Shown piece by piece: positions 1 through 64,000 of a stretch of 64,000 nucleotides of DNA. The translations under genes and the position numbers were made by a program. The notes beneath the pieces are model-generated. The model searched no databases. It was not told the DNA's origin and worked only from the letters and a program-made list of their open reading frames with translations. Within the stretch, counting starts at the first letter, position 1. Each line of letters begins with the position of its first letter. The stretch spans positions 62,001 through 126,000 of the forward strand of contig NZ_CP050134.2 in the NCBI RefSeq assembly GCF_011612265.2. The letters are read 5' to 3'. Source of the stretch: Corynebacterium matruchotii (lineage in GTDB: Bacteria > Actinomycetota > Actinomycetes > Mycobacteriales > Mycobacteriaceae).

Positions 1-200
1 CTGGTACCGCCGCCGTGTGGTATCAGGTGTCCATGGTGCCGTTCACGGTTGCGATTCTTCGGTATGCGGCGGATGTTGACCGCGGTGCCGGCGGCGCCCC
101 CGACGAGTTGGCGTTGAGCGACCGGACCCTGCAAATTTTGGCCGTGGCATGGCTGGCTTGTATAGGTGTTGCCGTGTATTTGGTGCCGGTTTTGGGCTAA
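1..200 (+). CDS. ubiA: C-terminal end of UbiA-type decaprenyl-phosphate phosphoribosyltransferase (partial)
   Basis: This is the last ~65 codons of a gene whose start lies outside the window; the reading frame has codons beginning at base 3 and ends with TAA at 198-200. The visible tail includes WYQVSMVPFTVAILRYAADVD followed by a hydrophobic last helix. It resembles the end of the Rv3806c family, membrane prenyltransferases that attach phosphoribose to decaprenyl phosphate, the first step toward the arabinose donor DPA. The next gene downstream is aftB, the order found around Rv3805c-Rv3806c, and this supports the call. Only the tail is visible, so no catalytic motif can be checked. Confidence 0.6.
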   Translation, partial: GTAAVWYQVSMVPFTVAILRYAADVDRGAGGAPDELALSDRTLQILAVAWLACIGVAVYLVPVLG

Positions 201-1152
201 CCCCAGCCCGCTTTTCGACGCCACCTCCCGGCACCAGCCCATTCACCTCTCCCACGGGATCCCTCGCCTCCCGCCTCCCGGGGCCTCCTGCGTTAGCTTG
301 GTTTCCGTCGATTTGGCCCGGTTTTAGCCTGCCTTAGGGAGGTTTCCCAGCTAACGCCCGAGCGGGACGTTTGGGGTGGGGCGAGCTGGCTTCACCTGGT
401 TTCCCTGCGTGAGGTTGAGGAGGCCGGATTCCCGGCGTTGTAGTTTTCCGCTCTTTCCCTGGCCCGAGCGTTAGCTTGGGTTCGCGTTGGGGTGGCTCGG
501 AAACCTGCCTGATTTTTACGATTCCCAGCTAATGGTTTGACGGCTCAACTTTGCGATTTTTCACGCCTAGAGATTCCATCCGGGAGTCTCGGATCTCACC
601 ATGGCATCCTCTGCTTCCTTTCTGCGTTAGCTTGGGTTCGCATCAACGCAGGCCGCTGTGCTCGGTTCCAGGGAGGTTTCCCAGCTAACGCTCAAGCTGG
701 GAGCTTTGCCAGGTTTTGACCGGTGTGAAGCGTCAGGTTTGACGGGTCATATTCATTGTCTGTGGTTTTTCGCCCCTTTCCCGGCCCGAGTATTAGCTTG
801 GGTTCGCGTTGGGGCGGCTCGGAAACCGGCCTGATTTTTACGATTCCCAGCTAATGGTTTTGGCAGGTTTGCCAGGCTGCCATGCTTGCCCCTCCTATAG
901 GATTCCTCACCATATCCCCTCCTGCGTTAGCTTGGTTTCCGTTGGTTTGGCCCGGTTTTGGCCTGCCTCAGGGAGGTTTCCCAGCTAACGCTCGGGCCTG
1001 CCCGCGTCCGTACCCGCGGTGACCTGTGGCAGCCCACCGCGACGCCCGCCGCCCGGAACCAGCCTCAAGCCCCAACCCTAGGCGTCAAACCTCAAGCTCA
1101 TTCCGTTGGGGGATGACGGATTCAAACTCGCCGCTTGCTAAGATATCTTCCT
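201..1152. repeat. Repeat cluster A: five intergenic hairpin elements
   Basis: This 950-bp gap holds no convincing gene. It contains five copies of the inverted-repeat family at about 290-357, 468-535, 624-691, 791-856 and 924-991. The arms are of the type GCGTTAGCTTGG facing CCCAGCTAACGC. Copies 1 and 5 are nearly identical over their whole length. Copies 2 and 4 are also nearly identical, including flanking sequence (about 459-538 and 778-858), so they are local duplications. The short ORFs here run through the repeats and look accidental. Confidence 0.85.
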
Positions 1153-2988
1153 ATGACCACAGCCCGCTCTCTCACCACGCTCTCCGGTGTTATATCAGCA
1201 GTCGTTGTTGCCGCCCTCGGGTTTTACGGCGGCTGGCAGCGCCGTTGGATGAGCGATGATGGGTTGATTGTGTTGCGCACGGTCCGTAATCTTCTCGCTG
1301 GGAACGGGCCGGTTTTTAATGCGGGGGAGCGGGTGGAAACAAACACCTCCACCCTATGGCAATACATTATTTATATTGGCGCATTGATAAGTGGTTCCCG
1401 GTTGGAGACTATTGCCTTGTGGGCGGCGTTGGTCTTCACCACTGTGGCCCTGTTCATTGCGGCCGTGGCCACTGCGAAACTCTATCAGGGCAATAATCGG
1501 CTGCTGCTCCTGCCTTTTGGGGGGATATTGTACATTTCGTTGCCGCCAGCCCGGGATTTCGCCACCTCGGGCCTGGAGTGGGGCCTGTCCCTGCTGTGGA
1601 TTGCCACGTGGTGGTTCCTCATGGTTCAGTGGGTGGAGGATGCCAGGCTGCGGTGGGGGATTAAGTACAGCTATCTGTTGGCGTTTTGTTCGGGCTTGAG
1701 CTGGTTGGTGCGCCCAGAATTGGCATTGTATGGGGGCTTGTCGGGCCTGATGCTGCTGATTATGGATCGGAAAAATTGGTGGAAGATCCTCTTGGCGGCC
1801 ATCCCGGTGCCGTTGGCCTACCAGGTGTTTCGCATGGGCTATTACGGCCTGTTGGTGCCGCATACCGCGGTGGCGAAGTCGGCGTCGGGGTCGCAGTGGG
1901 GTGATGGCTGGTTTTACCTCATGGATTTTGTGACCCCATACCATTTGTGGTTGGGGGTGCTCATTGCTGCGGCGGCTGCCGGGTTGCGGGTGTGGAACGC
2001 CACGCGGGAGGCGTCGATAAGCGTGAATCGACGCACCGTGGTCATTGGGTTGACGTGTGGGGCGGCGCTGATTCATTTCCTTTATGTGCTGCGCGTGGGC
2101 GGCGATTTCATGCATGGGCGCATGCTGCTGCTGCCGTTGTTCACGCTGCTGCTGCCGGTGAGCGTTGTGGTGATTGATCGGCAGCGGATTCCAACGACCG
2201 TGGCGGCTGCTGGGCTGTTTATCGCCGGCATGGGCTGGAGCTTTGCGACGGTCCTAGGTGGGCACCCCTACCAGCTTCCCGAGGGGGACGAAGCCCCGCT
2301 GCGCATCGTGGACGAGCGGATTTTCTGGCAGCTGGCCACCTACCGGGACCAGCCCACCCGCTACGCCGAGGACTTCCTCACCGCCCGCAATATGAATAAT
2401 TTCGTGCCCATGCTGGAGCAGGGACGTGCCGCCCATGATGCCCAACTGTTTCAGATTCGCCTGAGTCAGCATCCTTTGGTGTTGTCGTGGGAGCCGCGGC
2501 CGCGCACCACCGAACACACCGACCTGGCCGACATGCCGCTGTCGCTTACCATGATTAATCTGGGCATGACCAGTATGAACGCCCCCCTGGACGTGCGGGT
2601 GCTCGACAATATGGGCCTGGCCAACCCCTTGGCTGGCCGCCAACCCCGGGTCGTCAATGGGCGGGTGGGGCACGACAAGAACCTGCCCTTGGAATGGCAG
2701 GTGGCGGATTCGGCCGTGCCGCTGGACGCCGTGCCGAGTTGGGTGGACAAAGCATATGTGAAGCGTGCCCGGGAGATTTTGTACACCCCGGAGTACCAAA
2801 AACTTTTCGCCTCGTACCGAAGCCCGCTCACCTTCAAACGCTTCCTTGCCAACATCAAATTCAGCCTGGGAGCAGGGCGGACCCTCCAGTTCCAGGAGGA
2901 CCCGGCCGCCTACCAAGGCCCCCTGCCTGTAGTGGATCCGCTTCCGATAAATTGGCCTCGGGACATCAAATTAGATCCGGTTCGCTAG
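1153..2988 (+). CDS. aftB: Terminal beta-(1->2)-arabinofuranosyltransferase AftB
   Basis: This encodes a 611-residue GT-C type membrane glycosyltransferase. It has an N-terminal membrane helix (about residues 9-27), an early acidic pair D35-D36 in the first extracytoplasmic loop (WMSDDG), a block of hydrophobic segments up to about residue 380, and a soluble C-terminal region. That architecture and the DD pair match AftB, which adds terminal arabinose residues from decaprenyl-phosphoryl arabinose to arabinogalactan. Start: an in-frame ATG lies at 1135, but the ATG at 1153 (MTTARS) leads straight into the membrane helix and is preferred. It sits between a UbiA-type gene and mycolyltransferases, the expected order. 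Substrate linkage is inferred from the family. Confidence 0.8.
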   Translation: MTTARSLTTLSGVISAVVVAALGFYGGWQRRWMSDDGLIVLRTVRNLLAGNGPVFNAGERVETNTSTLWQYIIYIGALISGSRLETIALWAALVFTTVALFIAAVATAKLYQGNNRLLLLPFGGILYISLPPARDFATSGLEWGLSLLWIATWWFLMVQWVEDARLRWGIKYSYLLAFCSGLSWLVRPELALYGGLSGLMLLIMDRKNWWKILLAAIPVPLAYQVFRMGYYGLLVPHTAVAKSASGSQWGDGWFYLMDFVTPYHLWLGVLIAAAAAGLRVWNATREASISVNRRTVVIGLTCGAALIHFLYVLRVGGDFMHGRMLLLPLFTLLLPVSVVVIDRQRIPTTVAAAGLFIAGMGWSFATVLGGHPYQLPEGDEAPLRIVDERIFWQLATYRDQPTRYAEDFLTARNMNNFVPMLEQGRAAHDAQLFQIRLSQHPLVLSWEPRPRTTEHTDLADMPLSLTMINLGMTSMNAPLDVRVLDNMGLANPLAGRQPRVVNGRVGHDKNLPLEWQVADSAVPLDAVPSWVDKAYVKRAREILYTPEYQKLFASYRSPLTFKRFLANIKFSLGAGRTLQFQEDPAAYQGPLPVVDPLPINWPRDIKLDPVR

Positions 2989-3430
2989 CGTTGCTAACCT
3001 CGATTGGGGGACGGTAGCACGATAGTTAAAAGCGATTCAAAAGTGTGAACGTTACCCAAGATTAGGGAAAGAGTTGCCCCCGGGGTAGCTGAGAACTGCC
3101 TTTAATTCGGCTGCGTGATTGTCGAAAAATGCCGGTGAAAATCGACGAAAAATCACCTGAGTTTCTCGCCCTATATACCCCAAGAAATTACCCCTGTAAC
3201 CCAATATAGGTGTAGTGGGTGATTTTATTATTACTGCTGGTAGTGAATGAATTTGATAGGTCTGCTACCAAAATTTTGTGGATGGTTAGGTAACAAAATA
3301 GGTGGACTAATTTATATCCCTGTTATAAAGTTTAGGCATTTAGTTGGCTCTTTGCTGTGAACCACTACAAAACCTAAGAGCAAGAAGTTTCACGAGAAGT
3401 GAATTATCTGACCTGAATCATAGGAGAAGC
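2989..3430. other. Upstream region of the first mycolyltransferase
   Basis: This 440-bp stretch is A+T-richer than its surroundings and carries no repeat element and no convincing gene. It contains a 7-bp inverted repeat CCTATAT (3170-3176) / ATATAGG (3204-3210) and the extended -10 promoter listed separately. It probably holds the regulatory region of the secreted mycolyltransferase. Confidence 0.5.
3321..3329 (+). promoter_or_regulatory. Extended -10 promoter of the mycolyltransferase gene
   Basis: The sequence TGT followed by TATAAA (hexamer at 3324-3329) is a good extended -10 element. A start point near 3336 would give a leader of roughly 95 nt before the ATG at 3431. No clear -35 is visible, as is common for extended -10 promoters. 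Confidence 0.45.
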
Positions 3431-4447
3431 ATGAAGTTCATGACACGCGCGATAAAGAAGGTGGCGGCGGCTGTCACCGCAGTTGCCGCTGCTTCCGTTC
3501 TGGCGGTGGCGGGCCAGGGCGTAGCTACTGCTGGCCCGCGGGACTGGTTGCGTCCTGACGCCACCGGGGCTTGTGAATGGGATGGGGTTGGCTTCTGGGT
3601 TCAGCGTTGTGACGTGTTTTCCCCAGCCATGAACCGGAACATCACCGTGCAAATTCAACCGGCACAACGAGGCGGTAATGCTGGGTTCTATCTGCTTGAC
3701 GGTGCTCGCGCCACCGAACGAGCAAATGCCTGGACCACCGACTCCAATGCCCCGGAGCTCTACGCTAACCACAACATCACCCTGGTGATGCCCGTTGGTG
3801 GTCAGGGTACTTTCTACCAAGACTGGCTACGGCCCGCTAACTACACCGGTGACGGCCCGCTGTTTAAGTGGGAAACCTTCCTCACCAAGGAACTCCCGGC
3901 TTACCTGGAGGGCAACTTCGGTGTTGCCAGGAACAACAACTCCATCGCCGGCCTGTCCATGGGTGGTACCGCCGCCCTGAACCTGGCAGCCCGCAACCCG
4001 GCAATGTTCAAGCAGGCCATGAGCTGGTCTGGCTACCTCACCATGTCCGGCCCGGGCATGAGCACCCTGGTGCGTCTAGCTATGCTGGACCTGGGCGGCT
4101 TCAACGTCAATAACATGTACGGTTCGATGTTCAACCCGAACCGGTACGAGAACGACCCCTTCTGGAACATGGGTGCCCTCAGGGGTAAGGACGTGTATAT
4201 TTCCGCAGCCAGCGGTTTCTGGAGTGCTGACGACATCATGCGCTACGAAGTGAAGGACCGGATCACCGGCTCCATCCTGGAGGCGTTCAGCCTGTACACC
4301 ACCACGCTGTGGGAGGCCAAGGCGCGCGCTGAGGGCGTGAATGTGACCGTTAACTATCCGGCAGCAGGCATCCACAACTGGTTGCAGTGGAACTACCAGT
4401 TGAACCTCACCAAGAACCGCGTGCTTGACGTCATGCAAGCTTGGTAA
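3431..4447 (+). CDS. cmt2: Secreted trehalose corynomycolyltransferase (antigen 85 family)
   Basis: This is a 338-residue secreted esterase-fold enzyme that transfers corynomycolate between trehalose esters and to arabinogalactan, outside the membrane. Start: ATG 3431 has AGGAG at 3422-3426; the longer in-frame extension upstream has neither a good RBS nor signal-like sequence. Residues 1-35 form a basic then hydrophobic signal peptide ending near VATAG. The nucleophile is Ser176 in GLSMGG, and a C-terminal GIHNW supplies the catalytic His; the whole layout follows the antigen 85 fold. Position directly before the PS1-like gene matches Cmt2 of C. glutamicum, so that symbol is used by synteny. 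It is monocistronic, with a strong terminator behind it. Confidence 0.88.
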   Translation: MKFMTRAIKKVAAAVTAVAAASVLAVAGQGVATAGPRDWLRPDATGACEWDGVGFWVQRCDVFSPAMNRNITVQIQPAQRGGNAGFYLLDGARATERANAWTTDSNAPELYANHNITLVMPVGGQGTFYQDWLRPANYTGDGPLFKWETFLTKELPAYLEGNFGVARNNNSIAGLSMGGTAALNLAARNPAMFKQAMSWSGYLTMSGPGMSTLVRLAMLDLGGFNVNNMYGSMFNPNRYENDPFWNMGALRGKDVYISAASGFWSADDIMRYEVKDRITGSILEAFSLYTTTLWEAKARAEGVNVTVNYPAAGIHNWLQWNYQLNLTKNRVLDVMQAW

Positions 4448-4470
4448 TCCACACATAACGGAAAGAAGTC

Positions 4471-4517
4471 ACCGGGGTATCGCAATTGTTGGGACTGCGA
4501 TGCCCCGGTAGCATTTT
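4471..4517 (+). terminator. Rho-independent terminator after the mycolyltransferase
   Basis: The arms ACCGGGGTATCGCA (4471-4484) and TGCGATGCCCCGGT (4496-4509) pair over 14 positions with a single G-T wobble. A loop of about 11 nt separates them and AGCATTTT follows. It lies 24 bp after the stop codon. Confidence 0.75.
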
Positions 4518-4693
4518 GTCGGTTTACCGGTGCGCCGCACAGCAAGGCACTATGGCGCCTTTACACTTGGCAGGTAACATTTGTGAGCTTTTCGACGAAT
4601 ATTCCTGTGAGGCCGACAGACCGTTACAATCGCCAGGGCAGGGGAATCCCCGGTGAATCAGCTCAGTACTAAAAACTTGAAGGATTGAACATA

Positions 4694-6670
4694 ATGCGTG
4701 TAACTCAACGTCGTTCCTACCAAATAGCCGCCCTTCCGGTGGCCATTGGCTTGGGAGTCTCCCTGCTATTTCCTCCCGCAGCGGTGGCGCAATCAACCAC
4801 CAGCGCGAAGCCAACTAGCACGAGCACTAGCAAATCCCGTAGCAGTAATTCGTCAAGCTCAGGAAGCCTGGGGAGCTCCTCCCTGAATGGCTTGACCGAC
4901 TACCTTGATACCAATGCAGTGGAACGCACCCCTATTCGCGTGGACGAGCGGCCCCAAATCAATGGTCTGCCCGATGGGGTGTCGGTGGAGCGTGTCAAGT
5001 GGATCACCGATAGGCGCATCGAACTGCAAATTAAGTCCAAGGTCATGCCGAAAGACGTGGTTAAGGTGCAAATGCTGTTGGCCCGCGATTGGCATTCCCA
5101 GCCGAATCGGAAATTCCCCGAGGTGTGGGCCCTCGACGGGTTGCGGGCCACCGACATTGAAAGCGGCTGGACTAGCGAAACCAACATTGAACAACTGTTC
5201 GCCGACAAGAACGTCAATGTGATCTTGCCTGTTGGTGGCGAATCCTCCTTCTACTCCGACTGGCAGTCCGAAGACAACGGCAAGCACTACATGTGGGAGT
5301 CCTTCCTGCTCAATGAGCTTATCCCCGTGCTGAAGAACGGCTATCGGGCCAATGGCGACCGGGCCATCTTCGGTCTGTCCATGGGTGGCACCGCCGCCAT
5401 GAACCTGGCGGAACGTAATCCCGACCTGTTTAAGTTTGTGGGCTCCTTCTCCGGGTATTTGGACACCACCAGCCCCGGCATGCCCGATGCTATCCGCACC
5501 GCCCAACAGGATGCTGGCGGATACCACAGCGAGGCCATGTGGGGGCCGGACGGCTCCCAACAGTGGATCGACCACGACCCCAAGCTGGGCATTAAGGCGT
5601 TGAAGGGGATGAAGGTGTATGTGTCGGCCGGCTCCGGCCGGGATGATTTCGGCCAGCCGGGCTCCGTCGCAAAGCATCCGGCGAATGCCGCCGGTATTGG
5701 GCTGGAAGTTATTTCGCGCATGACCACCCAAACCTTTGTCGACTTTGCCCGCCGGGATGGGGTGGAAGTTACCTCGGTGTTCCGGCCCTCTGGCGTGCAC
5801 GACTGGCCCTACTGGCAGTTTGAGATGGGGCAGGCCTGGCCGCACATCGCCGGGGCCCTTAACCTGTCGCAATCCGACCGCGGCGCCGACTGCACCCCCG
5901 TCGGGGCCATCGCCGAAGCCACCAAGGGCGGCGTCATCGGCAACTGCGTGAACAACGAATACGACGTGGCCGGCGGCAAGGGCCAGGACTTCACCAACGG
6001 TCGCGCCTTCTGGTCCCCGAACACTGGCGCCCAGGCCCTCTACGGCCGCATCGGCACCGTGTACACCGAGCTTGGCGGCCCCGGCTCCTGGCTGGGATTC
6101 CCCACCTCCACGGAACGCGGGCTCGCAAACGGTGGCCGGTTCGTCACCTTCGAACACGGCAATATCTACTGGACCCTGCAAACCGACGCCATTGCCGTGC
6201 CCACTGACATTGTGAACAAGTGGGGCGACCTCAAGTGGGAGAACGGTGACCTGGGTTACCCAGTGGCCGAAGCTACCGAACACAACGGTGGCCTGGTGCA
6301 GAAGTTCCAAAACGGCTACGTCACCCGTAACCCCAAGGGTGCTAATAACTGGGTGCGGGGCGCCATTGCCGCCAAGTACGGTGAGCTGCAAACCGCCAAG
6401 TCCAAACTGGGCTACCCCACCTCTGATGAGAAGTCCATCAACGGTGGCGCCTTCCAAGAGTTCGAAAACGGCAACATTTACTGGTCCCCCGCCACCGGCG
6501 CTCACGTTATCTACTACGGTGACATTTATAAGGCTTGGGGCGAAAAGGGCTACGAGCAGGGTGAATATGGCTACCCCACCTCCGATCAGGAGTCTGCTAG
6601 CGGTTCCATCACCTTCCAGGGTGGTAAAATGAGTCAATCCAATGGCAAAGTCCGCGAGGAGCGAAATTAG
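4694..6670 (+). CDS. cop1: PS1/Cop1-type mycolyltransferase with C-terminal LGFP repeats
   Basis: This is a 658-residue secreted mycolyltransferase. Start: ATG 4694 follows AGGA at 4681-4684; an in-frame TTG at 4685 would lack an RBS. A signal peptide spans about residues 1-31, then a Ser/Thr-rich linker to about residue 60. The antigen 85-like domain follows, with nucleophile Ser229 in GLSMGG and His369 in GVHDW. After about residue 395 come four LGFP-type repeats (cores LGFPTS, LGYPVA, LGYPTS, YGYPTS), thought to anchor the enzyme in the wall. Length and layout match C. glutamicum PS1 (Cop1). The stop codon overlaps the next gene's GTG by one base, so the two are cotranscribed. It is a diverged companion of the preceding mycolyltransferase. 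Confidence 0.9.
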
Positions 6671-7218
6671 TGAAACGCCTGTTAGCGACAGGAATTTTTA
6701 CCCTGTCCGTCATAACCGCTGGTGCTGGCCTCAGCGCCTGCGGTAGTTCCACCGTGAGCGATGATGCTACGGCATCCACGTCCAAAGCCCCCATCGCGCC
6801 CCTGAAGGGCTCCGGTGGTTCGGGTGCAACTTCAGGTGCGGCCGGGGCCTCCGATGGCGCTGGTGCCGGCGCTAGTGGGGCTAACGGGGCTGGTGGCTCC
6901 GGTGATGCCGGCGAGAGCGGTAACGCCGCCCCGCCGGCTGATGGGCCAGCCCAAGAAGTATCGTCCATTCCCACGCCGGCCCAACAGTTGAGCGATGCGG
7001 ACAAGACCTACTTCGACGCCCTCACGGCTGGTGGTATTAAGGTGGAAGGCGCCGAAAACCAAATGATCGGCGCCGCCCAGGTTGTGTGCCAAAACCAATT
7101 CCCGCAGGCTGTGCAGGCAGTCGGTGGGCAATTGGTGGAGCAGAAGCGTACCTCGCTGTCGCCCGAAGAGACCGTTTCCCTGATTGAAACGTCGGCACGC
7201 AAGGCATATTGCTCTTAA
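6670..7218 (+). CDS. DUF732-like secreted lipoprotein
   Basis: This is a 182-residue putative lipoprotein starting at GTG 6670, with GAGGAG at 6656-6661. Residues 1-24 form a signal peptide with lipobox LSAC. A Gly/Ala/Ser-rich low-complexity linker covers about residues 40-95. The C-terminal ~75 residues carry a small helical domain with two cysteines and the ending AYCS, typical of DUF732. Function is unknown. A small secreted gene at this place between the LGFP mycolyltransferase and the cutinase-like gene is conserved in corynebacteria, so a role in envelope assembly is a fair inference. Its start overlaps the previous stop. Confidence 0.75.
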   Translation: MKRLLATGIFTLSVITAGAGLSACGSSTVSDDATASTSKAPIAPLKGSGGSGATSGAAGASDGAGAGASGANGAGGSGDAGESGNAAPPADGPAQEVSSIPTPAQQLSDADKTYFDALTAGGIKVEGAENQMIGAAQVVCQNQFPQAVQAVGGQLVEQKRTSLSPEETVSLIETSARKAYCS

Positions 7219-7237
7219 CGCCGATCCAAGGAAGTTC

Positions 7238-8152
7238 ATGAAGAAAGTTCTCACCGTTCTTGCCGCGCTTGTGGTGATTGTTGTGGTTGCTGCAGGTGCG
7301 CAGCAATGGTTGAGTCAAACCAATAAGGGGGGGCCGGTCGGCCCGCCCGAAACCTCCGAAGCAACCATGGTGACCCAACCCGACCACTGTCCCCGGGTTG
7401 AGGTGCTTGTCGCGCCCGGCACGTGGGAATCCTCCAAGACCGATGACCCGTTCAACCCTACAGCGAACCCCAAATCGTTCATGTTGAACATTTCCCGGCC
7501 GTTGCAGGAAGCCTATCCGGCCCACGAGGTGAAGGTGTGGACCTTGCCGTACACGGCGCAGTTCAAGAACATTAACTCCCAAAACGAGATGCCGTATGAC
7601 GAATCCCGGGAGGAAGGCATCGCCACCATGGAGACCGAAATGCGGGACGTGTTCCGGGAATGCCCCCTTACCGATTACATCCTCACCGGGTTCTCCCAGG
7701 GTGCGGTCATTGCTGGGGACATTGCCAATAAGATCGGCACCGGCACTGGGGTGGTTCCGGCGGAGCGGATCCGGGGCGTGGCATTGATCGCCGACGGTCG
7801 GCGGGAACCCAACGTGGGCCAGCATGTGGGCAACCCGGTCGGTGGTGTGGGTGCGGAAATCGCCCTACAACCCCTCAACCTGTTGGTGCAGCCCGTCGTG
7901 CCCGGCGCCACCATGCGGGGTCCCCGGCAGGGCGGCTTCGGCGCCCTGAACGATCGTACGTTCGAAATTTGCGCCCCGAACGATGCCATTTGTGACGCCC
8001 CCCGGGAGATCGGCAATGCCCTGGGCCGCGCCACCGAAATGGTGCAGGCCAATGGGGTGCACTCGGTGTACGCCACCAACCCCTATGTGATTCCCGACAC
8101 CACCGCAAATCAGTGGGTTGTGGAATGGGCAAAGGGGCTCATTAACCGGTAA
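7238..8152 (+). CDS. Cutinase-like serine hydrolase (Rv3802c/Culp6 family)
   Basis: This is a 304-residue exported or membrane-anchored esterase. Start: ATG 7238 with AAGGAAG at 7227-7233. Residues 2-20 are a membrane/signal segment. The catalytic Ser153 is in GFSQG, and a VEVLVAPGTWESS stretch near residue 50 is typical of the cutinase fold. The mycobacterial homologue Rv3802c has phospholipase/thioesterase activity, is essential, and lies at the same place next to fadD32; the corynebacterial homologue has been linked to envelope lipid regulation. It is the last gene of the operon that starts at cop1, 19 bp after the DUF732 lipoprotein. Its end overlaps the end of the opposing kinase gene by 11 bp. 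Confidence 0.8.
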   Translation: MKKVLTVLAALVVIVVVAAGAQQWLSQTNKGGPVGPPETSEATMVTQPDHCPRVEVLVAPGTWESSKTDDPFNPTANPKSFMLNISRPLQEAYPAHEVKVWTLPYTAQFKNINSQNEMPYDESREEGIATMETEMRDVFRECPLTDYILTGFSQGAVIAGDIANKIGTGTGVVPAERIRGVALIADGRREPNVGQHVGNPVGGVGAEIALQPLNLLVQPVVPGATMRGPRQGGFGALNDRTFEICAPNDAICDAPREIGNALGRATEMVQANGVHSVYATNPYVIPDTTANQWVVEWAKGLINR

Positions 8153-8591
8153 CGATGATGTTTCGGCGACCGTCGAGGTGTTCGTCCCACCGTTCGTAGT
8201 AGGCGGTGATGGCGAGCACCTCGTCCCAGTTGAGGGTTCCTCGCTTTTCGACGCGCCGTCGGTGCTCAACCTCATCCGGGAGCACGCATTCGAATTGGAT
8301 GAGCCTCGCCCGATGCTTTTCGGCCAGATCCCGGAATATGGCTCGGGTGTGGTGCATGGGGTTGACCGCATCAATGATCACGGTGCGGCCCAGTTCTAGG
8401 TTGTCGCCCGCCAGGTGGGCGATGGCCTGGTAGCCGTAGTCCTTGAGGTCGTTGTTGTCGGCCATGCGGATGAAGGGTGCCTCCAGGGTGTCGAGGCGGA
8501 GGTAGACGGCGCGGAGCGCGTCGGCAAGCGATCGTGCCTGGGTGGTTTTGCCCACGCCTGGTAGACCGGCGAAAACGATGAGTCTGCTCAT
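8142..8591 (-). CDS. AAA/P-loop kinase-like ATPase (polynucleotide kinase/zeta-like)
   Basis: This is a 149-residue small P-loop protein. The Walker A motif GLPGVGKTT lies at residues 9-17, a hydrophobic strand with VIIDAVN near residue 72 probably serves as Walker B, and an Arg-rich lid (HRRRVEKRG) follows near residue 108. The shape matches the AAA_33 group of small kinases that phosphorylate small molecules, RNA ends or sugars; the substrate cannot be told. It converges on the cutinase-like gene, which it overlaps by 11 bp, and lies divergent from fadD32. Its upstream RBS is weak (GGGG). A link to mycolate synthesis is positional only. Confidence 0.65.
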   Translation of the reverse strand: MSRLIVFAGLPGVGKTTQARSLADALRAVYLRLDTLEAPFIRMADNNDLKDYGYQAIAHLAGDNLELGRTVIIDAVNPMHHTRAIFRDLAEKHRARLIQFECVLPDEVEHRRRVEKRGTLNWDEVLAITAYYERWDEHLDGRRNIIVTG

Positions 8592-8670
8592 GCCCCAAGT
8601 CTAGGTTGGAATTTGCTGTCAATTTGGGAGAATGAGAGTTCATTTTGCTCTGCAAGTAATACACTGGTGG

Positions 8671-8692
8671 CTGGTTACGATGGAGTAACCAG
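8671..8692 (+). promoter_or_regulatory. Perfect inverted repeat in the fadD32 promoter region
   Basis: CTGGTTAC (8671-8678) and GTAACCAG (8685-8692) form a perfect 8-bp inverted repeat with a 6-bp spacer. It lies 35 bp before the fadD32 ATG and just after a possible -10 (TAATAC near 8657). The size and position suit a dimeric repressor operator; the regulator is not known. Confidence 0.4.
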
Positions 8693-8727
8693 AAGCGCAA
8701 TTTCAATCGATTTTATCGAGGAGACAC

Positions 8728-10581
8728 ATGGATTTACATGCGATTATCGGCCAGTTCTTCAACGAGAAAGGTGAGATCACCCTCCAGCCTGAGGTGACGC
8801 TCGCCGGCATGTGCGAAGTCCTTTACCAGACGGAGAAGGCGGCTGGCACCACTGGTCGAAAGACCTTGCGATTCTGGGATTTCTCGCAGTCCCGCGATGG
8901 GGAAATCGTGGAATACTCCCGTGACCAGATTAATACCCGCATTAAGGCTGTTGCGGCTAGGTTGCAGCAGGTGGGCACCATTGGTGACCGGGTGGCCATC
9001 CTTGCCAATAACTCCCCCGAATATGTGTTCGCAATGTTGGGGGCCATGTATGCCGGCATGGTGCCGGTACCTCTGTACGACCCCAATGAGCCCGGTCATG
9101 CCGACCACCTCAAGGCGGTGATTTCGGATTCCGCCCCCAAGGCTGTGCTCACCAATGCTCGGTCTGCCGGTGCGGTGCGGACGTTCTTCGCCGACATTCC
9201 CGGCCGGGAGCGGCCCCGCGTGCTGTCGGTGGATTCCCTGCCGGACTCCCTGGCTGAAAGCTTTACCAACCCCCTGGAAAACCCGGCCGCCCAGCAATTC
9301 CTGGCTGCTAGTGGCAAGCTGCCGGTGGACTTGACCGCCTTCCTGCAATACACTTCCGGCTCCACCCGGGTGCCGGCCGGCGTGGTGTTGACCAACCGGT
9401 CCATTCTCACCAACGTGCTGCAGATTTTCACCGCCGCCCAGTTGAAGACCCCCCTCCGACTGGTCACCTGGCTGCCGCTGCACCACGACATGGGCATCGT
9501 GCTGGCCACCTTTGTGACCATTCTCGGCCTGAACATGGACCTGATGTCGCCCCGCGACTTCATCCAGCAGCCCGCCCGGTGGGTGAACCAGTTGCACGCG
9601 GAGCATGAGGGCGAAAACGTGTATTCGGTTATTCCGAACTTTGCCATGGATTTGGCCATGCGCTACGGGCTGCCCGCCGCCCGCACGGATTTGGATCTGT
9701 CCCAGGTGGATGGCCTGATTTTAGGTTCCGAGCCGGTGACCGAAAAGTCCATGGAGGCCTTCATTTCGGCGTTTGCGGAGCATGGGTTGCATCGGGCTGC
9801 GGTGCGCCCCTCCTACGGCCTGGCTGAGGCGTCGCTGCTGGTCACGACGCCACAAACCCCGAATCGTCCCCTGATTAACTATTTTGATCGGGAGGCGCTG
9901 TCCGAGGGCCGCGGCGTGGTGGTTGCGCGCAATGAGGATTCGGTGTCGTTTGCCTCCAACGGCCAGGTGGTGCGTCCGCAACTTCTTGCGATTGTTGACC
10001 CCGAAACCCGCGCCGAGGTTCCCGACGGTACCGTGGGTGAGCTGTGGTGTTATGGCGCTAACATTGCCGCCGGCTACCTGAATCGCCCCGAGGAAACCGA
10101 AGAGACGTTCCATAATACCCTGGTGACCCCGTTGGCTGAGAATTCCCGGGCTTCCGGCGCGCCTGCCGACGCCCAATGGTTGGCCACCGGCGACCTGGCT
10201 GTCATTGTCGACAACGAGGTCTACATCACCGGCCGGCTCAAGGACCTCATCATCATCGCCGGCCGTAACCACTATCCGCAGGACATCGAGTACACGGTTG
10301 CTCACGCCTCGGCCCAAATCCGGCCGGCCGCCGTTGCGGCCTTCGCTGTTGAGGGCGATGATGTGGAACAGCTCATCATCCTTGCGGAGCGTGACCTTGA
10401 CAAGGTTGAGGCCGATGATGTCGACGCTATTGCCGCCATTCGTGCCGCCGTCACGGAAGCTCATGGCGTGGTCCCTGCCGACATCCGTATCACCGCCCCG
10501 GACACCATCATCCGTTCTTCCGCCGGTAAGATTGCTCGCCGGGTGAACAAGAAGCACTATCAGGAGGCTGCCGCCGACTAG
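8728..10581 (+). CDS. fadD32: Long-chain fatty acyl-AMP ligase FadD32
   Basis: This is a 617-residue adenylating enzyme that activates the meromycolate-equivalent fatty acid as acyl-AMP and loads it onto the N-terminal ACP of Pks13. Start: ATG 8728 with GAGGAG about 6 bp upstream. The AMP-binding signature is YTSGSTRVPAG near residue 210. Motifs PSYGLAEASL near residue 360, ATGDLA near 487 and the C-terminal GRLKDLIIIAGRN follow, with a terminal Lys in the SAGKIARR stretch. The 600-plus length fits the FAAL group. In relatives fadD32 is immediately followed by pks13; here 2.7 kb of repeats and an opposing gene intervene, and a terminator follows fadD32, so the two are probably separate transcripts. 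Confidence 0.93.
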   Translation: MDLHAIIGQFFNEKGEITLQPEVTLAGMCEVLYQTEKAAGTTGRKTLRFWDFSQSRDGEIVEYSRDQINTRIKAVAARLQQVGTIGDRVAILANNSPEYVFAMLGAMYAGMVPVPLYDPNEPGHADHLKAVISDSAPKAVLTNARSAGAVRTFFADIPGRERPRVLSVDSLPDSLAESFTNPLENPAAQQFLAASGKLPVDLTAFLQYTSGSTRVPAGVVLTNRSILTNVLQIFTAAQLKTPLRLVTWLPLHHDMGIVLATFVTILGLNMDLMSPRDFIQQPARWVNQLHAEHEGENVYSVIPNFAMDLAMRYGLPAARTDLDLSQVDGLILGSEPVTEKSMEAFISAFAEHGLHRAAVRPSYGLAEASLLVTTPQTPNRPLINYFDREALSEGRGVVVARNEDSVSFASNGQVVRPQLLAIVDPETRAEVPDGTVGELWCYGANIAAGYLNRPEETEETFHNTLVTPLAENSRASGAPADAQWLATGDLAVIVDNEVYITGRLKDLIIIAGRNHYPQDIEYTVAHASAQIRPAAVAAFAVEGDDVEQLIILAERDLDKVEADDVDAIAAIRAAVTEAHGVVPADIRITAPDTIIRSSAGKIARRVNKKHYQEAAAD

Positions 10582-10618
10582 CGAAAGCTGTCCTCTCGGT
10601 GGGCCGGGTGGACCTGAT

Positions 10619-10676
10619 GGGCCTGGCTTGTGTTTTGGCCAATGTTGCCAACGCTGCGAGCGAGCCAGGCCCTTTT
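10619..10676 (+). terminator. Terminator after fadD32
   Basis: GGGCCTGGCT (10619-10628) and AGCCAGGCCC (10663-10672) make a perfect 10-bp stem followed by TTTT. The loop is about 34 nt and contains an inner TTGGC/GCCAA hairpin. Confidence 0.65.
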
Positions 10677-10770
10677 CCACGTCCGGGTGCCTGGCGCCAG
10701 GGGCTCCAGGGGTAGTTTGTGATTGTGGTTTGTGTGGTTGGTCCGCTGGCTCGCTGGTCTACTGGTCCGC

Positions 10771-11076
10771 GTTAGCCCGTTAGCCCGTCAACCCGTCAGC
10801 CCGTTAGCTGGGTTTTGCCCTGTTTCGGCCTTGATCTGGCCTGTTTTCTGGGGAAACCCAAGCTAACACAGACTGGGGGGCGTAGGGAGAGGGCAAAACG
10901 AAGGTGCTGGGGTTGGTGGTTGGGAGGATCGCCGGTCGCTCACCATTGTTGGTGTTAGCTTAGACGTTCCGGTGGGATCGTGGCCTGTGGTTCTCCGCGG
11001 TCCGTTAACTCTTTGGCTGGGTTTTGCCCTGTTTCGGCTCTGATCTGGCCTGTTTTCGGGGAAAACCCAGCTAACG
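10771..11076. repeat. Repeat cluster B: octamer tandem array and two hairpin elements
   Basis: Five consecutive octamers run from 10771 to 10810 (GTTAGCCC twice, GTCAACCC, GTCAGCCC, GTTAGCTG). The last one is the left arm of a hairpin element at 10803-10867. A second element lies at about 11003-11076; its left outer arm is disrupted (GTTAACTCTTTGGCTGGG) while the right arm is intact. The loops of the two elements are nearly identical. The rest of the 10582-11310 gap holds the fadD32 terminator and no convincing gene. Confidence 0.8.
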
Positions 11077-11310
11077 CTGGTGCCGGCGGTCGCAGAGGCA
11101 GTCGCTGCTGGCTGCAGCTGGGCGCAGCCAGCCACTTAGCAGGTGTTTGGCAGGCGCAGGTGCGCGCCAGAGGATGCTTCATGATGGGTGTTAGGGCCTC
11201 AACTCTCCCTAACTCTCTCTGATTCCTCGATTTCCCCTTTAGGAGGCATGCCAAAAGCCCCCGTCCCGGCTCACGCCACCCCCTTGAGCCCTCCCCCGAA
11301 ACTTCCTAGG

Positions 11311-12327
11311 TTACCTTCGGCTCATCCGCTCCTCACGCAATTGCCACCAGGGCGGCGCCACGCTCAGGTTGACCAGCTGGTGTTGGTGGGGGAGCTGGTC
11401 ATAGTGGATATGGGTGGTGAGATTGTTAATGTGGTTAATGAGCGCCGGCCCAATTTGGGATGGCGCGACCCGAAGAAAATAATATCCGTGCTTGGCAATA
11501 CTTTGTTCGCGCGCAATTTGTTTTGCATATGTTTCCGCGCGTTGTTCGGGTGTGCCATGGTATTTGATGGCGCCGTCAATTTCAATTATGAGCCAATTAT
11601 TGACGAGTAGATCCGCTCGATAGTACGTCGTAAAGCTTGGATTTTTGCTGGGGGTACTAAAAATCGCCTGCGCGTCCACAGTCAGCTTGGGTAGCGCGTG
11701 CGTGATGGCGTACCGCGCGTAAGTTTCCTGCACCGAATCAATCCCGTAGAGCGCCTGGGCGAGCACTTTGCAAGCTTTACGCGTGCCCCAACGCCCGTGG
11801 TGATGGTTCAGGTGTGCCCAAAACTTTTCTTTGCGACGTCCGAATCGGCGGATCGCGGCCTCCAGGAAAGCTAGTCCCTCCACCTCGCCATTCATGGCAC
11901 AAATGTCTGCGAATGTACGTTCGATCGTGGTGACTCTGGTGCCATTAATTTCGGTGATGTCTTCCTCCGGTAAATCCGCGTACCGATAGTGAACAATGGC
12001 CGGCCATTGGGATCTAGAAGGGGGTTTCCGCTGCTCCTGTGGGGTGACGTCCACCAGGGAGCGGTGCGACTCATTGAGGATAGGGATTTTGTGAATCACT
12101 GCAGCCGCCATCCCACTGATGACCCCTTTCCGGAGGGATCTACCCACCGCTTCGACATTTGTTTCGAATCTCCGATAGGCTGGCGCTCGCCGGTAGGCCT
12201 GTCGATCAACCCACCAGAATCCGGCTAGTCGCATGTGGGTGTTGGTAAATTCGGGGGTGAGTTTTGCGGGCCGGTGCACTAGCTCCAGCGTTCCAGACCC
12301 GCATGATGGTGGCATCATTTCTACCAT
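11311..12327 (-). CDS. AbiEi-like / DUF559-domain protein
   Basis: This is a 338-residue protein, longest start ATG 12327. An AGGAG sits only 2 bp from that codon, so the in-frame ATG at 12318 may be the real start. Residues ~60-150 look like the AbiEi antitoxin-type region, with the pattern ISGMAAAVIH, then TEINGTRVTTIERTFADIC. The C-terminal third matches DUF559, a Vsr/restriction-endonuclease-like fold: YRADLLVNNWLIIEIDG, then K and a terminal YYFLRVAPSQI strand, giving a plausible D...ExDGxxK nuclease signature. The actual role (phage defence, DNA repair or none) is not known. It is flanked by repeat clusters and splits the usual fadD32-pks13 pair, which suggests insertion. Confidence 0.65.
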   Translation of the reverse strand: MVEMMPPSCGSGTLELVHRPAKLTPEFTNTHMRLAGFWWVDRQAYRRAPAYRRFETNVEAVGRSLRKGVISGMAAAVIHKIPILNESHRSLVDVTPQEQRKPPSRSQWPAIVHYRYADLPEEDITEINGTRVTTIERTFADICAMNGEVEGLAFLEAAIRRFGRRKEKFWAHLNHHHGRWGTRKACKVLAQALYGIDSVQETYARYAITHALPKLTVDAQAIFSTPSKNPSFTTYYRADLLVNNWLIIEIDGAIKYHGTPEQRAETYAKQIAREQSIAKHGYYFLRVAPSQIGPALINHINNLTTHIHYDQLPHQHQLVNLSVAPPWWQLREERMSRR

Positions 12328-13181
12328 TTCTCCTGGTGAGAGGCGCTTTCTCTTTTAGCTTTACTCCTGTATTGCATACGCTGCAATGTGATGTTCGCCG
12401 TTTACCCCCGATCGTTTTCCGGTGGGTTGTCTGACCATTTTTATGGCCTTTGTTAGCTGCCGTATTTCCACCGGGTGCTACTTGTGGTGGGGGTGCTTGT
12501 GGTTCCGGGGTGGGTAATGGGGGAGGCAGGCCAGGGGTGAGTTGGGTGCAGCGCATGGTGTGCGGTGTGGCTGTCTGTGCACGCCGCGTTAGCTGGGGTT
12601 CCCGCCAAAATGGTCCAAGACAGGGCTGATTCAGGCGGTTTCCCAGCTAACGCGGCGGCGGCTGCCGCTGTGGTTGCTGCAACTGGTGGGTCCGGGCCCG
12701 GTGGGACTGGCGGGGTGAACATGTGGGAGCCGCGCCAGGGGAGCGAGCGAGGCGAGCGGTGGTCGTGGGCGTGGTTGTGGCTGTGGTGGAATGGTGTGCT
12801 GCCGGAGGTTTAGCTTGGTTTCCCTGGATTTGGGGTGGTTTTAGGCTGGTTTTAGGGAGAAACCCAGCTAACGCAACGAGCAGGGGGCGGCGGGTGCGGC
12901 GGGTGAGGGGGAAGGTGAGAGCGGGGCTTCTGGCGTCTGGGGCGGAGGTCCCGGTGGAGCCACCCCTGGCAGGCTCTCCGACGCCGCCGGCGGTGAAGGC
13001 CGCGGAGGGAGGGGGCCTAGGGGTTGGGAATTTACCCCCTTGAGGTCACCCCCTTGGGGCGTCGAAAAGCTAGGATCAGTAAACATGCAGCCTCTCAACA
13101 TTTTGATTGTAGCCCCAGGTAAGCGCTAATGTTGCTCAGTGTTACGTTTACATGGAGTGAACGAGAGTCGATAGGTGAGTT
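12328..13181. repeat. Repeat cluster C: two hairpin elements before pks13
   Basis: There is no convincing gene here. One element at 12584-12655 has a perfect 14-bp stem (CCGCGTTAGCTGGG facing CCCAGCTAACGCGG). Another at about 12808-12873 has arms GTTTAGCTTGGTTTC and GAAACCCAGCTAACG. The remainder is G+C-rich sequence with Pro/Arg-type spurious frames, and an A+T-rich promoter zone begins near 13080. Confidence 0.8.
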
Positions 13182-13214
13182 TGAAACATCTAGTATGTTT
13201 CACTCGATATAAAA
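13182..13214 (+). promoter_or_regulatory. pks13 promoter with overlapping palindrome
   Basis: TGAAACAT (13182-13189) and ATGTTTCA (13195-13202) form a perfect 8-bp inverted repeat with a 5-bp spacer. It lies immediately upstream of a TATAAAAT-like -10 at about 13207-13214, so it would cover the -35 region, the usual place for a repressor operator. The predicted start point is about 45 bp before the TTG start of pks13. Confidence 0.4.
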
Positions 13215-13268
13215 TTATACGAATTGTGACTTTTGGGATTAGCTTTCAAGCGCGAGTGAAGGATTACG

Positions 13269-16200
13269 TTGACTGATCGAAATACGACACAGGAGCAGCC
13301 AGTCGGCGCCATGACCGTAGAACAATTACGCGAATGGCTTCGGCAATGGGTTATAAAAACCACCGGTTTGCCCGCCGAAGAGATTACCGATGACAAGCCA
13401 ATGCAATCCTTTGGGCTATCCTCACGCGACGTGGTGATCCTCTCCGGGGAGTTGGAAAACCTGCTGGACAAGCAGCTCGACGCGACTATTGCCTACCAAT
13501 ATCCCACCATTCAGGCGCTCGCCCAGCAGCTCCTTGCCGGCGGCCCAGGCCTGGGGGCAGGCGCGCAGGGTGAACGCGCCGGCGCCGCCCACAACAGCCG
13601 CACCGCTCATGCCACTAGCGCCACCGACCCCAGCGTTCACGATATTGCCGTGGTGGGCATGGCCGCTCGCTACCCGGGTGCCCCCAACCTTACCGAAATG
13701 TGGCGACTCCTTGTTGAAGGCAGGGACGGCATTGGCCCGCTGCCCATTGGCCGCTGGTCGGAATACGCTAACGATCCCGTCATGAGCCGCCGCATGGAGG
13801 AAGTCAACCTCACCGGCGGCTACCTGGAGGACATTTCCGCGTTTGACGCCGAATTTTTTGGCCTATCACCACTGGAAACCGTGAACGTTGACCCCCAGCA
13901 GCGCCTGGTGTTGGAACTCACCTGGGAGGCCCTGGAGAACGCGCGGATTCCCGCTAATACCCTGCGCGGCAAGCCGGTCGGCGTGTATGTGGGTTCCTCT
14001 AATAATGATTACGGCATGCTCATTACCGCCGATCCCGCCGAGGCACACCCCTACGCCCTGACCGGCACCGCCAGCTCCATCATCGCTAACCGCGTGTCCT
14101 ACGTGTACGATTTCCGCGGCCCCTCTATCAGCGTGGATACCGCCTGCTCCTCCTCCCTGGTCTCGGTGCATCAGGCTGTGCGCGATTTACGCGAACATAA
14201 TGCCGATGTGGCGCTTGCCGGCGGCGTGAATATTTTGGCCGCCCCGTGGGTTTCTACCGCCTTTGGTGAGCTCGGCGTGTTTAGCCCCACCGGCAAGATT
14301 CACGCGTTTTCCGACGATGCTGACGGTTTTGTCCGCTCCGACGGCGCCGGCATGCTCGTGCTGAAACGGGTTTCCGACGCGCTTGCCGACGGCGATACGA
14401 TCCTGGCCGTCATCAAGGGATCCGCCATCAATTCGGACGGGCATTCGAACGGTCTCACCGCCCCCAACCCGGAGGCCCAAGTGGATGTGCTGCAACGCGC
14501 CTACGCCGACGCCGGCGTGGACCCATCCCAGGTCGACTACGTAGAAGCCCACGGAACCGGCACCATTCTGGGCGACCCCATCGAGGCCACCGCCCTGGGC
14601 GCGGTTTTGGGCGCCAACCGCACCCCGGCCACCCCCACCCTACTTGGCTCCGCGAAAACCAATTTCGGCCACACCGAATCCGCCGCGGGCGCGGCCGGCC
14701 TCATCAAGGTGGTGCTGGCCATGCAACACAATGTGCTGCCGCCCTCCCTGAATTTCACGGAACCCAACCGTTATATCAACTTCGACGCCGAACACCTGGA
14801 GGTGGTGGCCGACCCCCGCGAATGGCCCAAATACTCCGGCACGAAACTCGCCGGCGTGAGCGGCTTCGGCTTCGGTGGCACCAACGCCCACGTGGTGCTC
14901 AGCGACTTCAACCCCGCCGACTATGGCCCCGAGGCGCAGGCCGTCCCCGCCGAGCCCGCCCTGGCCGGCGCCGAGGTTGCCCTGCCGGTGTCCGGCCTGC
15001 TGCCGTCCCGGCGCGCCCACCTGGCCGCCACCCTCGCCGATTTCGTCACCACGCTTGATGACACCGACCTGCCGGCATTGGCCCGCTCCGTCACCCGCCG
15101 CAACCACGCCCGCTCCCGGGCGGTCGTCCTGGCCGACACGGTGGCGGAGGCCACCAAACGGCTCCGCTATGTGGCCGACGGGAAGGTCGTCCAGGGCGTG
15201 GCCCTTGCCGACTCGCCGGCCCCCACCGGCCCGGTGTTTGTGTATTCCGGTTTCGGGTCGCAGCACCGCAAAATGGTCAAAGACCTGTTCGCCCATGCTC
15301 CCTTCTTCCGGGATCGGCTCACCGAACTTGACCGCATTGTCGATTTCGAATCCGGCTGGTCGATCCGGGACATCATCCTTGATGACGAACAAACGTACGA
15401 CACGGAAACCGCCCAGGTGGCCATCACCGCCATCCAAATCGCCCTCACCGACTACCTCGCCACCTTGGGCGCCACCCCGGCGGCCGTGGTTGGTATGTCC
15501 ATGGGCGAGATCGCCGCCGCCTACGCCGCCGGCGGCCTCAGCGCCGAGGACGCCATGCTCATCGCCTGCCACCGGTCCCGGCTCATGGGGGAGGGGGAAA
15601 AGTCCCTGCCCGAGGATCAGCTGGGTGCCATGGCGGTGGTGGAGTTTTCGGTGGAGCAGCTCGACAATTTCATTGCCGAAAACCCCGACTTTGCCGGCAT
15701 TGAACCCGCCGTTTACGCAGGTCCGGGCATGACCACCGTTGGTGGTCCCCGGCAGGCGGTTCTTGATTTGGTGGCCAAGCTGGAGGCGGAGGAGAAATTC
15801 GCCCGGCTTCTTAATGTGAAGGGTGCCGGCCACACCAGCGCGGTTGAGCCTCTCTTGGGGGAGCTTGCCGCCGCCATTGCCGGGATTCAGGCCCACCCGG
15901 TGAGGCTGCCCCTGTTTAGCTCCGTGGATCGGGGCCGGGTGTACCAGCCCGGTGAGACCGTGCACGACGCCGACTATTGGGTGCGGTGTACCCGCCAGTC
16001 CGTGTGGTTCCAAGACGCTATCGAACAAGCATTCGCCGCCGGCCACACCACGTTGGTGGAGATCGCCCCGAACCCGGTGGCGATCATGGGCATGATGAAC
16101 ACTGCCTTCAGCGTGGGCAAGCCGGACGCCCAACTTCTTTACGCCCTCAAGCGGAAAGTGCCGGACACCCACACCATTCCGGACCTATTGGCCAAGCTGT

Positions 16201-18218
16201 ATGTTGCCGGCGCCCCCATTGATTTCGCCGCCCTTTATGGGGCCGGGCCCATTATTGACGCCCCCACCATGCCGTGGAAGAAGCAGCGCTATTGGACTTC
16301 GGCCCGGCCGGCCGCCGGCGGCAGTTCCGGTTCCCTGCTGGGGCAGAAGGTGTCCCTCCCGGATGGCACGTTTGCGTTCCACGCGCTTGCGGACACGGTT
16401 CCGTCCCCGATCGCCCTCATGGAGGCGGTCGTCATGGAGCTCGCGCCGGGCGCTACGTTGGTTGCGGTGGAGGAGAAGGCCACGTTGCCGCCGTCGGGTG
16501 AGTTGTCGGTGTTGGCTTCCCGGAATTTGGGCGGGTTGACCATTGCGATTCACCAGGTGTTGGGGAACACGGTGATGCTTGTTGCCGAGGGGTTTGCTTC
16601 TTCCCTGGGTGGGAATGTGGAGCCGGTGTTGGGCACTCCCGCCGTGGTGGAGAGCCAGGAGGCGTCGGAGCCGCTGAGCGATAATGTGTCGTCGGAGTCG
16701 TTGAAGTGGGATCCGAACAGTGGGGAGACGGTGGAGCAGCGCATGCGGCTGATCGTGTCGGAGGCCATGGGCTATGACATTCAGGATTTGCCCGGCGAGT
16801 TGCCGCTGATTGACCTGGGGTTGGATTCCCTGATGGGTATGCGGATTAAGAACCGTATTGAGCATGATTTCTCCCTGCCGAGTTTGCAGGTGCAGGCGTT
16901 GCGGGATGCGTCGGTTGCGGATGCGGTCCGAATGGTGGAGGAGTTGGTGGCGGTGCAGCATGACACGCCGGCCCCCGAGCCTGTGTCCGCCAAGCCTGTC
17001 GACGCCCCCAAGGCGGCCGAGAAGCCCAAGGCCCCTGAGGAGCCTGCGGCTCAGCTGCAGGAGGAAAAGCCCACGGTTGCTGAGCAAGAAACGCAACCGG
17101 AGGGCGTCGTCAAGCAAGAAAAGAAAGCAACCCACGGGGTGGGTGTGGCGCCGCGGGACGCGTCGGAACGCCTCGTGTTTGCAACCTGGGCCGGGCTCAC
17201 CGGGGCTGCGGCCGCCGGCGTCACCTCGGAATTGCCGGACATCACCCGTGATGTTGCCGAAAAAATTGCCGAACGTTTGAACGAACGCGCCAGCACGGAG
17301 ATCACCGCCGACCAGGTGTTGGCCGCGGAAACTTTGGAGCCGCTCGCTAACCTGGTGCGGGAGGGGCTGGAGTCCGACGTGTCTGGGAACATTCGGGTGC
17401 TGCGGGAACGTCCGGCCGGATCCACAGCTCCGAGCGTGTTTTTGTTCCACCCGGCCGGTGGCTCCTCGGTGGTGTACCAGCCGTTGATGCGTCGCCTGCC
17501 GAAGGAGGTTCCCGTCTACGGTGTGGAGCGGTTGGAAGGATCCTTGGAGGAACGCGCCGCCGCCTACCTGGACGAAATCGAACGCTATAGCGATGGCCGG
17601 CCGGTCATTTTGGGTGGGTGGAGTTTCGGCGGCGTGCTGGCCTATGAGGTGGCACACCAGTTGCGGAACACCAATGTTGAGGTCGCCACCATCGCGTTGC
17701 TGGACACGGTACAGCCCGCCCACCCGGCGCCGGACACCATGGAGGAAACCAAGAAACGTTGGGAACGCTATTCCAAGTTCGCTAAGAAAACCTACAACCT
17801 GGATTTCCCGGTGCCGTACGAGATTCTCGAAACCGCCGGCGAGGACGCCCTGCTTACCATGATGGCGGAATTCCTGGCCAACACCGACCCGTCGGAGCAT
17901 GGGTTGAGCGCCGGTGTGCTGGAGCATCAGCGGGCGTCGTTTGTGGACAACCGGATTTTGGATACGGTGGACATGCACCGCTGGCAGGATGTGGATGTGC
18001 CGGTCATGCTGTTCCGGTCGGAGCGCATGCATGACGGGGCTATCGAATTAGAGCCGGCCTACGCTGAGATTCATTACGACGGCGGTTGGTCAGCTATCGT
18101 AAATGATCTGGAGATTGTTCAACTGGCCGGCGATCACTTGGCCGTGGTGGACGAGCCGGAAATCAGCAAGGTGGGGCGTGCCTTGACCGAGCGTATTTCC
18201 CGTATCTCCCACATGTAA
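13269..18218 (+). CDS. pks13: Polyketide synthase Pks13 (mycolic acid condensase)
   Basis: This is a 1649-residue modular type I synthase that condenses two fatty acids into the corynomycolate backbone. Start: TTG 13269 with AAGGA at 13259-13263. The domain order is ACP1 with Ser52 in GLSSRD, ketosynthase with Cys293 in DTACSSS, acyltransferase with Ser744 in GMSMGE, ACP2 with Ser1187 in LGLDSL, an Ala/Pro/Glu/Lys-rich linker of about 130 residues, and a C-terminal thioesterase with Ser1452 in GGWSFGG. No reductive domains are present, as expected. FadD32 loads ACP1 and AccD4 supplies the carboxylated extender. The TE domain releases and transfers the product to trehalose in the mycobacterial enzyme. 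accD4 follows 21 bp downstream and is surely cotranscribed. Confidence 0.95.
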   Translation: MTDRNTTQEQPVGAMTVEQLREWLRQWVIKTTGLPAEEITDDKPMQSFGLSSRDVVILSGELENLLDKQLDATIAYQYPTIQALAQQLLAGGPGLGAGAQGERAGAAHNSRTAHATSATDPSVHDIAVVGMAARYPGAPNLTEMWRLLVEGRDGIGPLPIGRWSEYANDPVMSRRMEEVNLTGGYLEDISAFDAEFFGLSPLETVNVDPQQRLVLELTWEALENARIPANTLRGKPVGVYVGSSNNDYGMLITADPAEAHPYALTGTASSIIANRVSYVYDFRGPSISVDTACSSSLVSVHQAVRDLREHNADVALAGGVNILAAPWVSTAFGELGVFSPTGKIHAFSDDADGFVRSDGAGMLVLKRVSDALADGDTILAVIKGSAINSDGHSNGLTAPNPEAQVDVLQRAYADAGVDPSQVDYVEAHGTGTILGDPIEATALGAVLGANRTPATPTLLGSAKTNFGHTESAAGAAGLIKVVLAMQHNVLPPSLNFTEPNRYINFDAEHLEVVADPREWPKYSGTKLAGVSGFGFGGTNAHVVLSDFNPADYGPEAQAVPAEPALAGAEVALPVSGLLPSRRAHLAATLADFVTTLDDTDLPALARSVTRRNHARSRAVVLADTVAEATKRLRYVADGKVVQGVALADSPAPTGPVFVYSGFGSQHRKMVKDLFAHAPFFRDRLTELDRIVDFESGWSIRDIILDDEQTYDTETAQVAITAIQIALTDYLATLGATPAAVVGMSMGEIAAAYAAGGLSAEDAMLIACHRSRLMGEGEKSLPEDQLGAMAVVEFSVEQLDNFIAENPDFAGIEPAVYAGPGMTTVGGPRQAVLDLVAKLEAEEKFARLLNVKGAGHTSAVEPLLGELAAAIAGIQAHPVRLPLFSSVDRGRVYQPGETVHDADYWVRCTRQSVWFQDAIEQAFAAGHTTLVEIAPNPVAIMGMMNTAFSVGKPDAQLLYALKRKVPDTHTIPDLLAKLYVAGAPIDFAALYGAGPIIDAPTMPWKKQRYWTSARPAAGGSSGSLLGQKVSLPDGTFAFHALADTVPSPIALMEAVVMELAPGATLVAVEEKATLPPSGELSVLASRNLGGLTIAIHQVLGNTVMLVAEGFASSLGGNVEPVLGTPAVVESQEASEPLSDNVSSESLKWDPNSGETVEQRMRLIVSEAMGYDIQDLPGELPLIDLGLDSLMGMRIKNRIEHDFSLPSLQVQALRDASVADAVRMVEELVAVQHDTPAPEPVSAKPVDAPKAAEKPKAPEEPAAQLQEEKPTVAEQETQPEGVVKQEKKATHGVGVAPRDASERLVFATWAGLTGAAAAGVTSELPDITRDVAEKIAERLNERASTEITADQVLAAETLEPLANLVREGLESDVSGNIRVLRERPAGSTAPSVFLFHPAGGSSVVYQPLMRRLPKEVPVYGVERLEGSLEERAAAYLDEIERYSDGRPVILGGWSFGGVLAYEVAHQLRNTNVEVATIALLDTVQPAHPAPDTMEETKKRWERYSKFAKKTYNLDFPVPYEILETAGEDALLTMMAEFLANTDPSEHGLSAGVLEHQRASFVDNRILDTVDMHRWQDVDVPVMLFRSERMHDGAIELEPAYAEIHYDGGWSAIVNDLEIVQLAGDHLAVVDEPEISKVGRALTERISRISHM

Positions 18219-18239
18219 GTGCAAACTTTAGAGGTGATG

Positions 18240-19790
18240 ATGAGTCTGGATACCACAGCCGGCAAGCTGGCGGACCTGCGCGCCCGCCTGGAGAAGGCAC
18301 AAGACCCGGGTAGCGAAAACTCCCGGAAACGCCGCGATGAGGCGGGGCGCACCACTCCCCGCCAGCGCATCAACAGGCTGCTGGATTCCGGTTCGTTTGT
18401 GGAGATCGGGGCCCTGGGCCGCACTCCCGACGAGCCGGATGCCCCTTACTCGGATGGGGTTGTTACTGGTTACGGCCGGATTGATGGTCGCCCGGTGGTG
18501 GTGTACGCGCACGACAAAACCGTGTACGGCGGTAGCGTGGGTGTGACGTTCGGCCGGAAAGTGTGCGAGGTCATGGACATGGCCATTAAGATCGGCTGTC
18601 CAGTCATTGGTATCCAAGACTCCGGTGGGGCCCGCATCCAGGACGCGGTGACGTCGCTGGCCATGTATTCCGAGATTGCCCGCCGCCAGTTGCCGCTCAG
18701 CGGCCGCAGCCCCCAGATTTCCATCATGATGGGCAAATCCGCCGGCGGGGCAGTGTATGCGCCGGTGACCACGGATTTCGTCGTTGCGGTTGATGGTGAG
18801 GCCGAAATGTACATCACGGGCCCCGCGGTGATTAAAGAGGTCACCGGTGAGGTCATCACGTCCGCCGATTTGGGTGGGGCTCGCCAGCAGGAGCTCAACG
18901 GCAATATTTCCTATGTGGCCCACGATGAGGAGGATGCGTTCAACTATGTGCACGATCTTCTCGCCCGCCTGCCCCTGACCTGCCACGACCCGGGCCCGGT
19001 GTATGAGTGCCAGCCCGATTCCGAGGTTGCGTACACCCCCGAGTTGGATTCGTTCATGCCTGACGACACGAATGCCGGCTACGACATGCATGAGCTTCTC
19101 GCCCAGCTTTTCGACGACGCTGACGTGCAAGAGGTCCAACCGGGATTCGCCCCCAACATCATTACCGCCTTCGCCCAGGTTGATGGCCGATCGGTGGGGG
19201 TGGTGGCTAACCAGCCCATCGAATCCGCCGGCTGTATTGATGCCGACGCCGCCGATAAGGCCGCCCGCTTCATTCGCATTTGCGACGCCTACAACATCCC
19301 CCTGATCTTCGTCGTGGACACCCCCGGCTACCTGCCCGGGGTGCAGCAGGAAAAGGTGGGTCTGATTCACCGCGGCGCCAAGCTGGCGTTTGCCCTGGTG
19401 GAGGCCACGGTGCCGAAGGTTTCCCTGATTGTGCGCAAGGCTTATGGTGGGGCCTACGCGGTCATGGGGTCGAAAAACCTGTCTGGCGACATCAACCTGG
19501 CCTGGCCCACCGCCCAAATCGCGGTGATGGGGTCCGCGGCCGCGGTGGTGATGATCCAGGGCAAACAATTGGATGCCGCCCCGCCGGAGCAGCGCGCCTA
19601 CATGAAGAAAGTCTTCATGGACTTTTACGACCAGAACATGACCAGCCCCTATGTTGCGGCTGAGCGCGGCTATATTGACGCCATGATTGAGCCCAACCAA
19701 ACCCGCCTGGCCCTCCGGCAGGCCCTGCGCCAGTTGGAGACCAAGGAAGCGCACGACCTGCCGAAGAAGCACACCATTTCCCCCATGTAG
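18240..19790 (+). CDS. accD4: Acyl-CoA carboxylase beta subunit AccD4
   Basis: This is a 516-residue carboxyltransferase subunit that makes the 2-carboxyacyl-CoA extender used by Pks13, together with a biotinylated alpha subunit and an epsilon subunit encoded elsewhere. Start: ATG 18240 (MSLDTT) has GAGG about 5 bp upstream; ATG 18237 and an upstream GTG are less well placed. The N-terminal crotonase-like half has the acyl-CoA oxyanion segment GGARIQ and a MGKSAGGAVYAP stretch. The C-terminal half has DTPGYLPG and RKAYGGAYAVM, the carboxybiotin site typical of the family. Length is normal. It closes the pks13 operon and is followed by a G+C-rich hairpin. Confidence 0.92.
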   Translation: MSLDTTAGKLADLRARLEKAQDPGSENSRKRRDEAGRTTPRQRINRLLDSGSFVEIGALGRTPDEPDAPYSDGVVTGYGRIDGRPVVVYAHDKTVYGGSVGVTFGRKVCEVMDMAIKIGCPVIGIQDSGGARIQDAVTSLAMYSEIARRQLPLSGRSPQISIMMGKSAGGAVYAPVTTDFVVAVDGEAEMYITGPAVIKEVTGEVITSADLGGARQQELNGNISYVAHDEEDAFNYVHDLLARLPLTCHDPGPVYECQPDSEVAYTPELDSFMPDDTNAGYDMHELLAQLFDDADVQEVQPGFAPNIITAFAQVDGRSVGVVANQPIESAGCIDADAADKAARFIRICDAYNIPLIFVVDTPGYLPGVQQEKVGLIHRGAKLAFALVEATVPKVSLIVRKAYGGAYAVMGSKNLSGDINLAWPTAQIAVMGSAAAVVMIQGKQLDAAPPEQRAYMKKVFMDFYDQNMTSPYVAAERGYIDAMIEPNQTRLALRQALRQLETKEAHDLPKKHTISPM

Positions 19791-19794
19791 GCCA

Positions 19795-19830
19795 GGGTGG
19801 GCGCGTAGGTGCCCGCCGGCGCCCGCCCTT
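19795..19830 (+). terminator. Possible terminator after accD4
   Basis: GGGTGGGCGC (19795-19804) can pair with GCGCCCGCCC (19819-19828) with one mismatch or wobble; only TT follows. The hairpin is strong but the U-tract is poor. Confidence 0.4.
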
Positions 19831-19856
19831 CCCGATTACCCCGACCAGCCCATTTC

Positions 19857-19922
19857 CGTTAGCTGGGTTTCGGGGTTTTTCGTTTCCCTTGGGCCCCGAT
19901 TTCCGCGGAACCCCAGCTAACG
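19857..19922. repeat. Repeat element D (single hairpin copy)
   Basis: A single copy of the repeat family has arms CGTTAGCTGGGTTTC and GGAACCCCAGCTAACG, forming a stem of about 14 bp with one wobble. It lies between the convergent ends of accD4 and the DUF4261 gene. Confidence 0.85.
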
Positions 19923-19940
19923 CTCGGGGGCCACGGGACG

Positions 19941-20786
19941 CTATACGGGGCTGATTTCCGTGAGCCGCAGCACCATTTGGGAGTCGCCAAAAACGGTGGG
20001 GCAATACTCAAACCCATACCGAAACTCGGGGGTTTCCACAGCAACCCCATCAGCGGTATGGGAGGTAGGAATATTCACACCACCCGCAAACAGCAGCACG
20101 GTGGTGGCCTCCTGAAGCGCAGACAGTGCGGCATTAATATCCGGTGCCCCATGCACAACCTCAACCTCGGGGATATTAAACTCCGTCATGCCCTGCGTGT
20201 AACCAATGGCGGTTTTCCCATCCGAATCCCCATTGAGAAGCACCCACACCTCGGTCATGGGGTGGGGCAGCGCCTGTTTAGCCATGGTGGTGAACAAATC
20301 CATGGGAACCAGGTGATCCGCCCCAAACCACATCATCGCAAACGCCGAACGAAACAGCGCACCTATCGACACCAGCATCTGCGACAACAACACCGCCAAC
20401 CGTGGAGTGTTCCCAGCCGTAGGGCCGTCGGCAGCATTGGCGGTGTTCAGGTGGGTGACATCATCAATCGTCACTATCACATGCATTGCGTGCTGATGAT
20501 TGAACGGCTCAGCCGCGGGCCACAACGGTGATTGCGGCAAGAGTTCCTCAGTCTGCTCAAACGGCTCCCGCGCGATGCTGCAGGTGATGAGCGCCCTGAA
20601 ACCGGTGGCTGGTTCCTGATACTCAAACGACAGGCTGTCCGCCTCCCCCTCGGTGAAGACATCAATGTTACGGAACTCGCCTTGCTGCAGCAGTTGCGGC
20701 CAATCCTGCGTTATTTGCCGAATGACCGAATCGTATCCACTGGGCGGCTCGCTTTCGTGACAGCATAAGAGTGCGGTGATAGTCAT
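19941..20786 (-). CDS. DUF4261-like protein of unknown function
   Basis: This is a 281-residue soluble protein, start ATG 20786 (MTITALLCC). A longer in-frame extension runs through repeat sequence and is not credible. The pattern fits DUF4261: an N-terminal mixed alpha/beta part, a central VIVTIDD strand near residue 108, a helix-rich middle around AFAMMWFGADHLVPMDLF, and a C-terminal GFEYCPTVFGDSQMVLRLTE. The domain has no known activity and occurs in varied contexts. No partner toxin or secretion gene is next to it. Repeat elements flank it on both sides, and the gene lies in the accessory stretch after accD4, so horizontal acquisition is possible. Confidence 0.6.
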   Translation of the reverse strand: MTITALLCCHESEPPSGYDSVIRQITQDWPQLLQQGEFRNIDVFTEGEADSLSFEYQEPATGFRALITCSIAREPFEQTEELLPQSPLWPAAEPFNHQHAMHVIVTIDDVTHLNTANAADGPTAGNTPRLAVLLSQMLVSIGALFRSAFAMMWFGADHLVPMDLFTTMAKQALPHPMTEVWVLLNGDSDGKTAIGYTQGMTEFNIPEVEVVHGAPDINAALSALQEATTVLLFAGGVNIPTSHTADGVAVETPEFRYGFEYCPTVFGDSQMVLRLTEISPV

Positions 20787-20853
20787 GCTCCCCGATTGTA
20801 TGCAACCCCCTACTGCCTGAGCCACCCTCCCGGCAGCCAAACCCGCCCGCAAT

Positions 20854-21061
20854 CCGTTAGCTGGGTTTCGCCCAAAACCGGCCCATTTCATCCCCTGCAG
20901 GGCGGGTTTCCCAGCTAACGGCCTGGGGTCCAGGGGCCAAACACCGCCAGGGCACAGCACCGCTGGGCACCAGGGTGGGCGGCCGCGTCGGCGAGCGTTA
21001 GCTTGGTTTCGCTCCATCGGGCCCTGATTTTGGGCCCATCCTCACCGAAACCCAGCTAACG
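20854..21061. repeat. Repeat cluster E: two hairpin elements
   Basis: Elements lie at 20854-20921 (perfect 12-bp outer stem CCGTTAGCTGGG/CCCAGCTAACGG) and 20996-21061 (CGTTAGCTTGGTTTCG facing CGAAACCCAGCTAACG, with a one-base bulge). They occupy the gap between the divergent DUF4261 and histidine kinase genes. The remaining 95 bp before the kinase should hold its promoter. Confidence 0.85.
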
Positions 21062-21157
21062 GAAACCACGGAGATCGTGGAAACCACGGGGATGCCCGCC
21101 AAAAAATCGTGACGTCAGTCATGGGTTTTATCCCATTCGCCTTGATAGTGTGAGGCC

Positions 21158-22297
21158 ATGACTGTTGCTGGCCACACGCCGGGCTTCTATCTGGTGGCCT
21201 TTTCACTGGTGTCCGTGTTCCTCGTCATTATGGAACGCCTGGTTACCGGCTATCACACATTCCCATATGTTGTTGCCCAAGCCATTGTCGGCTGCATCCT
21301 TATCATCATTGCCGCCATCCTCACCCCCCGCTGGGCGAAAAACCCCGACAACACCCCCTTGGCCGTCGCTACCGCCATCGTCAACATTCTGCTCTTCATC
21401 ATCGGTGACGTCACCATCTCCTCCAGCGTGCTGGCCGTGGCCCTGTGGGTGGTGTACCGCTCATTCAGCATGCGCGCCTGCCTAGGGCTCACTATCGCCT
21501 TCATAATCTTTTCGCCCATCCCCTATATATTGAGGCATCTGCCGGCCGAACGGGTCATCCGGGAATTCATTGGCGCCAGCATCCTCTTCATCCTGTACCT
21601 GTTCCTCGCCTGGTTTCTGGCATCCCTCGAAGCTGGCGCCGAACGCGAACGTGCCCTAGCAATCGAAGCCGCGGTGAGTAAAGAACAAACCGCCGCCGCC
21701 CGCATGCTTCACGACGGCCTAGGCCAGCAATTGGTCGCCATCACCATGTCCTTCAACGTGGCAAAAGCACTCAAACCCACCAACGAGGAAGCGGCCTGGC
21801 AAGAACTAGAGCACGCCCGCACTGTGACCAACCAAGCACTCACCGACCTACGACGCTGGGTGAGGGCCCTCGACCCACCAACCACACCCACCCCACACAC
21901 CACCAACCAACTGGTAGAAATAATGAAATCGCTATCGCAAACCTTTTCGAGCACCGGCCTGGAGTTCCGCATCATCCCGCCATCTGAGGACCAACCCATC
22001 CCCACGCCCATAGGGGAAATCCTCCACATCGCCGCCCAGGAAGGCGTCGCCAACGCCCTCCGCCACGGCCACCCCACCGCAATCCACTTTCACCTCAGCA
22101 CTACCGACGACACCGTCACCCTGATGGTGGAAGACCACGGCGATCCCACGGCCACGGCGTCGACAAGCGAAAAACCGGAAGGGTACGGGCTGCGCTCACT
22201 GCGGGAACGCGCGGAACACGCCGGCGGCACCGTGACCGCCACCCCCACACCCACCGGCTTCCAACTCACCACCATCCTGCCACTAAGGGAGGCCTAA
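21158..22297 (+). CDS. Membrane histidine kinase (HisKA_3/NarL-type), orphan
   Basis: This is a 379-residue sensor kinase. Start ATG 21158 with GAGG 4 bp upstream. About five membrane helices occupy residues 10-165, with little extracytoplasmic sequence, so it likely senses a membrane or intramembrane signal. The dimerisation helix carries the phosphoacceptor His185 in MLHDGLGQQL, typical of the HisKA_3 class. The ATPase domain has an N-box-like AAQEGVANALRHG, a G1-like VEDHGD and G2-like GYGLRSLRERA. Kinases of this class nearly always precede a LuxR/NarL response regulator. Here the next gene, 3 bp downstream, is a GntR-family regulator, so the cognate regulator is missing or encoded elsewhere. 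Confidence 0.82.
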   Translation: MTVAGHTPGFYLVAFSLVSVFLVIMERLVTGYHTFPYVVAQAIVGCILIIIAAILTPRWAKNPDNTPLAVATAIVNILLFIIGDVTISSSVLAVALWVVYRSFSMRACLGLTIAFIIFSPIPYILRHLPAERVIREFIGASILFILYLFLAWFLASLEAGAERERALAIEAAVSKEQTAAARMLHDGLGQQLVAITMSFNVAKALKPTNEEAAWQELEHARTVTNQALTDLRRWVRALDPPTTPTPHTTNQLVEIMKSLSQTFSSTGLEFRIIPPSEDQPIPTPIGEILHIAAQEGVANALRHGHPTAIHFHLSTTDDTVTLMVEDHGDPTATASTSEKPEGYGLRSLRERAEHAGGTVTATPTPTGFQLTTILPLREA

Positions 22298-22300
22298 ACC

Positions 22301-22936
22301 ATGACCGTACTCACTGACTGGGTGGTCGAACACATCCGCGCCGCCCTCCGCACTAGGGCAATGGTGCCCGGCGCCACTTACAGCGGCTACCAGCTCGCCG
22401 CCGACCTCGGCATATCCCGCAGCCCCGTCCGCGATGGGCTGCTGCGCCTCGCCGCCACCGGGCTCATCGAATTCACCCCCAACCGGGGCTTTCGCATCAT
22501 CCAACCCACCGAAACCGACATCGCCGAAATCTACGCTCTTCGCATCGCCATCGAAGTCCCGGCCGCCCGGCGCGCCGCTCGCATACTCGCCAGCCAGCAG
22601 GGGCCCACTAGTCCCGTGGGGGACGTGCACGATTTCATCTTCGCCACCATCGGCTCGCGCCAGGGGAGCCGCATTCTCGCCCAACTCCGCGACCAGTTGC
22701 TCGCCGCACCCCAAATCCCCGGCCACGGCAGCGCGGACCACCAGGCCATCCGCAGGGCCCTCACCAGCTATAATAGTGAGGCTGCCGGCGAGCTTATGCG
22801 TCGCCACCTGGAACACGCCGCCCTGAGCCGGCTCACCATCGTGCTTGACGGCAATCCGGAGGCCGCCGCCAATCTGTGGCAGCGTGTCGAGGCGCCCGAG
22901 CCGGCGGGGGATGCCGCTAGGAGGCGGAGTTGTTGA
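22301..22936 (+). CDS. GntR/FadR-family transcriptional regulator
   Basis: This is a 211-residue regulator, start ATG 22301 with GGAGG nine bases upstream. The winged HTH spans residues ~5-75 (YQLAADLGISRSPVRDGLLRL, then the wing around GFRII). The rest resembles a shortened FCD ligand domain: helix 1 with LRIAIEVPAARRAA, then DHQAIRRAL and RRHLEHA, which correspond to metal/ligand positions. The FCD part is about 30-40 residues shorter than usual, apparently between its first helices. It is translated from the same message as the upstream histidine kinase, an unusual pairing. Its last 20 bp overlap the end of the opposing pepN gene. Effector unknown. Confidence 0.75.
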   Translation: MTVLTDWVVEHIRAALRTRAMVPGATYSGYQLAADLGISRSPVRDGLLRLAATGLIEFTPNRGFRIIQPTETDIAEIYALRIAIEVPAARRAARILASQQGPTSPVGDVHDFIFATIGSRQGSRILAQLRDQLLAAPQIPGHGSADHQAIRRALTSYNSEAAGELMRRHLEHAALSRLTIVLDGNPEAAANLWQRVEAPEPAGDAARRRSC

Positions 22937-25442
22937 ATTCCTGGGCAGCCAACTGCCGCTGCACCTGATCCTTGCACTCTAACAGCACCCGGTGCAGCGC
23001 GCCGGGCAGTTCCGTCTCCAGAATTTCTTCGGTTTTGGCCACGGCCGCGGCGGTTTCCGGGTAGAGGCCGCGCACGATCCGGTTGGCGATTTCGATTGGG
23101 TATTCGGTCCAGATGTGGTTGAGGTTGGCGAAGAATTCCGCGGCGAAGTCGGGTGTGGCTGGCCGTGGATCGGTGGGGGCCCGGAAGCCGGCGATCAGGG
23201 CGTTGACCTCCTCGTTGGAGTAGTCCATGGCATGCAGGAGATCGTCGAAGGCCTGTTGTTTGGCGTGCGGGTAGGAGTACATTGCCTGGAGGTAGGCGGC
23301 CTGGCCGTCGAGGGTGTTGTCGGCTTCGCGTTCGGCGAGGAGTTCCTGGGCGGTCACATCGTCGTGGCTGGCCAGGGCCGCGATGATGCGCCACCGAATG
23401 TCGGGGGAGAGGACCAGGCCGGCGAGGTGGCCGCCTAAGAGTTCCCGGAGTTTTCGGGCGCTGCCTGGTTTGCGGTCGGCTGCCAGGGCGGTGATGGCGG
23501 CCCGGACGAGCACGAGTTGGGTGTCGGATCCGGGTTTTGCCTGGTACATGAGGTCCCAAAGGCTGTACACCAGGTCGGCGATGACGGTGGGGTCGGTGGT
23601 GAATTTCGTGGCGGCCACATAAGCATTGGCGAATACTTGTTCGATTATGCTGGGGTTGGGTTCGTTGGCCCCGTGGAGCATCACAATGTCGATGTAGTCT
23701 TGGGCGGGAAGTTCGGCGTCGCGGGTGAGATTCCAGAGGGCGGTCCAAATCACGGCGCGGGACACATTGTCGGTAATATTACCGAGCCGGGCTTTGATCG
23801 TGTGCAATGAGGTTGGGTCGAAGCCGATTTTTGCATAGGTGTGGTCGTTGTCATTGAGGAGGATGAGGTCGGGGGCGGGGAGGCCGTGGGCTTCGGTGAG
23901 TTCGGTGTTTTTGCCAGGGATGCCGGGGAGGCGAACGTCCATGCTGTGGTAGCGTTCGAGCGGGGCGCCGCGGAACAGGGAAACGGTGAGCCGGTGTGGG
24001 CGCGTCTGCGGTGAACCATTTTGCACGATGGAAAGCTGTTTGATGGTGTTCCCGGAGGTGGTGACTTCGGGAATGAGCTGGTCGGGCCCGGATGTGCGCA
24101 GCCACCGCTTTGGCCAGTCGTGGAGATCCTGGTCGGTGTGGTTGCCCAATGCGGCAATGAGGTCGTCGAAGGTGGCGGTGCCAAATGCGTGCTTGCGGAA
24201 GTATTCGCGGGCGGCCGCATAGAAATTATCGCGCCCAACAAAATGCACGAGCTGTTTTAATACGGCGGCGCCTTTGGTGTAGGTGATGCCGTCAAAGTTT
24301 TGGCGGGCCGCATCCACGTCGGGAATCTCCGCCTTAATGGGGTGAGTGGTGGGCAATTGATCCTGCACATAGGCCCAGTTCTTGCGGGTGCCGGCGAAGT
24401 CCGCCCAGGCATCCGTGAATCGGGTTGCGTGCAATGAGGCGTCGGCGCCCATGAATTCGGCGAAGGACTCCTTGAGCCAGAGGTCATCCCACCATAAGGG
24501 GGTAACGAGGTCGCCAAACCACATGTGGCTCATCTCGTGCAAAATGGTGTTGGCGCGGTGTGCGTGCTGCGCATCGGTTGCGGGCGAGCGGAAAATATAG
24601 GCCTCGGTGAAGGTGACCAGCCCCGGGTTTTCCATTGCGCCCAGGTTATATTCGGGGACGAAGATGGAATCATACTTGGTCCACGGGTACGGGAAATCGA
24701 AATTCTTATCGAAGAAATCCAGCCCCTGCTTGGTGACCTCCAGAATCTCCGAATCCACATGTTCTGCCATGGACGCCCGGGACCATACGCCCAGCTCAAT
24801 CTCGCGCTTGCCGTCGGGGGAACGCCACGTGTCGCGCTGCGCCACATACGGGCCGGTGGCGAACGCCATGAGATAGGTGGACACCGGCGGCGTGGCCCTA
24901 AACGTCACGGTGTCCCCGTGGTCGCCCGCCTCCCGTGTGGTCTCGGGCTGATTGCTGAGCGCCACCCATCCTTGTGGCACCGTCATCCGTACGGTACATT
25001 GTGCCTTAAGATCTGGCTGATCAAAGCACGGAAAAATCCTGCGCGCATCGGAGGGCTCGGAATGGGAGTATAGGTAGGTGTTGCCGTCCTGTGGGTCGGT
25101 GAACCGGTGCAGCCCCTGCCCACTGCGCGAATACCGACTGTGCGCGCGCACATGGAGTGCGATTGGCCGCCCCACCAGCCCCGCCGGCACGTCAAGAACA
25201 ATGCGTCCCCCCTTTTGCTCCCAGGGCACCGGGTTCCCATTAATGGTGACGGACTCCACAGACTCCCCCAGGTAGTCGAGGAAAATTTGTTCGCTTTTCG
25301 ACGTTAATTTCACCCCAACCCCAACCGGGAATGTGGGGCTAGTGGTGGCCTCACCAAGATCAAGCTCAAGCTCGTAGGAATCAATCCGAAGGGAATCGGA
25401 ACGGAAGGTGGCGTCGTATCGCGTGAGTTTTGCAAAGTCCAT
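22917..25442 (-). CDS. pepN: Aminopeptidase N (M1 family)
   Basis: This is an 841-residue zinc aminopeptidase that removes N-terminal residues from peptides in the cytoplasm. The substrate-binding GAMEN lies shortly before the zinc site HEMSH at residues 302-306, followed by WWDDLWLKESFAEF, which supplies the third ligand Glu. A large C-terminal ERAP1-like helical domain follows. Start: ATG 25442 is preferred over an upstream in-frame TTG; a TACCCT -10 on the minus strand (25449-25454) would place the transcription start at this ATG, so the mRNA may be leaderless. Only 39 bp separate it from the divergent ABC exporter gene. Length is normal for actinobacterial PepN. Confidence 0.9.
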   Translation of the reverse strand: MDFAKLTRYDATFRSDSLRIDSYELELDLGEATTSPTFPVGVGVKLTSKSEQIFLDYLGESVESVTINGNPVPWEQKGGRIVLDVPAGLVGRPIALHVRAHSRYSRSGQGLHRFTDPQDGNTYLYSHSEPSDARRIFPCFDQPDLKAQCTVRMTVPQGWVALSNQPETTREAGDHGDTVTFRATPPVSTYLMAFATGPYVAQRDTWRSPDGKREIELGVWSRASMAEHVDSEILEVTKQGLDFFDKNFDFPYPWTKYDSIFVPEYNLGAMENPGLVTFTEAYIFRSPATDAQHAHRANTILHEMSHMWFGDLVTPLWWDDLWLKESFAEFMGADASLHATRFTDAWADFAGTRKNWAYVQDQLPTTHPIKAEIPDVDAARQNFDGITYTKGAAVLKQLVHFVGRDNFYAAAREYFRKHAFGTATFDDLIAALGNHTDQDLHDWPKRWLRTSGPDQLIPEVTTSGNTIKQLSIVQNGSPQTRPHRLTVSLFRGAPLERYHSMDVRLPGIPGKNTELTEAHGLPAPDLILLNDNDHTYAKIGFDPTSLHTIKARLGNITDNVSRAVIWTALWNLTRDAELPAQDYIDIVMLHGANEPNPSIIEQVFANAYVAATKFTTDPTVIADLVYSLWDLMYQAKPGSDTQLVLVRAAITALAADRKPGSARKLRELLGGHLAGLVLSPDIRWRIIAALASHDDVTAQELLAEREADNTLDGQAAYLQAMYSYPHAKQQAFDDLLHAMDYSNEEVNALIAGFRAPTDPRPATPDFAAEFFANLNHIWTEYPIEIANRIVRGLYPETAAAVAKTEEILETELPGALHRVLLECKDQVQRQLAAQEFNNSAS

Positions 25443-25481
25443 AACGTAAGGGTAGAGCAATTTTTTCCAAGCAGGTGACAA

Positions 25482-27266
25482 ATGAAAAACATCTTCACAT
25501 CAAGCTGGTTCGCGCTCACATTCGCGGCCCGCACCGCACCCCGAACCCTGGGTGCAGTCTTGCTGCTACAGCTGGTGTTGGCGGGTTTCCCGGCGGCCCA
25601 GGTGTGGCTGGTGTCGGCCCTGGGTCGGGCCATCGAAACCCGGTCTGCGCACACCTACGTGTTGGCGTTCTGTGTGGCCCTGCTCATTGCCGGATTCCTC
25701 TCATTGCAGGACATTTCCTCCCGGCTTGGTGACATTCTTCGGCTGAATATCGCCTGGATGGGGCGCAAAACCGTCGACCACAAGGTGTCCCGCCTACCCC
25801 CAGAACGGCTGGCACACACCGAAACCAACAAACAGGTGCGCCAAGCCCTGGAGGTGGTGTCCAACGGGAACCTGTCGGTGCAGGCTACGGCGGTCACATC
25901 CGTCATTTTCGCGGTCACGGTTGCGATTTCCTTGTTCGTGTCTATCGTCCAATTCAATGTGTGGACTGCCATGTTTACCATACTGGCGCTTATTCCCTCC
26001 CTGGTGGTGAACTTTTATTGCTCCCGCAGGCTGGCCGAACAGTGGGAACAAAACAACGACTACCACCGCCACGCAAACTACCTGTGTGAGCAAATGATCT
26101 ATAAGGAGCCGGCCACGGAACTCGCCCTCCTCGACGCCCGCGAATGGTTCCGCGCCGAGGCCGAAACCTACCGCGACAAGGTGGCCAGCCTCGACCGCAG
26201 CGTGCACACCATGTACATCCGAACGGAGCTCTACAACTCCCTGGCCACAATCGCGTGCTTCGGGTTGGCGCTGCTCGCCTTCGTGCGCACCGACACACTC
26301 ACCGCGGTGGATGCGACCGCCACCCTGGTGGGCATCTCCAGCGGCCTCTTCGCCATCCATAATGTCGGCTGGTCCGTGGGCATGCTCATGCAAGAAACCA
26401 CCCCACTGCTCATGCTGCAACGGTTCTTCAACTCGCCCGAGGCGGAGCCGCCCCTTCCCGTAATAGAGACATCCGAACAGTTGCGCGTCGAAAAGCTGTT
26501 CGTTACCGATATTCTTTACGACGTCAACCTCACGGCCCGCCAAGGCCAACTCATAGCCATAGTCGGACTCAACGGTGCCGGCAAAACCACCCTCGTATCC
26601 GCCCTGGTCGGCACCCGGCCCATAGCCGCCGGCACTGTGACCATCGACGGGCACGACATCACCCACGCATCCTTCGCGGAGAAACACCGCTACTTTGGGA
26701 TGCTGCCGCAGGACTATTCCCGATTCGGGCTCACCGTCGCCCAAAACCTCCGACTCGGCGGCCCGGGCGACCCCACCGAAGCCCTACGGATCTCCGGGGC
26801 GGATGCATTCGTCCACGACCTGGACCAGCAACTGGGCGAACAATGGGGAGGCGTTGGGCTGTCCGGTGGACAATGGCAGCGACTATCGCTGGCCCGACTC
26901 CGGCTTCGCAACCCCGGGATTTGGATTCTTGACGAGCCCACCAGCTCTATCGACGCCCACGGTGAGATGGAGATTTTTGCGGAACTGCGGCGCATCAGCG
27001 GCAATAAAATCGTGATCGTGGTGTCTCACCGGGCATCCACCCTGCGGATGATGGACAAAATCTATTTCCTGTCGAACGGCCGCATCACCGAATCCGGCAC
27101 TTTTGACGAACTCTATGCCAAGGGTGGCGAGTTCACGGAATTATTTACCTCCCAAATCGAAGGCGTGGCCGGCGCAGCAGACCCGGCCGGACCGGTGGAA
27201 AACGAACAGCCCGCTGACTTGGGGAATCCAAGCGATTCAAGTGATTCGAGCGATTCGGAAGGCTGA
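25482..27266 (+). CDS. ABC exporter (fused membrane and ATPase domains), peptide-exporter-like
   Basis: This is a 594-residue half-transporter. The membrane domain (six helices, residues ~15-300) is followed by an ATPase domain with Walker A GLNGAGKTT, signature LSGGQWQR, Walker B WILDEPTSSID and the switch His in VVSHRAS. The SGGQWQ form of the signature is common in lantibiotic and other peptide exporters, which makes peptide export a reasonable guess. No precursor peptide or modifying enzyme is visible nearby. The last 40 residues form an acidic Ser/Asp-rich tail (SDSSDSSDSEG). It is divergent from pepN over a 39-bp gap. Downstream comes repeat cluster F and no terminator of the usual kind. 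Confidence 0.8.
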   Translation: MKNIFTSSWFALTFAARTAPRTLGAVLLLQLVLAGFPAAQVWLVSALGRAIETRSAHTYVLAFCVALLIAGFLSLQDISSRLGDILRLNIAWMGRKTVDHKVSRLPPERLAHTETNKQVRQALEVVSNGNLSVQATAVTSVIFAVTVAISLFVSIVQFNVWTAMFTILALIPSLVVNFYCSRRLAEQWEQNNDYHRHANYLCEQMIYKEPATELALLDAREWFRAEAETYRDKVASLDRSVHTMYIRTELYNSLATIACFGLALLAFVRTDTLTAVDATATLVGISSGLFAIHNVGWSVGMLMQETTPLLMLQRFFNSPEAEPPLPVIETSEQLRVEKLFVTDILYDVNLTARQGQLIAIVGLNGAGKTTLVSALVGTRPIAAGTVTIDGHDITHASFAEKHRYFGMLPQDYSRFGLTVAQNLRLGGPGDPTEALRISGADAFVHDLDQQLGEQWGGVGLSGGQWQRLSLARLRLRNPGIWILDEPTSSIDAHGEMEIFAELRRISGNKIVIVVSHRASTLRMMDKIYFLSNGRITESGTFDELYAKGGEFTELFTSQIEGVAGAADPAGPVENEQPADLGNPSDSSDSSDSEG

Positions 27267-27315
27267 CCGGCTTCACCCGGTTGACACCGGCTGGTTTTGT
27301 GGGGTGAGCTGCGTG

Positions 27316-28121
27316 TTTGCTTTAGCTGGGGTTCTGGTTTTTGGGAGATTTCTTCCTGGGCGAACCGGGGCGGCTGGTCGGAACCCAAGCTAAAGCAAAA
27401 CCCCTGCTTGGCAAGCTGCAAGCGTGCTGAGCTTGGGTTCTGATTCCAGTGGGTGGATTCGGGCCGCTGACGGAGGGAATCCCAGCTAAAGCGGGGCTGG
27501 TGTCCGGTCGGGGCCTGGTTGGGATCTAGCTGCAGGTGTTCTAAGCTTGGGTTCCGGGTTTTAACGTCCTAAATGCGTGCCCTTTGAAGTGGAATCCAAG
27601 CTTAGAGGATATGCGGCAAGGGTCGTGGAGGGTTTGGTCGGTATGGCCGGTTTCCTTGGTTGAGCTGCGTGTTTGCTTTAGCTGGGATTCCGGTTTTGGG
27701 GAGATTTCTTCCTGGGTAAACCGGGGCGGCTGGTCGGAATCCCAGCTAAAGCAAAACCCCTGCTTGTTAGGCTGCGTATCTTCTAAGCTTGGGTTCTGTG
27801 TGTAGGGAGCCTGAATCCGTCTGTTGGGTGCGGAGCCCAAGCTAAAACAAAGCCGGAGTTAGACCAGGGGTGCGGTCGGACTTTGGCTGCATATCTTCTA
27901 AGCTTGGTTTCTGTTTGATGCCGCTTGTTGGTCCAGGGGAATGTTGGTCTGAAATTGAAACCCAAGCTTAGAAGATGTGCGGCAAGGGTCGTGGAGGGTT
28001 TGGGCAGTACGGTCGGTTTCCTTGGTTGAGCTGCGTGTTTGCTTTAGCTGGGGTTCCGGTTTTCAGGAGTTTTCTTCCTGGGTAAACCGGAGTTGCCAAA
28101 CAGAACCCCAGCTAAAGCAAA
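27316..28121. repeat. Repeat cluster F: seven hairpin elements
   Basis: The 970-bp gap between the ABC exporter and DUF3054 is nearly filled by elements at about 27316-27399, 27425-27492, 27539-27607, 27672-27755, 27781-27848, 27893-27976 and 28038-28121. Arms are of the TTTGCTTTAGCT, TTCTAAGCTTGG and TGCTGAGCT types. The last has a perfect 19-bp stem, and the sixth a 15-bp perfect stem plus 4 bp after a bulge. A unit of about 165 bp is duplicated (27597-27763 and 27963-28129). The first and fourth copies differ by paired changes in both arms. No gene is visible. Confidence 0.9.
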
Positions 28122-28239
28122 AGCCCTGCTTGGCGGACTGGGCCAAGCAGGGGTGGGGCAAAACAAATCCCTCCGGGTGGCTGGATCAGAGGCCAGGCCG
28201 GCCTTAGCCACCGGGAGGGCGTCGCAAAGCGGGGAGGGG

Positions 28240-28593
28240 TTAGGGCCGACGGCGAGCAACCAGCCGGCCAGCCGCGCGCCACCCGAGAAGCAGCAGGCCG
28301 GACATAGTGGTCGCCACAATAATGAACGAAATGTGGGGAACCGCTGCATGGCGCGCCGCCCAAATCGCCAAGCCGGTGAGCACGGTGACCAGCCACACAA
28401 TCACACCATAACGGATGGCACCGCCGCCTGCGCCCCGGAGCGCAACCGTGGCAATCCCCGTCCCCACCAGGGAGCCTATGGCAAACGGCCAGAACGTGTC
28501 CGCAATCTGGGCGAGCCCCAAACCACCGTGGGCGGCCCGGGCTAGCACCGCAAACACCAGTACCGCAATAATGTCCGTCATCAACGTTTTCAT
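28240..28593 (-). CDS. DUF3054 small membrane protein
   Basis: This is a 117-residue protein with four hydrophobic helices, an N-terminal DIIAVLVFAVLAR segment bearing the Asp seen in DUF3054, and a basic tail (AARRRP-like). Function is unknown. Start ATG 28593 overlaps the stop of the upstream flippase-like gene as ATGA, so the two are translationally coupled. It is the distal gene of the minus-strand group that includes the MmpL3-type transporter, and DUF3054 genes are often near this locus in corynebacteria. A longer frame reaching 28935 overlaps the flippase gene and is an artefact. Confidence 0.75.
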   Translation of the reverse strand: MKTLMTDIIAVLVFAVLARAAHGGLGLAQIADTFWPFAIGSLVGTGIATVALRGAGGGAIRYGVIVWLVTVLTGLAIWAARHAAVPHISFIIVATTMSGLLLLGWRAAGRLVARRRP

Positions 28594-29666
28594 GAACTCA
28601 TACTTCCTACATGCATGCCACCGCGGGCAACGGAAATAAAATATGTCACCCACCCAATGATCGTAATCAATGCAAAGGAAATAATCCGGTAAACGAACAC
28701 CACACCAAACGCCGACGAAGCCGTCATGCCCACCGCGACCAGGCTGCCAGTCATGGCCGCCTCCACCGGGCCTAGGCCTGCTGGCGTGATCTGTGCCGTG
28801 CCCACGATTTTCGCAGTGACAAACGCCAACACCACACCCAGCACCGTTGTGTTGTTTTCCACCGCCCGAAACCCCGGAAGCACATCCGTTACCGCCCAGA
28901 CGCAGAGCCAAACCGCCACAATGTCGAACACCCAATTCATGAGCGACAGGAGGGTAACCCAGCTGAATTTGCCGGGAGTGAGCGATACCGCGTCAAGCTG
29001 CCCGAAATGCTCGTCAATGCTGTCGAGGATTTTTGTTGGTCGCCGGCGCACAATCCTGCCGGCCCGGATAATGACCGCCACCACAAACCGTTTTGCCGGC
29101 TCCGGGTGATTCGTGACCCACCACACCAGCAACGCTAGCCCCAGCATGATTGCCACCGACCCCAACATGGGCCATAGGCTGAAATCCGCTCCGAAGAAAA
29201 ACACCGAAATCAGCCCCAGCGCAATCAGCCACACCGTGGACAGCGCCGCCGACACCACAATGAACCAGGAGGAAACCAGCACGTTGACCCCCCAATTGCG
29301 CATGGTGTGAAATTGGTACACCGCCGACAATGCCGCGCCTCCCGGGAATGTCGCCGACCAGGAGTTCGCAATAAATGTGAGCTGGAGTGTGTCCCGCGAG
29401 CGCACGTTGGCGCCGCCGGCATTGAGCAACGTGTGCATCACCTCAGCCATGACCACTATGGAGGCAATCACCGCGAGGAACGCGAGCACCAGACCGGTGG
29501 GTTTAGCACTTAAAACTTCCTGGTAGCCGGTGGCGAGGAACGGCATCTTGTCGCGCAGCAGCAGGGCCGCGATCCCCATGATGACCAGTGGTCCGAGGAA
29601 TCGCACCCAGTTTTTCCAGCTGGCGCCGGTCTTGGGGTTCGCGGGATTTTCGTGGCTGACTGTCAA
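28590..29666 (-). CDS. Flippase-like membrane protein (UPF0104/LPG-synthase TM family)
   Basis: This is a 358-residue integral membrane protein with about eight helices, resembling the lysylphosphatidylglycerol synthase transmembrane region (AglD/MprF flippase-like) family. The pattern includes an LTFIANSWSATFPGG segment and a C-terminal GLGPVEAAMTGSL near residue 297, both characteristic of the group. Start TTG 29666 is supported by AAAGGA five bases upstream. It lies 28 bp after the MmpL3-like gene and overlaps the DUF3054 start. A role in moving a lipid-linked precursor is likely from the family, but the cargo is unknown. Confidence 0.72.
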   Translation of the reverse strand: MTVSHENPANPKTGASWKNWVRFLGPLVIMGIAALLLRDKMPFLATGYQEVLSAKPTGLVLAFLAVIASIVVMAEVMHTLLNAGGANVRSRDTLQLTFIANSWSATFPGGAALSAVYQFHTMRNWGVNVLVSSWFIVVSAALSTVWLIALGLISVFFFGADFSLWPMLGSVAIMLGLALLVWWVTNHPEPAKRFVVAVIIRAGRIVRRRPTKILDSIDEHFGQLDAVSLTPGKFSWVTLLSLMNWVFDIVAVWLCVWAVTDVLPGFRAVENNTTVLGVVLAFVTAKIVGTAQITPAGLGPVEAAMTGSLVAVGMTASSAFGVVFVYRIISFALITIIGWVTYFISVARGGMHVGSMSS

Positions 29667-29694
29667 GAAGATCCTTTCTGTGGTGTTGGCGGTG

Positions 29695-32373
29695 CTAGTC
29701 TTCGGATTCTAAACGCTTGAGCAGTTCCGTGAAGGGCACTTGTTTTGTGTTGCGGCCGGTGGTGGGGGAGAAATGCCGGTGGGTACTGGGGTTGGTTGTG
29801 CGAGGCTTATCGAAACGCTGCGGCGGCAAGCTCCCTGTTGCCAACTCTATCGTTTCTTCCCGCCGCGGATGTTGGTTGCTTGGTTGATTGCTTGACGACG
29901 CCCGGTCCCGCTCCATTCGAACACTAGCACGGGAGTCTGGTTCGGGAATATTTGTTCGAGGCCGGCGCACTGGCCTGGCCGGCTGTCGTGGCTGGGCCGC
30001 CCGCGGCGGTTGAGGTTGGGGTCGGGGCGCCCGTTTTGGCAGTCCTGCCTGCCCCCGACCCCGACCTTGGCCCTGGCCCTGGCCCTGGTTCCGGGAAACT
30101 CGGTGCCCCAGCGCCCCGGCCGCGGACTTCACCCATGGGGGCGCCCACCAATTGTCGTCTTGCAGTAGGTGCATGACTGCCGGGACCAGCATCATTCGGA
30201 TGATGGTGGCGTCGAAAAGCAGGGCGAAGATCATGCCAAAGGCAATGTATTTCATCATGACAATGTCGGAAAACCCGAACGCCCCGCACACCACAATCAT
30301 GATGATGGCCGCCGCGCTGATAATCCCGCCGGTGTGGGCAGTGCCGAATTTGATGGCAACATCAGTGGCGGCGCGATGCTCGCGTGCCTCCACCATGCGC
30401 GACACCAGGAACACCTCATAGTCAGTGGACAGCCCATAAATGATTGCCATAATGAGCACCAGCACCGGACTCATGAGCGGGCCTGGGGTGAAGCCGAACA
30501 GGTTTGCGCCCACACCATCGACGAACATCCAGGTGAGTAGCCCAATGGTAGCGCCCATGCCCAACAGCGTCATGATGACTGCCTTTGCCGGCAGCACCAG
30601 TGAGCCAAACACCAGGGCCATGAGCACGAAGGTTGCGAGTACAATATAGAAACTCATCAACGGCAGTTTGTCGAACAAAGCCTCGATAGATTCGATTTCC
30701 AGGGCCGGGGTGCCGCCAACATATACCTTTACTCCGGGTGGCGGTTCTATCGCCCGGAGCTGGTCGACAACCGACTGGTTATGGGCTCGATCCACGATCC
30801 CCGCCGATAGCACCGTGATGCCATCTTTTGTGGCTGAGGTGGGGGTGAATCGTCCGGTTAGGCCCTCTACCTGGGCGGCCTGTTGGTACACCTGTACGAG
30901 TTGATCGTTGTCGGCGTTGGTGACCACCAGTTTGATGGGTTCCGTGCGGAATTCGGGAAATTCTCGATCGAATGTGCTTTGCGCCGTGCGCACCTGATTG
31001 GTTGGCGGCAAGTAGGTTTCGTTGATGCCACCGAATTCCACGTCGCCGATCGGAAGGGCCAACAACATGAGGCCACCGACAATGGCGCAGGTCACCCATA
31101 CTGCATGCTGCATCGACCAGTTCGGTAGCCGATACCACCAGGTTTCGCTGAGCTTCTTCGATCCCTTCGACGCTGCGGCTGGCGCGGCTACGGCAGTGCG
31201 GGAGTGGGAGTAAGAGCGGGAACGCCCACGCCCCCCAGCGGAACGCTGCCCAGCCTGGCCACTTTGCCTGCCCCGACCCAAGGTGTGCGCAACCATTCCC
31301 GTTACCCCCGCCCACCTGGGTCGGCGCACCATGAACTTATCAATATTGTGCCCAAGCAGGCTAAATAATGCCGGTAGCATGGTCACCGACAGGACCGCCG
31401 CCAATCCCACGGCGCTGATCGCCCCGTACGCCACCGATTTCAAAAACGCCTGTGGAAACACCAACAACCCGGACAGGGCCACCGCCACCATGGCGGCGGA
31501 AAACACCACGGTCTTGCCCGCAGTGCCGGTGGCTCGCCTGACCGCGGTGCGCACATCCTGCCCGCCACCCCGGTTGAGTTCCTCCCGAAACCGGGACACC
31601 ATAAACAGCCCATAGTCGATGGCTAGCCCCAGCCCCAAGAGGGTCACCACCGAGTGGGCAAACACATTGACCTGCGTGAACCCGGCCAGTATTGATAGCA
31701 CCCCCAGGGACCCGACGATGGACAGGCCGCCCACAATCAGCGGCATGCAGGCCGCCACCAGGGACCCAAACACAACAAGAAGCAGCAATGCTACGGCTGG
31801 TAGCGCGTAGAATTCGGCCCGGCTAATATCCTGGCTCATGCCCTCATCCAGGGCATCCGCCACGGCCGTGGCCCCCGCTATCTGCGTCGATACGCCAGGA
31901 AACATCCTGCCGGCCCCCGCGAGTTGGACCTTGATGGCCCGGAAGTCTTTCAGGGTTTGGTCCCCGTCCCCTTTCAACGCGATTGCGGCGAAGGCGGTGC
32001 GTTTGTCTTGGCTGATGAGCCGGTCGACCCGCTTGTCGAAATAGCTGGTGATGTGGTCGATCTGGTCGGGGTGGTTGGCCAGAAGGTTGGTCAGGTATTC
32101 CTGGATGTGCCCAAACTCTGGTGACTCGTCAATGGTGCCGGTTTCGGCAGTAAACAGCAGGATGACGTCACCATTATTGTCACGGCCGAATGTTCGCGCT
32201 TCGATGGCGGCGGCGGTCGTGGAGTCGGAGTTGGGATCATCCCACCCCTCTTGGCTCATGCGGTCCGAAAGCCGCATCCCAAAGGTGAGGTAGAGCAAGA
32301 TGATGACGGCAACAACTACGAGCGGAATAACACGTCGGTGCTGGTAGGCGAATTCACCCCAGCGAGAAAACAT
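29695..32373 (-). CDS. cmpL1: MmpL3/CmpL1-type RND transporter for trehalose monomycolate
   Basis: This is an 892-residue RND permease that moves trehalose monomycolate to the outer face of the inner membrane. Start ATG 32373, with a purine-rich AAGGGATG upstream. Two RND halves each have a periplasmic domain and five-helix bundle. The proton-relay Asp-Tyr pairs are visible in LGLAIDYGLF and YGLSTDYEVF. Two parts are unusual: a basic Arg/Ser/Gly-rich segment in the central cytoplasmic loop (about residues 355-415), and a C-terminal tail of about 130 residues rich in Gly, Gln, Arg and Pro, partly encoded by GGCCCT tandem hexamers near 30069. The neighbours (NYN, trmB, pck) match the Rv0206c region, supporting MmpL3 orthology. 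Confidence 0.9.
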   Translation of the reverse strand: MFSRWGEFAYQHRRVIPLVVVAVIILLYLTFGMRLSDRMSQEGWDDPNSDSTTAAAIEARTFGRDNNGDVILLFTAETGTIDESPEFGHIQEYLTNLLANHPDQIDHITSYFDKRVDRLISQDKRTAFAAIALKGDGDQTLKDFRAIKVQLAGAGRMFPGVSTQIAGATAVADALDEGMSQDISRAEFYALPAVALLLLVVFGSLVAACMPLIVGGLSIVGSLGVLSILAGFTQVNVFAHSVVTLLGLGLAIDYGLFMVSRFREELNRGGGQDVRTAVRRATGTAGKTVVFSAAMVAVALSGLLVFPQAFLKSVAYGAISAVGLAAVLSVTMLPALFSLLGHNIDKFMVRRPRWAGVTGMVAHTLGRGRQSGQAGQRSAGGRGRSRSYSHSRTAVAAPAAASKGSKKLSETWWYRLPNWSMQHAVWVTCAIVGGLMLLALPIGDVEFGGINETYLPPTNQVRTAQSTFDREFPEFRTEPIKLVVTNADNDQLVQVYQQAAQVEGLTGRFTPTSATKDGITVLSAGIVDRAHNQSVVDQLRAIEPPPGVKVYVGGTPALEIESIEALFDKLPLMSFYIVLATFVLMALVFGSLVLPAKAVIMTLLGMGATIGLLTWMFVDGVGANLFGFTPGPLMSPVLVLIMAIIYGLSTDYEVFLVSRMVEAREHRAATDVAIKFGTAHTGGIISAAAIIMIVVCGAFGFSDIVMMKYIAFGMIFALLFDATIIRMMLVPAVMHLLQDDNWWAPPWVKSAAGALGHRVSRNQGQGQGQGRGRGQAGLPKRAPRPQPQPPRAAQPRQPARPVRRPRTNIPEPDSRASVRMERDRASSSNQPSNQHPRREETIELATGSLPPQRFDKPRTTNPSTHRHFSPTTGRNTKQVPFTELLKRLESED

Positions 32374-32406
32374 GGTGACAACATCCCTTCTACCGATCGT
32401 GCCTGG

Positions 32407-33102
32407 CTACTTGTCGGACAGCAGCATGGACAGCGGTCGGAATGGCTGCAGCCAGGCCCCGGTCGCTGGCAGATTATCCAGGCTGATGCGCGGCAGCGGC
32501 TCCCGGAACACGCCGGGGATTTCCTCCAGGTCCACGAATGTGAAGATTTCGGAGTTCACCGCCCAACTGGTGTGTTCGTGGAATCCCAAGATGGTGACCG
32601 GGATGCCTTCGTCGGCAAGCTCGGTGAGGAGTTCCCGGAAGTTTTGCCCATCCGCGCTGGCCACGATGACGCCGCGCAGTACACCTTCGGCGTGACGGTG
32701 ACGAATGTGCGCCACCATGTCCGGGTCGACGTCGGTGTCCTCGGTGAGCTTGGGCTTGGCGAACACCGCGAACCCGACATTGCGCAGCGCCTCCACCCAC
32801 GGCCGGATGGCGTCGGTGCCGTTTGGGGCCACATTGGTGAACACGGTGGCTTCGGCGGCGATCCGAACCCCGGTGTGGTGGGCTAATTCGCCCGCGCGGC
32901 CCAGCACCCACCTGCCGATGGCGTCAAACCGGGGCCGGTGGGCTGCGGTGGGCCGGGCACCCAAAATGGCGCCCAACCCCATGTCGATATTGGGGGCGTC
33001 CCACACCAATAGGAGCGTGTCGTCGCCCATTGGCTCGGGGGTTTCAGCTGTGGATCGTGCCGCGTGGGCGGGGTTCCCGGGATAAAATTCATTCGAACTC
33101 AT
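32407..33102 (-). CDS. NYN-domain (PIN-like nuclease) protein
   Basis: This is a 231-residue protein of the NYN/LabA group, predicted RNases with a PIN-like fold. Acidic residues sit in the expected places: VWDAPNID near residue 35, [10 protein letters not shown] in the middle and [11 protein letters not shown] near residue 140. Start ATG 33102 overlaps the trmB stop as ATGA and has GGAGG five bases upstream; the ATG at 33114 is less likely. The gene lies between trmB and the MmpL3-type gene, as in Rv0207c. It probably acts on RNA, but its target and any link to TMM transport are unknown. Confidence 0.78.
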
Positions 33103-33827
33103 GTACGCCTCCATAGGAATTCGGTGATGGTGTGGTCTTGGTCTAAACCTTTGCCCTCAAACTTAGTGATGACCTGCCGGTCGGTTAATTGTGGGCAGTC
33201 CGGCCAGGGCCACCCCATGTATTCCAGCTGTGGTTCCACCTCGGCGAGTTCGGCAATCCATGCAGCATAATCGGCATGATCGGTGGCAACGTGCAATACC
33301 CCACCGGGTTTGAGCCTGTTAGCAATGAGGTTTAATACGCCGGATTGAATGATGCGACGTTTGTGGTGTCGAGCCTTGGGCCACGGGTCTGGGAAGAAAA
33401 TACGGACACCATCCACGGTACCGGGTTCGAACATGCGAGTGAGTACTTCTACGCCGTCGCCGCTAATCATGCGAATGTTGGTGATGTTCTCCCGCACGAT
33501 GGCGCCGAGGAGTTTCGCCAGCCCAGACTTATATAGCTCTACGGCAATGATATTGGTGTCGGCCTCGTGCGGCGCCATGGCCGCGGTCGAGGTTCCGGTG
33601 CCGGAGCCGATTTCCACAATGGTTTTCGCCCCACTACGCCCAAACCAGTCGTCGATGTCGATAATCCGATCGGCGAGCGTGGTGCCGAGCGTGGGCCAAT
33701 ACTCGTCCCAGCGGGCGGCCTGATTATCAGTAAGCGACCCGCGTCGAAAGCTGACGCCGCCGAGTCGGGGGTAGTCCAGGTCGTTATGAAAAAGCTCATT
33801 GAAGTCGGTTTGTTGCGGTCTATTCAT
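33099..33827 (-). CDS. trmB: tRNA (guanine-N7-)-methyltransferase
   Basis: This is a 242-residue SAM-dependent enzyme that methylates G46 of tRNA. The SAM-binding motif is [11 protein letters not shown] near residue 77. The diagnostic [16 protein letters not shown] lies near residue 150, and the C-terminal TKFEGKG completes the TrmB pattern. Start ATG 33827. It heads the minus-strand group trmB-NYN-cmpL1, with ATGA coupling to the NYN gene. It is divergent from pck, as in C. glutamicum. Confidence 0.93.
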
Positions 33828-34198
33828 GCTGGTTTCCTGTCGGTAATCGGTAGGATTCTTAAGAGTAGTGGGGGTGAAGAAATGGCGCTAACTGGCACGC
33901 CGGATCGTCACTAAGCTTGTCGACGCCGGACCCTCGCGGTGGGGAAAATGACCGAAAATCACGCCAATTCCCCCCTGTTTAGGGGAATGAAAATGTGCTG
34001 TTTCGTGGTTATTGGGCCCCCGAAAGGGGCGAACGTCGATAAGTGAAAAAAGTTATTTCCGCTGGATAGGGCCCATTATGGTATAAATGGTTGTGATAAA
34101 CCCACGGAATTATGACATTGGTCTCACCAGACCCGCCTACCTGGGGGTGATTTGGTCGCTACTGTTGAAAACGGAACCAAATATGACAGGAGGATTTA
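33828..34198. promoter_or_regulatory. trmB-pck intergenic control region
   Basis: An extended -10 (TGG plus TATAAA, hexamer 34082-34087) should drive pck, with a start near 34094 and a leader of about 105 nt. Within that leader GGTCT (34120-34124) and AGACC (34129-34133) form an inverted repeat with a 4-bp spacer, a possible operator. Two small hairpins lie upstream (CCCC...GGGG near 33976-33990, and CCCCGAAAGGGG near 34016-34028). No gene is present. Confidence 0.5.
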
Positions 34199-36022
34199 AT
34201 GTCCAAAGTGGAAATCCCGGGACTTGTAGGCGAGGCTCCCACTAAGAATGAAGCATTGTTGCATTGGATTGCTGATGCTGCGAAATTACTCACGCCTGAC
34301 GAGGTGGTCTTTGCCGACGGCTCACGAGAAGAATGGGACCGTGTTTCCCAAAAGTTAGTGGATTCCGGAACCCTCATTCGTCTGAACGACGAAAAGCGCC
34401 CCAATTCGTTCCTGGCCCGCTCCAACCCCTCTGACGTGGCTCGGGTTGAATCACGGACATTCATTTGCTCAGCCACCGAAGAAGGCGCCGGACCCACCAA
34501 CCACTGGGTCGACCCGGATAAAATGAAAGCGGAAATGACCGAACATTTCCGGGGCAGCATGCGGGGCCGCACCATGTATGTGGTGCCGTTTGGCATGGGG
34601 CCGCTTGATAGCGACGACCCCAAGATCGGTGTGCAGCTGACGGACTCCGAATATGTGGTCATGTCCATGCGCATCATGACCCGCATGGGGCAGGCCGCGC
34701 TTGACCGTCTGGGCGACGGCGAATTCGTGCGATGCCTCCACTCCGTGGGTCATCCCCTAGAGCCGGGCCAAAAGGATGTGACGTGGCCCTGCAATGACAC
34801 CAAGTACATCACCCACTTCCCAGAAACCAAAGAGATTTGGTCCTATGGTTCCGGCTATGGCGGCAATGCCATCCTGGCTAAGAAGTGCTTTGCCCTGCGT
34901 ATCGCCTCCATTATGGCTAAGGAAGAAGGCTGGATGGCGGAGCACATGCTCATCCTGAAGCTCACCTCTCCTGAGGGCAAGAGCTATGGTGTGGCCGCAG
35001 CCTTCCCGTCGGCATGCGGCAAGACAAACCTTGCCATGATTACCCCCACTATTCCCGGCTGGAAGGCCGAAGTGGTGGGCGACGATATCGCTTGGATGCA
35101 CCTGCGGGCGGATGGTTTGTACGCCATTAACCCCGAAAACGGGTTCTTCGGTGTGGCCCCTGGTACGAACTACGATTCGAACCCCATTGCCATGCGCACC
35201 ATGGAACCGGGCAACACCATGTTCACCAACGTTGCCATGACCGACGATGGCGACATTTGGTGGGAAGGCATGACCAAGGAAAAGCCAGCTCACCTCATCG
35301 ACTGGCATGGTAATGACTGGACCCCTGAATCCGATACTGATGCCGCTCACCCGAACTCCCGTTATGCGGTTCCGATTGAACAATGCCCGATCGTCGCACC
35401 CGAGTTCGAAGACGCTCATGGCATTAAGATCGACGCCATTCTGTTCGGTGGCCGCCGCCCCGACACCGTGCCGCTGGTGACGGAATCCTTCAGCTGGAAC
35501 CATGGCACCATGATCGGCTCCCTGCTGTCCTCCGGCCAGACGGCTGCCGCCGAAGGCAAGGTTGGTGCCCTGCGCCACGACCCCATGGCCATGCTGCCGT
35601 TCATTGGCTACAACGCTGGCGACTACCTTCAGCACTGGGTGGACATGGGCAAGAAGGGCGGCGACAAGATGCCCAAGGTCTTCCTGGTTAACTGGTTCCG
35701 TCGCGGTGACGACGGTCGGTTCCTGTGGCCCGGCTTCGGCGACAACAGCCGCGTGCTGAAGTGGATCGTGGACCGCATCGAGGGCAAGGTTGAGGCCAAT
35801 AAGACCGTGGTCGGCAACACCGCTCGTGCCGAGGACCTGGATTTGAACGGCATTGATTCCCCGCTGGCCGACGTGGAAGAGGCCTTGAGTGCCCCCGCGA
35901 AGGATTGGGCGAAAGACCTTGACGACAACGAGGCCTACCTGAAGTTCCTTGGCGACAAGGTGCCGTCCGAGGTTCACGAGGAATTTGCTGCTCTGCGCAA
36001 GCGCATTGAGGACGCCCTTTAA
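34199..36022 (+). CDS. pck: Phosphoenolpyruvate carboxykinase (GTP)
   Basis: This is a 607-residue enzyme converting oxaloacetate and GTP to phosphoenolpyruvate, CO2 and GDP, the first committed step of gluconeogenesis. Start ATG 34199 with AGGAGG seven bases upstream. The nucleotide-binding kinase-1 loop [12 protein letters not shown] lies near residue 271 and contains the reactive Cys typical of GTP-type enzymes. VGDDIAWM supplies the metal-binding Asp, and [19 protein letters not shown] is the PEPCK C-terminal signature. Length is standard. The promoter carries a candidate operator and a strong terminator follows; it is a single-gene transcript. Confidence 0.96.
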
Positions 36023-36039
36023 CCCCTAATCAATCCACC

Positions 36040-36080
36040 AACCCGGCCCCGTCTGCTTCCCGCGGCGGGGCCGGGTTTTT
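36040..36080 (+). terminator. Terminator after pck
   Basis: AACCCGGCCCCG (36040-36051) pairs perfectly with CGGGGCCGGGTT (36066-36077) over 12 bp, followed by a run of T. It starts 18 bp after the pck stop codon. Confidence 0.9.
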
Positions 36081-36146
36081 GGTCTGACAGTTCGGTGGGC
36101 TGTTAAGCCGAGTGGTGGTGCCGGTTTTCTGTCGTTGAGCTGCGTG

Positions 36147-36874
36147 TTTGCTTTAGCTTGGTTTCCGGTTTTCGGGAGTTTTCTTTCTGGGTAAACCGGC
36201 GTGGCTGGTTGGAATCCCAGCTAAAGCAAAAGTCCTGCCTGTTCTGGCTGCATGTGTGCTGAGCTTGGGTTCTGGTTTGTGGTGGGGTATTTCCTGGGCT
36301 TATGGTCTGGTTAGATGTGGAAGTCAAGTTTAGGGGATGTGTGGCAATAGGTGGGTAGGTTTTCCTGGGTTAGGCTGTCCATTCGCTTAGCTTGGATTCG
36401 TCACCCAACAGGTAGAGTCAGGCCGTCAATAGACGGAACCCAAGCTAACGCGAAACTGATGTTAGGCCGGGAGATTGGCCGGGTTCTCTAGCTGCATATC
36501 TTCTAAGCTCGGTTTCTATTTGGTGTCGCTTGTTGGCCTAGGGAGAATATTGGCCTGAAATTGAAACCCAAGCTTAGAACAAATGCTGCTGCGGGCAATG
36601 GGGGTATCGGTTGTGCTGGAATTGGGCCCTGGTTTGAGGTGAGATATTCCTGGGTAATCTGGTATGGCTGGTTTTCTGGGGTTGAGCTGCGTGTTTGCTT
36701 TAGCTTGGGTTCCGGTCGATACCACCCTAAATCTGTGCCTTCCGAAGTGGAACTCAAGCTCAGCAGGTGTGCTGTCCGGCCAAAGTATGGTGGCTGCAAG
36801 AATGCTGAGCTGTACTTTCTCGATTCAGATGCTCTGCGCAGTCTTGTTCCCGATTAGAACCCAAGCTCAGCAGC
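36147..36874. repeat. Repeat cluster G: six hairpin elements after pck
   Basis: Elements lie at about 36147-36230, 36257-36335 (degenerate), 36382-36454, 36501-36579, 36693-36765 and 36803-36874. The fifth is a chimera: its left outer arm is the TTTGCTTTAGCT type and its right outer arm the AGCTCAGCA type. The sixth belongs to a subtype with an interior beginning GACTTTC or TACTTTC followed by TCGATTCAGA, which recurs at 44143 and 57292. No gene is visible among them. Confidence 0.85.
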
Positions 36875-36884
36875 TGAGCGACAG

Positions 36885-37175
36885 ATGATGCGCAAGGAGC
36901 GTAGGAATGATACGTTTGTTCCCGGAGAAAACGTGGAAGAAATCTTGCGAGTGAACCAGGTTTTTCAGTATTTATGCAGCCCATAGAGGGCTGCAAACTT
37001 GCAGCTATCCATAGGGTGATGGGGGTAGCTCAGGGGTAGGGTCAACAATGCGGTGTTCGGACAAGTTTAAGCCTGTAGTTGACATTCATGGTGTGTACTT
37101 TGCAGCCCAGTTTCCTGAGAATCGAAAACCCCCGCGGTTTATACGCGGGGGCCAACGAGAAAGGAGGTGGTATTT
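36885..37175 (+). other. Unassigned structured stretch upstream of a small ORF
   Basis: This non-repeat sequence contains overlapping, mutually exclusive hairpins: CAGCCC/GGGCTG (36977-36993) against GCTGCAA/TTGCAGC (36990-37005). A G+C-rich hairpin CCCCCGCG/CGCGGGGG follows (37129-37151), just before a near-perfect Shine-Dalgarno. Short frames start at ATG 36885 (33 codons) and ATG 37048 (45 codons); neither resembles anything I know. It could be the leader of a small regulatory transcript or a decayed gene. Confidence 0.35.
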
Positions 37176-37316
37176 ATGCAGGTAACCATTATAAATATGG
37201 CTTCCCACCAGGTGAATACCGGAAATGAAAACGAATCCTTGATTGGACTCGTTTTTTATTCTAGGACGGAACCATCCCTAACGTCAAGCAATTACGCGGC
37301 TTTATTTTTGATTTAA
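37176..37316 (+). CDS. Possible 46-residue small ORF with very strong RBS
   Basis: ATG 37176 follows GAAAGGAGGTG (37159-37169) at ideal spacing, one of the strongest ribosome sites in the window. The frame encodes MQVTIINMASHQVNTGNENE, then 26 more residues, with no recognisable domain, signal peptide or Cys pattern. A terminator-like hairpin lies inside the frame (37228-37258), so either transcription ends within it or translation overrides the hairpin. Nothing cotranscribed follows, since mtrP is on the other strand. The case for translation rests on the RBS alone. Confidence 0.3.
   Translation: MQVTIINMASHQVNTGNENESLIGLVFYSRTEPSLTSSNYAALFLI
37228..37258 (+). terminator. Terminator-like hairpin inside the small ORF
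   Basis: AAAACGA-A-TCC (37228-37238) pairs with GGA-C-TCGTTTT (37245-37255) with one mismatch and a 6-nt loop, running into a T-rich tract. It would end a short transcript starting upstream. Confidence 0.5.
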
Positions 37317-37372
37317 ATTGTGCTGGTAAACACAAAAATAAAGTTTTTCGCATATATAGTGGGCTTTTCATT

Positions 37373-38155
37373 TTATCTGCCCTCATTAGGTGTGGCTTTT
37401 TGCAACACAATCACAAGATTACTCACAAAAAATTCTCGGAAAACGGGCATTGAAACGAACCACCATGCCCACTTCGGGTGATAGCGGGGGAATAGGGTCA
37501 CTACCTTGGTATTGGTCTGTGAAGCCCATCGAATACCGCTCGAACAGGACACGTCGAAAAGCGAAATACCAAATACATTTTTAGGCTTATGCCCATGCTT
37601 TTTAGTGTAATTGTCTCTGGCAAAATTTCCGCCAAGATAATGTGCCCAAAAGCCGGTTTCGTGGCCGCCAAAAGGGCCGAGCCACACGGTATAACTTAAA
37701 ATTACGAGCCCGCCTGGTTTACATACTCGAAGCATTTCCTCCCCCATAACCCAGGGGTGGGGAATATGCTCGGCAACGTTTGATGAATATACAACGTCGA
37801 AGGAATTATTCCGAAACGGGAGCGCCATGCCATCGCCCCGTACCGAGTTAGCTACCGTAATCCCGGCCGCTGACATCTCCCCCACATCGGGTTCTAGGCC
37901 AATATAATCTGCGCCCTGGGCGGCAAATTCCGCCGCAAAATACCCCGGTCCACCCCCGACGTCTAATACCCGCGTCCCCGAGAGACCACAACCATGCGTG
38001 TCTCGATGAAGCGCCGTGACCAGCTCGCATGTGTCTTTTGCCAGGCGGGAATAGAAATAATCTGGGTCGGATTGCTCTTTCCGAACGTCGAGAAGCAATT
38101 GAATTGATCGTCGTAATGTGGCCCGTCGGCGAGTATGAAATAACCGAGTGTTCAT
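37373..38155 (-). CDS. mtrP: SAM-dependent methyltransferase, MtrP-like
   Basis: This is a 260-residue class I methyltransferase. The SAM-binding motif VLDVGGGPGYFA lies near residue 65, the acidic loop YIGLEPD follows, and the motif-4 region is FDVVYSSNVAEHIPHPW. A later LSYTVWLGPFGGHETGFWAHYLGG stretch is typical of the Rv0224c group. In C. glutamicum the homologue MtrP is needed for efficient TMM transport; its substrate is not settled. The gene has the expected place, divergent from a GT4 glycosyltransferase with a 23-bp gap and close to a tmaT-type gene. Start ATG 38155; a TACCCT -10 eight bases upstream suggests a leaderless message. Confidence 0.78.
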   Translation of the reverse strand: MNTRLFHTRRRATLRRSIQLLLDVRKEQSDPDYFYSRLAKDTCELVTALHRDTHGCGLSGTRVLDVGGGPGYFAAEFAAQGADYIGLEPDVGEMSAAGITVANSVRGDGMALPFRNNSFDVVYSSNVAEHIPHPWVMGEEMLRVCKPGGLVILSYTVWLGPFGGHETGFWAHYLGGNFARDNYTKKHGHKPKNVFGISLFDVSCSSGIRWASQTNTKVVTLFPRYHPKWAWWFVSMPVFREFFVSNLVIVLQKATPNEGR

Positions 38156-38162
38156 GATGCAT

Positions 38163-38169
38163 TAGGGTA
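38163..38169. promoter_or_regulatory. Shared symmetric -10 for divergent mtrP and glycosyltransferase genes
   Basis: The heptamer TAGGGTA reads as TAGGGT on the plus strand and TACCCT on the minus strand, both fitting TAnnnT. It sits 10 bp from the glycosyltransferase ATG (38179) and 8 bp from the mtrP ATG (38155). Start points about 7 bp downstream on either side would give leaderless or nearly leaderless transcripts from one element. Confidence 0.4.
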
Positions 38170-38178
38170 GATGAAGTT

Positions 38179-39300
38179 ATGAAGATCCTCTTGTTGTGCT
38201 GGCGTGATACCACCCACCCCCAAGGTGGTGGCAGCGAGCGATACCTTGAACATGTTGCCCGGTATTTGAGCGACCGCGGACATGAGGTGATTTATCGTAC
38301 CGCCGCCCACACCGACTGTCGTCGTAAAAGTGTTCGAGATGGAATTACCTTCTATCGGGGGGGTGGAAAGCTGGGGGTGTACCCGCGCGCAGCAATCATG
38401 ATGCTGTTGGGTCGGTGCGGTATCGGTTCGTTGAAAGACGTTGATGTTGTGGTCGATACGCAGAACGGTATCCCGTTTTTTGGACAGTTTTTTAGCGGGA
38501 AACCAACCGTGTTGCTCACGCACCATTGTCACCGCGAGCAGTGGCCGGTTGCGGGAAAACTCCTGGCCAGCCTGGGTTGGTTTCTTGAATCCCGGATTTC
38601 GCCGCGGGTGCATCGCAACACTCAGGTGGTGACTGTTTCGGCACCAAGCAAACAGGATCTTATATCGCTGGGGTTTCCCCCGGACAATATAACCATTATC
38701 CATAATGGTGTTGACCCCATCCCCGCGACCTTGCCCCAGCTAGAGGACGACGGTCGGATCCATATAGTGACGCTGTCGCGCCTGGTCCCCCATAAACAGA
38801 TCGAACACGCAATCGATGCGGTGCGGGGTCTGCCCGACAACGTGGTGCTCGACATCATCGGTTCCGGCTGGTGGGAGGATAAACTCCGCGACTATATCGG
38901 TGCCGATCCGCGCATCACCCTGCACGGTCAGGTGACCGAGGACTATAAGCATGCGCTCCTCGCCCGCGCCGCCGTCCACCTCATGCCCTCCCGCAAAGAG
39001 GGGTGGGGGTTGGCGGTGGTGGAAGCCGCCCAGCATCGCGTGCCCACCGTCGGTTACGCCAGCGCCGGCGGCCTCCGCGATTCTATCGACGACGGGGCGA
39101 CCGGGTTGCTGGTGTCCGACCCCATCGAACTCCAGGCCGCCCTGCAACGCCTGCTTATCGACGACGCCTTCCGCGCCGCCCTGGGTAGCGCCGCCCAATT
39201 GAAAGCCCAGGACTATTCCTGGGAGGAAACCGGCCGCAGGTTTGCCGACACCTTGGAGGCGATGGGGGAGGTGCCATCCCTGGGGAATCAGATGGTGTGA
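38179..39300 (+). CDS. GT4-family glycosyltransferase (Rv0225-like)
   Basis: This is a 373-residue cytoplasmic GT-B enzyme. The N-terminal acceptor domain begins with a Gly-rich PQGGGSERY loop near residue 15. The C-terminal donor domain has SRLVPHKQ near residue 200 and the EGWGLAVVEAA segment near residue 274, giving the E-x7-E nucleotide-sugar motif. Retaining transfer from a nucleoside-diphosphate sugar is expected; the acceptor is unknown. Its place between mtrP and Rv0226c/Rv0227c-like genes mirrors Rv0225, in a cluster tied to TMM maturation and transport. It shares a bidirectional promoter with mtrP and its stop overlaps the next gene as TGATG. Confidence 0.8.
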   Translation: MKILLLCWRDTTHPQGGGSERYLEHVARYLSDRGHEVIYRTAAHTDCRRKSVRDGITFYRGGGKLGVYPRAAIMMLLGRCGIGSLKDVDVVVDTQNGIPFFGQFFSGKPTVLLTHHCHREQWPVAGKLLASLGWFLESRISPRVHRNTQVVTVSAPSKQDLISLGFPPDNITIIHNGVDPIPATLPQLEDDGRIHIVTLSRLVPHKQIEHAIDAVRGLPDNVVLDIIGSGWWEDKLRDYIGADPRITLHGQVTEDYKHALLARAAVHLMPSRKEGWGLAVVEAAQHRVPTVGYASAGGLRDSIDDGATGLLVSDPIELQAALQRLLIDDAFRAALGSAAQLKAQDYSWEETGRRFADTLEAMGEVPSLGNQMV

Positions 39301-39779
39301 TGGAAAATGTGTTTTCCGCCGATTATGCGTTTGCGCAAGACGTCATGGATGAGGTCGAGACCATCGTCGATCGGGTTGGTCCGCTGAGTTTTGTAAAAAA
39401 CATTTTGCTCTTCTACCTGGAGGATCACGGGATTCACGATGGCGTGGTGTGGGAGTGCGTGGTGAATCTTTCCGAGTCGGCCCACGAGTCCCCTAGTTAC
39501 CAAAAACACATGGATGCGTTGCTTGCCGAGTACGGTGATGACCGCTATCCCAAAGTTAGGCAGGATTCGGCGAATCTGCAGGCCTGTTTGATTGCGACCG
39601 GGTGCATTCTCGCTGGGCTGTCGGTGGCGGAGGCGCCGCTGGAGTTGCCCTACACGGTTTGTGGGCTGATCGTGGATTCGGACTGGGGCTTCGACAAGCT
39701 CCATGAGGGCATGATGCAGATGCTACCGCCGCCGGGCCACCACGCCGGCGACAATGGGGATGCACAGCCATGCTGCTAG
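39300..39779 (+). CDS. Hypothetical acidic protein coupled to the glycosyltransferase
   Basis: This is a 159-residue soluble protein that I do not recognise. Start ATG 39300 overlaps the glycosyltransferase stop (TGATG); a GTG at 39297 is possible. The composition is acidic, with an amphipathic first half (QDVMDEVETIVDRVGPLSF, then VKNILLFYLEDHG), a helix-like QACLIATGCILAGLSVAEAP near residue 97, and a Pro/Gly/His-rich tail ending in QPCC. No signal peptide or membrane helix is evident. The last 57 bp are antisense to the end of the next gene. Translational coupling suggests it works with the glycosyltransferase or in TMM processing. Confidence 0.6.
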   Translation: MENVFSADYAFAQDVMDEVETIVDRVGPLSFVKNILLFYLEDHGIHDGVVWECVVNLSESAHESPSYQKHMDALLAEYGDDRYPKVRQDSANLQACLIATGCILAGLSVAEAPLELPYTVCGLIVDSDWGFDKLHEGMMQMLPPPGHHAGDNGDAQPCC

Positions 39780-41213
39780 CAGCCCCAGCCCGGCATAGAA
39801 CCCACCATGGTGGGCCACCGGCTCATTGCGCAGATCAATGAGTTTTCCGTCGGCCACCACATGGGACACCCCCAACTTTGCCAGCTGGGCCATATCGCGT
39901 GCTTTCCACGCTGCCCTGGCGGCCACATACCGCGCTGAGGCGGGATCAACCACCTGGCCATCGACCACCAATTGGCCCGCCTCCACCGAGCCCACGGCCT
40001 TATACAGTGGATCAATCACGGTTCGGCCCGTGTAAACCACCAGGCCGGCCGAGTCCATGTTTGCCACATCCCCGGTCGGCTCTGCCGCCTGCACCTCTCG
40101 GACAATGGCGGGTTCCGGGAGTGGTCGTAACGCCATGAGTGCCACGGGGGCATCCGGTACCTGAAGTACCGCCAGGAGTGTCACCACCCCCGACACCACC
40201 CCGGACCTGAGCCGGGTCGGGCACGCCGCCCCGATCTGGCCCGCCGCAATCACCAGGCCCGGTATCAGGAATAACGCCAATTTTTGTGAGTCACGAAACA
40301 GCGCCAACCCCGGTACGTGAGCCACCAACCCCGGCCACCGCCACAGCAAGCAAAACACCAGCACCGCCATGGCAGACACCACCAGCCACCGCCGGGGAAC
40401 CCACCGCACCAGGAGGGTTGTCAATATCACCCCGGCCACGGCGAACCCCACGTTCCGGGAGATCGGTACGGCCGCGGCGTTCCACATGCCTCCCAATCCC
40501 AGAAATGCTCCCAACGTGCCCACAAGCTTCTCCGGTCGGCCCAGAAACGCCGAGGTTCCGGCGGAGGTTGGTGGCGCAATCACACTGGGCACTAGCCATG
40601 GGAGAAGGCACAGGGTGCCGAAAACGGCCACGAACCGGCGTCGACAGGCGGAAACGAGGGCCACGATGAGCGCCACGAAGCCGCCGGTGGGGGTGAGGCT
40701 GCACACCCATACGGTTGCCACCTGCCAGGTGGGGCGGGTGCGGCACGCCACCACCGCGGGCAGCAACCACGCCACCATCGCCACGGACCACTGGCCCTGA
40801 AGCAGCCGCTCCACCACGAACGGATTCCACACAGTAACCGTGATCGCCGCCACCTGACGGAATGCAACGCTGTTCCGCCCAGCCGGCGACCGGGCCAAGG
40901 TCGCCAGAGTTGCCGCACCCCACGTACCCGCTGCGGCCGACCCCACCAGCAGCATCCGAACAAACCACGAGGCCGGAATAACCATTCCCACCAGCGCCAA
41001 GAGGCCATCCTGGGGTGCGTTTCGGGCCGGCAAATCCCCAAACCCTACCGCGCCGGCATGCAGGGCCGGGTGCCGCAACACCGCCATGTCGCGCAGTAGC
41101 AGCACGCCCGGCTGGAAGAGTACACCCAGTAACAGGACAATGAGGAAACCTGCGTAGCCAACGACCAGGTATTTCGCCACCGCAGCGGCCCTGGGTGGGG
41201 GTGCGGGACTCAT
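39723..41213 (-). CDS. Polytopic membrane protein, Rv0226c-like
   Basis: This is a 496-residue protein with about 11-12 hydrophobic helices; the N-terminal half looks GT-C-like, but no clear catalytic motif is visible. A soluble stretch lies near residues 370-465, followed by a final helix and RRR tail. Start ATG 41213 overlaps the stop of the upstream DUF3068 gene as ATGA, so they are coupled. The pair matches the order of Rv0226c and Rv0227c in mycobacteria, between a glycosyltransferase and an acyltransferase. A role in envelope glycolipid assembly or transport is inferred from context. Its 3-prime end overlaps the opposing hypothetical gene by 57 bp. Confidence 0.7.
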   Translation of the reverse strand: MSPAPPPRAAAVAKYLVVGYAGFLIVLLLGVLFQPGVLLLRDMAVLRHPALHAGAVGFGDLPARNAPQDGLLALVGMVIPASWFVRMLLVGSAAAGTWGAATLATLARSPAGRNSVAFRQVAAITVTVWNPFVVERLLQGQWSVAMVAWLLPAVVACRTRPTWQVATVWVCSLTPTGGFVALIVALVSACRRRFVAVFGTLCLLPWLVPSVIAPPTSAGTSAFLGRPEKLVGTLGAFLGLGGMWNAAAVPISRNVGFAVAGVILTTLLVRWVPRRWLVVSAMAVLVFCLLWRWPGLVAHVPGLALFRDSQKLALFLIPGLVIAAGQIGAACPTRLRSGVVSGVVTLLAVLQVPDAPVALMALRPLPEPAIVREVQAAEPTGDVANMDSAGLVVYTGRTVIDPLYKAVGSVEAGQLVVDGQVVDPASARYVAARAAWKARDMAQLAKLGVSHVVADGKLIDLRNEPVAHHGGFYAGLGLLAAWLCIPIVAGVVARRR

Positions 41214-42532
41214 GCTTTCGGTGAAGCTGGTGGCTCCGGCGGTGCGGTGGGCGTCGTCAAGCTAGTATTTTCTGCGCGGCGCACAATCTGGGTGTACCGC
41301 CAGAACCCATAAATCAACAGCGTGCCGGCCAGGTATTTCAGCACAAACGCCCCAAACCGCAGCCAATACATAATGCTCACCACCGGTTCCGCCCACGCCT
41401 TCGCGGAATCCTTCGTCTCCTGATTCCACGTTGTCGACGTGTGCAGTATAGTGCGATACATGTTCACGCCCTCTTGGGCGGTTTTCTCCGCGTCGGCGGA
41501 ATCCATGGCGAAGAACAGGTGCATCTCCTCCTGCTCGTCCACAATCACCCCACTGGACGCCTCCACCCACAGGGTGCGGGTTGCCGTGTAAAACGGTGCC
41601 AGTGTGACACTGTTGTCGCTCCCCCCAGGATAGAATTTCGACTCCGGACCGGTGAGCAGCATATTTCCGATCTGCTCCCGCTGCTGCTGCGGCAGATCCG
41701 ATTCGATAATCGTTTCGCCGGGGGCGTCGCTGATGTCGTCGGGGTGGTTGAACGAACGGGCGGCCGCCGATGCCAGATTCATGACCGGTAACTGTTGGTG
41801 AAACACAAACACATCACTGTCCGGCACTAAATCATTGTGGCCGCGGCGCTCGGTGCGCACATAATCCAGGGGGAACGCCGCCTGGGCGAACACGTCAAAA
41901 TAGGAGTAAGAGCGGCGTTCCGTATTGAACGGTAGGAAATACTGCAATCCATCGCGGGCGAAGGTACCAGTGTTGAAGTTCACCCCGAACCCCCCGGTGG
42001 TGACCTCCATTTGTGAGGTAGGCAATAATATGGGATGGGCCGAGCCGCGCAATAAATGCAGTTTATCGGTGATATTGACGAGCGGGGACTGCGAATCTGT
42101 TCGAATAAGTTTTTGGGTAACGTCGAGTTGGGCGACGTTTTTCATCGGTTTCCCTTTGGTGTCGATCACCTGCCCTTTGGTGCTATTGAGCACTGTGGTC
42201 CACTGTGTGGTTGCCTCCGTAATGTAGCAATCGTTCCCATCTGATTCGGAACATGTTAGCGAGGGGTCGTAAAAGATTGTCGGTGCCGGTTCGGTTTGAA
42301 TGGTTCGGGTAGTGTTAATGGGCAACGGTTTAATCGTGCTAATGACCAGCTCCGGGACGTTTTGCGCAATGATAAACGCAATAATGGCGCTCATAATGGT
42401 TACCACGGTGGCCCTAGGCACCCGCCGCTTCGCCTTTCGCTTCTTATCGACGCCCAAGGCTGCGGTAGTGCTGGTTGCTTCGGCCCTGGCCGCGGCGTCA
42501 GCGGTGGCCTTATCGCTGGTATCTGATCCCAT
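41210..42532 (-). CDS. DUF3068 (Rv0227c-like) membrane-anchored protein
   Basis: This is a 440-residue protein. A charged, Ala/Thr-rich N-terminus of about 45 residues precedes a membrane helix (VVTIMSAIIAFIIAQNV). A large extracytoplasmic domain with two cysteines (SLTCSESDGNDCYI) runs to about residue 385, then a second helix and a Pro-rich tail. This two-helix layout fits DUF3068, which some databases label PorA-family porin; porin activity is not supported by anything seen here. Start ATG 42532. It is the first gene of the two-gene minus-strand unit and is divergent from the tmaT-type gene, with about 95 bp between. Confidence 0.75.
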   Translation of the reverse strand: MGSDTSDKATADAAARAEATSTTAALGVDKKRKAKRRVPRATVVTIMSAIIAFIIAQNVPELVISTIKPLPINTTRTIQTEPAPTIFYDPSLTCSESDGNDCYITEATTQWTTVLNSTKGQVIDTKGKPMKNVAQLDVTQKLIRTDSQSPLVNITDKLHLLRGSAHPILLPTSQMEVTTGGFGVNFNTGTFARDGLQYFLPFNTERRSYSYFDVFAQAAFPLDYVRTERRGHNDLVPDSDVFVFHQQLPVMNLASAAARSFNHPDDISDAPGETIIESDLPQQQREQIGNMLLTGPESKFYPGGSDNSVTLAPFYTATRTLWVEASSGVIVDEQEEMHLFFAMDSADAEKTAQEGVNMYRTILHTSTTWNQETKDSAKAWAEPVVSIMYWLRFGAFVLKYLAGTLLIYGFWRYTQIVRRAENTSLTTPTAPPEPPASPKA

Positions 42533-42626
42533 GTTGGTTATTCCTATTCATTTATCATCTTTGCAAGAGACAACCATGAAGCACAAACCATTATCTCGAC
42601 AACCTAATTAAGTAAGCTCAACAACA

Positions 42627-43802
42627 GTGTTTCCATCGTACCCACCATCAGCCCCAACCACATCGTCTTCACCACCCCAGGTGCCAGCGGGATCCCAGCA
42701 CCGCCGGGGCTTCAAACCCCAGCTGGAGGGCCTCCGCGGGGTGTCCGCCGTGGCGATCATGACAACCCACGTTGCTTTCCAAACCGGCATAGATCCCCAC
42801 GGTAATATCGGGGCGATTCTGGGCCGATTCGACTATTTCCTGGCGGTGTTCTTCGCCTTCTCGGCATACCTATTGTGGCGAGGAATGGACTTTCATCGGG
42901 GCATGTTGGTGACCTATTTTCACCGCCGGTTTTGGCGTGTTGTCCCAGCATACTGGGTATATGTGGTTGTGGTGCTAGCTCTCGTTCCAGAAGCATTTGG
43001 TGCCAGCTGGGTGTCTGTTCTCTCCACCTTATCTTTTACTCAAATATATCTGCCGGAAGGTTTTCTTGGTGGGATGACCCACCTGTGGTCCCTGTGCGTG
43101 GAGGTGGTGTTTTACCTGGTTATGCCCCTACTTGGTTGGGCGCTTCGGAATGTGGGGCCCGCAAAACGGATCATGGTGTTTTGCGGTTTGGCATTGCTTA
43201 GTCTGGGGTGGGCGTTTCTGCCGGTTGTGGCGGATTCTCCCCGTGAGCACGTGCCCAATATGCAGATCTTTTTTCCCGGGTTTTTCTGCTGGTATGCGGT
43301 GGGGTTGATCGCGGCCGAGGTGGAGGAGCTACGCCGCCGCCGCGGGGTGATGGACAAACCCGTGAAGGTATTCCAATACCGGTGGGCCTGGTGGCTGGTC
43401 GCGTTTTTTGTGATGTGGCTTGCCGGCCAGGAGTTTTTCGGACCGGTCGGGTTGGAGCATCCCTCGGCAGGTGAGTTTGCGTTGCGGGTTATTGCCGGGA
43501 CGGTGATGTGTGCATGCGTGTTCCTGCCGTATGCGTTTCATTCGGCCCCAAGCTTTTTGGATTGGCGAATCATCTCATACCTTGGCAGGATTAGCTATTC
43601 GTTTTTCCTGTGGCATTTGGCGGTGTTGGGGGCAGTGCTGCCACTGTTGGGGATTCGCCCGTTTACCGGCGGTTTCTTGGTTGTGCTGCCGTTGACGTTT
43701 ATCGGATCTTTCATAGTGGGATCCTGTGGGTATGTCTTGGTGGAATGGCCATTTCGGAGTGCCCGAGCTGCGAAACTCACCTTGCTGCGGATATTTCGTT
43801 GA
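42627..43802 (+). CDS. tmaT: Acyltransferase-3 family membrane enzyme, TmaT-like
   Basis: This is a 391-residue protein with about ten helices and the acyltransferase-3 start motif LEGLRGVSAVAIMTTHV, in which Arg and His are the conserved residues. Later parts have FHRRFWRVVPAYW and SYSFFLWHLAV, typical of the family. The C. glutamicum homologue TmaT acetylates trehalose monomycolate, a step needed for export through MmpL-type transporters. The position beside Rv0226c/Rv0227c-like genes and downstream of mtrP supports that function. The GTG at 42627 is taken as start, but no good RBS precedes it, so the N-terminal ~30 residues (Pro/Ser-rich) are uncertain. Confidence 0.75.
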   Translation: MFPSYPPSAPTTSSSPPQVPAGSQHRRGFKPQLEGLRGVSAVAIMTTHVAFQTGIDPHGNIGAILGRFDYFLAVFFAFSAYLLWRGMDFHRGMLVTYFHRRFWRVVPAYWVYVVVVLALVPEAFGASWVSVLSTLSFTQIYLPEGFLGGMTHLWSLCVEVVFYLVMPLLGWALRNVGPAKRIMVFCGLALLSLGWAFLPVVADSPREHVPNMQIFFPGFFCWYAVGLIAAEVEELRRRRGVMDKPVKVFQYRWAWWLVAFFVMWLAGQEFFGPVGLEHPSAGEFALRVIAGTVMCACVFLPYAFHSAPSFLDWRIISYLGRISYSFFLWHLAVLGAVLPLLGIRPFTGGFLVVLPLTFIGSFIVGSCGYVLVEWPFRSARAAKLTLLRIFR

Positions 43803-43826
43803 TTGTGGAAAACCTGGTGTCACTCT

Positions 43827-44738
43827 TGCTGAGCTGGGGTTCCGGTTTACCAGGGATTGCGAGGTTGGAATAATGGCGAACCCCAGCTCAGCACACCTGA
43901 TATCCGGCCTCTTGCGCCCGGCTGCATAAGTTCTAAGCTTGGGTTTCGGGTTTGTGCCGGTGCGCGTCCTGGGCAAACAGGGGCAGCCGAATAGAAAACC
44001 ATGCTTAGAAGGTTTGCGGCAGGATTATGGGGGGGCTCTGTGGATAGGGCTTCAGGTCTGCTTAGCTTGGTTTCCGTTCCGCGGAGCATGGTTTGAGGGG
44101 ATATCAGCCGGAACCCAAGCTCAGCGAATGCGGCTTCATTATTGCTGAGCTTGACTTTCCCGATTCAGAAGCTCCACGCGGTTGTGCTTGAAACCGGAAC
44201 TCCAGCTCAGCACACCTACTATTCCCTTTCCCGCCATGGCTGCAAAGGTTCTAAGCTTGGGTTCCGGATTTGGGTCGGTGCGCGTCCTGGGCAAACAGGG
44301 GCAGCCGAATAGAAAACCATGCTTAGAACATGTGCTGTAGGACATTGAGGGTTCGGTGTGGTTTCGGATTTGCGTTAGCTGGGGTTCCCACTAATGGTGG
44401 CCAAACTGCATGTCCTGTAGCGCCAAACCCAAGCTAAAGGATTGAGCTGTAGTTTGGGTTTTCCTGGACCTCTGGTGAAGCGAAGCGGCCGAAACCTCAG
44501 CTCAGTACGTTTGATACCCATCCTGCTGTTCCCGGCTGCATATGTTCTAAGCTTGGGTTCCGGGTTTAGGCCGATGCGTATCCTGGGCAAACGGGGGCAG
44601 CCGAATAGAAAACCATGCTTAGAAGGTTTGCGGCAGGATTGTGGGGGCTTTGTGGATAGGGCTTCAGGTCTGCTTAGCTGGGGTTCCGTTCCCGGCGGGT
44701 GGATTTGGTTCGGTTATGCGCAGAACCCCAGCTAACGC
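43827..44738. repeat. Repeat cluster H: nine hairpin elements
   Basis: Elements lie at about 43827-43893, 43931-44010, 44060-44126, 44143-44212, 44249-44328, 44371-44440, 44441-44508 (degenerate), 44545-44624 and 44672-44738. The first has a perfect 16-bp stem (TGCTGAGCTGGGGTTC facing its complement). The second, fifth and eighth are close copies sharing the interior CCTGGGCAAAC...GGCAGCCGAATAG. A unit of about 155 bp is duplicated (43921-44078 and 44535-44690). This is the densest cluster; no gene is visible between tmaT and the manganese operon. Confidence 0.9.
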
Positions 44739-44835
44739 GAAGGCGCTGCCGCGGGGGTAGTGGTGGGTGATGGTGGGGGTATTTCGGGCCGGGAGGGCGT
44801 CGTCAAGCAGGGAAGAAAACGAGCACTGAAACCAT

Positions 44836-44877
44836 AAGTTCAATGACTTGAACTTTTGCTTTGGGGGTGTCTAGAAT
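44836..44877 (+). promoter_or_regulatory. MntR-like operator and promoter of the manganese operon
   Basis: AAGTTCA (44836-44842) and TGAACTT (44849-44855) form a perfect 7-bp inverted repeat with a 6-bp spacer reading ATGACT. It closely resembles the C. glutamicum MntR site TGTTCAATGCGTTGAACA as I recall it. It overlaps a -35-like TTGAAC (44848-44853), with a -10 TAGAAT at 44872-44877 after 18 bp. Repression by Mn-loaded regulator would block polymerase. Confidence 0.6.
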
Positions 44878-45982
44878 GAGGATCGTGCAGAAGAAATATT
44901 TTGCCGGTATCCTTGCTGCTGCCCTCGCGTTGGCTGGTTGCAGCACTACCCCGACCGGAGCCGCTAACGCCAAAGGCATTCATGCCGTAGCCACCACCAC
45001 CCAAATCTGTGACTACCTCACCCAGATTGCCAACAACGGCATGAAACTGGTCAAAACCGACTCCGCTGGTCACGAAACCACCAGTGGGGACGGCGACGTC
45101 ACGTTAAACCTCACCTGTTTGCTCGCCCCCAACGCGTCTGCGCACGAGCACGAAATGACCCCGCAACAGATGAAGGCGCTGGCACAAGCCGATCTGCTCT
45201 TTGTTAACGGTGTCGACCTCGAACACTTTCTCGACTCGGCGGTGAAATCCTCCGGCTTTAAGGGAACCATGTCGGTCACCTCAGGGGTGTCCGAAGAGAA
45301 GGGCGACGGCTACACCGTTGAACTCGGCGACCAAAAAGTAGACGTCCGGCCGTGGCCGTTTGTCACGCCCGGCGAAAAGCCCGAATTCACCCACGATCCC
45401 CACGTGTGGACCGACGTGAAACAGGCCGACGTCCAGGTGTTTAACATCGGCACCGCTCTGGAGAAAACCCAGTCGGACAATCCTGCCGCTGCCGATAGCA
45501 TTAAGGCCGCTGTCGAAAAATACGAGGCCCAGCTCACCCTCTTGGACCAGTGGGTTCGGGACTCCATTTCCAGCGTGCCGGAAGAAAACCGGGTGCTCTT
45601 CACCTCCCACGATGCCTTCGGCTACTTCGCTAACGCCTACGACGTGAAGTTCATTGGTGCCGCCCTCAGCGACTTCAACCACCAGCAAGACGCCACCGCG
45701 GAACACATCAACAAGGCCGCGGAAGAGGTCAAAGCATCCGGCGCCAAAGCCCTGTTCGCCGAGAACTCCAATAATTCCAAGTCGATCGAAGCCATCGCCC
45801 GGGCCGCAGGTGTGAAAGCCATCACTAACGACGATGCCCTGTACGGCGATTCGCTAGGCCCAGCCGGCAGCCCCGGCGAAACCTACATCGGCTCCATCAT
45901 CCACAACGTCACCACTCTCGTGACCGCCTGGGACGGCACGCCCGCCCCACTACCACCCGAGATATCCAATAACGCCAAATAA
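44876..45982 (+). CDS. mntA: Manganese/zinc-type ABC transporter substrate-binding lipoprotein
   Basis: This is a 368-residue cluster A-I binding protein. A signal peptide with lipobox LAGC ends near residue 22. Candidate metal ligands are a His in SAHEHEMTP, His in DPHVWTD, Glu in FAENSNNSKS and Asp in LYGDSLGP. A His-Glu-Asp set rather than three His favours Mn(II) over Zn(II), as in PsaA/MntC. Start: ATG 44876 has a G-rich sequence upstream. If the TAGAAT at 44872 is the -10, a leaderless GTG start at 44885 is equally possible and keeps the signal peptide. First gene of a five-gene transporter-regulator operon. Gene name given by inference. Confidence 0.82.
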   Translation: MRIVQKKYFAGILAAALALAGCSTTPTGAANAKGIHAVATTTQICDYLTQIANNGMKLVKTDSAGHETTSGDGDVTLNLTCLLAPNASAHEHEMTPQQMKALAQADLLFVNGVDLEHFLDSAVKSSGFKGTMSVTSGVSEEKGDGYTVELGDQKVDVRPWPFVTPGEKPEFTHDPHVWTDVKQADVQVFNIGTALEKTQSDNPAAADSIKAAVEKYEAQLTLLDQWVRDSISSVPEENRVLFTSHDAFGYFANAYDVKFIGAALSDFNHQQDATAEHINKAAEEVKASGAKALFAENSNNSKSIEAIARAAGVKAITNDDALYGDSLGPAGSPGETYIGSIIHNVTTLVTAWDGTPAPLPPEISNNAK

Positions 45983-46003
45983 CCGCAACGAAGGGCACTA
46001 CCC

Positions 46004-46729
46004 ATGACACCCATGACCTCGCCCACCCCAGCCTCGACACCCGCCACATCGGCGCCGGCTGCAACGCCGGCTACGAAACCCCCGGTCCTGGTTACCGAAA
46101 ACCTCGACCTGGGCTACGATGCCACCACCATTTTGGAAAACGTCAACCTCACCGTGGCCCCCGGCGCAGCCCTCGCGCTTATCGGCGCGAATGGTTCTGG
46201 CAAATCCACGTTGCTCAAAGGCATCCTGGGCATGTGTCGTACCACTGGTGTCTTGCGTTGTGTCAACAATATTGGGTATGTGCCACAACACCAGGATATT
46301 GATCCGAGTTTCCCCGTGACCGCCCAGGGGGTGGTGGCCATGGGACTGTCCGCCACCACCCCCTGGTGGCGCCGGGTTGATTCGAACAAAATTTCGTCGG
46401 CGCTTGCTCGGGTGAATTTGGAGCAGAAGGCCACGGAACGATTCGGTAGCCTGTCTGGTGGACAACGGCAGCGGGTACTTATTGCCCGGGCCATTGTCAC
46501 CAATCCGGCTTTGATGCTGCTTGATGAGCCTTTCAATGGTCTCGACACTACAAGCAGAGATGTGTTGGTGCGGGTACTCACTGAGCTCAAGCAGCAGGGA
46601 ACCGGGGTGGTGGTGTCCACCCACGACTACAGTCTTGCCGAACAACTATGCGAGCAAACCGCGGTTTTTGCCGATGGTCATGTTGCCATCTACGACACCG
46701 CCGACGCCCTGTTGCATCATGTTCGTTGA
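46004..46729 (+). CDS. mntB: Metal ABC transporter ATP-binding protein
   Basis: This is a 241-residue ATPase of the manganese/zinc family. Walker A is GANGSGKST near residue 65, the Q-loop is YVPQHQDID, the signature LSGGQRQR lies near residue 150, Walker B is LMLLDEPFNGLD and the switch His is in STHDYS. The first ~27 residues form an Ala/Pro/Thr-rich extension before the ATPase fold. An ATG at 46013 is an alternative start. It is 21 bp after the binding protein gene and overlaps the first permease gene by 11 bp. Confidence 0.85.
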   Translation: MTPMTSPTPASTPATSAPAATPATKPPVLVTENLDLGYDATTILENVNLTVAPGAALALIGANGSGKSTLLKGILGMCRTTGVLRCVNNIGYVPQHQDIDPSFPVTAQGVVAMGLSATTPWWRRVDSNKISSALARVNLEQKATERFGSLSGGQRQRVLIARAIVTNPALMLLDEPFNGLDTTSRDVLVRVLTELKQQGTGVVVSTHDYSLAEQLCEQTAVFADGHVAIYDTADALLHHVR

Positions 46730-47642
46730 TATTCTCACCCTCCCGTACCTGCAACGCCCTCTCATTTTGTTGCTGATCCTCGGAATCGTGGGCGGCAGCG
46801 TGGGGGTGCTCGTTAATTTGCGTGCCATGGAATTCAGTGTGGAGGCTTTGGTGCACTCCGTGTTTCCCGGCATGGTGGTGGGCTTGGCCCTAGGTGGGAT
46901 TGATGGTATCGTGCCCGGCGCCGCCGTGGTGGCGGCGGTTGCCGCGGCGGCACTCACGTTTGTCACCAGGCGGGCCGCCGCCGAGGCCGGTACTGCCGTG
47001 GTGCTCACCAGTTTTTATGGGGTTGGCGTGGTGTTGAGTCTGGCCATTGGGGACTATTCCGGCCAGTTGGATGCGCTCATGTTTGGCCGGCTCTTGGATG
47101 TGACGGATACCCGGCTCATTCAGACCGCGGTGTTGAGCACTGCCGCGCTCGTGATATTGCTGGTGACGTGGCGGAAACAGGTGGCGGTGGCGTTTGACCG
47201 GAATTTCATGGTGGCGCAGCACATCAATGTGACCCTGATCGATGCTGCCCTCAATGCCGCGATCGCCGCCGTCGTGGTGGTGGCCAGTTCCGCGGTGGGA
47301 GTGTTGCTGGTGATCGGATATTTGATTATCCCAGGGGCGGCGGCCCGGCTCTTGGCCCGAACCATTCCGATGATGGTGGGGATTGCGGTTGCTGCCGGCC
47401 TGACCGCGGCGGTCATTGGGGTGGTGGCGATGAATGTTGATGTGGGGCATCAGATTAGCCCCCAGGCGGCGGTGAGTTTGTCGCTGGTGGCGGTGTTTGT
47501 AATAGCGATAGCCCTCAACACTCTTCGAACTACCGCTCGTTCGGCTTTCCGCAAGGCGGGGGCGGGGGCAAAAGTGGCTAAACCCGCGTCGCAAAGCTTG
47601 CAGAGCGAACAAAGCCCGCAGCAGGCACGGACCAAGGAGTAG
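46719..47642 (+). CDS. mntC: Metal ABC transporter permease 1
   Basis: This is a 307-residue permease of the ABC-3 family (manganese/zinc) with eight or nine helices. The motif region MEFSVEALVHSVFPGMVVGLALGG near residue 30 corresponds to the conserved start of the family. Start ATG 46719 (MFVDIL) overlaps the ATPase gene end by 11 bp; the longer upstream frame is a shadow of the ATPase. The C-terminal tail is Ala/Lys/Gln-rich. The second permease follows 4 bp downstream. Confidence 0.83.
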   Translation: MFVDILTLPYLQRPLILLLILGIVGGSVGVLVNLRAMEFSVEALVHSVFPGMVVGLALGGIDGIVPGAAVVAAVAAAALTFVTRRAAAEAGTAVVLTSFYGVGVVLSLAIGDYSGQLDALMFGRLLDVTDTRLIQTAVLSTAALVILLVTWRKQVAVAFDRNFMVAQHINVTLIDAALNAAIAAVVVVASSAVGVLLVIGYLIIPGAAARLLARTIPMMVGIAVAAGLTAAVIGVVAMNVDVGHQISPQAAVSLSLVAVFVIAIALNTLRTTARSAFRKAGAGAKVAKPASQSLQSEQSPQQARTKE

Positions 47643-47646
47643 CGAC

Positions 47647-48564
47647 ATGATAGGCATTCTCACCCTCCCCATTGCGGAAGTGGTCGCGGTCGGCGTGCTG
47701 CTGGGAATCGTGGGCGCGCTGGCGATCGTGGGCAAGCGGGTGTTTTTCTCCGAATCGCTCTCCCACGGCACGTTTCCGGGTGCGGTGCTGGGCGTGGTGA
47801 TCGGCCAATTCATGGGGGCATCCAGCAGCAGCCTCAGCCTGTGGCTCTTTGTCGGCGCCGCACTGTTCTGCATCCCACTAGCGTGGTTGATGCGATACCT
47901 GGCCAGCCTGGAGGGGATTTCCCCCACCGCCGCCGCTGGGATCGTGCTGACGGTGGGCTATGCGCTGGGCGTGTTTCTGCTGCGCTGGTTCCAACCGCTG
48001 CCGCTCAAAGTGGAGGGGTTCCTCACCGGATCCCTCCTGGCCGTATCCCACACGGATGTGCTGTCAGCCGCAGCCATTTTAGTGCTCGCGGTAATAGCAT
48101 TGGTGACCTGCGGCCGCCGCCTGGCATTTTATTATTTTGACCCCATAGCATTCCGGGTGGCGGTGCGGAATTCCCGCTGGTGGCTGGCCCTCATGGAGGG
48201 AATCACACTGGGCTTATTATGCGCAAGCATGGTGGTGGCGATTCCGGCGGTGGGCTCGATCCTGTCGATCGCCATTCTGGTGGCGCCGGCTGCGGGGGTG
48301 CAGGTGTTTGCGCGGAACTTCGCAGGGCTCATACTGTGGTCGGGCGTCGCTGGTGTGGGCATTGGGATCACCGGGCTGCTGCTGGCCGTGTGGCAGAGTT
48401 TATCGGCCGGCGGCATGGTCGCGGTGGTAGCAGGCCTGTTTTATTTAGGTTGCCGGTCATTAGGATGGATACTGTGCATGTCATGGACTACCCCGAGAAA
48501 ACCCAAGATTACCTCAAGTGCATTTGGGATATCGTCGAACGAACCGGTGAGCCGGCGTCGTTAA
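47647..48564 (+). CDS. mntD: Metal ABC transporter permease 2
   Basis: This is a 305-residue ABC-3 permease, paralogous to the preceding one, start ATG 47647 with AAGGAG about 9 bp upstream. Helices cover most of the protein, with FFSESLSHGTFPGAVLG matching the family's conserved loop. Two permease genes in one operon suggest a heterodimeric channel, as in MntABCD-type systems. After the last helix (GCRSLGWIL, near residue 275) an unrelated Ser/Pro/Arg tail of about 30 residues is encoded by sequence that also encodes the start of the regulator in another frame, a 100-bp overlap. Confidence 0.82.
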   Translation: MIGILTLPIAEVVAVGVLLGIVGALAIVGKRVFFSESLSHGTFPGAVLGVVIGQFMGASSSSLSLWLFVGAALFCIPLAWLMRYLASLEGISPTAAAGIVLTVGYALGVFLLRWFQPLPLKVEGFLTGSLLAVSHTDVLSAAAILVLAVIALVTCGRRLAFYYFDPIAFRVAVRNSRWWLALMEGITLGLLCASMVVAIPAVGSILSIAILVAPAAGVQVFARNFAGLILWSGVAGVGIGITGLLLAVWQSLSAGGMVAVVAGLFYLGCRSLGWILCMSWTTPRKPKITSSAFGISSNEPVSRRR

Positions 48565-49163
48565 GCGCGATTGCGGGGGCGTTAGCCCAGAAAACCCCGA
48601 CTGCGAGCGAGGCGGTGAAACGGCTGGCGGCGCAAGGCCTGGTGGAGCATCAACGGTATGCGGGGGTGGTGTTGACGTCGGCGGGCCGGCAGGTGGCGTT
48701 GGCGATGGTGCGCCGGCATCGGCTGATTGAAATGTTTCTGGTTCGGGTGTTGGACTACTCCTGGGACGAGGTGCATGACGAGGCGGATTTATTGGAGCAT
48801 GCGGTGTCCGACCAGTTTTTACGCCGGGTGGACGAAAAGCTGGGGCATCCGACCCGGGACCCGCATGGGGATCCGATCCCGGACGAGTCGGGGAATGTTG
48901 CGGAGCTGCCGAAACAGTCGTTGAATTCTATCGCGCCGGGGGAGCAGGTGGTGGTGGAGCAGATCCATGACGGTGATTCGGAGCTGCTGCGTTATTTGGC
49001 GGAGAACAGTATCACGCCGGGGGCGGTGCTTGCGGTGGTGCGTCCGCCGGTGGCGGGGCTGGTGCAGGTTCAGGTTCAGGATGAGCAGAGTGAGGACCAG
49101 GAGGTGGTGCCGATTTCGGTGTCTTCGGCTGCGGATATTCGGGTGAGCCACGCCGAAGACTGA
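48465..49163 (+). CDS. mntR: DtxR/MntR-family metal-dependent repressor
   Basis: This is a 232-residue regulator. The N-terminal winged HTH (YLKCIWDIVERTG, then AQKTPTASEAVKRL) is followed by the dimerisation/metal domain with RRHRLIEMFLV and DEADLLEHAVSDQFLRRVDEKLGHP, which carries the usual His, Glu and Cys/Met positions. A C-terminal FeoA/SH3-like part follows. Start ATG 48465 or 48483 (MDYPEK); neither has a strong RBS, so translation probably depends on the permease, which it overlaps by 100 bp. It likely represses its own operon at the palindrome near 44836. Its last 152 bp are antisense to the end of aftD. Confidence 0.8.
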   Translation: MDTVHVMDYPEKTQDYLKCIWDIVERTGEPASLSAIAGALAQKTPTASEAVKRLAAQGLVEHQRYAGVVLTSAGRQVALAMVRRHRLIEMFLVRVLDYSWDEVHDEADLLEHAVSDQFLRRVDEKLGHPTRDPHGDPIPDESGNVAELPKQSLNSIAPGEQVVVEQIHDGDSELLRYLAENSITPGAVLAVVRPPVAGLVQVQVQDEQSEDQEVVPISVSSAADIRVSHAED

Positions 49164-52100
49164 TGCACATGGTGATGACGGCAATAGCGCAGGCGCAGGC
49201 GAGCAGCGGCGAGTCGCCGGCATAGTTTGCGGCGGGCCAGGGGGCGCGGGCCAGCCACATGGCGGTCATGGTCATGGTGGCGGTGATGAGCAGCCCGCGG
49301 CCGATGAGGGTGTAGCGCAGCACCAGCCATGTGAGCGGTATGAGAATGAGGATGGGCCAGCCGGTGGTGAGCGCGAGCCCCCCGCAAACGATGACGGCGC
49401 CGTAGGTGCCACCGGTGATGTGCAGCACTTCGTGGCGAGCTTGTCGACGCCGGACCATGGCGACAGCGCAAAGTAGGGCGGTGATGCCGGCGGTAATGCT
49501 GCCGATGATGAGCCCCTGCCGGTAGGGGTGGTCGCCGGCGAAGCTCAGGTGGAATTCTCCACCATGGCCCGGTGGGACGATGAATGCCTGAATGCCGGAG
49601 TTGATGGTGGTTGGGGTGAGGGGTGTGCCGTCCAGGGTGCCGATGAGACCATCGTTGGCGGCCCGGTTGGTGATGATGAGGCGTTCACGGGTGGCGGGCT
49701 TGAGGTGGGTGAGCGGTGTGGTGGGGGCGCCGGTGGGGTCGAAACCCACCTCGGTCAGCTTCAGTATTTGCGCACCTGTTCGAATCTGGTGGACGCCGGG
49801 TGTGAGGGTAATGGTGTCGCCGCACTCGTGGCGGGCGCCGTCAACATAGACGCGTTGCACACAGGCGGACAGGTCTACCCGCACCCGCATGGTTCGGGGG
49901 ACGGTGAAGCGGCGCTGCAACTGCTCCGTGTAGGAAAATACCTGGTTGAACACGAATTGCCGCACCTGCGGTGAGGTGTCGGGGACCGTGACGTTGCGGG
50001 TGATTGGGGCGTGGGCGATGGCGAGTTCGGCAACCCCGATGGGGGCCGCGGCTGCCCCCAGGGTGAGCCGCACCTTGGAGGCCATGCCGCCCGGTATGGG
50101 GATTTTTACTCGCTCACCAGTTTTCATGCGTTTGGTTACCTTCCGGTCGTCGGCGGTTACTATGACCTCGGCGCGCACAGGTTTGCTGGCGGTGAGTAAT
50201 ACCTCCAGCACCGGGTCGGCCAGGGGGGTGTCGGGTTGCAGTTCGATCCATTCGCCCCGTTGGGTTCCGGGTCGGGGCCACCAGGCGGTGGTGGCGAGTC
50301 CGTCGACCGCAGCGGTCACTGCCCGCCCGGGTCGGGATCCGGCGAAGCTGGTTGCATCCCCCGCCGACGACGAGGCCCGCACCTGCCCCCCGGATTCCAC
50401 CACCTTGGTGAAGGGGCCAACGGACGGGTAGTCAATGACCCGATTGTGCACATCCTTGGCCTCGGCGGCGTCCGCCAGGGGTGCGGACACCGAGTTCAAC
50501 GACCCATAGTTGCGGCCCACCAGCAGGGGAGTGTCGGTGACGATGCTTGCCCCCTGGCCCACCAGCCGATACGCCCCCGAACCCAGCAGCGCCAACGATT
50601 CCCCGCCGCCGGCAACCGTGGGGATGCGGTCGGAATCGACCACGGTCATGCCCAGGTTACGGTTGAGGATCACCACCTCCACCTCGCCGAATCGGTGGAT
50701 TTTGGCTTGGGGAAAGAGGCGTTCCGCGGACATGTTTCGGGTGCTGCGCGCCAGGTCGTGTCGGACGATGACCGCCCCGATACCTAGTCGTGCCAGGTTC
50801 TCGGGGGTGGGGTAGGCGGATATCCCGTCCAGTCCCCGGATGGCTTCCGGCGTGACTAGGGGGATGGCGTCACGCACTGCCCACGGTACGTCTAACAGGG
50901 GCTGGGCCGGTTCGTCCCTGGTCCAACCCCAGGTTTGCCGGGCAAAGGAACTCGCCGGGAGAATAAGTGTTCGAGTGCCTTGGGCTTCGTGGTTGAGGAA
51001 TTCGGCGGCCTTAGCCCAATAGTTGGGCACGGACCGGTAGGCGCCCAACGGCAGGAGCCGACCCGCCCAGGCCGGGGAGACTGCGGATACGCTGACCAAG
51101 AGAATCAGGGCCAGGGCGGCGGCCCGCCGCGGGTGGCGGGGCAGCCAGGCCGCGAAGAATTGCCGCGCCCCCACCGATGCCCCCACCGGTTTCGGCGGCC
51201 CGCTGGGGGCGTCGGGTTGGGTGAGTTTGGGGGCGGGAAATAGTTGCCAGAGCTGGGCGAATCCCACCAATAGGGGCAGCCGCACCAGGGGGTCGAATTT
51301 GTGGATGTTCCGCAGCGCCACCCCAGCCCCATCTAGAAACCCGGTGACGTGGTGGGCGCCGCCCAGCACGATGAGCCCTATCCCCAGCAGGGTGAACCAG
51401 AAACCCCGAAGGTTACGGACCCGGCTTAAGCCATAAAGCCCCAGGCCGGCCACTGCCAGGGTGAAAATAATCAGGTAGGGGTCCGTGGCCAGGGCGTGGC
51501 CGGCCTGCCGTTCGGCGTCCACAAACGGCGACCAGCTGGTGGTGCCGCGGAGGATTTCGGCCAAGTTCAACCACCGGGTGACCACGGTGGCGTTTTCAAT
51601 ATAGTCGGTGAATGGGCTGGCGTAGCGGCCCAAAACCAGGAGGGGCAGGATCCACCACAGGCTAATCAGCACCGCCCCCAGGCCCCACATCATGGTGAAT
51701 CCTATGAGCCGCCACCGGAACGCCACCATGAGCCGCCACAGGAGGAAAATGCCGGCCGGGGTGCAGGCGGCCAGGGTGGCGGTGGCATTCACCGCCCCCA
51801 TCATGCCAATGGCCAGCACCGACATGACGATGCTGCGCAGGGTGAGCCGGCGGGTGATGAGCGGCCACAACACCCAGGGAGCCAGCATGACCGGCCAGGT
51901 TTCCGAAGAAATGGTGGTGAGCGTGCTCAACACCCGGGGGGAAAGAGCATAAAGGAACGCGGCCCCCATGGCGAAGCCGGTGGTGAAGCTGCCGGCAAGC
52001 CCCCCCGAGGTGTCGGCTATTCGGCGGAGGAGCAGGAGGAACCCCGAATAGCCGACACCAAGTACCAGCCACCACCACAGGCGTTGGGTGAATGCATCCG

Positions 52101-52410
52101 GGAAGGCGTCGAAAAGCCAAAAAAACGCGCCGTGGGGAAATAAATAACCATATGCCTGGTTTTGGAGTTGCCCGAGGGTAAACGTGTCAGTCCAGGCGGA
52201 TTGGGCGCCGGCGAGGAACCTACCGGGGTTGGCCAGTAGGTCGTGTTTCGTGTCGGCGGCGATATAGCCCAGGGGTTGAAAAAAACTTATCAGCCCCAGG
52301 AAGATCCAGCCGGTCAGGTGGCTGCCTCGCGGGCTGATAATGGTTGCGGACCGAAACGGTACGCAGTGCAGCAAATGTAATAGTGTTGGTTTAGTTATTG
52401 CGGGAACCAT
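49012..52410 (-). CDS. aftD: Alpha-(1->3)-arabinofuranosyltransferase AftD
   Basis: This is an 1132-residue membrane glycosyltransferase adding alpha-1,3 branches to arabinogalactan and lipoarabinomannan. The N-terminal GT-C half has about 11 helices, with AADTKHDLLANPGRFL in the first loop, containing the acidic residue expected at the catalytic site. A long extracytoplasmic region (residues ~480-990) with sugar-binding-like domains follows, then C-terminal helices. The final ~45 residues are Pro/Ala-rich and are encoded opposite the mntR end (152-bp antisense overlap). Start ATG 52410 overlaps the DUF2613 gene by 20 bp; its RBS is poorly spaced. The DUF2613 partner upstream is the usual corynebacterial context. 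Confidence 0.85.
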   Translation of the reverse strand: MVPAITKPTLLHLLHCVPFRSATIISPRGSHLTGWIFLGLISFFQPLGYIAADTKHDLLANPGRFLAGAQSAWTDTFTLGQLQNQAYGYLFPHGAFFWLFDAFPDAFTQRLWWWLVLGVGYSGFLLLLRRIADTSGGLAGSFTTGFAMGAAFLYALSPRVLSTLTTISSETWPVMLAPWVLWPLITRRLTLRSIVMSVLAIGMMGAVNATATLAACTPAGIFLLWRLMVAFRWRLIGFTMMWGLGAVLISLWWILPLLVLGRYASPFTDYIENATVVTRWLNLAEILRGTTSWSPFVDAERQAGHALATDPYLIIFTLAVAGLGLYGLSRVRNLRGFWFTLLGIGLIVLGGAHHVTGFLDGAGVALRNIHKFDPLVRLPLLVGFAQLWQLFPAPKLTQPDAPSGPPKPVGASVGARQFFAAWLPRHPRRAAALALILLVSVSAVSPAWAGRLLPLGAYRSVPNYWAKAAEFLNHEAQGTRTLILPASSFARQTWGWTRDEPAQPLLDVPWAVRDAIPLVTPEAIRGLDGISAYPTPENLARLGIGAVIVRHDLARSTRNMSAERLFPQAKIHRFGEVEVVILNRNLGMTVVDSDRIPTVAGGGESLALLGSGAYRLVGQGASIVTDTPLLVGRNYGSLNSVSAPLADAAEAKDVHNRVIDYPSVGPFTKVVESGGQVRASSSAGDATSFAGSRPGRAVTAAVDGLATTAWWPRPGTQRGEWIELQPDTPLADPVLEVLLTASKPVRAEVIVTADDRKVTKRMKTGERVKIPIPGGMASKVRLTLGAAAAPIGVAELAIAHAPITRNVTVPDTSPQVRQFVFNQVFSYTEQLQRRFTVPRTMRVRVDLSACVQRVYVDGARHECGDTITLTPGVHQIRTGAQILKLTEVGFDPTGAPTTPLTHLKPATRERLIITNRAANDGLIGTLDGTPLTPTTINSGIQAFIVPPGHGGEFHLSFAGDHPYRQGLIIGSITAGITALLCAVAMVRRRQARHEVLHITGGTYGAVIVCGGLALTTGWPILILIPLTWLVLRYTLIGRGLLITATMTMTAMWLARAPWPAANYAGDSPLLACACAIAVITMCISLRRGSPEYPQPKTPKSAPPPGPHSAHPEPEPAPAPPPADAPPQAPPPA

Positions 52411-52591
52411 ACTCCGGGTCGCCCAAAACTGGTCGGTCTATGCCTACCGCACCAGATTCGGGCAGGGAATGCGCTGTTGTGAAAATGGACACCCCCACCA
52501 CGGCAACAATGCCCAGCGTGACACCAACCACAGCGCTCGCAATGGCTGGACCAAGCGTTCTACGGTTTAACGAGTCAGAGTCATAGGCCAT
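52391..52591 (-). CDS. DUF2613 small membrane protein
   Basis: This is a 66-residue single-helix protein: polar NRRTLGPAIASAVVGVTLG, then a hydrophobic segment and an ending with LGDPEYGSR, the hallmark of DUF2613. Start ATG 52591 (MAYDSDS) is preferred over an upstream in-frame ATG at 52615 by comparison with relatives. The family is found next to aftD in corynebacteria, and the 20-bp overlap with aftD shows coupling. It may assist AftD or be an envelope component; this is inference. Confidence 0.75.
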   Translation of the reverse strand: MAYDSDSLNRRTLGPAIASAVVGVTLGIVAVVGVSIFTTAHSLPESGAVGIDRPVLGDPEYGSRNN

Positions 52592-52720
52592 AATTGCAAA
52601 GATAGCAGCATTCAAGCTTAGGGAAAATACCTTTGACGATTCTCACCTTAGAACGGGTGGGGTAACCAGGTGGGGTGTGGTGGGGGCATGGCGGAAACCC
52701 ACCCGTATTATCGGTGGCGG

Positions 52721-53251
52721 CTAGCCGAACACGGAGGTGCGGCGATAGGTCAGTTCCGGTGGTTGCGGGCTGACCGGTGGGCTTACCTGCGCAGTCTTGG
52801 GGGCTTTCTGCCCTTTACGCCGCCGCCTCCCCAACGTTTGGCCGATCGCGGTAATAATCCCGCTCAACATAAACCCGATCGCTAGCCCCAGCAAAATGAG
52901 TTCAAATAGGGGCCGAGCCGGGTCCGAAATCCCCATGAGCAGCTGCATTCGGGTGTAAATGTAGCCCAAATACCAGAAATTAAAAAACAGGAAGACACTA
53001 AATAATATGAGGTAGGGGGCGGCGAATCGGGTGGCAATGCCCGGCCGGGGATCGCTGGAGGTAATGGTGGTGGCCATGAGCCCCAGCATGCCGCCCCACA
53101 TGAGCTCGCACCCAATGATCGACATGCTGTATTGCAGCACTGGCGCCATGAGCTCATGTGAATTGGGGCTGATCGCAATGCTGAGGTAGGCGATAAACAC
53201 GACAAAACCAATGCTCAATGCCACATTGCATGCCGTATATGAAACGCGCAT
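52721..53251 (-). CDS. Small polytopic membrane protein (paralogue 1)
   Basis: This is a 176-residue protein with four helices, a polar C-terminal tail of ~45 residues with basic (GRRRRKGQK) and Pro-rich parts, and no recognised domain. Start ATG 53251 (MRVSYT). The overall plan matches the upstream gene: helix 1, then an ELM-containing segment (CELMWGGMLGLMA here, FELMTAGITGSIA there), a helix pair around F-x-YL/F-x-LF, and a last helix before the basic stretch. The two look like a diverged tandem duplication. Function unknown. Confidence 0.6.
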   Translation of the reverse strand: MRVSYTACNVALSIGFVVFIAYLSIAISPNSHELMAPVLQYSMSIIGCELMWGGMLGLMATTITSSDPRPGIATRFAAPYLILFSVFLFFNFWYLGYIYTRMQLLMGISDPARPLFELILLGLAIGFMLSGIITAIGQTLGRRRRKGQKAPKTAQVSPPVSPQPPELTYRRTSVFG

Positions 53252-53269
53252 TTGACTAACTTTCTCGCT

Positions 53270-53740
53270 TTACGACGACCGAAGGTTCCTTCTCTCCCAT
53301 ATTAACCCCCGCACCAGTTGAAACATGCCCAATACAGCCCCACCCAAAAATAACCAGATTGATGCTTCCAACAACGCGTTAATGCCTAACGGCTCCGCAT
53401 AATACAGGGCATGAGTATTATTCGGTACGGAGGTGGCGAAAAACCCCAATCCCCACATGTTCACAATTGCGAACAGGCCCAACATAAACAGGTAGAACGG
53501 TCCGAACCGCTGCAATACCCCCACCGACCCGCCGGTGGGGAGAACACTATTTCGGGTGACCCCGACGGCGATGCTTCCGGTGATCCCGGCCGTCATCAAT
53601 TCAAACCCCAGCAGCGCCATGACGTGATACCACAATGGCACCGGTGGTGCCGCAGTTTGGCCTATTGCAGTAGTGAAAACCCCATAAATAACAAGCCCAA
53701 TGACCGTTACTGAACTCGTGATCTTCAACAGGGTGCGCAT
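53270..53740 (-). CDS. Small polytopic membrane protein (paralogue 2)
   Basis: This is a 156-residue protein with four helices and no known domain. Start ATG 53740 (MRTLLKITS) is chosen because it lines up with the start of its neighbour; a TTG at 53785 would extend it by 15 residues. The leaders are alike too, with AGAAAGTTGG here and AGAAAGTTAG before the neighbour. It lies 18 bp upstream of paralogue 1, surely cotranscribed. The role is unknown; the pair sits between the aftD unit and a cell-wall hydrolase gene. Confidence 0.58.
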   Translation of the reverse strand: MRTLLKITSSVTVIGLVIYGVFTTAIGQTAAPPVPLWYHVMALLGFELMTAGITGSIAVGVTRNSVLPTGGSVGVLQRFGPFYLFMLGLFAIVNMWGLGFFATSVPNNTHALYYAEPLGINALLEASIWLFLGGAVLGMFQLVRGLIWERRNLRSS

Positions 53741-54067
53741 GGAAACCAACTTTCTGGGGAAAATGTGCATATAGTGTCCGGCCAAATGAAGTTATTGAAA
53801 TGACAAAATTGCAATCACCTTTAGTTATGAGGTAGTGCGACTTTTATACATTAGCAGTTGTTAGAGGTCAGGGTTCGATGTGGATACCACACTAGTAGTG
53901 AAAGTTTTTACTATATATGCTTGGGATATGTTCGATTTCCGCAGGAGGGAAAACTACCCCCAAACTTGTTGAACCGTGGGTGATGCCCCAGGGGCGGGGG
54001 TACCAACACACGGGGAATGCGTGTTGAAGATTCCGCTGGTGAAAACGTTTCCAATACTGTAGAGGGC
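53741..54067. other. Divergent control region
   Basis: This 327-bp A+T-richer gap separates the minus-strand membrane pair from the NagZ-like gene and should contain both promoters. A short GTGG/CCAC hairpin lies near 53879-53889. An in-frame ATG at 54017 exists but is less likely than 54068 as the nagZ start. No repeat element is present. Confidence 0.4.
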
Positions 54068-55216
54068 ATGAAGAAATTTCCCGTTCTGGCCCTCCTGGTT
54101 GCGGTCACGGTAACAACCACCCTGGTGGGCTGCACCGATAATGCAACCGACCAAGCCGCACCAACGAGTGAAATAACCACCACCACGGCCCCGACGTCGA
54201 CAAGCAGTGTGGCGCCGACAACTACCTCAACCACACCCGCCAACCCCGAACTGCGCACCAAGGTAGCGCAACTCATGATGGTGGGCGTCCGCAATTTCGA
54301 TGACGCCCTGGCCGCGCTGGAGCAGGGCGCCGGCGGCATTTTTATTGGTTCCGACACCGAAGCCGCCATTCTCACCACGCCCGGGCGTGACATTGCCGAG
54401 CTCCACAACCGTGTCGGCCGGCCATTCGCCGTCAGCATCGACTTCGAAGGCGGGCGGGTACTCCGCCACCCCGAGGTGCTGGGAACCTTCCCCTCGCCCC
54501 GCACCATGGCCAAGGAGAAGAAACCCGAAGAGGTTCGCGGCATGGCCTACGACATGGCCACCTCGCTGGCCCGCCATGGCATCACCGTTGATTTCGCCCC
54601 CGTGGTCGATATTGACGGTGCTGGCCTGGAGGTTGTGGGTGATCGGGCGTTTAGCGACGACCCTGCCGTCGCCGCCGAATACGCCTCGGCCTTCGCCCAG
54701 GGCATGCTTGATGGTGGCGTCATGCCCGTCTTCAAGCATTTCCCGGGCCACGGCAGGGCCAGTGGTGACTCCCACCTGGGCACAGTCGTCACTCCGCCGC
54801 TGAATGAACTACAAAATTTCGAACTCGTCCCCTATCGCAGCATTCTGGCTACCCCCGGTGTTGGGGTCATGGTGGGGCACATGGCGACGCCAGGATTGGG
54901 CGACGGCAAAACCCCATCCTCTATCAACCCTGCTGCATATCAGCTGCTACGGTCGGGTAGTTACGAAGGCGGCCGTCCCTTCGACGGGCCGGTTTTCACC
55001 GATGATCTTTCAGGTATGAAAGCTATTAGTAACCAACTAACTCCGCAGGATGCGGCGGCTACCGCTATCATTGCTGGAGCCGACCAAGCCCTCTGGTTGA
55101 CCACCGATGCGCTCCTGCCAGCGATCGACACCACCATGAAACGGATTGCTGAGGGAGCCTTAAGTGAACAAGATGTGTTCGCAAAAGCTGAGCGCGTAAG
55201 CCACTATCAGCGCTAG
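54068..55216 (+). CDS. nagZ: Lipoprotein beta-N-acetylhexosaminidase (GH3, NagZ/LpqI-like)
   Basis: This is a 382-residue exported GH3 hydrolase that likely removes N-acetylglucosamine from muropeptides. Start ATG 54068 gives a signal peptide with lipobox LVGC, followed by a Thr/Ser-rich linker (residues ~24-60). The general acid/base loop KHFPGHGRASGDSH lies near residue 225 and the nucleophile Asp is in VFTDDLSGMKA near residue 312. FEGGRV near residue 128 is also typical. Outside the membrane it would act on wall turnover. The VanW-type gene follows after ~30 bp and may be cotranscribed. Confidence 0.85.
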   Translation: MKKFPVLALLVAVTVTTTLVGCTDNATDQAAPTSEITTTTAPTSTSSVAPTTTSTTPANPELRTKVAQLMMVGVRNFDDALAALEQGAGGIFIGSDTEAAILTTPGRDIAELHNRVGRPFAVSIDFEGGRVLRHPEVLGTFPSPRTMAKEKKPEEVRGMAYDMATSLARHGITVDFAPVVDIDGAGLEVVGDRAFSDDPAVAAEYASAFAQGMLDGGVMPVFKHFPGHGRASGDSHLGTVVTPPLNELQNFELVPYRSILATPGVGVMVGHMATPGLGDGKTPSSINPAAYQLLRSGSYEGGRPFDGPVFTDDLSGMKAISNQLTPQDAAATAIIAGADQALWLTTDALLPAIDTTMKRIAEGALSEQDVFAKAERVSHYQR

Positions 55217-55248
55217 TGGGGGCAGAATAGATTCGAAAACACTAGGAA

Positions 55249-56967
55249 TTGTCTACTACATTGGTAAGAGTGATCGAACAGGATACTGAGCTGACTTCAG
55301 GCAATATGCCGGCCCGATTCTTCGGCGGCATACTGCTTGGGCTTTTTGTGCTTTTGGGCACTGGTTACGGTGTCGATTATTTTCTCAGCCAAGGTACCAT
55401 GCCCCGCGGCACCATGATCGGTGGCGTGCAGGTCGGCGGCATGAAACGCGCCGAAGCGAAAGAACTCTTGCAAAAAGAGCTTGCCGACGAAATTATCAAG
55501 CCCGTCACTATCACAGCAGGTCAACGCACCTCAATCATCGACCCTCGGGCGGCCGGCCTGAGGGTCAACTGGGATAAAACCTTAGATTCTGTGGAATCCC
55601 AATCACTCAACCCTATTAAACGGATCCTTGGTTTCTTTAAAGACACCGAGGTTCCTATCGTTTCCGACGCTGATCCGGCCAATTTCCGGCCCGCTGTCGA
55701 TCGGGTCACCAAGGAGCTCAGCCCCGCACCCGTCGACGCCGGCATCGTGCTCACCGGCGGTCAAGTGAAAGTGGATCCGGCCCCCGCCGACGGCCAAACC
55801 GTCGACGCCGAACAGGTGGAAAAATCCATTCTCACCGGCTGGCTGAAACCCGGTGGTGTGAAGGAACACGCCACCATCTCCCACCCGAAATATGGGGAGA
55901 AACAGGTGCAGCCCATTGTGGAGGGTCCCGGGAAGAAGGCCGTGTCCGCGCCCCTGGTGCTGCACGGCCGGGACAATATTAATGGTGAAATCCCAGTCGA
56001 TCGCATGGGTGAGGTGGTGACCTTCCGGCCCGAAAATGACGAGTTCAAGATCGACTTCAACTACGATCGGGCCCGTGAAATCTTCGCCGAAAAACTCATC
56101 ACCACCGAAAAACCCCGGGTCAACGCCAATATTACGTTCCACGGCTCCGACCGCACGGTCACACCCCACAGCGATGGTGTGCACATCGACTGGGTGAAAA
56201 CGTTCGACCACATCAACGAGCGCATCATCGCCGACGACCCCCGCACCTGGGACGCCACCTACATTGACGAACCAGCCAGCTTCACCACCGAAATGGCCAA
56301 CGCCGCCACCTTCGACCAGGTGGTGGGCGAATTCACCACTGGCGGCTACTCCCAGGCGTCCGGCGTGAACATTGCCCGGGTGGCAGAAATGGTGGATGGC
56401 GCTATGGTCGCCCCTGGCGACACGTTCAGCCTCAACGGTTACACCGGCCCACGTGGCACCGCCCAGGGCTTCGTGGAATCCGGTATTATCATGAACGGTC
56501 ACGCGGATAAGGCGGTGGGTGGTGGCATCTCCCAGTTCGCCACCACGCTCTATAATGCGGCCTATTTTGGCGGCATGGAGGACGTGACTCACACACCTCA
56601 CAGCTACTATATTTCCCGGTACCCGGCCGGCCGTGAGGCAACCGTGTTCGAAGGCGCAATCGACTTGGCGTTTAAGAACACCAGCCAATACCCGGTGCGC
56701 ATCGTGACCTCTGCTGGCGGCGGCCAGGTGACCGTGAAGCTCATGGGCGTGAAGGTGGTCAATGTGGAGTCCGTGAACGGCGGCCGTTGGGCTACCACAC
56801 AGCCGAATACGATCAGCCTGTCAGGCAAAGATTGTTCGCCCTCCAGCGGCGCACCCGGGTTTACCACCTCCGATACGCGCATTGTGAAGGACCTCAACGG
56901 TAACGAGCTGTCCCGCAAAACCACCACGACGGTGTATAATCCCTCGCCCATTGTGAAGTGCACCTAA
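55249..56967 (+). CDS. VanW-domain, peptidoglycan-binding membrane protein
   Basis: This protein has up to 572 residues. An N-terminal membrane helix (about residues 23-45) precedes repeated PG_binding_4-type regions (pattern GTMIGGVQVGGM, then a VTITAG strand) and the VanW domain near residues 360-500, with FSLNGYTGPR, GGGISQFATTLYNAAYFGG and a FEGAIDLAFKN segment. Such proteins are thought to bind or modify wall peptidoglycan; the biochemical role of VanW is not settled. The start is uncertain: TTG 55249 has no proper RBS, TTG 55261 or GTG 55270 are alternatives, and ATG 55306 would still keep the helix. It follows the NagZ-like gene closely. Confidence 0.78.
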   Translation: MSTTLVRVIEQDTELTSGNMPARFFGGILLGLFVLLGTGYGVDYFLSQGTMPRGTMIGGVQVGGMKRAEAKELLQKELADEIIKPVTITAGQRTSIIDPRAAGLRVNWDKTLDSVESQSLNPIKRILGFFKDTEVPIVSDADPANFRPAVDRVTKELSPAPVDAGIVLTGGQVKVDPAPADGQTVDAEQVEKSILTGWLKPGGVKEHATISHPKYGEKQVQPIVEGPGKKAVSAPLVLHGRDNINGEIPVDRMGEVVTFRPENDEFKIDFNYDRAREIFAEKLITTEKPRVNANITFHGSDRTVTPHSDGVHIDWVKTFDHINERIIADDPRTWDATYIDEPASFTTEMANAATFDQVVGEFTTGGYSQASGVNIARVAEMVDGAMVAPGDTFSLNGYTGPRGTAQGFVESGIIMNGHADKAVGGGISQFATTLYNAAYFGGMEDVTHTPHSYYISRYPAGREATVFEGAIDLAFKNTSQYPVRIVTSAGGGQVTVKLMGVKVVNVESVNGGRWATTQPNTISLSGKDCSPSSGAPGFTTSDTRIVKDLNGNELSRKTTTTVYNPSPIVKCT

Positions 56968-57866
56968 CTCCTCACGCTTGACGACGGCCGGGCGGTGCCG
57001 GGTTTAGCGGTTGCCGGGATCAGACCCCAGCTCGGGTCTTGTGTATGGTCGCGTGCCTGGCTTCGGGGCGGGGAGATTCAAATTCGGTTTTCCTGCTTGA
57101 TCTGCGCGTTTGCTTTAGCTTGGGTTCCGGCCCAGCGAGCCCTGAAAACTCGGAAATAATCACGAACCCCAGCTAAAGCAAAACCGCAGCTAGATTGGCT
57201 GTGAGGGGGTTGAGGGCGGTTGCAGGGAGTGCTATCAACCGGCACCCAGGCTAAAGCGCACGCGGCGCCAGGTCTGCCGCCGCTGCATGTTTGCTGAGCT
57301 TGACTTTCTCGATTCAGAAGCGTTGCTCGACTGTGTCTAGGAATGAAACTCTAGCTTAGGGCATGTGCAGCCGCAGTCATGGGTGTAATCATGTTAGGGG
57401 AAATACACAACCGGGAGAACCAAGATGCCATTGGACAAGAGCCAATTCTGTCTAGGCTCCAATTATTTCCAGCAAAGCAAGGAAGAACCTCCCTATCCTT
57501 GATTTCCAGCTTTTCCTTTTCTGTTCACGCCTATGCCTACGCCTACGCAGACGACTAGCTAGCGACATGTGAAGCTCCCTTCTTTCTGAAATGTTGGAAA
57601 AGAAACTATCTTCACGTCGAATATATGCCAGTGCATCACCACAATGCGTAGCGGAAATGATTTGTGTACACCCATGTGGTAGGTGGTGTGACTACCTGGA
57701 AATATTTGGGAAATCATTCAAAAAGACCAGGATATTTAAGGTAAACTTCAATATCCTGGTCAGCGTCCAGAACTATGCAGAAAACTCGAAGCCCAGCTAT
57801 CGACCGGTTGTGGGGCGATAGCTGGGCTGGGCTGGCTGGCTCTCGGGATCCTTCAACATCCTTCAG
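56968..57866. repeat. Repeat cluster I and two separate perfect hairpins
   Basis: Family elements lie at 57109-57183 (18 of 19 stem positions pair) and 57292-57361 (degenerate right arm); an isolated right half-arm lies near 57238-57257. Two other hairpins follow. GACCAGGATATT/AATATCCTGGTC (57725-57736/57750-57761) has 12 bp, and AGCCCAGCTATCG/CGATAGCTGGGCT (57790-57802/57816-57828) has 13 bp. The last could end transcription of the minus-strand gene at 57867. A 76-codon frame at 57591 spans the first of these hairpins and is not believed. Confidence 0.7.
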
Positions 57867-58493
57867 TTAGGCTGCCAAGAATTCCGGGATGATGTTCTTA
57901 TGGGGGGTGGGGGTGATCCCCAGGGCGTTGAGGAGTTTCCGCACCCGTGCTTCTACCTCGTCGCACATGGCATGGATGTCTGCCTTGGTGCTGATGTTTT
58001 TGGTGATGTTCCAGGTTTTCACGTCGTCACTGACGTGGGCATCGTCATCGAAGATGATGATTTCGTCGATATTGCCCAAGGTGTGAGGGTTGAAGTTCTT
58101 GGGTTTGAGGTCGTCGGTAGGGACGCCACGCTCGTTGAGAACTTCAATCACTAATGGATCAACATGATATGCCGGGGTCAAACCAACGGACCGGACGAAC
58201 ACCTGTTCGCCTCCGAGCCATCGGGTGTATGCCGAGGCGATTTGGGTTCGTGCAGCATTATCGTCGGAGACGAAGAGGATCCTGGAGGTCGGCAGGGCGT
58301 CGTCAAGCTTGCTGCCGCGGTGCTCATTCAGGGTCTGCTGCATAAATGCGTGCAAGGACTGGGATGGTTCAGTTTCGCCGGTCTCTGCTCGCTTGGATTC
58401 ACCGGTGCGTTCCTGCGGTGTTTGCAGGAATGTAGTGAAAAGCTGCCCCCACCGAAGAGAGAGCTTTTTAGGCTGAAAATCAAGAATGGTCAT
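57867..58493 (-). CDS. LMW-phosphatase/ArsC-fold protein lacking the catalytic Cys
   Basis: This is a 208-residue protein. The first ~70 residues are a charged extension with no domain. From residue 71 the fold resembles low-molecular-weight phosphatases and arsenate reductases: RILFVSDDNAARTQIASAYTRWL corresponds to the family's VLFVC-x5-R loop. The nucleophile Cys is replaced by Ser76 (codon TCC, complement of 58266-58268, one base from TGC), while the Arg is kept. A later IIIFDDDAHV strand is in place. Catalysis by the normal thiol mechanism is therefore unlikely; it may bind phosphate or a partner. Start ATG 58493. It stands alone between repeats and an A+T-rich gap. Confidence 0.65.
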   Translation of the reverse strand: MTILDFQPKKLSLRWGQLFTTFLQTPQERTGESKRAETGETEPSQSLHAFMQQTLNEHRGSKLDDALPTSRILFVSDDNAARTQIASAYTRWLGGEQVFVRSVGLTPAYHVDPLVIEVLNERGVPTDDLKPKNFNPHTLGNIDEIIIFDDDAHVSDDVKTWNITKNISTKADIHAMCDEVEARVRKLLNALGITPTPHKNIIPEFLAA

Positions 58494-59170
58494 GGCCGTT
58501 AGGCTCCTTTCTGTAGTGCGCTTTATGAAGTGCTAGATTTTCACTCCAGTCACCTCAATATCAGTAGTAAATAACTTTCAATCAACCTTACACCTAAAAA
58601 TCGTTGGTAGGAACCAATGATTGTTCGTTTCCCGTGGGTTTATTGAATTGACATGTCCTCTATTGGCTATGAGCTGGTAATATAAAAAAGAAAAAATGTT
58701 GAAAATTTTCTAAAAAATATTCCCAAACCAATAGAAAACCATAAATTACTAGCTGTATTACTAGCTGCAAAAGGATTGCGAGTCAGGGGTCTGGCCCGCT
58801 GGAATTTTATTGAGCTGTTCAGCATAATCTGTTTGGCTAGTTTTCGCTGAAATCGACTCGCTGGCTGTAGATGGCCCGGCAAGAATAACCACAGGTAGCA
58901 GGTATGGCAGTCGTAGTGAAATGGAGTTGGTGCCTCAAAGTGCCATGGTGGTGTAGTGGTTATTACCGCAGGTGGATGCGCTGCTTTGTTGATATAGCAT
59001 CATGTTGAGTGGCAAAATGCCAAAAAGTGTGAAGTGTGATGCCTGTCTGGAAAGGGGGGAATGTATAATTTTACTCACATTTAAGTAGTTGGTGCAAAAA
59101 ATGCCCTGTACCAGTTCTGGATGGGGTATAAGGCAACGGAAGTGGAATGGCTAGAACGCCCATGCCTATT
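58494..59170. other. A+T-rich intergenic stretch
   Basis: This ~680-bp region is clearly richer in A+T than its surroundings, with poly-A/T runs (58680-58740) and a GAAAATTTTC palindrome near 58699. A duplicated TACTAGCTG occurs near 58746 and 58757. No gene, repeat-family element or tRNA is supported; a 71-codon minus-strand frame at 58667-58882 has no RBS or likeness to anything. It must hold the promoter of the minus-strand gene at 58493. Confidence 0.5.
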
Positions 59171-59198
59171 TACTTTCCATGGAAAGTATTGTTATGAT
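59170..59198 (+). promoter_or_regulatory. marR operator-promoter with 18-bp perfect palindrome
   Basis: An 18-bp perfect palindrome at 59171-59188 (half-site TACTTTCCA) covers the -35 region (TTACTT, 59170-59175) and spacer of a promoter whose -10 is TATGAT (59193-59198, 17-bp spacing). A partial second site, CCATGGAAAG, begins at 59204. The predicted start coincides with the ATG at 59206, so the message would be leaderless and autorepressed. Confidence 0.55.
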
Positions 59199-59205
59199 GT
59201 GTCCC

Positions 59206-59688
59206 ATGGAAAGCAAGTTCGTTACGGATGTTTCGTCTAGTTTCTGTTCTGAAATGTTGTTTTCTTCCCTCGTAAATGCACAAATTTGTGCCTGGTCCAA
59301 GATTGACAAAGCTGCCAAAATTGTCCCAGGGATGAATGCTGCGCGATACCTTATCCTCCAAAACATTCTTCATCATCCGGAAGGTTTGGGAGTGACTGGG
59401 CTTGCGCGGATACAGCGAATTACCGATGGGGCAGCGTCGAAACTGTGTGAACGTCTGGAATCAATTGGTTTGGTTATCCGGAAACGCCTTGAGAAGGACA
59501 AGCGTCGACAAGTCATTATGGTGACCCCTGAAGGACGTGCTGCGTTCGAAGAAGCTCGCACACATGTTGACGAGGCAACCACTCAATTCTTTTCTTCACT
59601 TACTACCGAAGAACATCTTCAGCTCATCGATATGCTTCGTCGGTTATCTTGTGGCGAAGAAAATATAGATCCCAAAGGAGATAAATAA
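59206..59688 (+). CDS. MarR-family transcriptional regulator
   Basis: This is a 160-residue winged-helix regulator. The central HTH lies at residues ~55-105 (VTGLARIQRITDGAASKLCERLESIGLV, then the wing RKRLEKDKRRQVIMVTPEG), flanked by dimerisation helices. Start ATG 59206 (MESKFV) is chosen because the -10 at 59193-59198 puts the mRNA start there; an ATG at 59179 lies inside the palindrome. It probably represses itself and the following transporter operon. The stop overlaps the next ATG as TAATG. The inducer is unknown. Confidence 0.8.
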   Translation: MESKFVTDVSSSFCSEMLFSSLVNAQICAWSKIDKAAKIVPGMNAARYLILQNILHHPEGLGVTGLARIQRITDGAASKLCERLESIGLVIRKRLEKDKRRQVIMVTPEGRAAFEEARTHVDEATTQFFSSLTTEEHLQLIDMLRRLSCGEENIDPKGDK

Positions 59689-60662
59689 TGATAGCAACGA
59701 CTAGTAAACAGCTCAGGAAGAGCCTCATTGTAATCATAACGATGGCATTGGGTTTCACCTGCCTAGTGGGGTGTGGACTGAAATCCGATCCTTTAGCAAA
59801 CAATTCCAACTCGAAGGATAACCCAGGGGATGCGATTGTTGTGGGGAGCCAAGACTACTACTCCAACGAAATCATTGCCGAAATTTATGCGCAGAGCTTG
59901 GAGAAAAATGGGTATACGGTGCAGCGCAAATTCCGCATTGGGCAGCGGGAAGCCTACCTTCCAGAAATCGAAAAAGGTGGAATAGACGTATTTCCGGAAT
60001 ACACCGGGAACCTGCTCCAGTATTGGAAAAAAGACACAACAGCCCGTGATGAAACAGCCGTCTATGACGAATTAAAAACCGCTGTTCCTGCCGGCCTTAC
60101 CGTTCTTAACGACGCTAAAGCCACAGACCAGGATGCCTATGTGGTCCGAGAAGACTTTGCCCATGAACATAATATTCAAAGCCTCGATAATCTTTCCGGG
60201 ATTGACGAATTAACCCTTGGGGGTAACTCAGAGCTGGAAACACGCCCCTATGGCCCCACCGGGTTGAAAGAAACGTACGGCATTAACACCCGATTCGTGC
60301 CGATTGAAGATTCTGGCGGGCCGCTCACAATGAAAGCCCTGAAGGATGGCACCATTAACCTGGCTAAGATCAATACCGCATCACCGGATATTCATACCAA
60401 TAACCTTGTGGTTCTTTCGGATCCCAAGCATTTGATGCTGGCATCGCATGTTGTGCCACTGGTTTCGGATCGACTCCCGCAGAAAGCCCAAGATGTTATC
60501 AACTCTATCCAGCAGAGCCTTACAGCGGAGGATCTTCTTGCCATGAATGTTGATAGTGTTGGGGGTGCAAAAGCCTCAGATATAGCCTCACAGTGGCTTT
60601 CCACTCATCAACAAAGCCAGTCGGCACTAACAACCACGTCAGGGGCGGAAGAAGCTCAGTGA
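59688..60662 (+). CDS. Osmoprotectant-type ABC transporter binding lipoprotein
   Basis: This is a 324-residue binding protein of the glycine-betaine/choline (OpuC/ProX-like) group. Signal peptide with lipobox LVGC (Cys29). The mature part has VVGSQDYYSNEIIAEIYAQ and FPEYTGNLLQYW, positions where the family uses aromatic residues to cage a quaternary ammonium ligand. Start ATG 59688 with AAAGGAG 8 bp upstream. The substrate could be betaine, choline, carnitine or another cation; the sequence does not decide. It ends overlapping the ATPase start as GTGA. Confidence 0.8.
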   Translation: MIATTSKQLRKSLIVIITMALGFTCLVGCGLKSDPLANNSNSKDNPGDAIVVGSQDYYSNEIIAEIYAQSLEKNGYTVQRKFRIGQREAYLPEIEKGGIDVFPEYTGNLLQYWKKDTTARDETAVYDELKTAVPAGLTVLNDAKATDQDAYVVREDFAHEHNIQSLDNLSGIDELTLGGNSELETRPYGPTGLKETYGINTRFVPIEDSGGPLTMKALKDGTINLAKINTASPDIHTNNLVVLSDPKHLMLASHVVPLVSDRLPQKAQDVINSIQQSLTAEDLLAMNVDSVGGAKASDIASQWLSTHQQSQSALTTTSGAEEAQ

Positions 60663-61390
60663 TTACCTTCGAATCGGTTTCGAAACAATATGGTTCCGCA
60701 CCCGCAGTAGACAGTTTTTCCCTTGAGGTGCCTTCCCATGCGTGTGTTGCGCTTGTTGGATCCTCCGGTTGCGGTAAAACTACGCTTCTGAAGATGGTAA
60801 ACCGCATGGTCACCCCGTCGTCAGGCCGCGTACTCATTGATGAGGTTGATGTGGCACAGCAGGATCCCATATCGCTGCGCAGGTCAATCGGTTATGTCAT
60901 GCAAAGCGGCGGATTGCTGCCCCACCTTACTGTCGAAGCCAACATTAATACCATTCCGCGACTACTTGGTGCACCAGCATCATCGGATCGCATTCACCAT
61001 TTGATGGAAAGCCTGGAACTGGACCCTGCTCTAGGGCGGAAATACCCCTACCAACTCTCCGGTGGCCAAGCACAACGGGTGGGGGTGGCACGGGCGCTAA
61101 TTTTTGACCCCAATATTTTATTGATGGACGAGCCGTTTGCTGCGGTAGATCCCATCGTTCGGCATGGGCTGCAAGAAATGGTAGCCCAGTTGCAACGGGA
61201 CTTTCATAAAACAATTATTCTGGTCACCCATGACTTTAGCGAGGCCTGTTTCCTGGGGGATACTGTTGCTGTTCTTAGCGTTCGCGCCCATATCGAGCAA
61301 CATGCAACACCTCGTGAGATTCTGACTCACCCGGCAACCCCGTTCGTCGAAAAATTCATTCAAGCTACCAGGCCCTTGAAGGTGGATTAA
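60659..61390 (+). CDS. Osmoprotectant-type ABC transporter ATPase
   Basis: This is a 243-residue ATPase. Walker A is GSSGCGKTT near residue 36, the signature LSGGQAQR lies near residue 134, Walker B is LLMDEPFAAVD and the switch His is in VTHDFSEA. Start GTG 60659 overlaps the preceding stop by GTGA; the longer frame upstream is a shadow. It lacks the C-terminal CBS domains found in OpuA-type ATPases, so osmotic gating through CBS is not expected. The first permease follows with no gap. Confidence 0.85.
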   Translation: MITFESVSKQYGSAPAVDSFSLEVPSHACVALVGSSGCGKTTLLKMVNRMVTPSSGRVLIDEVDVAQQDPISLRRSIGYVMQSGGLLPHLTVEANINTIPRLLGAPASSDRIHHLMESLELDPALGRKYPYQLSGGQAQRVGVARALIFDPNILLMDEPFAAVDPIVRHGLQEMVAQLQRDFHKTIILVTHDFSEACFLGDTVAVLSVRAHIEQHATPREILTHPATPFVEKFIQATRPLKVD

Positions 61391-62032
61391 ATGAATTGGG
61401 TCATGCAAAATTCCAGCTTTATCGGCCAATTATTTTTGAACCATACTGTGCTGATTGTCCCCCCTCTGATTGTTGCATTCATCTGTGCGGTGCTCGTCGG
61501 GGCGCTGGGTGCCCAATATCCACGAGTGCAGGAAATAATCGGGGGAGCCTGTCAGCTGCTCTACACCATTCCCTCACTACCGTTGCTAGTGATAACCCCG
61601 ATCTTTTTGGGGGTTTCCATTACTTCACCGGTAACTGTCATGGTGGCACTGGGTCTCTATGCTGTGGCGTTACTTGTTCGAACCAGTATCGACGCATTTG
61701 CCTCGGTGGATAACACTCATCTTCAGTCGGCAGAAACCTTAGGTTATGGGCCGTGGCGTATCACGTTTGGGGTTCGATGCGTGCTAGCCTTACCAGTCCT
61801 CATGGCTGGGCTGCGGGTCGCAACAATGTCAACAGTTTCACTGGCGTCGATTGGGGCATTGGTAGGGGTGTCGTCTTTGGGGACACTACTCACAGATGGT
61901 TTCCAACGTTCACTGACCGTCGAAGTTGTCACCGGGATCATAGCAATTGTGGCTATGGCTTTACTCTGTGACGCTATCCTCCGGTTTGCCACAAAGCTAC
62001 TGACCCCCTGGGCGGAAAGGCTGCCTCAATGA
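61391..62032 (+). CDS. Osmoprotectant-type ABC transporter permease 1
   Basis: This is a 213-residue permease with five or six helices. The family's EAA-like coupling loop is AETLGYGPWRITFGVRCVLALP near residue 118, and TIPSLPLLVITP is the typical segment before it. Start ATG 61391 directly abuts the ATPase stop codon. The end overlaps the second permease by ATGA. It is shorter than fused OpuB-type proteins and has no binding domain. Confidence 0.83.
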   Translation: MNWVMQNSSFIGQLFLNHTVLIVPPLIVAFICAVLVGALGAQYPRVQEIIGGACQLLYTIPSLPLLVITPIFLGVSITSPVTVMVALGLYAVALLVRTSIDAFASVDNTHLQSAETLGYGPWRITFGVRCVLALPVLMAGLRVATMSTVSLASIGALVGVSSLGTLLTDGFQRSLTVEVVTGIIAIVAMALLCDAILRFATKLLTPWAERLPQ

Positions 62033-62691
62033 TTGCGGATGCCCTGTCGATTCTTATGGACCCACAACGTTGGGGCGGCGACTCCGGGTTCATTATGCGC
62101 AGTGAACAGCACATCGTATTAACACTCGTGGTACTCATCATCGGTTCGGTCTTGGCCATTCCCCTCGGAATCTGGTGTGCCCATGTGCGACCGGGGGAAG
62201 TGATCGCAAGCATCCTCATGAACAGTGCCCGTGCGCTACCATCCCTGGGGCTTTTGATCCTTTTTGGGCTCTGGTTAGGTGTGGGGGTGCTGGCACCTAC
62301 CCTCGCGCTCATCGTATTGGTGTTCCCCTCACTGTTCATAGGAGCTTACTCGGGAATAATGGCTATCGACGCCGGGATCATAGAGAGTGCTCGTGCCACC
62401 GGCCATAGTTGGTGGCAGCAGGTACGGAAGATAGAAATCCCCTTGGCACTGCCGCTGATTGTGGGGGGCTTCCGGCAGGCTGCCCTCCTGGCAAGCTCAA
62501 CCGCGACCTTTGTCGCCTACACATCAGATTTTGGATTAGGACGATATATTTTCGCTGGCTTGAAAACCCGCGACTATCCCCTCATGCTGTGTGGCTCACT
62601 GCTCGTTATCCTCATCACATTCTTCTTCGACCTCATTTTTGGCAGGCTTCAAGCCTTGACCCATAACCGTCCTTGGAAGGACCACTCATGA
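62029..62691 (+). CDS. Osmoprotectant-type ABC transporter permease 2
   Basis: This is a 220-residue permease with about six helices, paralogous to permease 1. NSARALPSLGLLILFG and the coupling loop ARATGHSWWQQVRKIEIPLALP are the family landmarks. Start ATG 62029 overlaps the previous stop, and its end overlaps the oxidoreductase start as ATGA. Two distinct permeases plus a separate binding lipoprotein match the OpuC/ProV-W-X plan. Confidence 0.83.
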   Translation: MIADALSILMDPQRWGGDSGFIMRSEQHIVLTLVVLIIGSVLAIPLGIWCAHVRPGEVIASILMNSARALPSLGLLILFGLWLGVGVLAPTLALIVLVFPSLFIGAYSGIMAIDAGIIESARATGHSWWQQVRKIEIPLALPLIVGGFRQAALLASSTATFVAYTSDFGLGRYIFAGLKTRDYPLMLCGSLLVILITFFFDLIFGRLQALTHNRPWKDHS

Positions 62692-63644
62692 AAGCAATTG
62701 TTGTGCACCAACCCGGACCACCCGAGGTATTGTGCTATGAAGAAATTCCCACACCTGCTGTACGGCCAGGATGGTCGTTAGTGAAAGTGCAGGCGGTAGG
62801 CGTCAACCGGTCGGAAATATTCACACGTCAGGGGCTTTCCCCCACCGTTACCTTCCCGCGAATATTGGGAATTGAATGTGTAGGAGTCGTGGCGGATAGT
62901 ACCACCCCCACCTTGGTGCCAGGGCAGAAAGTAGCGGCCCTCATGGGCGGCATGGGCCGAGAATTTGATGGGGGATATGCCGAATACGTTCTCCTGCCAA
63001 ATGATCGGATTTGGCCTATCCACACCTCTTTCACCTGGGAAGAACTCGGTGCAGTGCCGGAAACTTTTGTTACTGCCCTGGGTTCGATGAAACAGTTGCA
63101 GCTTCGGGCGGACAGCCGATTGCTGGTGCGGGCAGCAACCTCAGGGGTGGGGGTAGCAACAATCCAGCTGGTCCGGGCGCTTTACCCGAATGCCGTGATT
63201 GCTGGAACAACCCGTAACGAATCCAAGTTTGACACTTTAAAAGCGTTAGGATGCGACGGGGTTATCCTGGAGGAAGCACATAATGTTATTCATTCCGATG
63301 AAAAATTTGACTGCGTTCTGGACCTGATTGGTCCGTCCGCGATTCGGCACTCATTTGCGGTGCTGAAGCGGGGTGGAATTGTGTGTAATACCGGTTTGCT
63401 CGGCGGGCAGTGGACGCTCGAAAACTTCGACCCGATTATTGACACTTGTGGTGGGTATTTGACTGGATACCATTCCGGTGATGCAACCGCCGACCTGCTG
63501 CAAGAAGCCATCACGATTATTGAGGACCATGCCATTGATGTGACGCCGCACAAAGTGCTCCCCCTGAAGGAAGCAGCCCAGGCGCATACCCTCATGGAGT
63601 CAGGTGCGGGCTATGGTAAATATGTGCTCCTACCAGAACACTAA
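62688..63644 (+). CDS. Zinc-independent MDR oxidoreductase (quinone reductase-like)
   Basis: This is a 318-residue protein of the medium-chain dehydrogenase family. The GroES-like N-terminal half begins MKAIVVHQPGPPEVL and contains VGVNRSEIFTRQG and LGIECVGVV. The Rossmann half has AATSGVGVATIQL near residue 150, which fits NADPH binding. The zinc-binding Cys/His sets are absent, pointing to quinone or enone reduction. Start ATG 62688 overlaps the permease stop as ATGA, with AAGGA upstream. It is odd as the last gene of a transporter operon; it may process the imported compound or a by-product of the MarR-sensed stress. Confidence 0.8.
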   Translation: MKAIVVHQPGPPEVLCYEEIPTPAVRPGWSLVKVQAVGVNRSEIFTRQGLSPTVTFPRILGIECVGVVADSTTPTLVPGQKVAALMGGMGREFDGGYAEYVLLPNDRIWPIHTSFTWEELGAVPETFVTALGSMKQLQLRADSRLLVRAATSGVGVATIQLVRALYPNAVIAGTTRNESKFDTLKALGCDGVILEEAHNVIHSDEKFDCVLDLIGPSAIRHSFAVLKRGGIVCNTGLLGGQWTLENFDPIIDTCGGYLTGYHSGDATADLLQEAITIIEDHAIDVTPHKVLPLKEAAQAHTLMESGAGYGKYVLLPEH

Positions 63645-63676
63645 CTGTGTTTGATGCGCCAACGCAACGGCGTGAA

Positions 63677-63703
63677 AAACCCCATGCAAATCGCATGGGG
63701 TTT
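63677..63703. terminator. Bidirectional terminator between the operon and tRNA-Gly
   Basis: AAACCCCATGC (63677-63687) pairs perfectly with GCATGGGGTTT (63693-63703) over 11 bp with a 5-nt loop. A-rich and T-rich flanks let it serve both the oxidoreductase on the plus strand and the tRNA on the minus strand. Confidence 0.8.
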
Positions 63704-63712
63704 CTATTAAAG

Positions 63713-63783
63713 AGCCGATGACGGGAATCGAACCCGCGCCGCCTGCTTGGGAAGCAGGAGTTCTGCCATTGAACTACATCGGC
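63713..63783 (-). tRNA. tRNA-Gly (anticodon CCC)
   Basis: On the minus strand the 71-nt sequence folds as a cloverleaf. The acceptor stem is GCCGATG/CATCGGC. The D arm includes GTTCAATGGCAGAAC. The anticodon stem CCTGC/GCAGG encloses the loop TTCCCAA (anticodon CCC), and the T arm is CGGGTTCGATTCCCG. The 3-prime CCA is not encoded. Confidence 0.93.
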
Positions 63784-63873
63784 AATAGTGGTTGCTACTT
63801 AAGGGCCAGGCCAATAGGCTGACCGGTTCACAACGAAGTACAGTTTAGCACTAAAAAATCCTGCGGGGGCAAT

Positions 63874-63984
63874 TTAGGCAAGAAAAATGGGTATTTCCAG
63901 GTCAACGCCAGGTTGCAACCAGGCCATAACCCCAGGCGCTGGCACCCCAGCTGCCACGAGTGCTCCGATACTTCGACGCTTCAT
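63874..63984 (-). CDS. Possible 36-residue peptide upstream of tRNA-Gly
   Basis: ATG 63984 on the minus strand has GGAAGGA about 7 bp upstream and opens a 36-codon frame ending at TAA 63874. The peptide begins MKRRSIGALVAAGVPAPG and continues with a moderately hydrophobic stretch, like a short basic-hydrophobic membrane or leader peptide. It ends about 90 bp before the tRNA. No family is recognised; the RBS is the main support. Confidence 0.3.
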   Translation of the reverse strand: MKRRSIGALVAAGVPAPGVMAWLQPGVDLEIPIFLA

Positions 63985-64000
63985 CGGCGTTCCTTCCCAT

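Follow-up and report, generated by a model that had tools for sequence, protein, structure and literature searches.

Helically phased arrays of paired inverted repeats around the replication origin of Corynebacterium matruchotii

Paired inverted repeats in the window

The window analysed here, a 64,000-nucleotide stretch of the C. matruchotii chromosome, carries genes that we take to be mycolate and other core genes. Pfam families were matched by 17 of 20 scanned proteins, among them a polyketide synthase, two esterase-family proteins (one with LGFP repeats), an AMP-binding enzyme, a carboxyltransferase, PEPCK and an MMPL protein, and on these grounds a horizontally acquired island was rejected. 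A paired-site scan placed 35 elements between positions 280 and 57371 (Table 1), or 36 when an odd-spaced copy at 44450 (42 bp) is included. The original prediction, that the gaps of this stretch hold about 36 hairpin repeats, was therefore correct in number and position, and the family lies far above chance. Allowing up to 3 mismatches, TTAGCTTGGGTTC had 72 matches compared with 13.5 ± 3.75 in shuffles, and the paired-site scan of 2.21 Mb of the genome gave 171 pairs at an allowed spacing compared with 3 in the reversed sequence.

Each element pairs two half-sites, roughly 23 bp long and inverted relative to each other, with the consensus GCAnnTnTnCTnAGCnnGGnTTY in C. matruchotii (genome G000). 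The arms are separated by 47-50 bp, 58-61 bp or, rarely, 69 bp, and intergenic arrays contain up to 11 elements. The sequence CCNGG occurs at most 1 bp from the dyad 51 times in 82 long-class elements and never in 74 short ones. A predicted 19-bp perfect stem at 28038-28121 was found on inspection, as was the cited contrast in arm sequence between GGGATTCC/GGAATCCC and GGGGTTC/GAACCCC. The claim that no copy lies in a gene held for 168 of 171 dyads and failed for the three inside a predicted ORF, one of which, the window dyad at 20858, lies close to the N-terminus of an ORF with a weak score. Among the matches listed, no literature title or abstract described the family, in line with the earlier statement that no such corynebacterial element had been described. 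The repeats gave no Rfam match at gathering score, and the window as a whole gave only a tRNA.

The statistics below omit elements scoring under 21.5 or at other spacings (8 such in the 2.21-Mb scan); we chose the classes of spacing, the cut-off on the score and the limits of the domain post hoc, with the data already seen. Set A1 comprises 65 copies, after two of 78 pairs were dropped (one in a gene, one overlapping) and 11 further copies were omitted, and set A2 comprises 84 of 105 picked elements.

Table 1. Elements of the repeat family in the window, with the spacing of their arms
Feature	Position	Strand	Spacing (bp)	Remark
Array A element 1	280..367	.	48	paired-site scan
Array A element 2	458..545	.	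48	paired-site scan
Array A element 3	614..701	.	48	paired-site scan
Array A element 4	780..867	.	48	paired-site scan
Array A element 5	914..1001	.	48	paired-site scan
Element	10791..10879	.	49	paired-site scan
Element	11000..11087	.	48	paired-site scan
Element	12576..12663	.	48	paired-site scan
Element	12797..12884	.	48	paired-site scan
Element	19846..19933	.	48	paired-site scan
Element	20844..20931	.	48	within long-start reading of ORF 19941-21017(-), whose real start probably lies downstream of the element
Element	20985..21072	.	48	paired-site scan
Array B element 1	27309..27406	.	58	long class
Array B element 2	27415..27502	.	48	
Array B element 3	27529..27617	.	49	top score with model R2
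Array B element 4	27665..27762	.	58	
Array B element 5	27771..27858	.	48	hybrid outer arms
Array B element 6	27886..27983	.	58	top score with model R1
Array B element 7	28031..28128	.	58	19-bp perfect stem
Array C element 1	36140..36237	.	58	
Array C element 2	36247..36345	.	59	folding no better than shuffles
Array C element 3	36374..36461	.	48	
Array C element 4	36491..36589	.	59	
Array C element 5	36687..36775	.	49	hybrid outer arms
Array C element 6	36793..36882	.	50	
Array D element 1	43817..43903	.	47	
Array D element 2	43921..44020	.	60	
Array D element 3	44049..44136	.	48	
Array D element 4	44133..44222	.	50	
Array D element 5	44239..44338	.	60	
Array D element 6	44362..44450	.	49	
Array D degenerate element	44436..44518	.	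42	odd spacing; outside statistics
Array D element 7	44535..44634	.	60	
Array D element 8	44661..44748	.	48	
Element	57102..57189	.	48	
Element	57282..57371	.	50	asymmetric CTCGATTCAG subtype

Arm matching, folding and helical phasing

The original prediction had also read matching changes in opposite arms as compensatory, with selection or copying acting on the folded form. Across 65 copies, the proportion of paired cells (73.2% vs 65.1%), the number of cells altered on both sides (231 vs 135) and the covariation score (0.306 vs 0.183) each exceeded all 500 shuffles. The two measures that relatedness moves least stayed within the shuffled range, namely pairs changed on both sides (22 vs 20.7; 89 of 500 shuffles as high) and further pair types (77 vs 73.0; 53 of 500 as high). 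Column pairs within one arm scored as high as stem pairs, and the RNAalifold consensus had only 8 pairs. When right arms were permuted inside arrays, an element-level excess was kept only at core positions 0, 4, 5, 7 and 8 (z = 6.7, 4.7, 2.7, 3.1 and 3.3), with z < 2 at positions -12 to -2. The apparent compensation seems to be mostly within-array homogenisation, and past that the match is confined to the 9-bp core; what stands of the claim is the raw covariation and the core match, whereas the outer stem agrees at the level of the array. Apparent stem covariation of intergenic repeats can thus arise by concerted evolution.

Distances in the arrays followed the turn of the double helix. When a generic core motif was used to scan arm spacings from 13 to 120 bp, 88 matches fell at the ten allowed spacings and none at fifteen off-phase ones, with single matches at a few other distances and 1 match in the reversed sequence. 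For element-to-element distances the best period was 10.5 bp (8-14 bp scanned; R = 0.63, n = 120), and distinct distance values gave R = 0.46 (n = 58), with 0 of 2000 jitters as high; these counts are non-independent, since elements spread locally by copying, and with homologous neighbour pairs collapsed to 21 clusters the phasing became weaker (R = 0.52 and p about 0.004 for an n of about 20). Left-left distances had a phase of about zero at 10.5 bp, with R of 0.64, 0.52, 0.49 and 0.34 at 0-180, 180-300, 300-500 and 500-800 bp, and right-right distances had R of 0.62, 0.44 and 0.42 up to 500 bp. Phasing was not seen right-right beyond 500 bp, left-left beyond 800 bp or in dyad-to-dyad distances. 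A second, independent species (genome G209) has the same architecture although its sequences differ: 51 elements with cores AAGCTCCC and [GA]AAC..GG, spaced 48-50 bp, gave R(10.5) = 0.51 (n = 37, Rayleigh p 6e-5), a weak 58-bp candidate being excluded from the statistics. This 10.5-bp periodicity is helical phasing of double-stranded sites and not a signature of RNA or of a single-strand hairpin. Spacing periodicity can in this way tell duplex-level from RNA-level selection.

These results bear on whether the elements work in transcripts as structured RNA, attenuators or terminator hairpins. MFE z-scores of 160 elements against shuffles had a median of -3.4, with 111 below -2 and 26 no better than -1, the low values of most elements arising because any inverted repeat gives such folding. 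A covariance model was built and searched and detects the family well; its scan scored 150 of 1237 candidates, so that our statements on location are based on the paired-site scan. Core stem cells were GU-type in 51 cases and AC-type in 27, an asymmetry that we did not use as a strand-specific signal because element orientation is random between arrays. The folding scores, the covariance model and the high raw covariation would suit an RNA; however, the elements are phased relative to each other, show no gene-orientation preference, occur in both orientations between arrays, show no element-level constraint on the outer stem, lack an Rfam match at gathering scores and are restricted to the origin half. 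We consider a role in transcripts very improbable and, already disfavoured, it was dropped as the main reading for these reasons. Selection or copying on a folded single strand was likewise not borne out, given the B-DNA-turn spacings, the lack of an element-level constraint on the outer stem, both orientations and the 26 poorly folding elements. The part of that claim that survives is that copying or maintenance acts on each element as a dyad-symmetric unit, for which a protein-binding role is plausible.

Distribution around oriC and turnover between species

Of the 171 elements in the 2213 kb examined (77% of the genome), 170 are located from -593 to +683 kb relative to dnaA, a 1.28-Mb spread that makes up an origin-centred 44.5% of the chromosome. 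The remaining 923 kb examined contain 1 element, within a gene and at background level. Gaps of at least 400 bp are occupied in 43 of 247 cases inside -600..+690 kb and in 0 of 127 outside it, so that elements are absent from the long gaps of the terminus half. The mean distance of 41 arrays was 294 kb, whereas random gaps at least 250 bp long gave 611 ± 65 kb, and none of 20,000 draws was as low. Long gaps (at least 700 bp) are themselves commoner in the origin domain (13.4 vs 6.9 per 100 kb), which counts against a model of origin marking.

The gene contexts of 38 arrays were ++ in 8, -- in 14, +- in 8 and -+ in 8. Operators of neighbouring genes were rejected because the arrays are not biased towards divergent promoters (8 of 38 vs 106 of 432 gaps), and a replication-polar motif was rejected because element orientation is independent of replichore. 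Convergent gaps were slightly over-represented (8 of 38 arrays vs 57 of 432 gaps).

Among 242 genomes of the genus, 2 have recognisable arrays, and we count the absence of such arrays from the other 240 against the model proposed below. Several weaker hits were taken as chance palindromes: a weak, single match in G017 (E 0.04), single matches in seven genomes (E 2e-4 to 9e-3) and a match of 2.8e-7 over 59 bases in G333. At least 115 pattern-matching stretches in other bacteria were taken as chance matches. Of the 11 gaps that carry arrays on contig C9 of G209, only 2 correspond to a G000 gap with an element, and individual array positions therefore turn over fast. One G209 gap with 7 elements is a 13-bp gap in G000, and the downstream flanks of pck (about 1.2-1.5 kb) have a paired element in none of nine genomes (eight of the genus, one of the order), compared with 6 elements in G000. 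Similar elements (alignment of at least 60 bp) make up 12.6% of pairs at 1.2-20 kb and about 1% beyond 150 kb, and homologous elements compared between arrays are about as often inverted as in the same orientation.

Such turnover may fit a BIME-like or satellite-like origin. BIME/REPIN-like or MITE-like elements could be spread by a transposase or recombination, their origin bias reflecting gene dosage or tolerance and their phasing the mechanism of insertion or duplication. The tandem inverted intergenic units resemble BIMEs, and the excess of similar elements at short range, the mixed orientation between arrays and the differing gap occupancy between species agree with this. Against it, the Y1_Tnp profile (PF01797) has 0 matches in G000, compared with matches in 5 of 14 control genomes, and, to our knowledge, neither the 44.5% confinement nor the near-zero-phase register over hundreds of bp is a feature of REP/BIME families. 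We consider such mobile elements unlikely, and rejected the originally suggested REPIN/RAYT system, for which a Y1 transposase was to be sought, on the missing PF01797 match. Neutral satellite-like DNA, multiplied by unequal recombination and template switching with nothing bound, would account for the array-level homogenisation, local subfamilies and hybrid arms, but it predicts neither the helical quantisation of spacing between arms and between elements, found in two species, nor an empty terminus half in which long gaps stay unoccupied; it appears quite unlikely.

A putative origin-domain system and its relation to known systems

We favour, with a probability of roughly 0.52, cooperative binding-site arrays of a putative protein marking or organising the origin domain. 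This reading brings together the architecture shared by two species, the helical phasing, the origin-centred distribution, the intergenic position free of promoter bias and the lack of a RAYT match; from these we infer the protein, its cooperativity and the origin-domain function. Each element would be a double-stranded, dyad-symmetric predicted site whose half-site separation differs by one B-DNA turn between classes, with the left half-sites tending to share a single helical face and the right ones holding a constant face of their own. The putative protein would bind half-sites as dimers, and side-by-side contacts on one face would produce a cooperative nucleoprotein array. Lying within about ±0.6-0.7 Mb of oriC, the arrays would then serve to mark this half of the chromosome, to compact it or to tether it, a proposed job comparable to that of ParB-parS, RacA-ram, Noc-NBS or RefZ-RBM elsewhere. 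The core arm-to-arm matching beyond array level is unexpected under simple site recognition and speaks against this model. The origin-half restriction and the one-sided rows of sites suggest an undescribed marking or folding system for the region.

A wrapping enzyme might take the place of this protein: DNA gyrase or another wrapping topoisomerase could load the arrays and manage supercoils around the origin. A ~100-bp dyad unit with a motif at its centre would be well suited to wrapping, and E. coli offers a precedent in BIME-2 arrays, which are reported to bind gyrase (PMC2817692). We regard the idea as improbable, more so than neutral satellites.

The arrays co-occur with an unusual parS complement. 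C. matruchotii has 45 parS cores vs 0-18 in the other 241 genomes; its parS sites are grouped in a separate 9.4-kb cluster at ori+22..31 kb, and this exceptional cluster and the sole ParB match both lie near the centre of the array domain. The repeats are not parS, as they contain no TGTTTCACGTGAAACA-like 16-mer. A second ParB-family protein was not found in the genome, which has one ParB_N match, and hence no Noc-like paralogue. A fast-evolving, centromere-like system is a tentative extension, to which we give somewhat less than even odds: helix-registered satellite-like arrays would define the ~45% origin domain, bound by a putative protein alongside the several-fold expanded parS, with sequence diverging between sister species while geometry and region are kept, as in eukaryotic centromere satellites. 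Should the arrays prove to be bound, they would represent a bacterial origin-domain system with long helically phased arrays whose sequence turns over from one close species to another with the geometry preserved, and a directly testable case of how bacteria delimit a large domain around oriC besides ParB-parS.

REPINs and BIMEs are typically dispersed over the whole genome, whereas here 1 of 171 elements lies outside -600..+690 kb, where 923 of the 2213 kb examined are found. The 170 copies in the origin domain, nearly all intergenic and with two inverted palindromic parts around a spacer, share with BIME/REP/REPIN families the intergenic palindromes, the two inverted units, the tandem arrays, hybrid copies and local spread (PMC2817692). 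They differ from families with a RAYT in lacking a Y1 match, in occupying the origin half only and in a spacing quantised by helical turn. ParB-parS likewise has many origin-proximal sites, parS being the sites for the segregation machinery; our elements are unrelated to it in sequence, are spread widely instead of forming one cluster and have paired half-sites.

Sites of RacA, Noc, RefZ and SlmA each consist of one short palindrome, to which a known protein binds, and ram sites mark the chromosome relative to oriC. In contrast, our elements are ~100-bp double sites in phased arrays with a putative binder and without a Noc-like ParB paralogue. The likeness to ram, NBS, RBM and SlmA sites is one of placement, either with respect to oriC or away from the terminus. 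NBS leave a gap at ter and RBM are conserved in position (PMC6657595). Terminus avoidance like that of Noc-NBS was found here across the 77% of the genome examined, as a resemblance in how the two systems would work.

Element geometry and helical register

Each element pairs a 12-bp core (about WAGCTKGGGTTC) with its reverse complement. A paired-site scan found 78 such pairs in the first 186 kb of G000:C1, the single 2.87-Mb contig whose positions 62001-126000 are the window, versus 6 in a reversed control. The window holds 35 strict-score elements, 25 short and 10 long, which together with one odd-spaced copy bear out the original count of about 36. Core starts lie 47-50 bp (short class) or 58-61 bp (long class) apart, and 69 bp apart in 6 of 170 elements. 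A conserved GCA stands about 10 bp outward of the core; the arms reach that far, with the half-site consensus GCAnnTnTnCTnAGCnnGGnTTY. CCNGG occurred 51 times at the exact dyad or no more than 1 bp away from it among 82 long elements (57-62 bp) and anywhere in 55 of them, versus 17 of 74 short elements, none of which had it at the dyad. A short subtype with CTGAATCGAGAAAGT adjoining one half-site was found on both replichores. The 170 elements form 47 groups within intergenic gaps, of which 31 have at least two members (154 elements). Two smaller samples predate the final sequence stretches: 160 elements in 38 groups for phasing, dyad-motif, arm-permutation, gene-context and folding statistics, and 163 in 41 groups for inter-array similarity and distance to dnaA. 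The arrays showed no promoter bias, and convergent, divergent and tandem gaps were all used.

Within arrays, left cores follow one another at steps of 73, 84, 104-107, 114-117, 123-130, 133-137, 145-149 bp and so on, with exceptions at 97, 101, 103, 141, 156, 160 and 173 bp. Among periods of 8-14 bp, 10.5 bp fitted best (R = 0.63, n = 120); for distinct step values only, R was 0.46 (n = 58), and 0 of 2000 jittered sets came out as high. Across all within-array pairs, left-left phase at 10.5 bp was -0.01, 0.01, -0.01 and 0.05 turn at 0-180, 180-300, 300-500 and 500-800 bp (R = 0.64, 0.52, 0.49 and 0.34). Right cores were similar over the first three ranges (R = 0.62, 0.44 and 0.42) and lacked 10.5-bp phasing in the 500-800-bp range, where R was 0.24 and 11.6 bp the best period. 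Dyad-to-dyad distances within arrays carried no 10.5-bp signal, and no phasing remained beyond 800 bp. When pairs with homologous surroundings were collapsed to 21 clusters, R was 0.52 (n about 20, p about 0.004). We also scanned for a generic motif, TNARCN6TY, at ten allowed and fifteen off-phase spacings. When 5 or more of 6 arm positions had to match, all 88 matches at allowed spacings were known origin-domain elements, compared with 0 off-phase and 1 in reversed sequence; relaxing this to 4 of 6 gave 123, of which 121 fell in the domain and 2 did not, again with 0 off-phase. A B-DNA helix register fits duplex sites that are occupied from a single face, and we know of no reason for such a register in RNA or an extruded hairpin. 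The spacing therefore speaks against the earlier proposal that the folded form is acted on.

Distribution around the origin

Exact AGCTNGGGTTC has 63 genome matches, 51 of them within 40-167 kb, and the family is thus regional. Distances are given from the sole DnaA match, which served as the marker of the origin. We scanned 2,212,540 bases (77% of the contig), 1290 kb inside an origin domain of -600 to +690 kb and 923 kb outside. Strict elements lay at -593 to +683 kb in 170 of 171 cases, with score cut-off, interval and spacing classes chosen post hoc and a score matrix trained on the same elements that it scores. The single outlier, at +1143 kb, is within a predicted gene, and the reversed sequence gave 3 chance elements. 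Gaps of at least 400 bp held an element in 43 of 247 cases inside the domain versus 0 of 127 outside, so the confinement does not come from lack of room; long gaps are rarer outside (at least 700 bp: 6.9 versus 13.4 per 100 kb inside). Mean distance to dnaA was 294 kb for 41 arrays, versus 611 +/- 65 kb for random gaps of at least 250 bp, and 0 of 20,000 draws got down to the observed value. The array centre lies at 2.73 Mb by minimal maximum distance, 46 kb off dnaA, and at 2.755 Mb by minimal mean distance. With mycolate-type and housekeeping genes among those of the window, a horizontally acquired island is not obvious.

A second motif, CGTCGNAAAGC, occurs genome-wide (422 copies in 2.21 Mb versus 20 in reversed sequence; 221 within predicted genes), most densely near the origin and without replication strand bias (199 of 422 leading).

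The genome also carries an amplified centromere at +22 to +31 kb, where 14 exact 16-bp parS sites and 56 parS-like sites (up to 2 mismatches) share 9.4 kb. It has 45 GTTTCACGTGAAAC 14-mer cores, versus 0-18 in 241 other genus genomes (0 in the incomplete G209), and one ParB-family match. Passages in the literature give ten parS sites within 35 kb for C. glutamicum (PMC7083940) and up to 20-23 for S. coelicolor and L. innocua (PMC7333895). A parS identity for the elements was rejected.

Locations of features (G000, genome carrying the window; G209, second genome with arrays)
Feature	Sequence	Position	Strand	Remark
tRNA gene	window	63713-63783	-	sole Rfam match in window at gathering scores
Odd-spaced copy	window	44450		
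Asymmetric subtype, CTCGATTCAG or variant by one half-site	window	57282-57371, 44133-44222, 36793-36882		others exist; both replichores
CGTCGNAAAGC	window	210, 13059, 28219		
DnaA match	G000:C1	2684015-2684497	-	
Amplified centromere (parS cluster)	G000:C1	2706321-2715724		outside window
Neighbour pair	G000:C1	2557078-2557300		ori-127 kb
Inverted recurrence	G000:C1	2800436-2800670		ori+116 kb; identity 98.8% over 85 bp, 100% over 100 bp
Seven-element array	G209 C9	155240-156152		
13-bp gap, same genes	G000	2127180-2127193		

Arm matching and array turnover

The compensatory arm changes originally described held in part. In 65 copies, two-sided-change cells exceeded the shuffled level (231 versus 135) and the score for covariation that of slid partners (0.306 versus at most 0.141), whereas pairs with a two-sided change (22 versus 20.7) and further pair types (77 versus 73) did not stand out from shuffles. 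RNAalifold predicted just 8 consensus pairs, and within-arm correlations equalled cross-stem ones in strength. Arm matching at position 0 was 0.42 globally, 0.69 with right arms permuted within arrays and 0.86 in true elements. Positions 4, 5, 7 and 8 showed the same element-level excess, smaller in size, and positions -12 to -2, 9, 10 and 11 no significant excess over within-array permutation. Because this permutation leaves an excess at core positions alone, arm compensation is mostly concerted evolution of arrays, with a remainder confined to the core; duplication of whole elements, pairing of the cores or a homotypic preference among half-sites could each give rise to that remainder. Subfamilies keep to particular regions: AAGCGGGG near dnaA, AAGCATGG at -128 to -198 kb, TTAGCT/AAGCTTGG at +222 to +350 kb and GAGCTGGAG at both outer edges of the domain. 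Inter-array similarity declines with distance, and relative orientation is random. A satellite-like origin of the arrays, compatible with a function, seems quite improbable to us. One neighbour pair recurs inverted on the other side of dnaA, a possible point of inversion or gene conversion placed symmetrically around oriC.

Clear arrays occur in 2 of 242 genomes of the genus, G000 and G209, a second species (53% complete, 30 contigs); seven others gave one or two weak matches each, and an order sample of 397 genomes yielded, besides G000, a single short match, in G333. G209 has 51 elements at spacing 48-50 bp on all of contig C9 and parts of C4 and C20, with one match in the off-phase control. 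Its cores differ from those of G000 ([GA]AAC..GG.TTC and AAGCTCCC.TTC), and it is phased likewise: R(10.5) was 0.51 for n = 37 (p 6e-5), the period that fitted best was 10.7, and distinct values gave R = 0.38 for n = 26. C9 mostly follows the gene order of G000 over about -709 to -534 kb, and the first of its elements stands at the equivalent of about -681 kb. The orthologous G000 gap holds an element for 2 of 11 C9 arrays and none for 9, and a seven-element array facing a 13-bp gap is a whole-array gain or loss. Geometry and regional confinement thus outlast the individual arrays, which come and go.

Candidate role of the arrays

A known RNA family was rejected, the sole Rfam match in the window being a tRNA gene. 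The suggested Y1/RAYT link fell away, as the genome has no Y1 transposase match, which counts against a RAYT-moved REPIN; REPIN identity was ruled out by the missing RAYT match and by the elements not being genome-wide. A BIME-like origin, also compatible with a function, we consider unlikely, if less so than a satellite-like one. In line with the original remark, no description of an element of this form appeared among the titles and abstracts listed from the open-access PMC literature; C. diphtheriae was among the species of an earlier survey of stem-loop families (PMC2267715). From the observed geometry, phasing and distribution we infer, at slightly better than even odds (about 0.52), that the arrays are sites of a putative protein, which would occupy them cooperatively and, once bound, would mark or organise the origin domain. 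In such a mode of working, the elements would resemble the origin-marking site families of other bacteria, among them RacA-ram.
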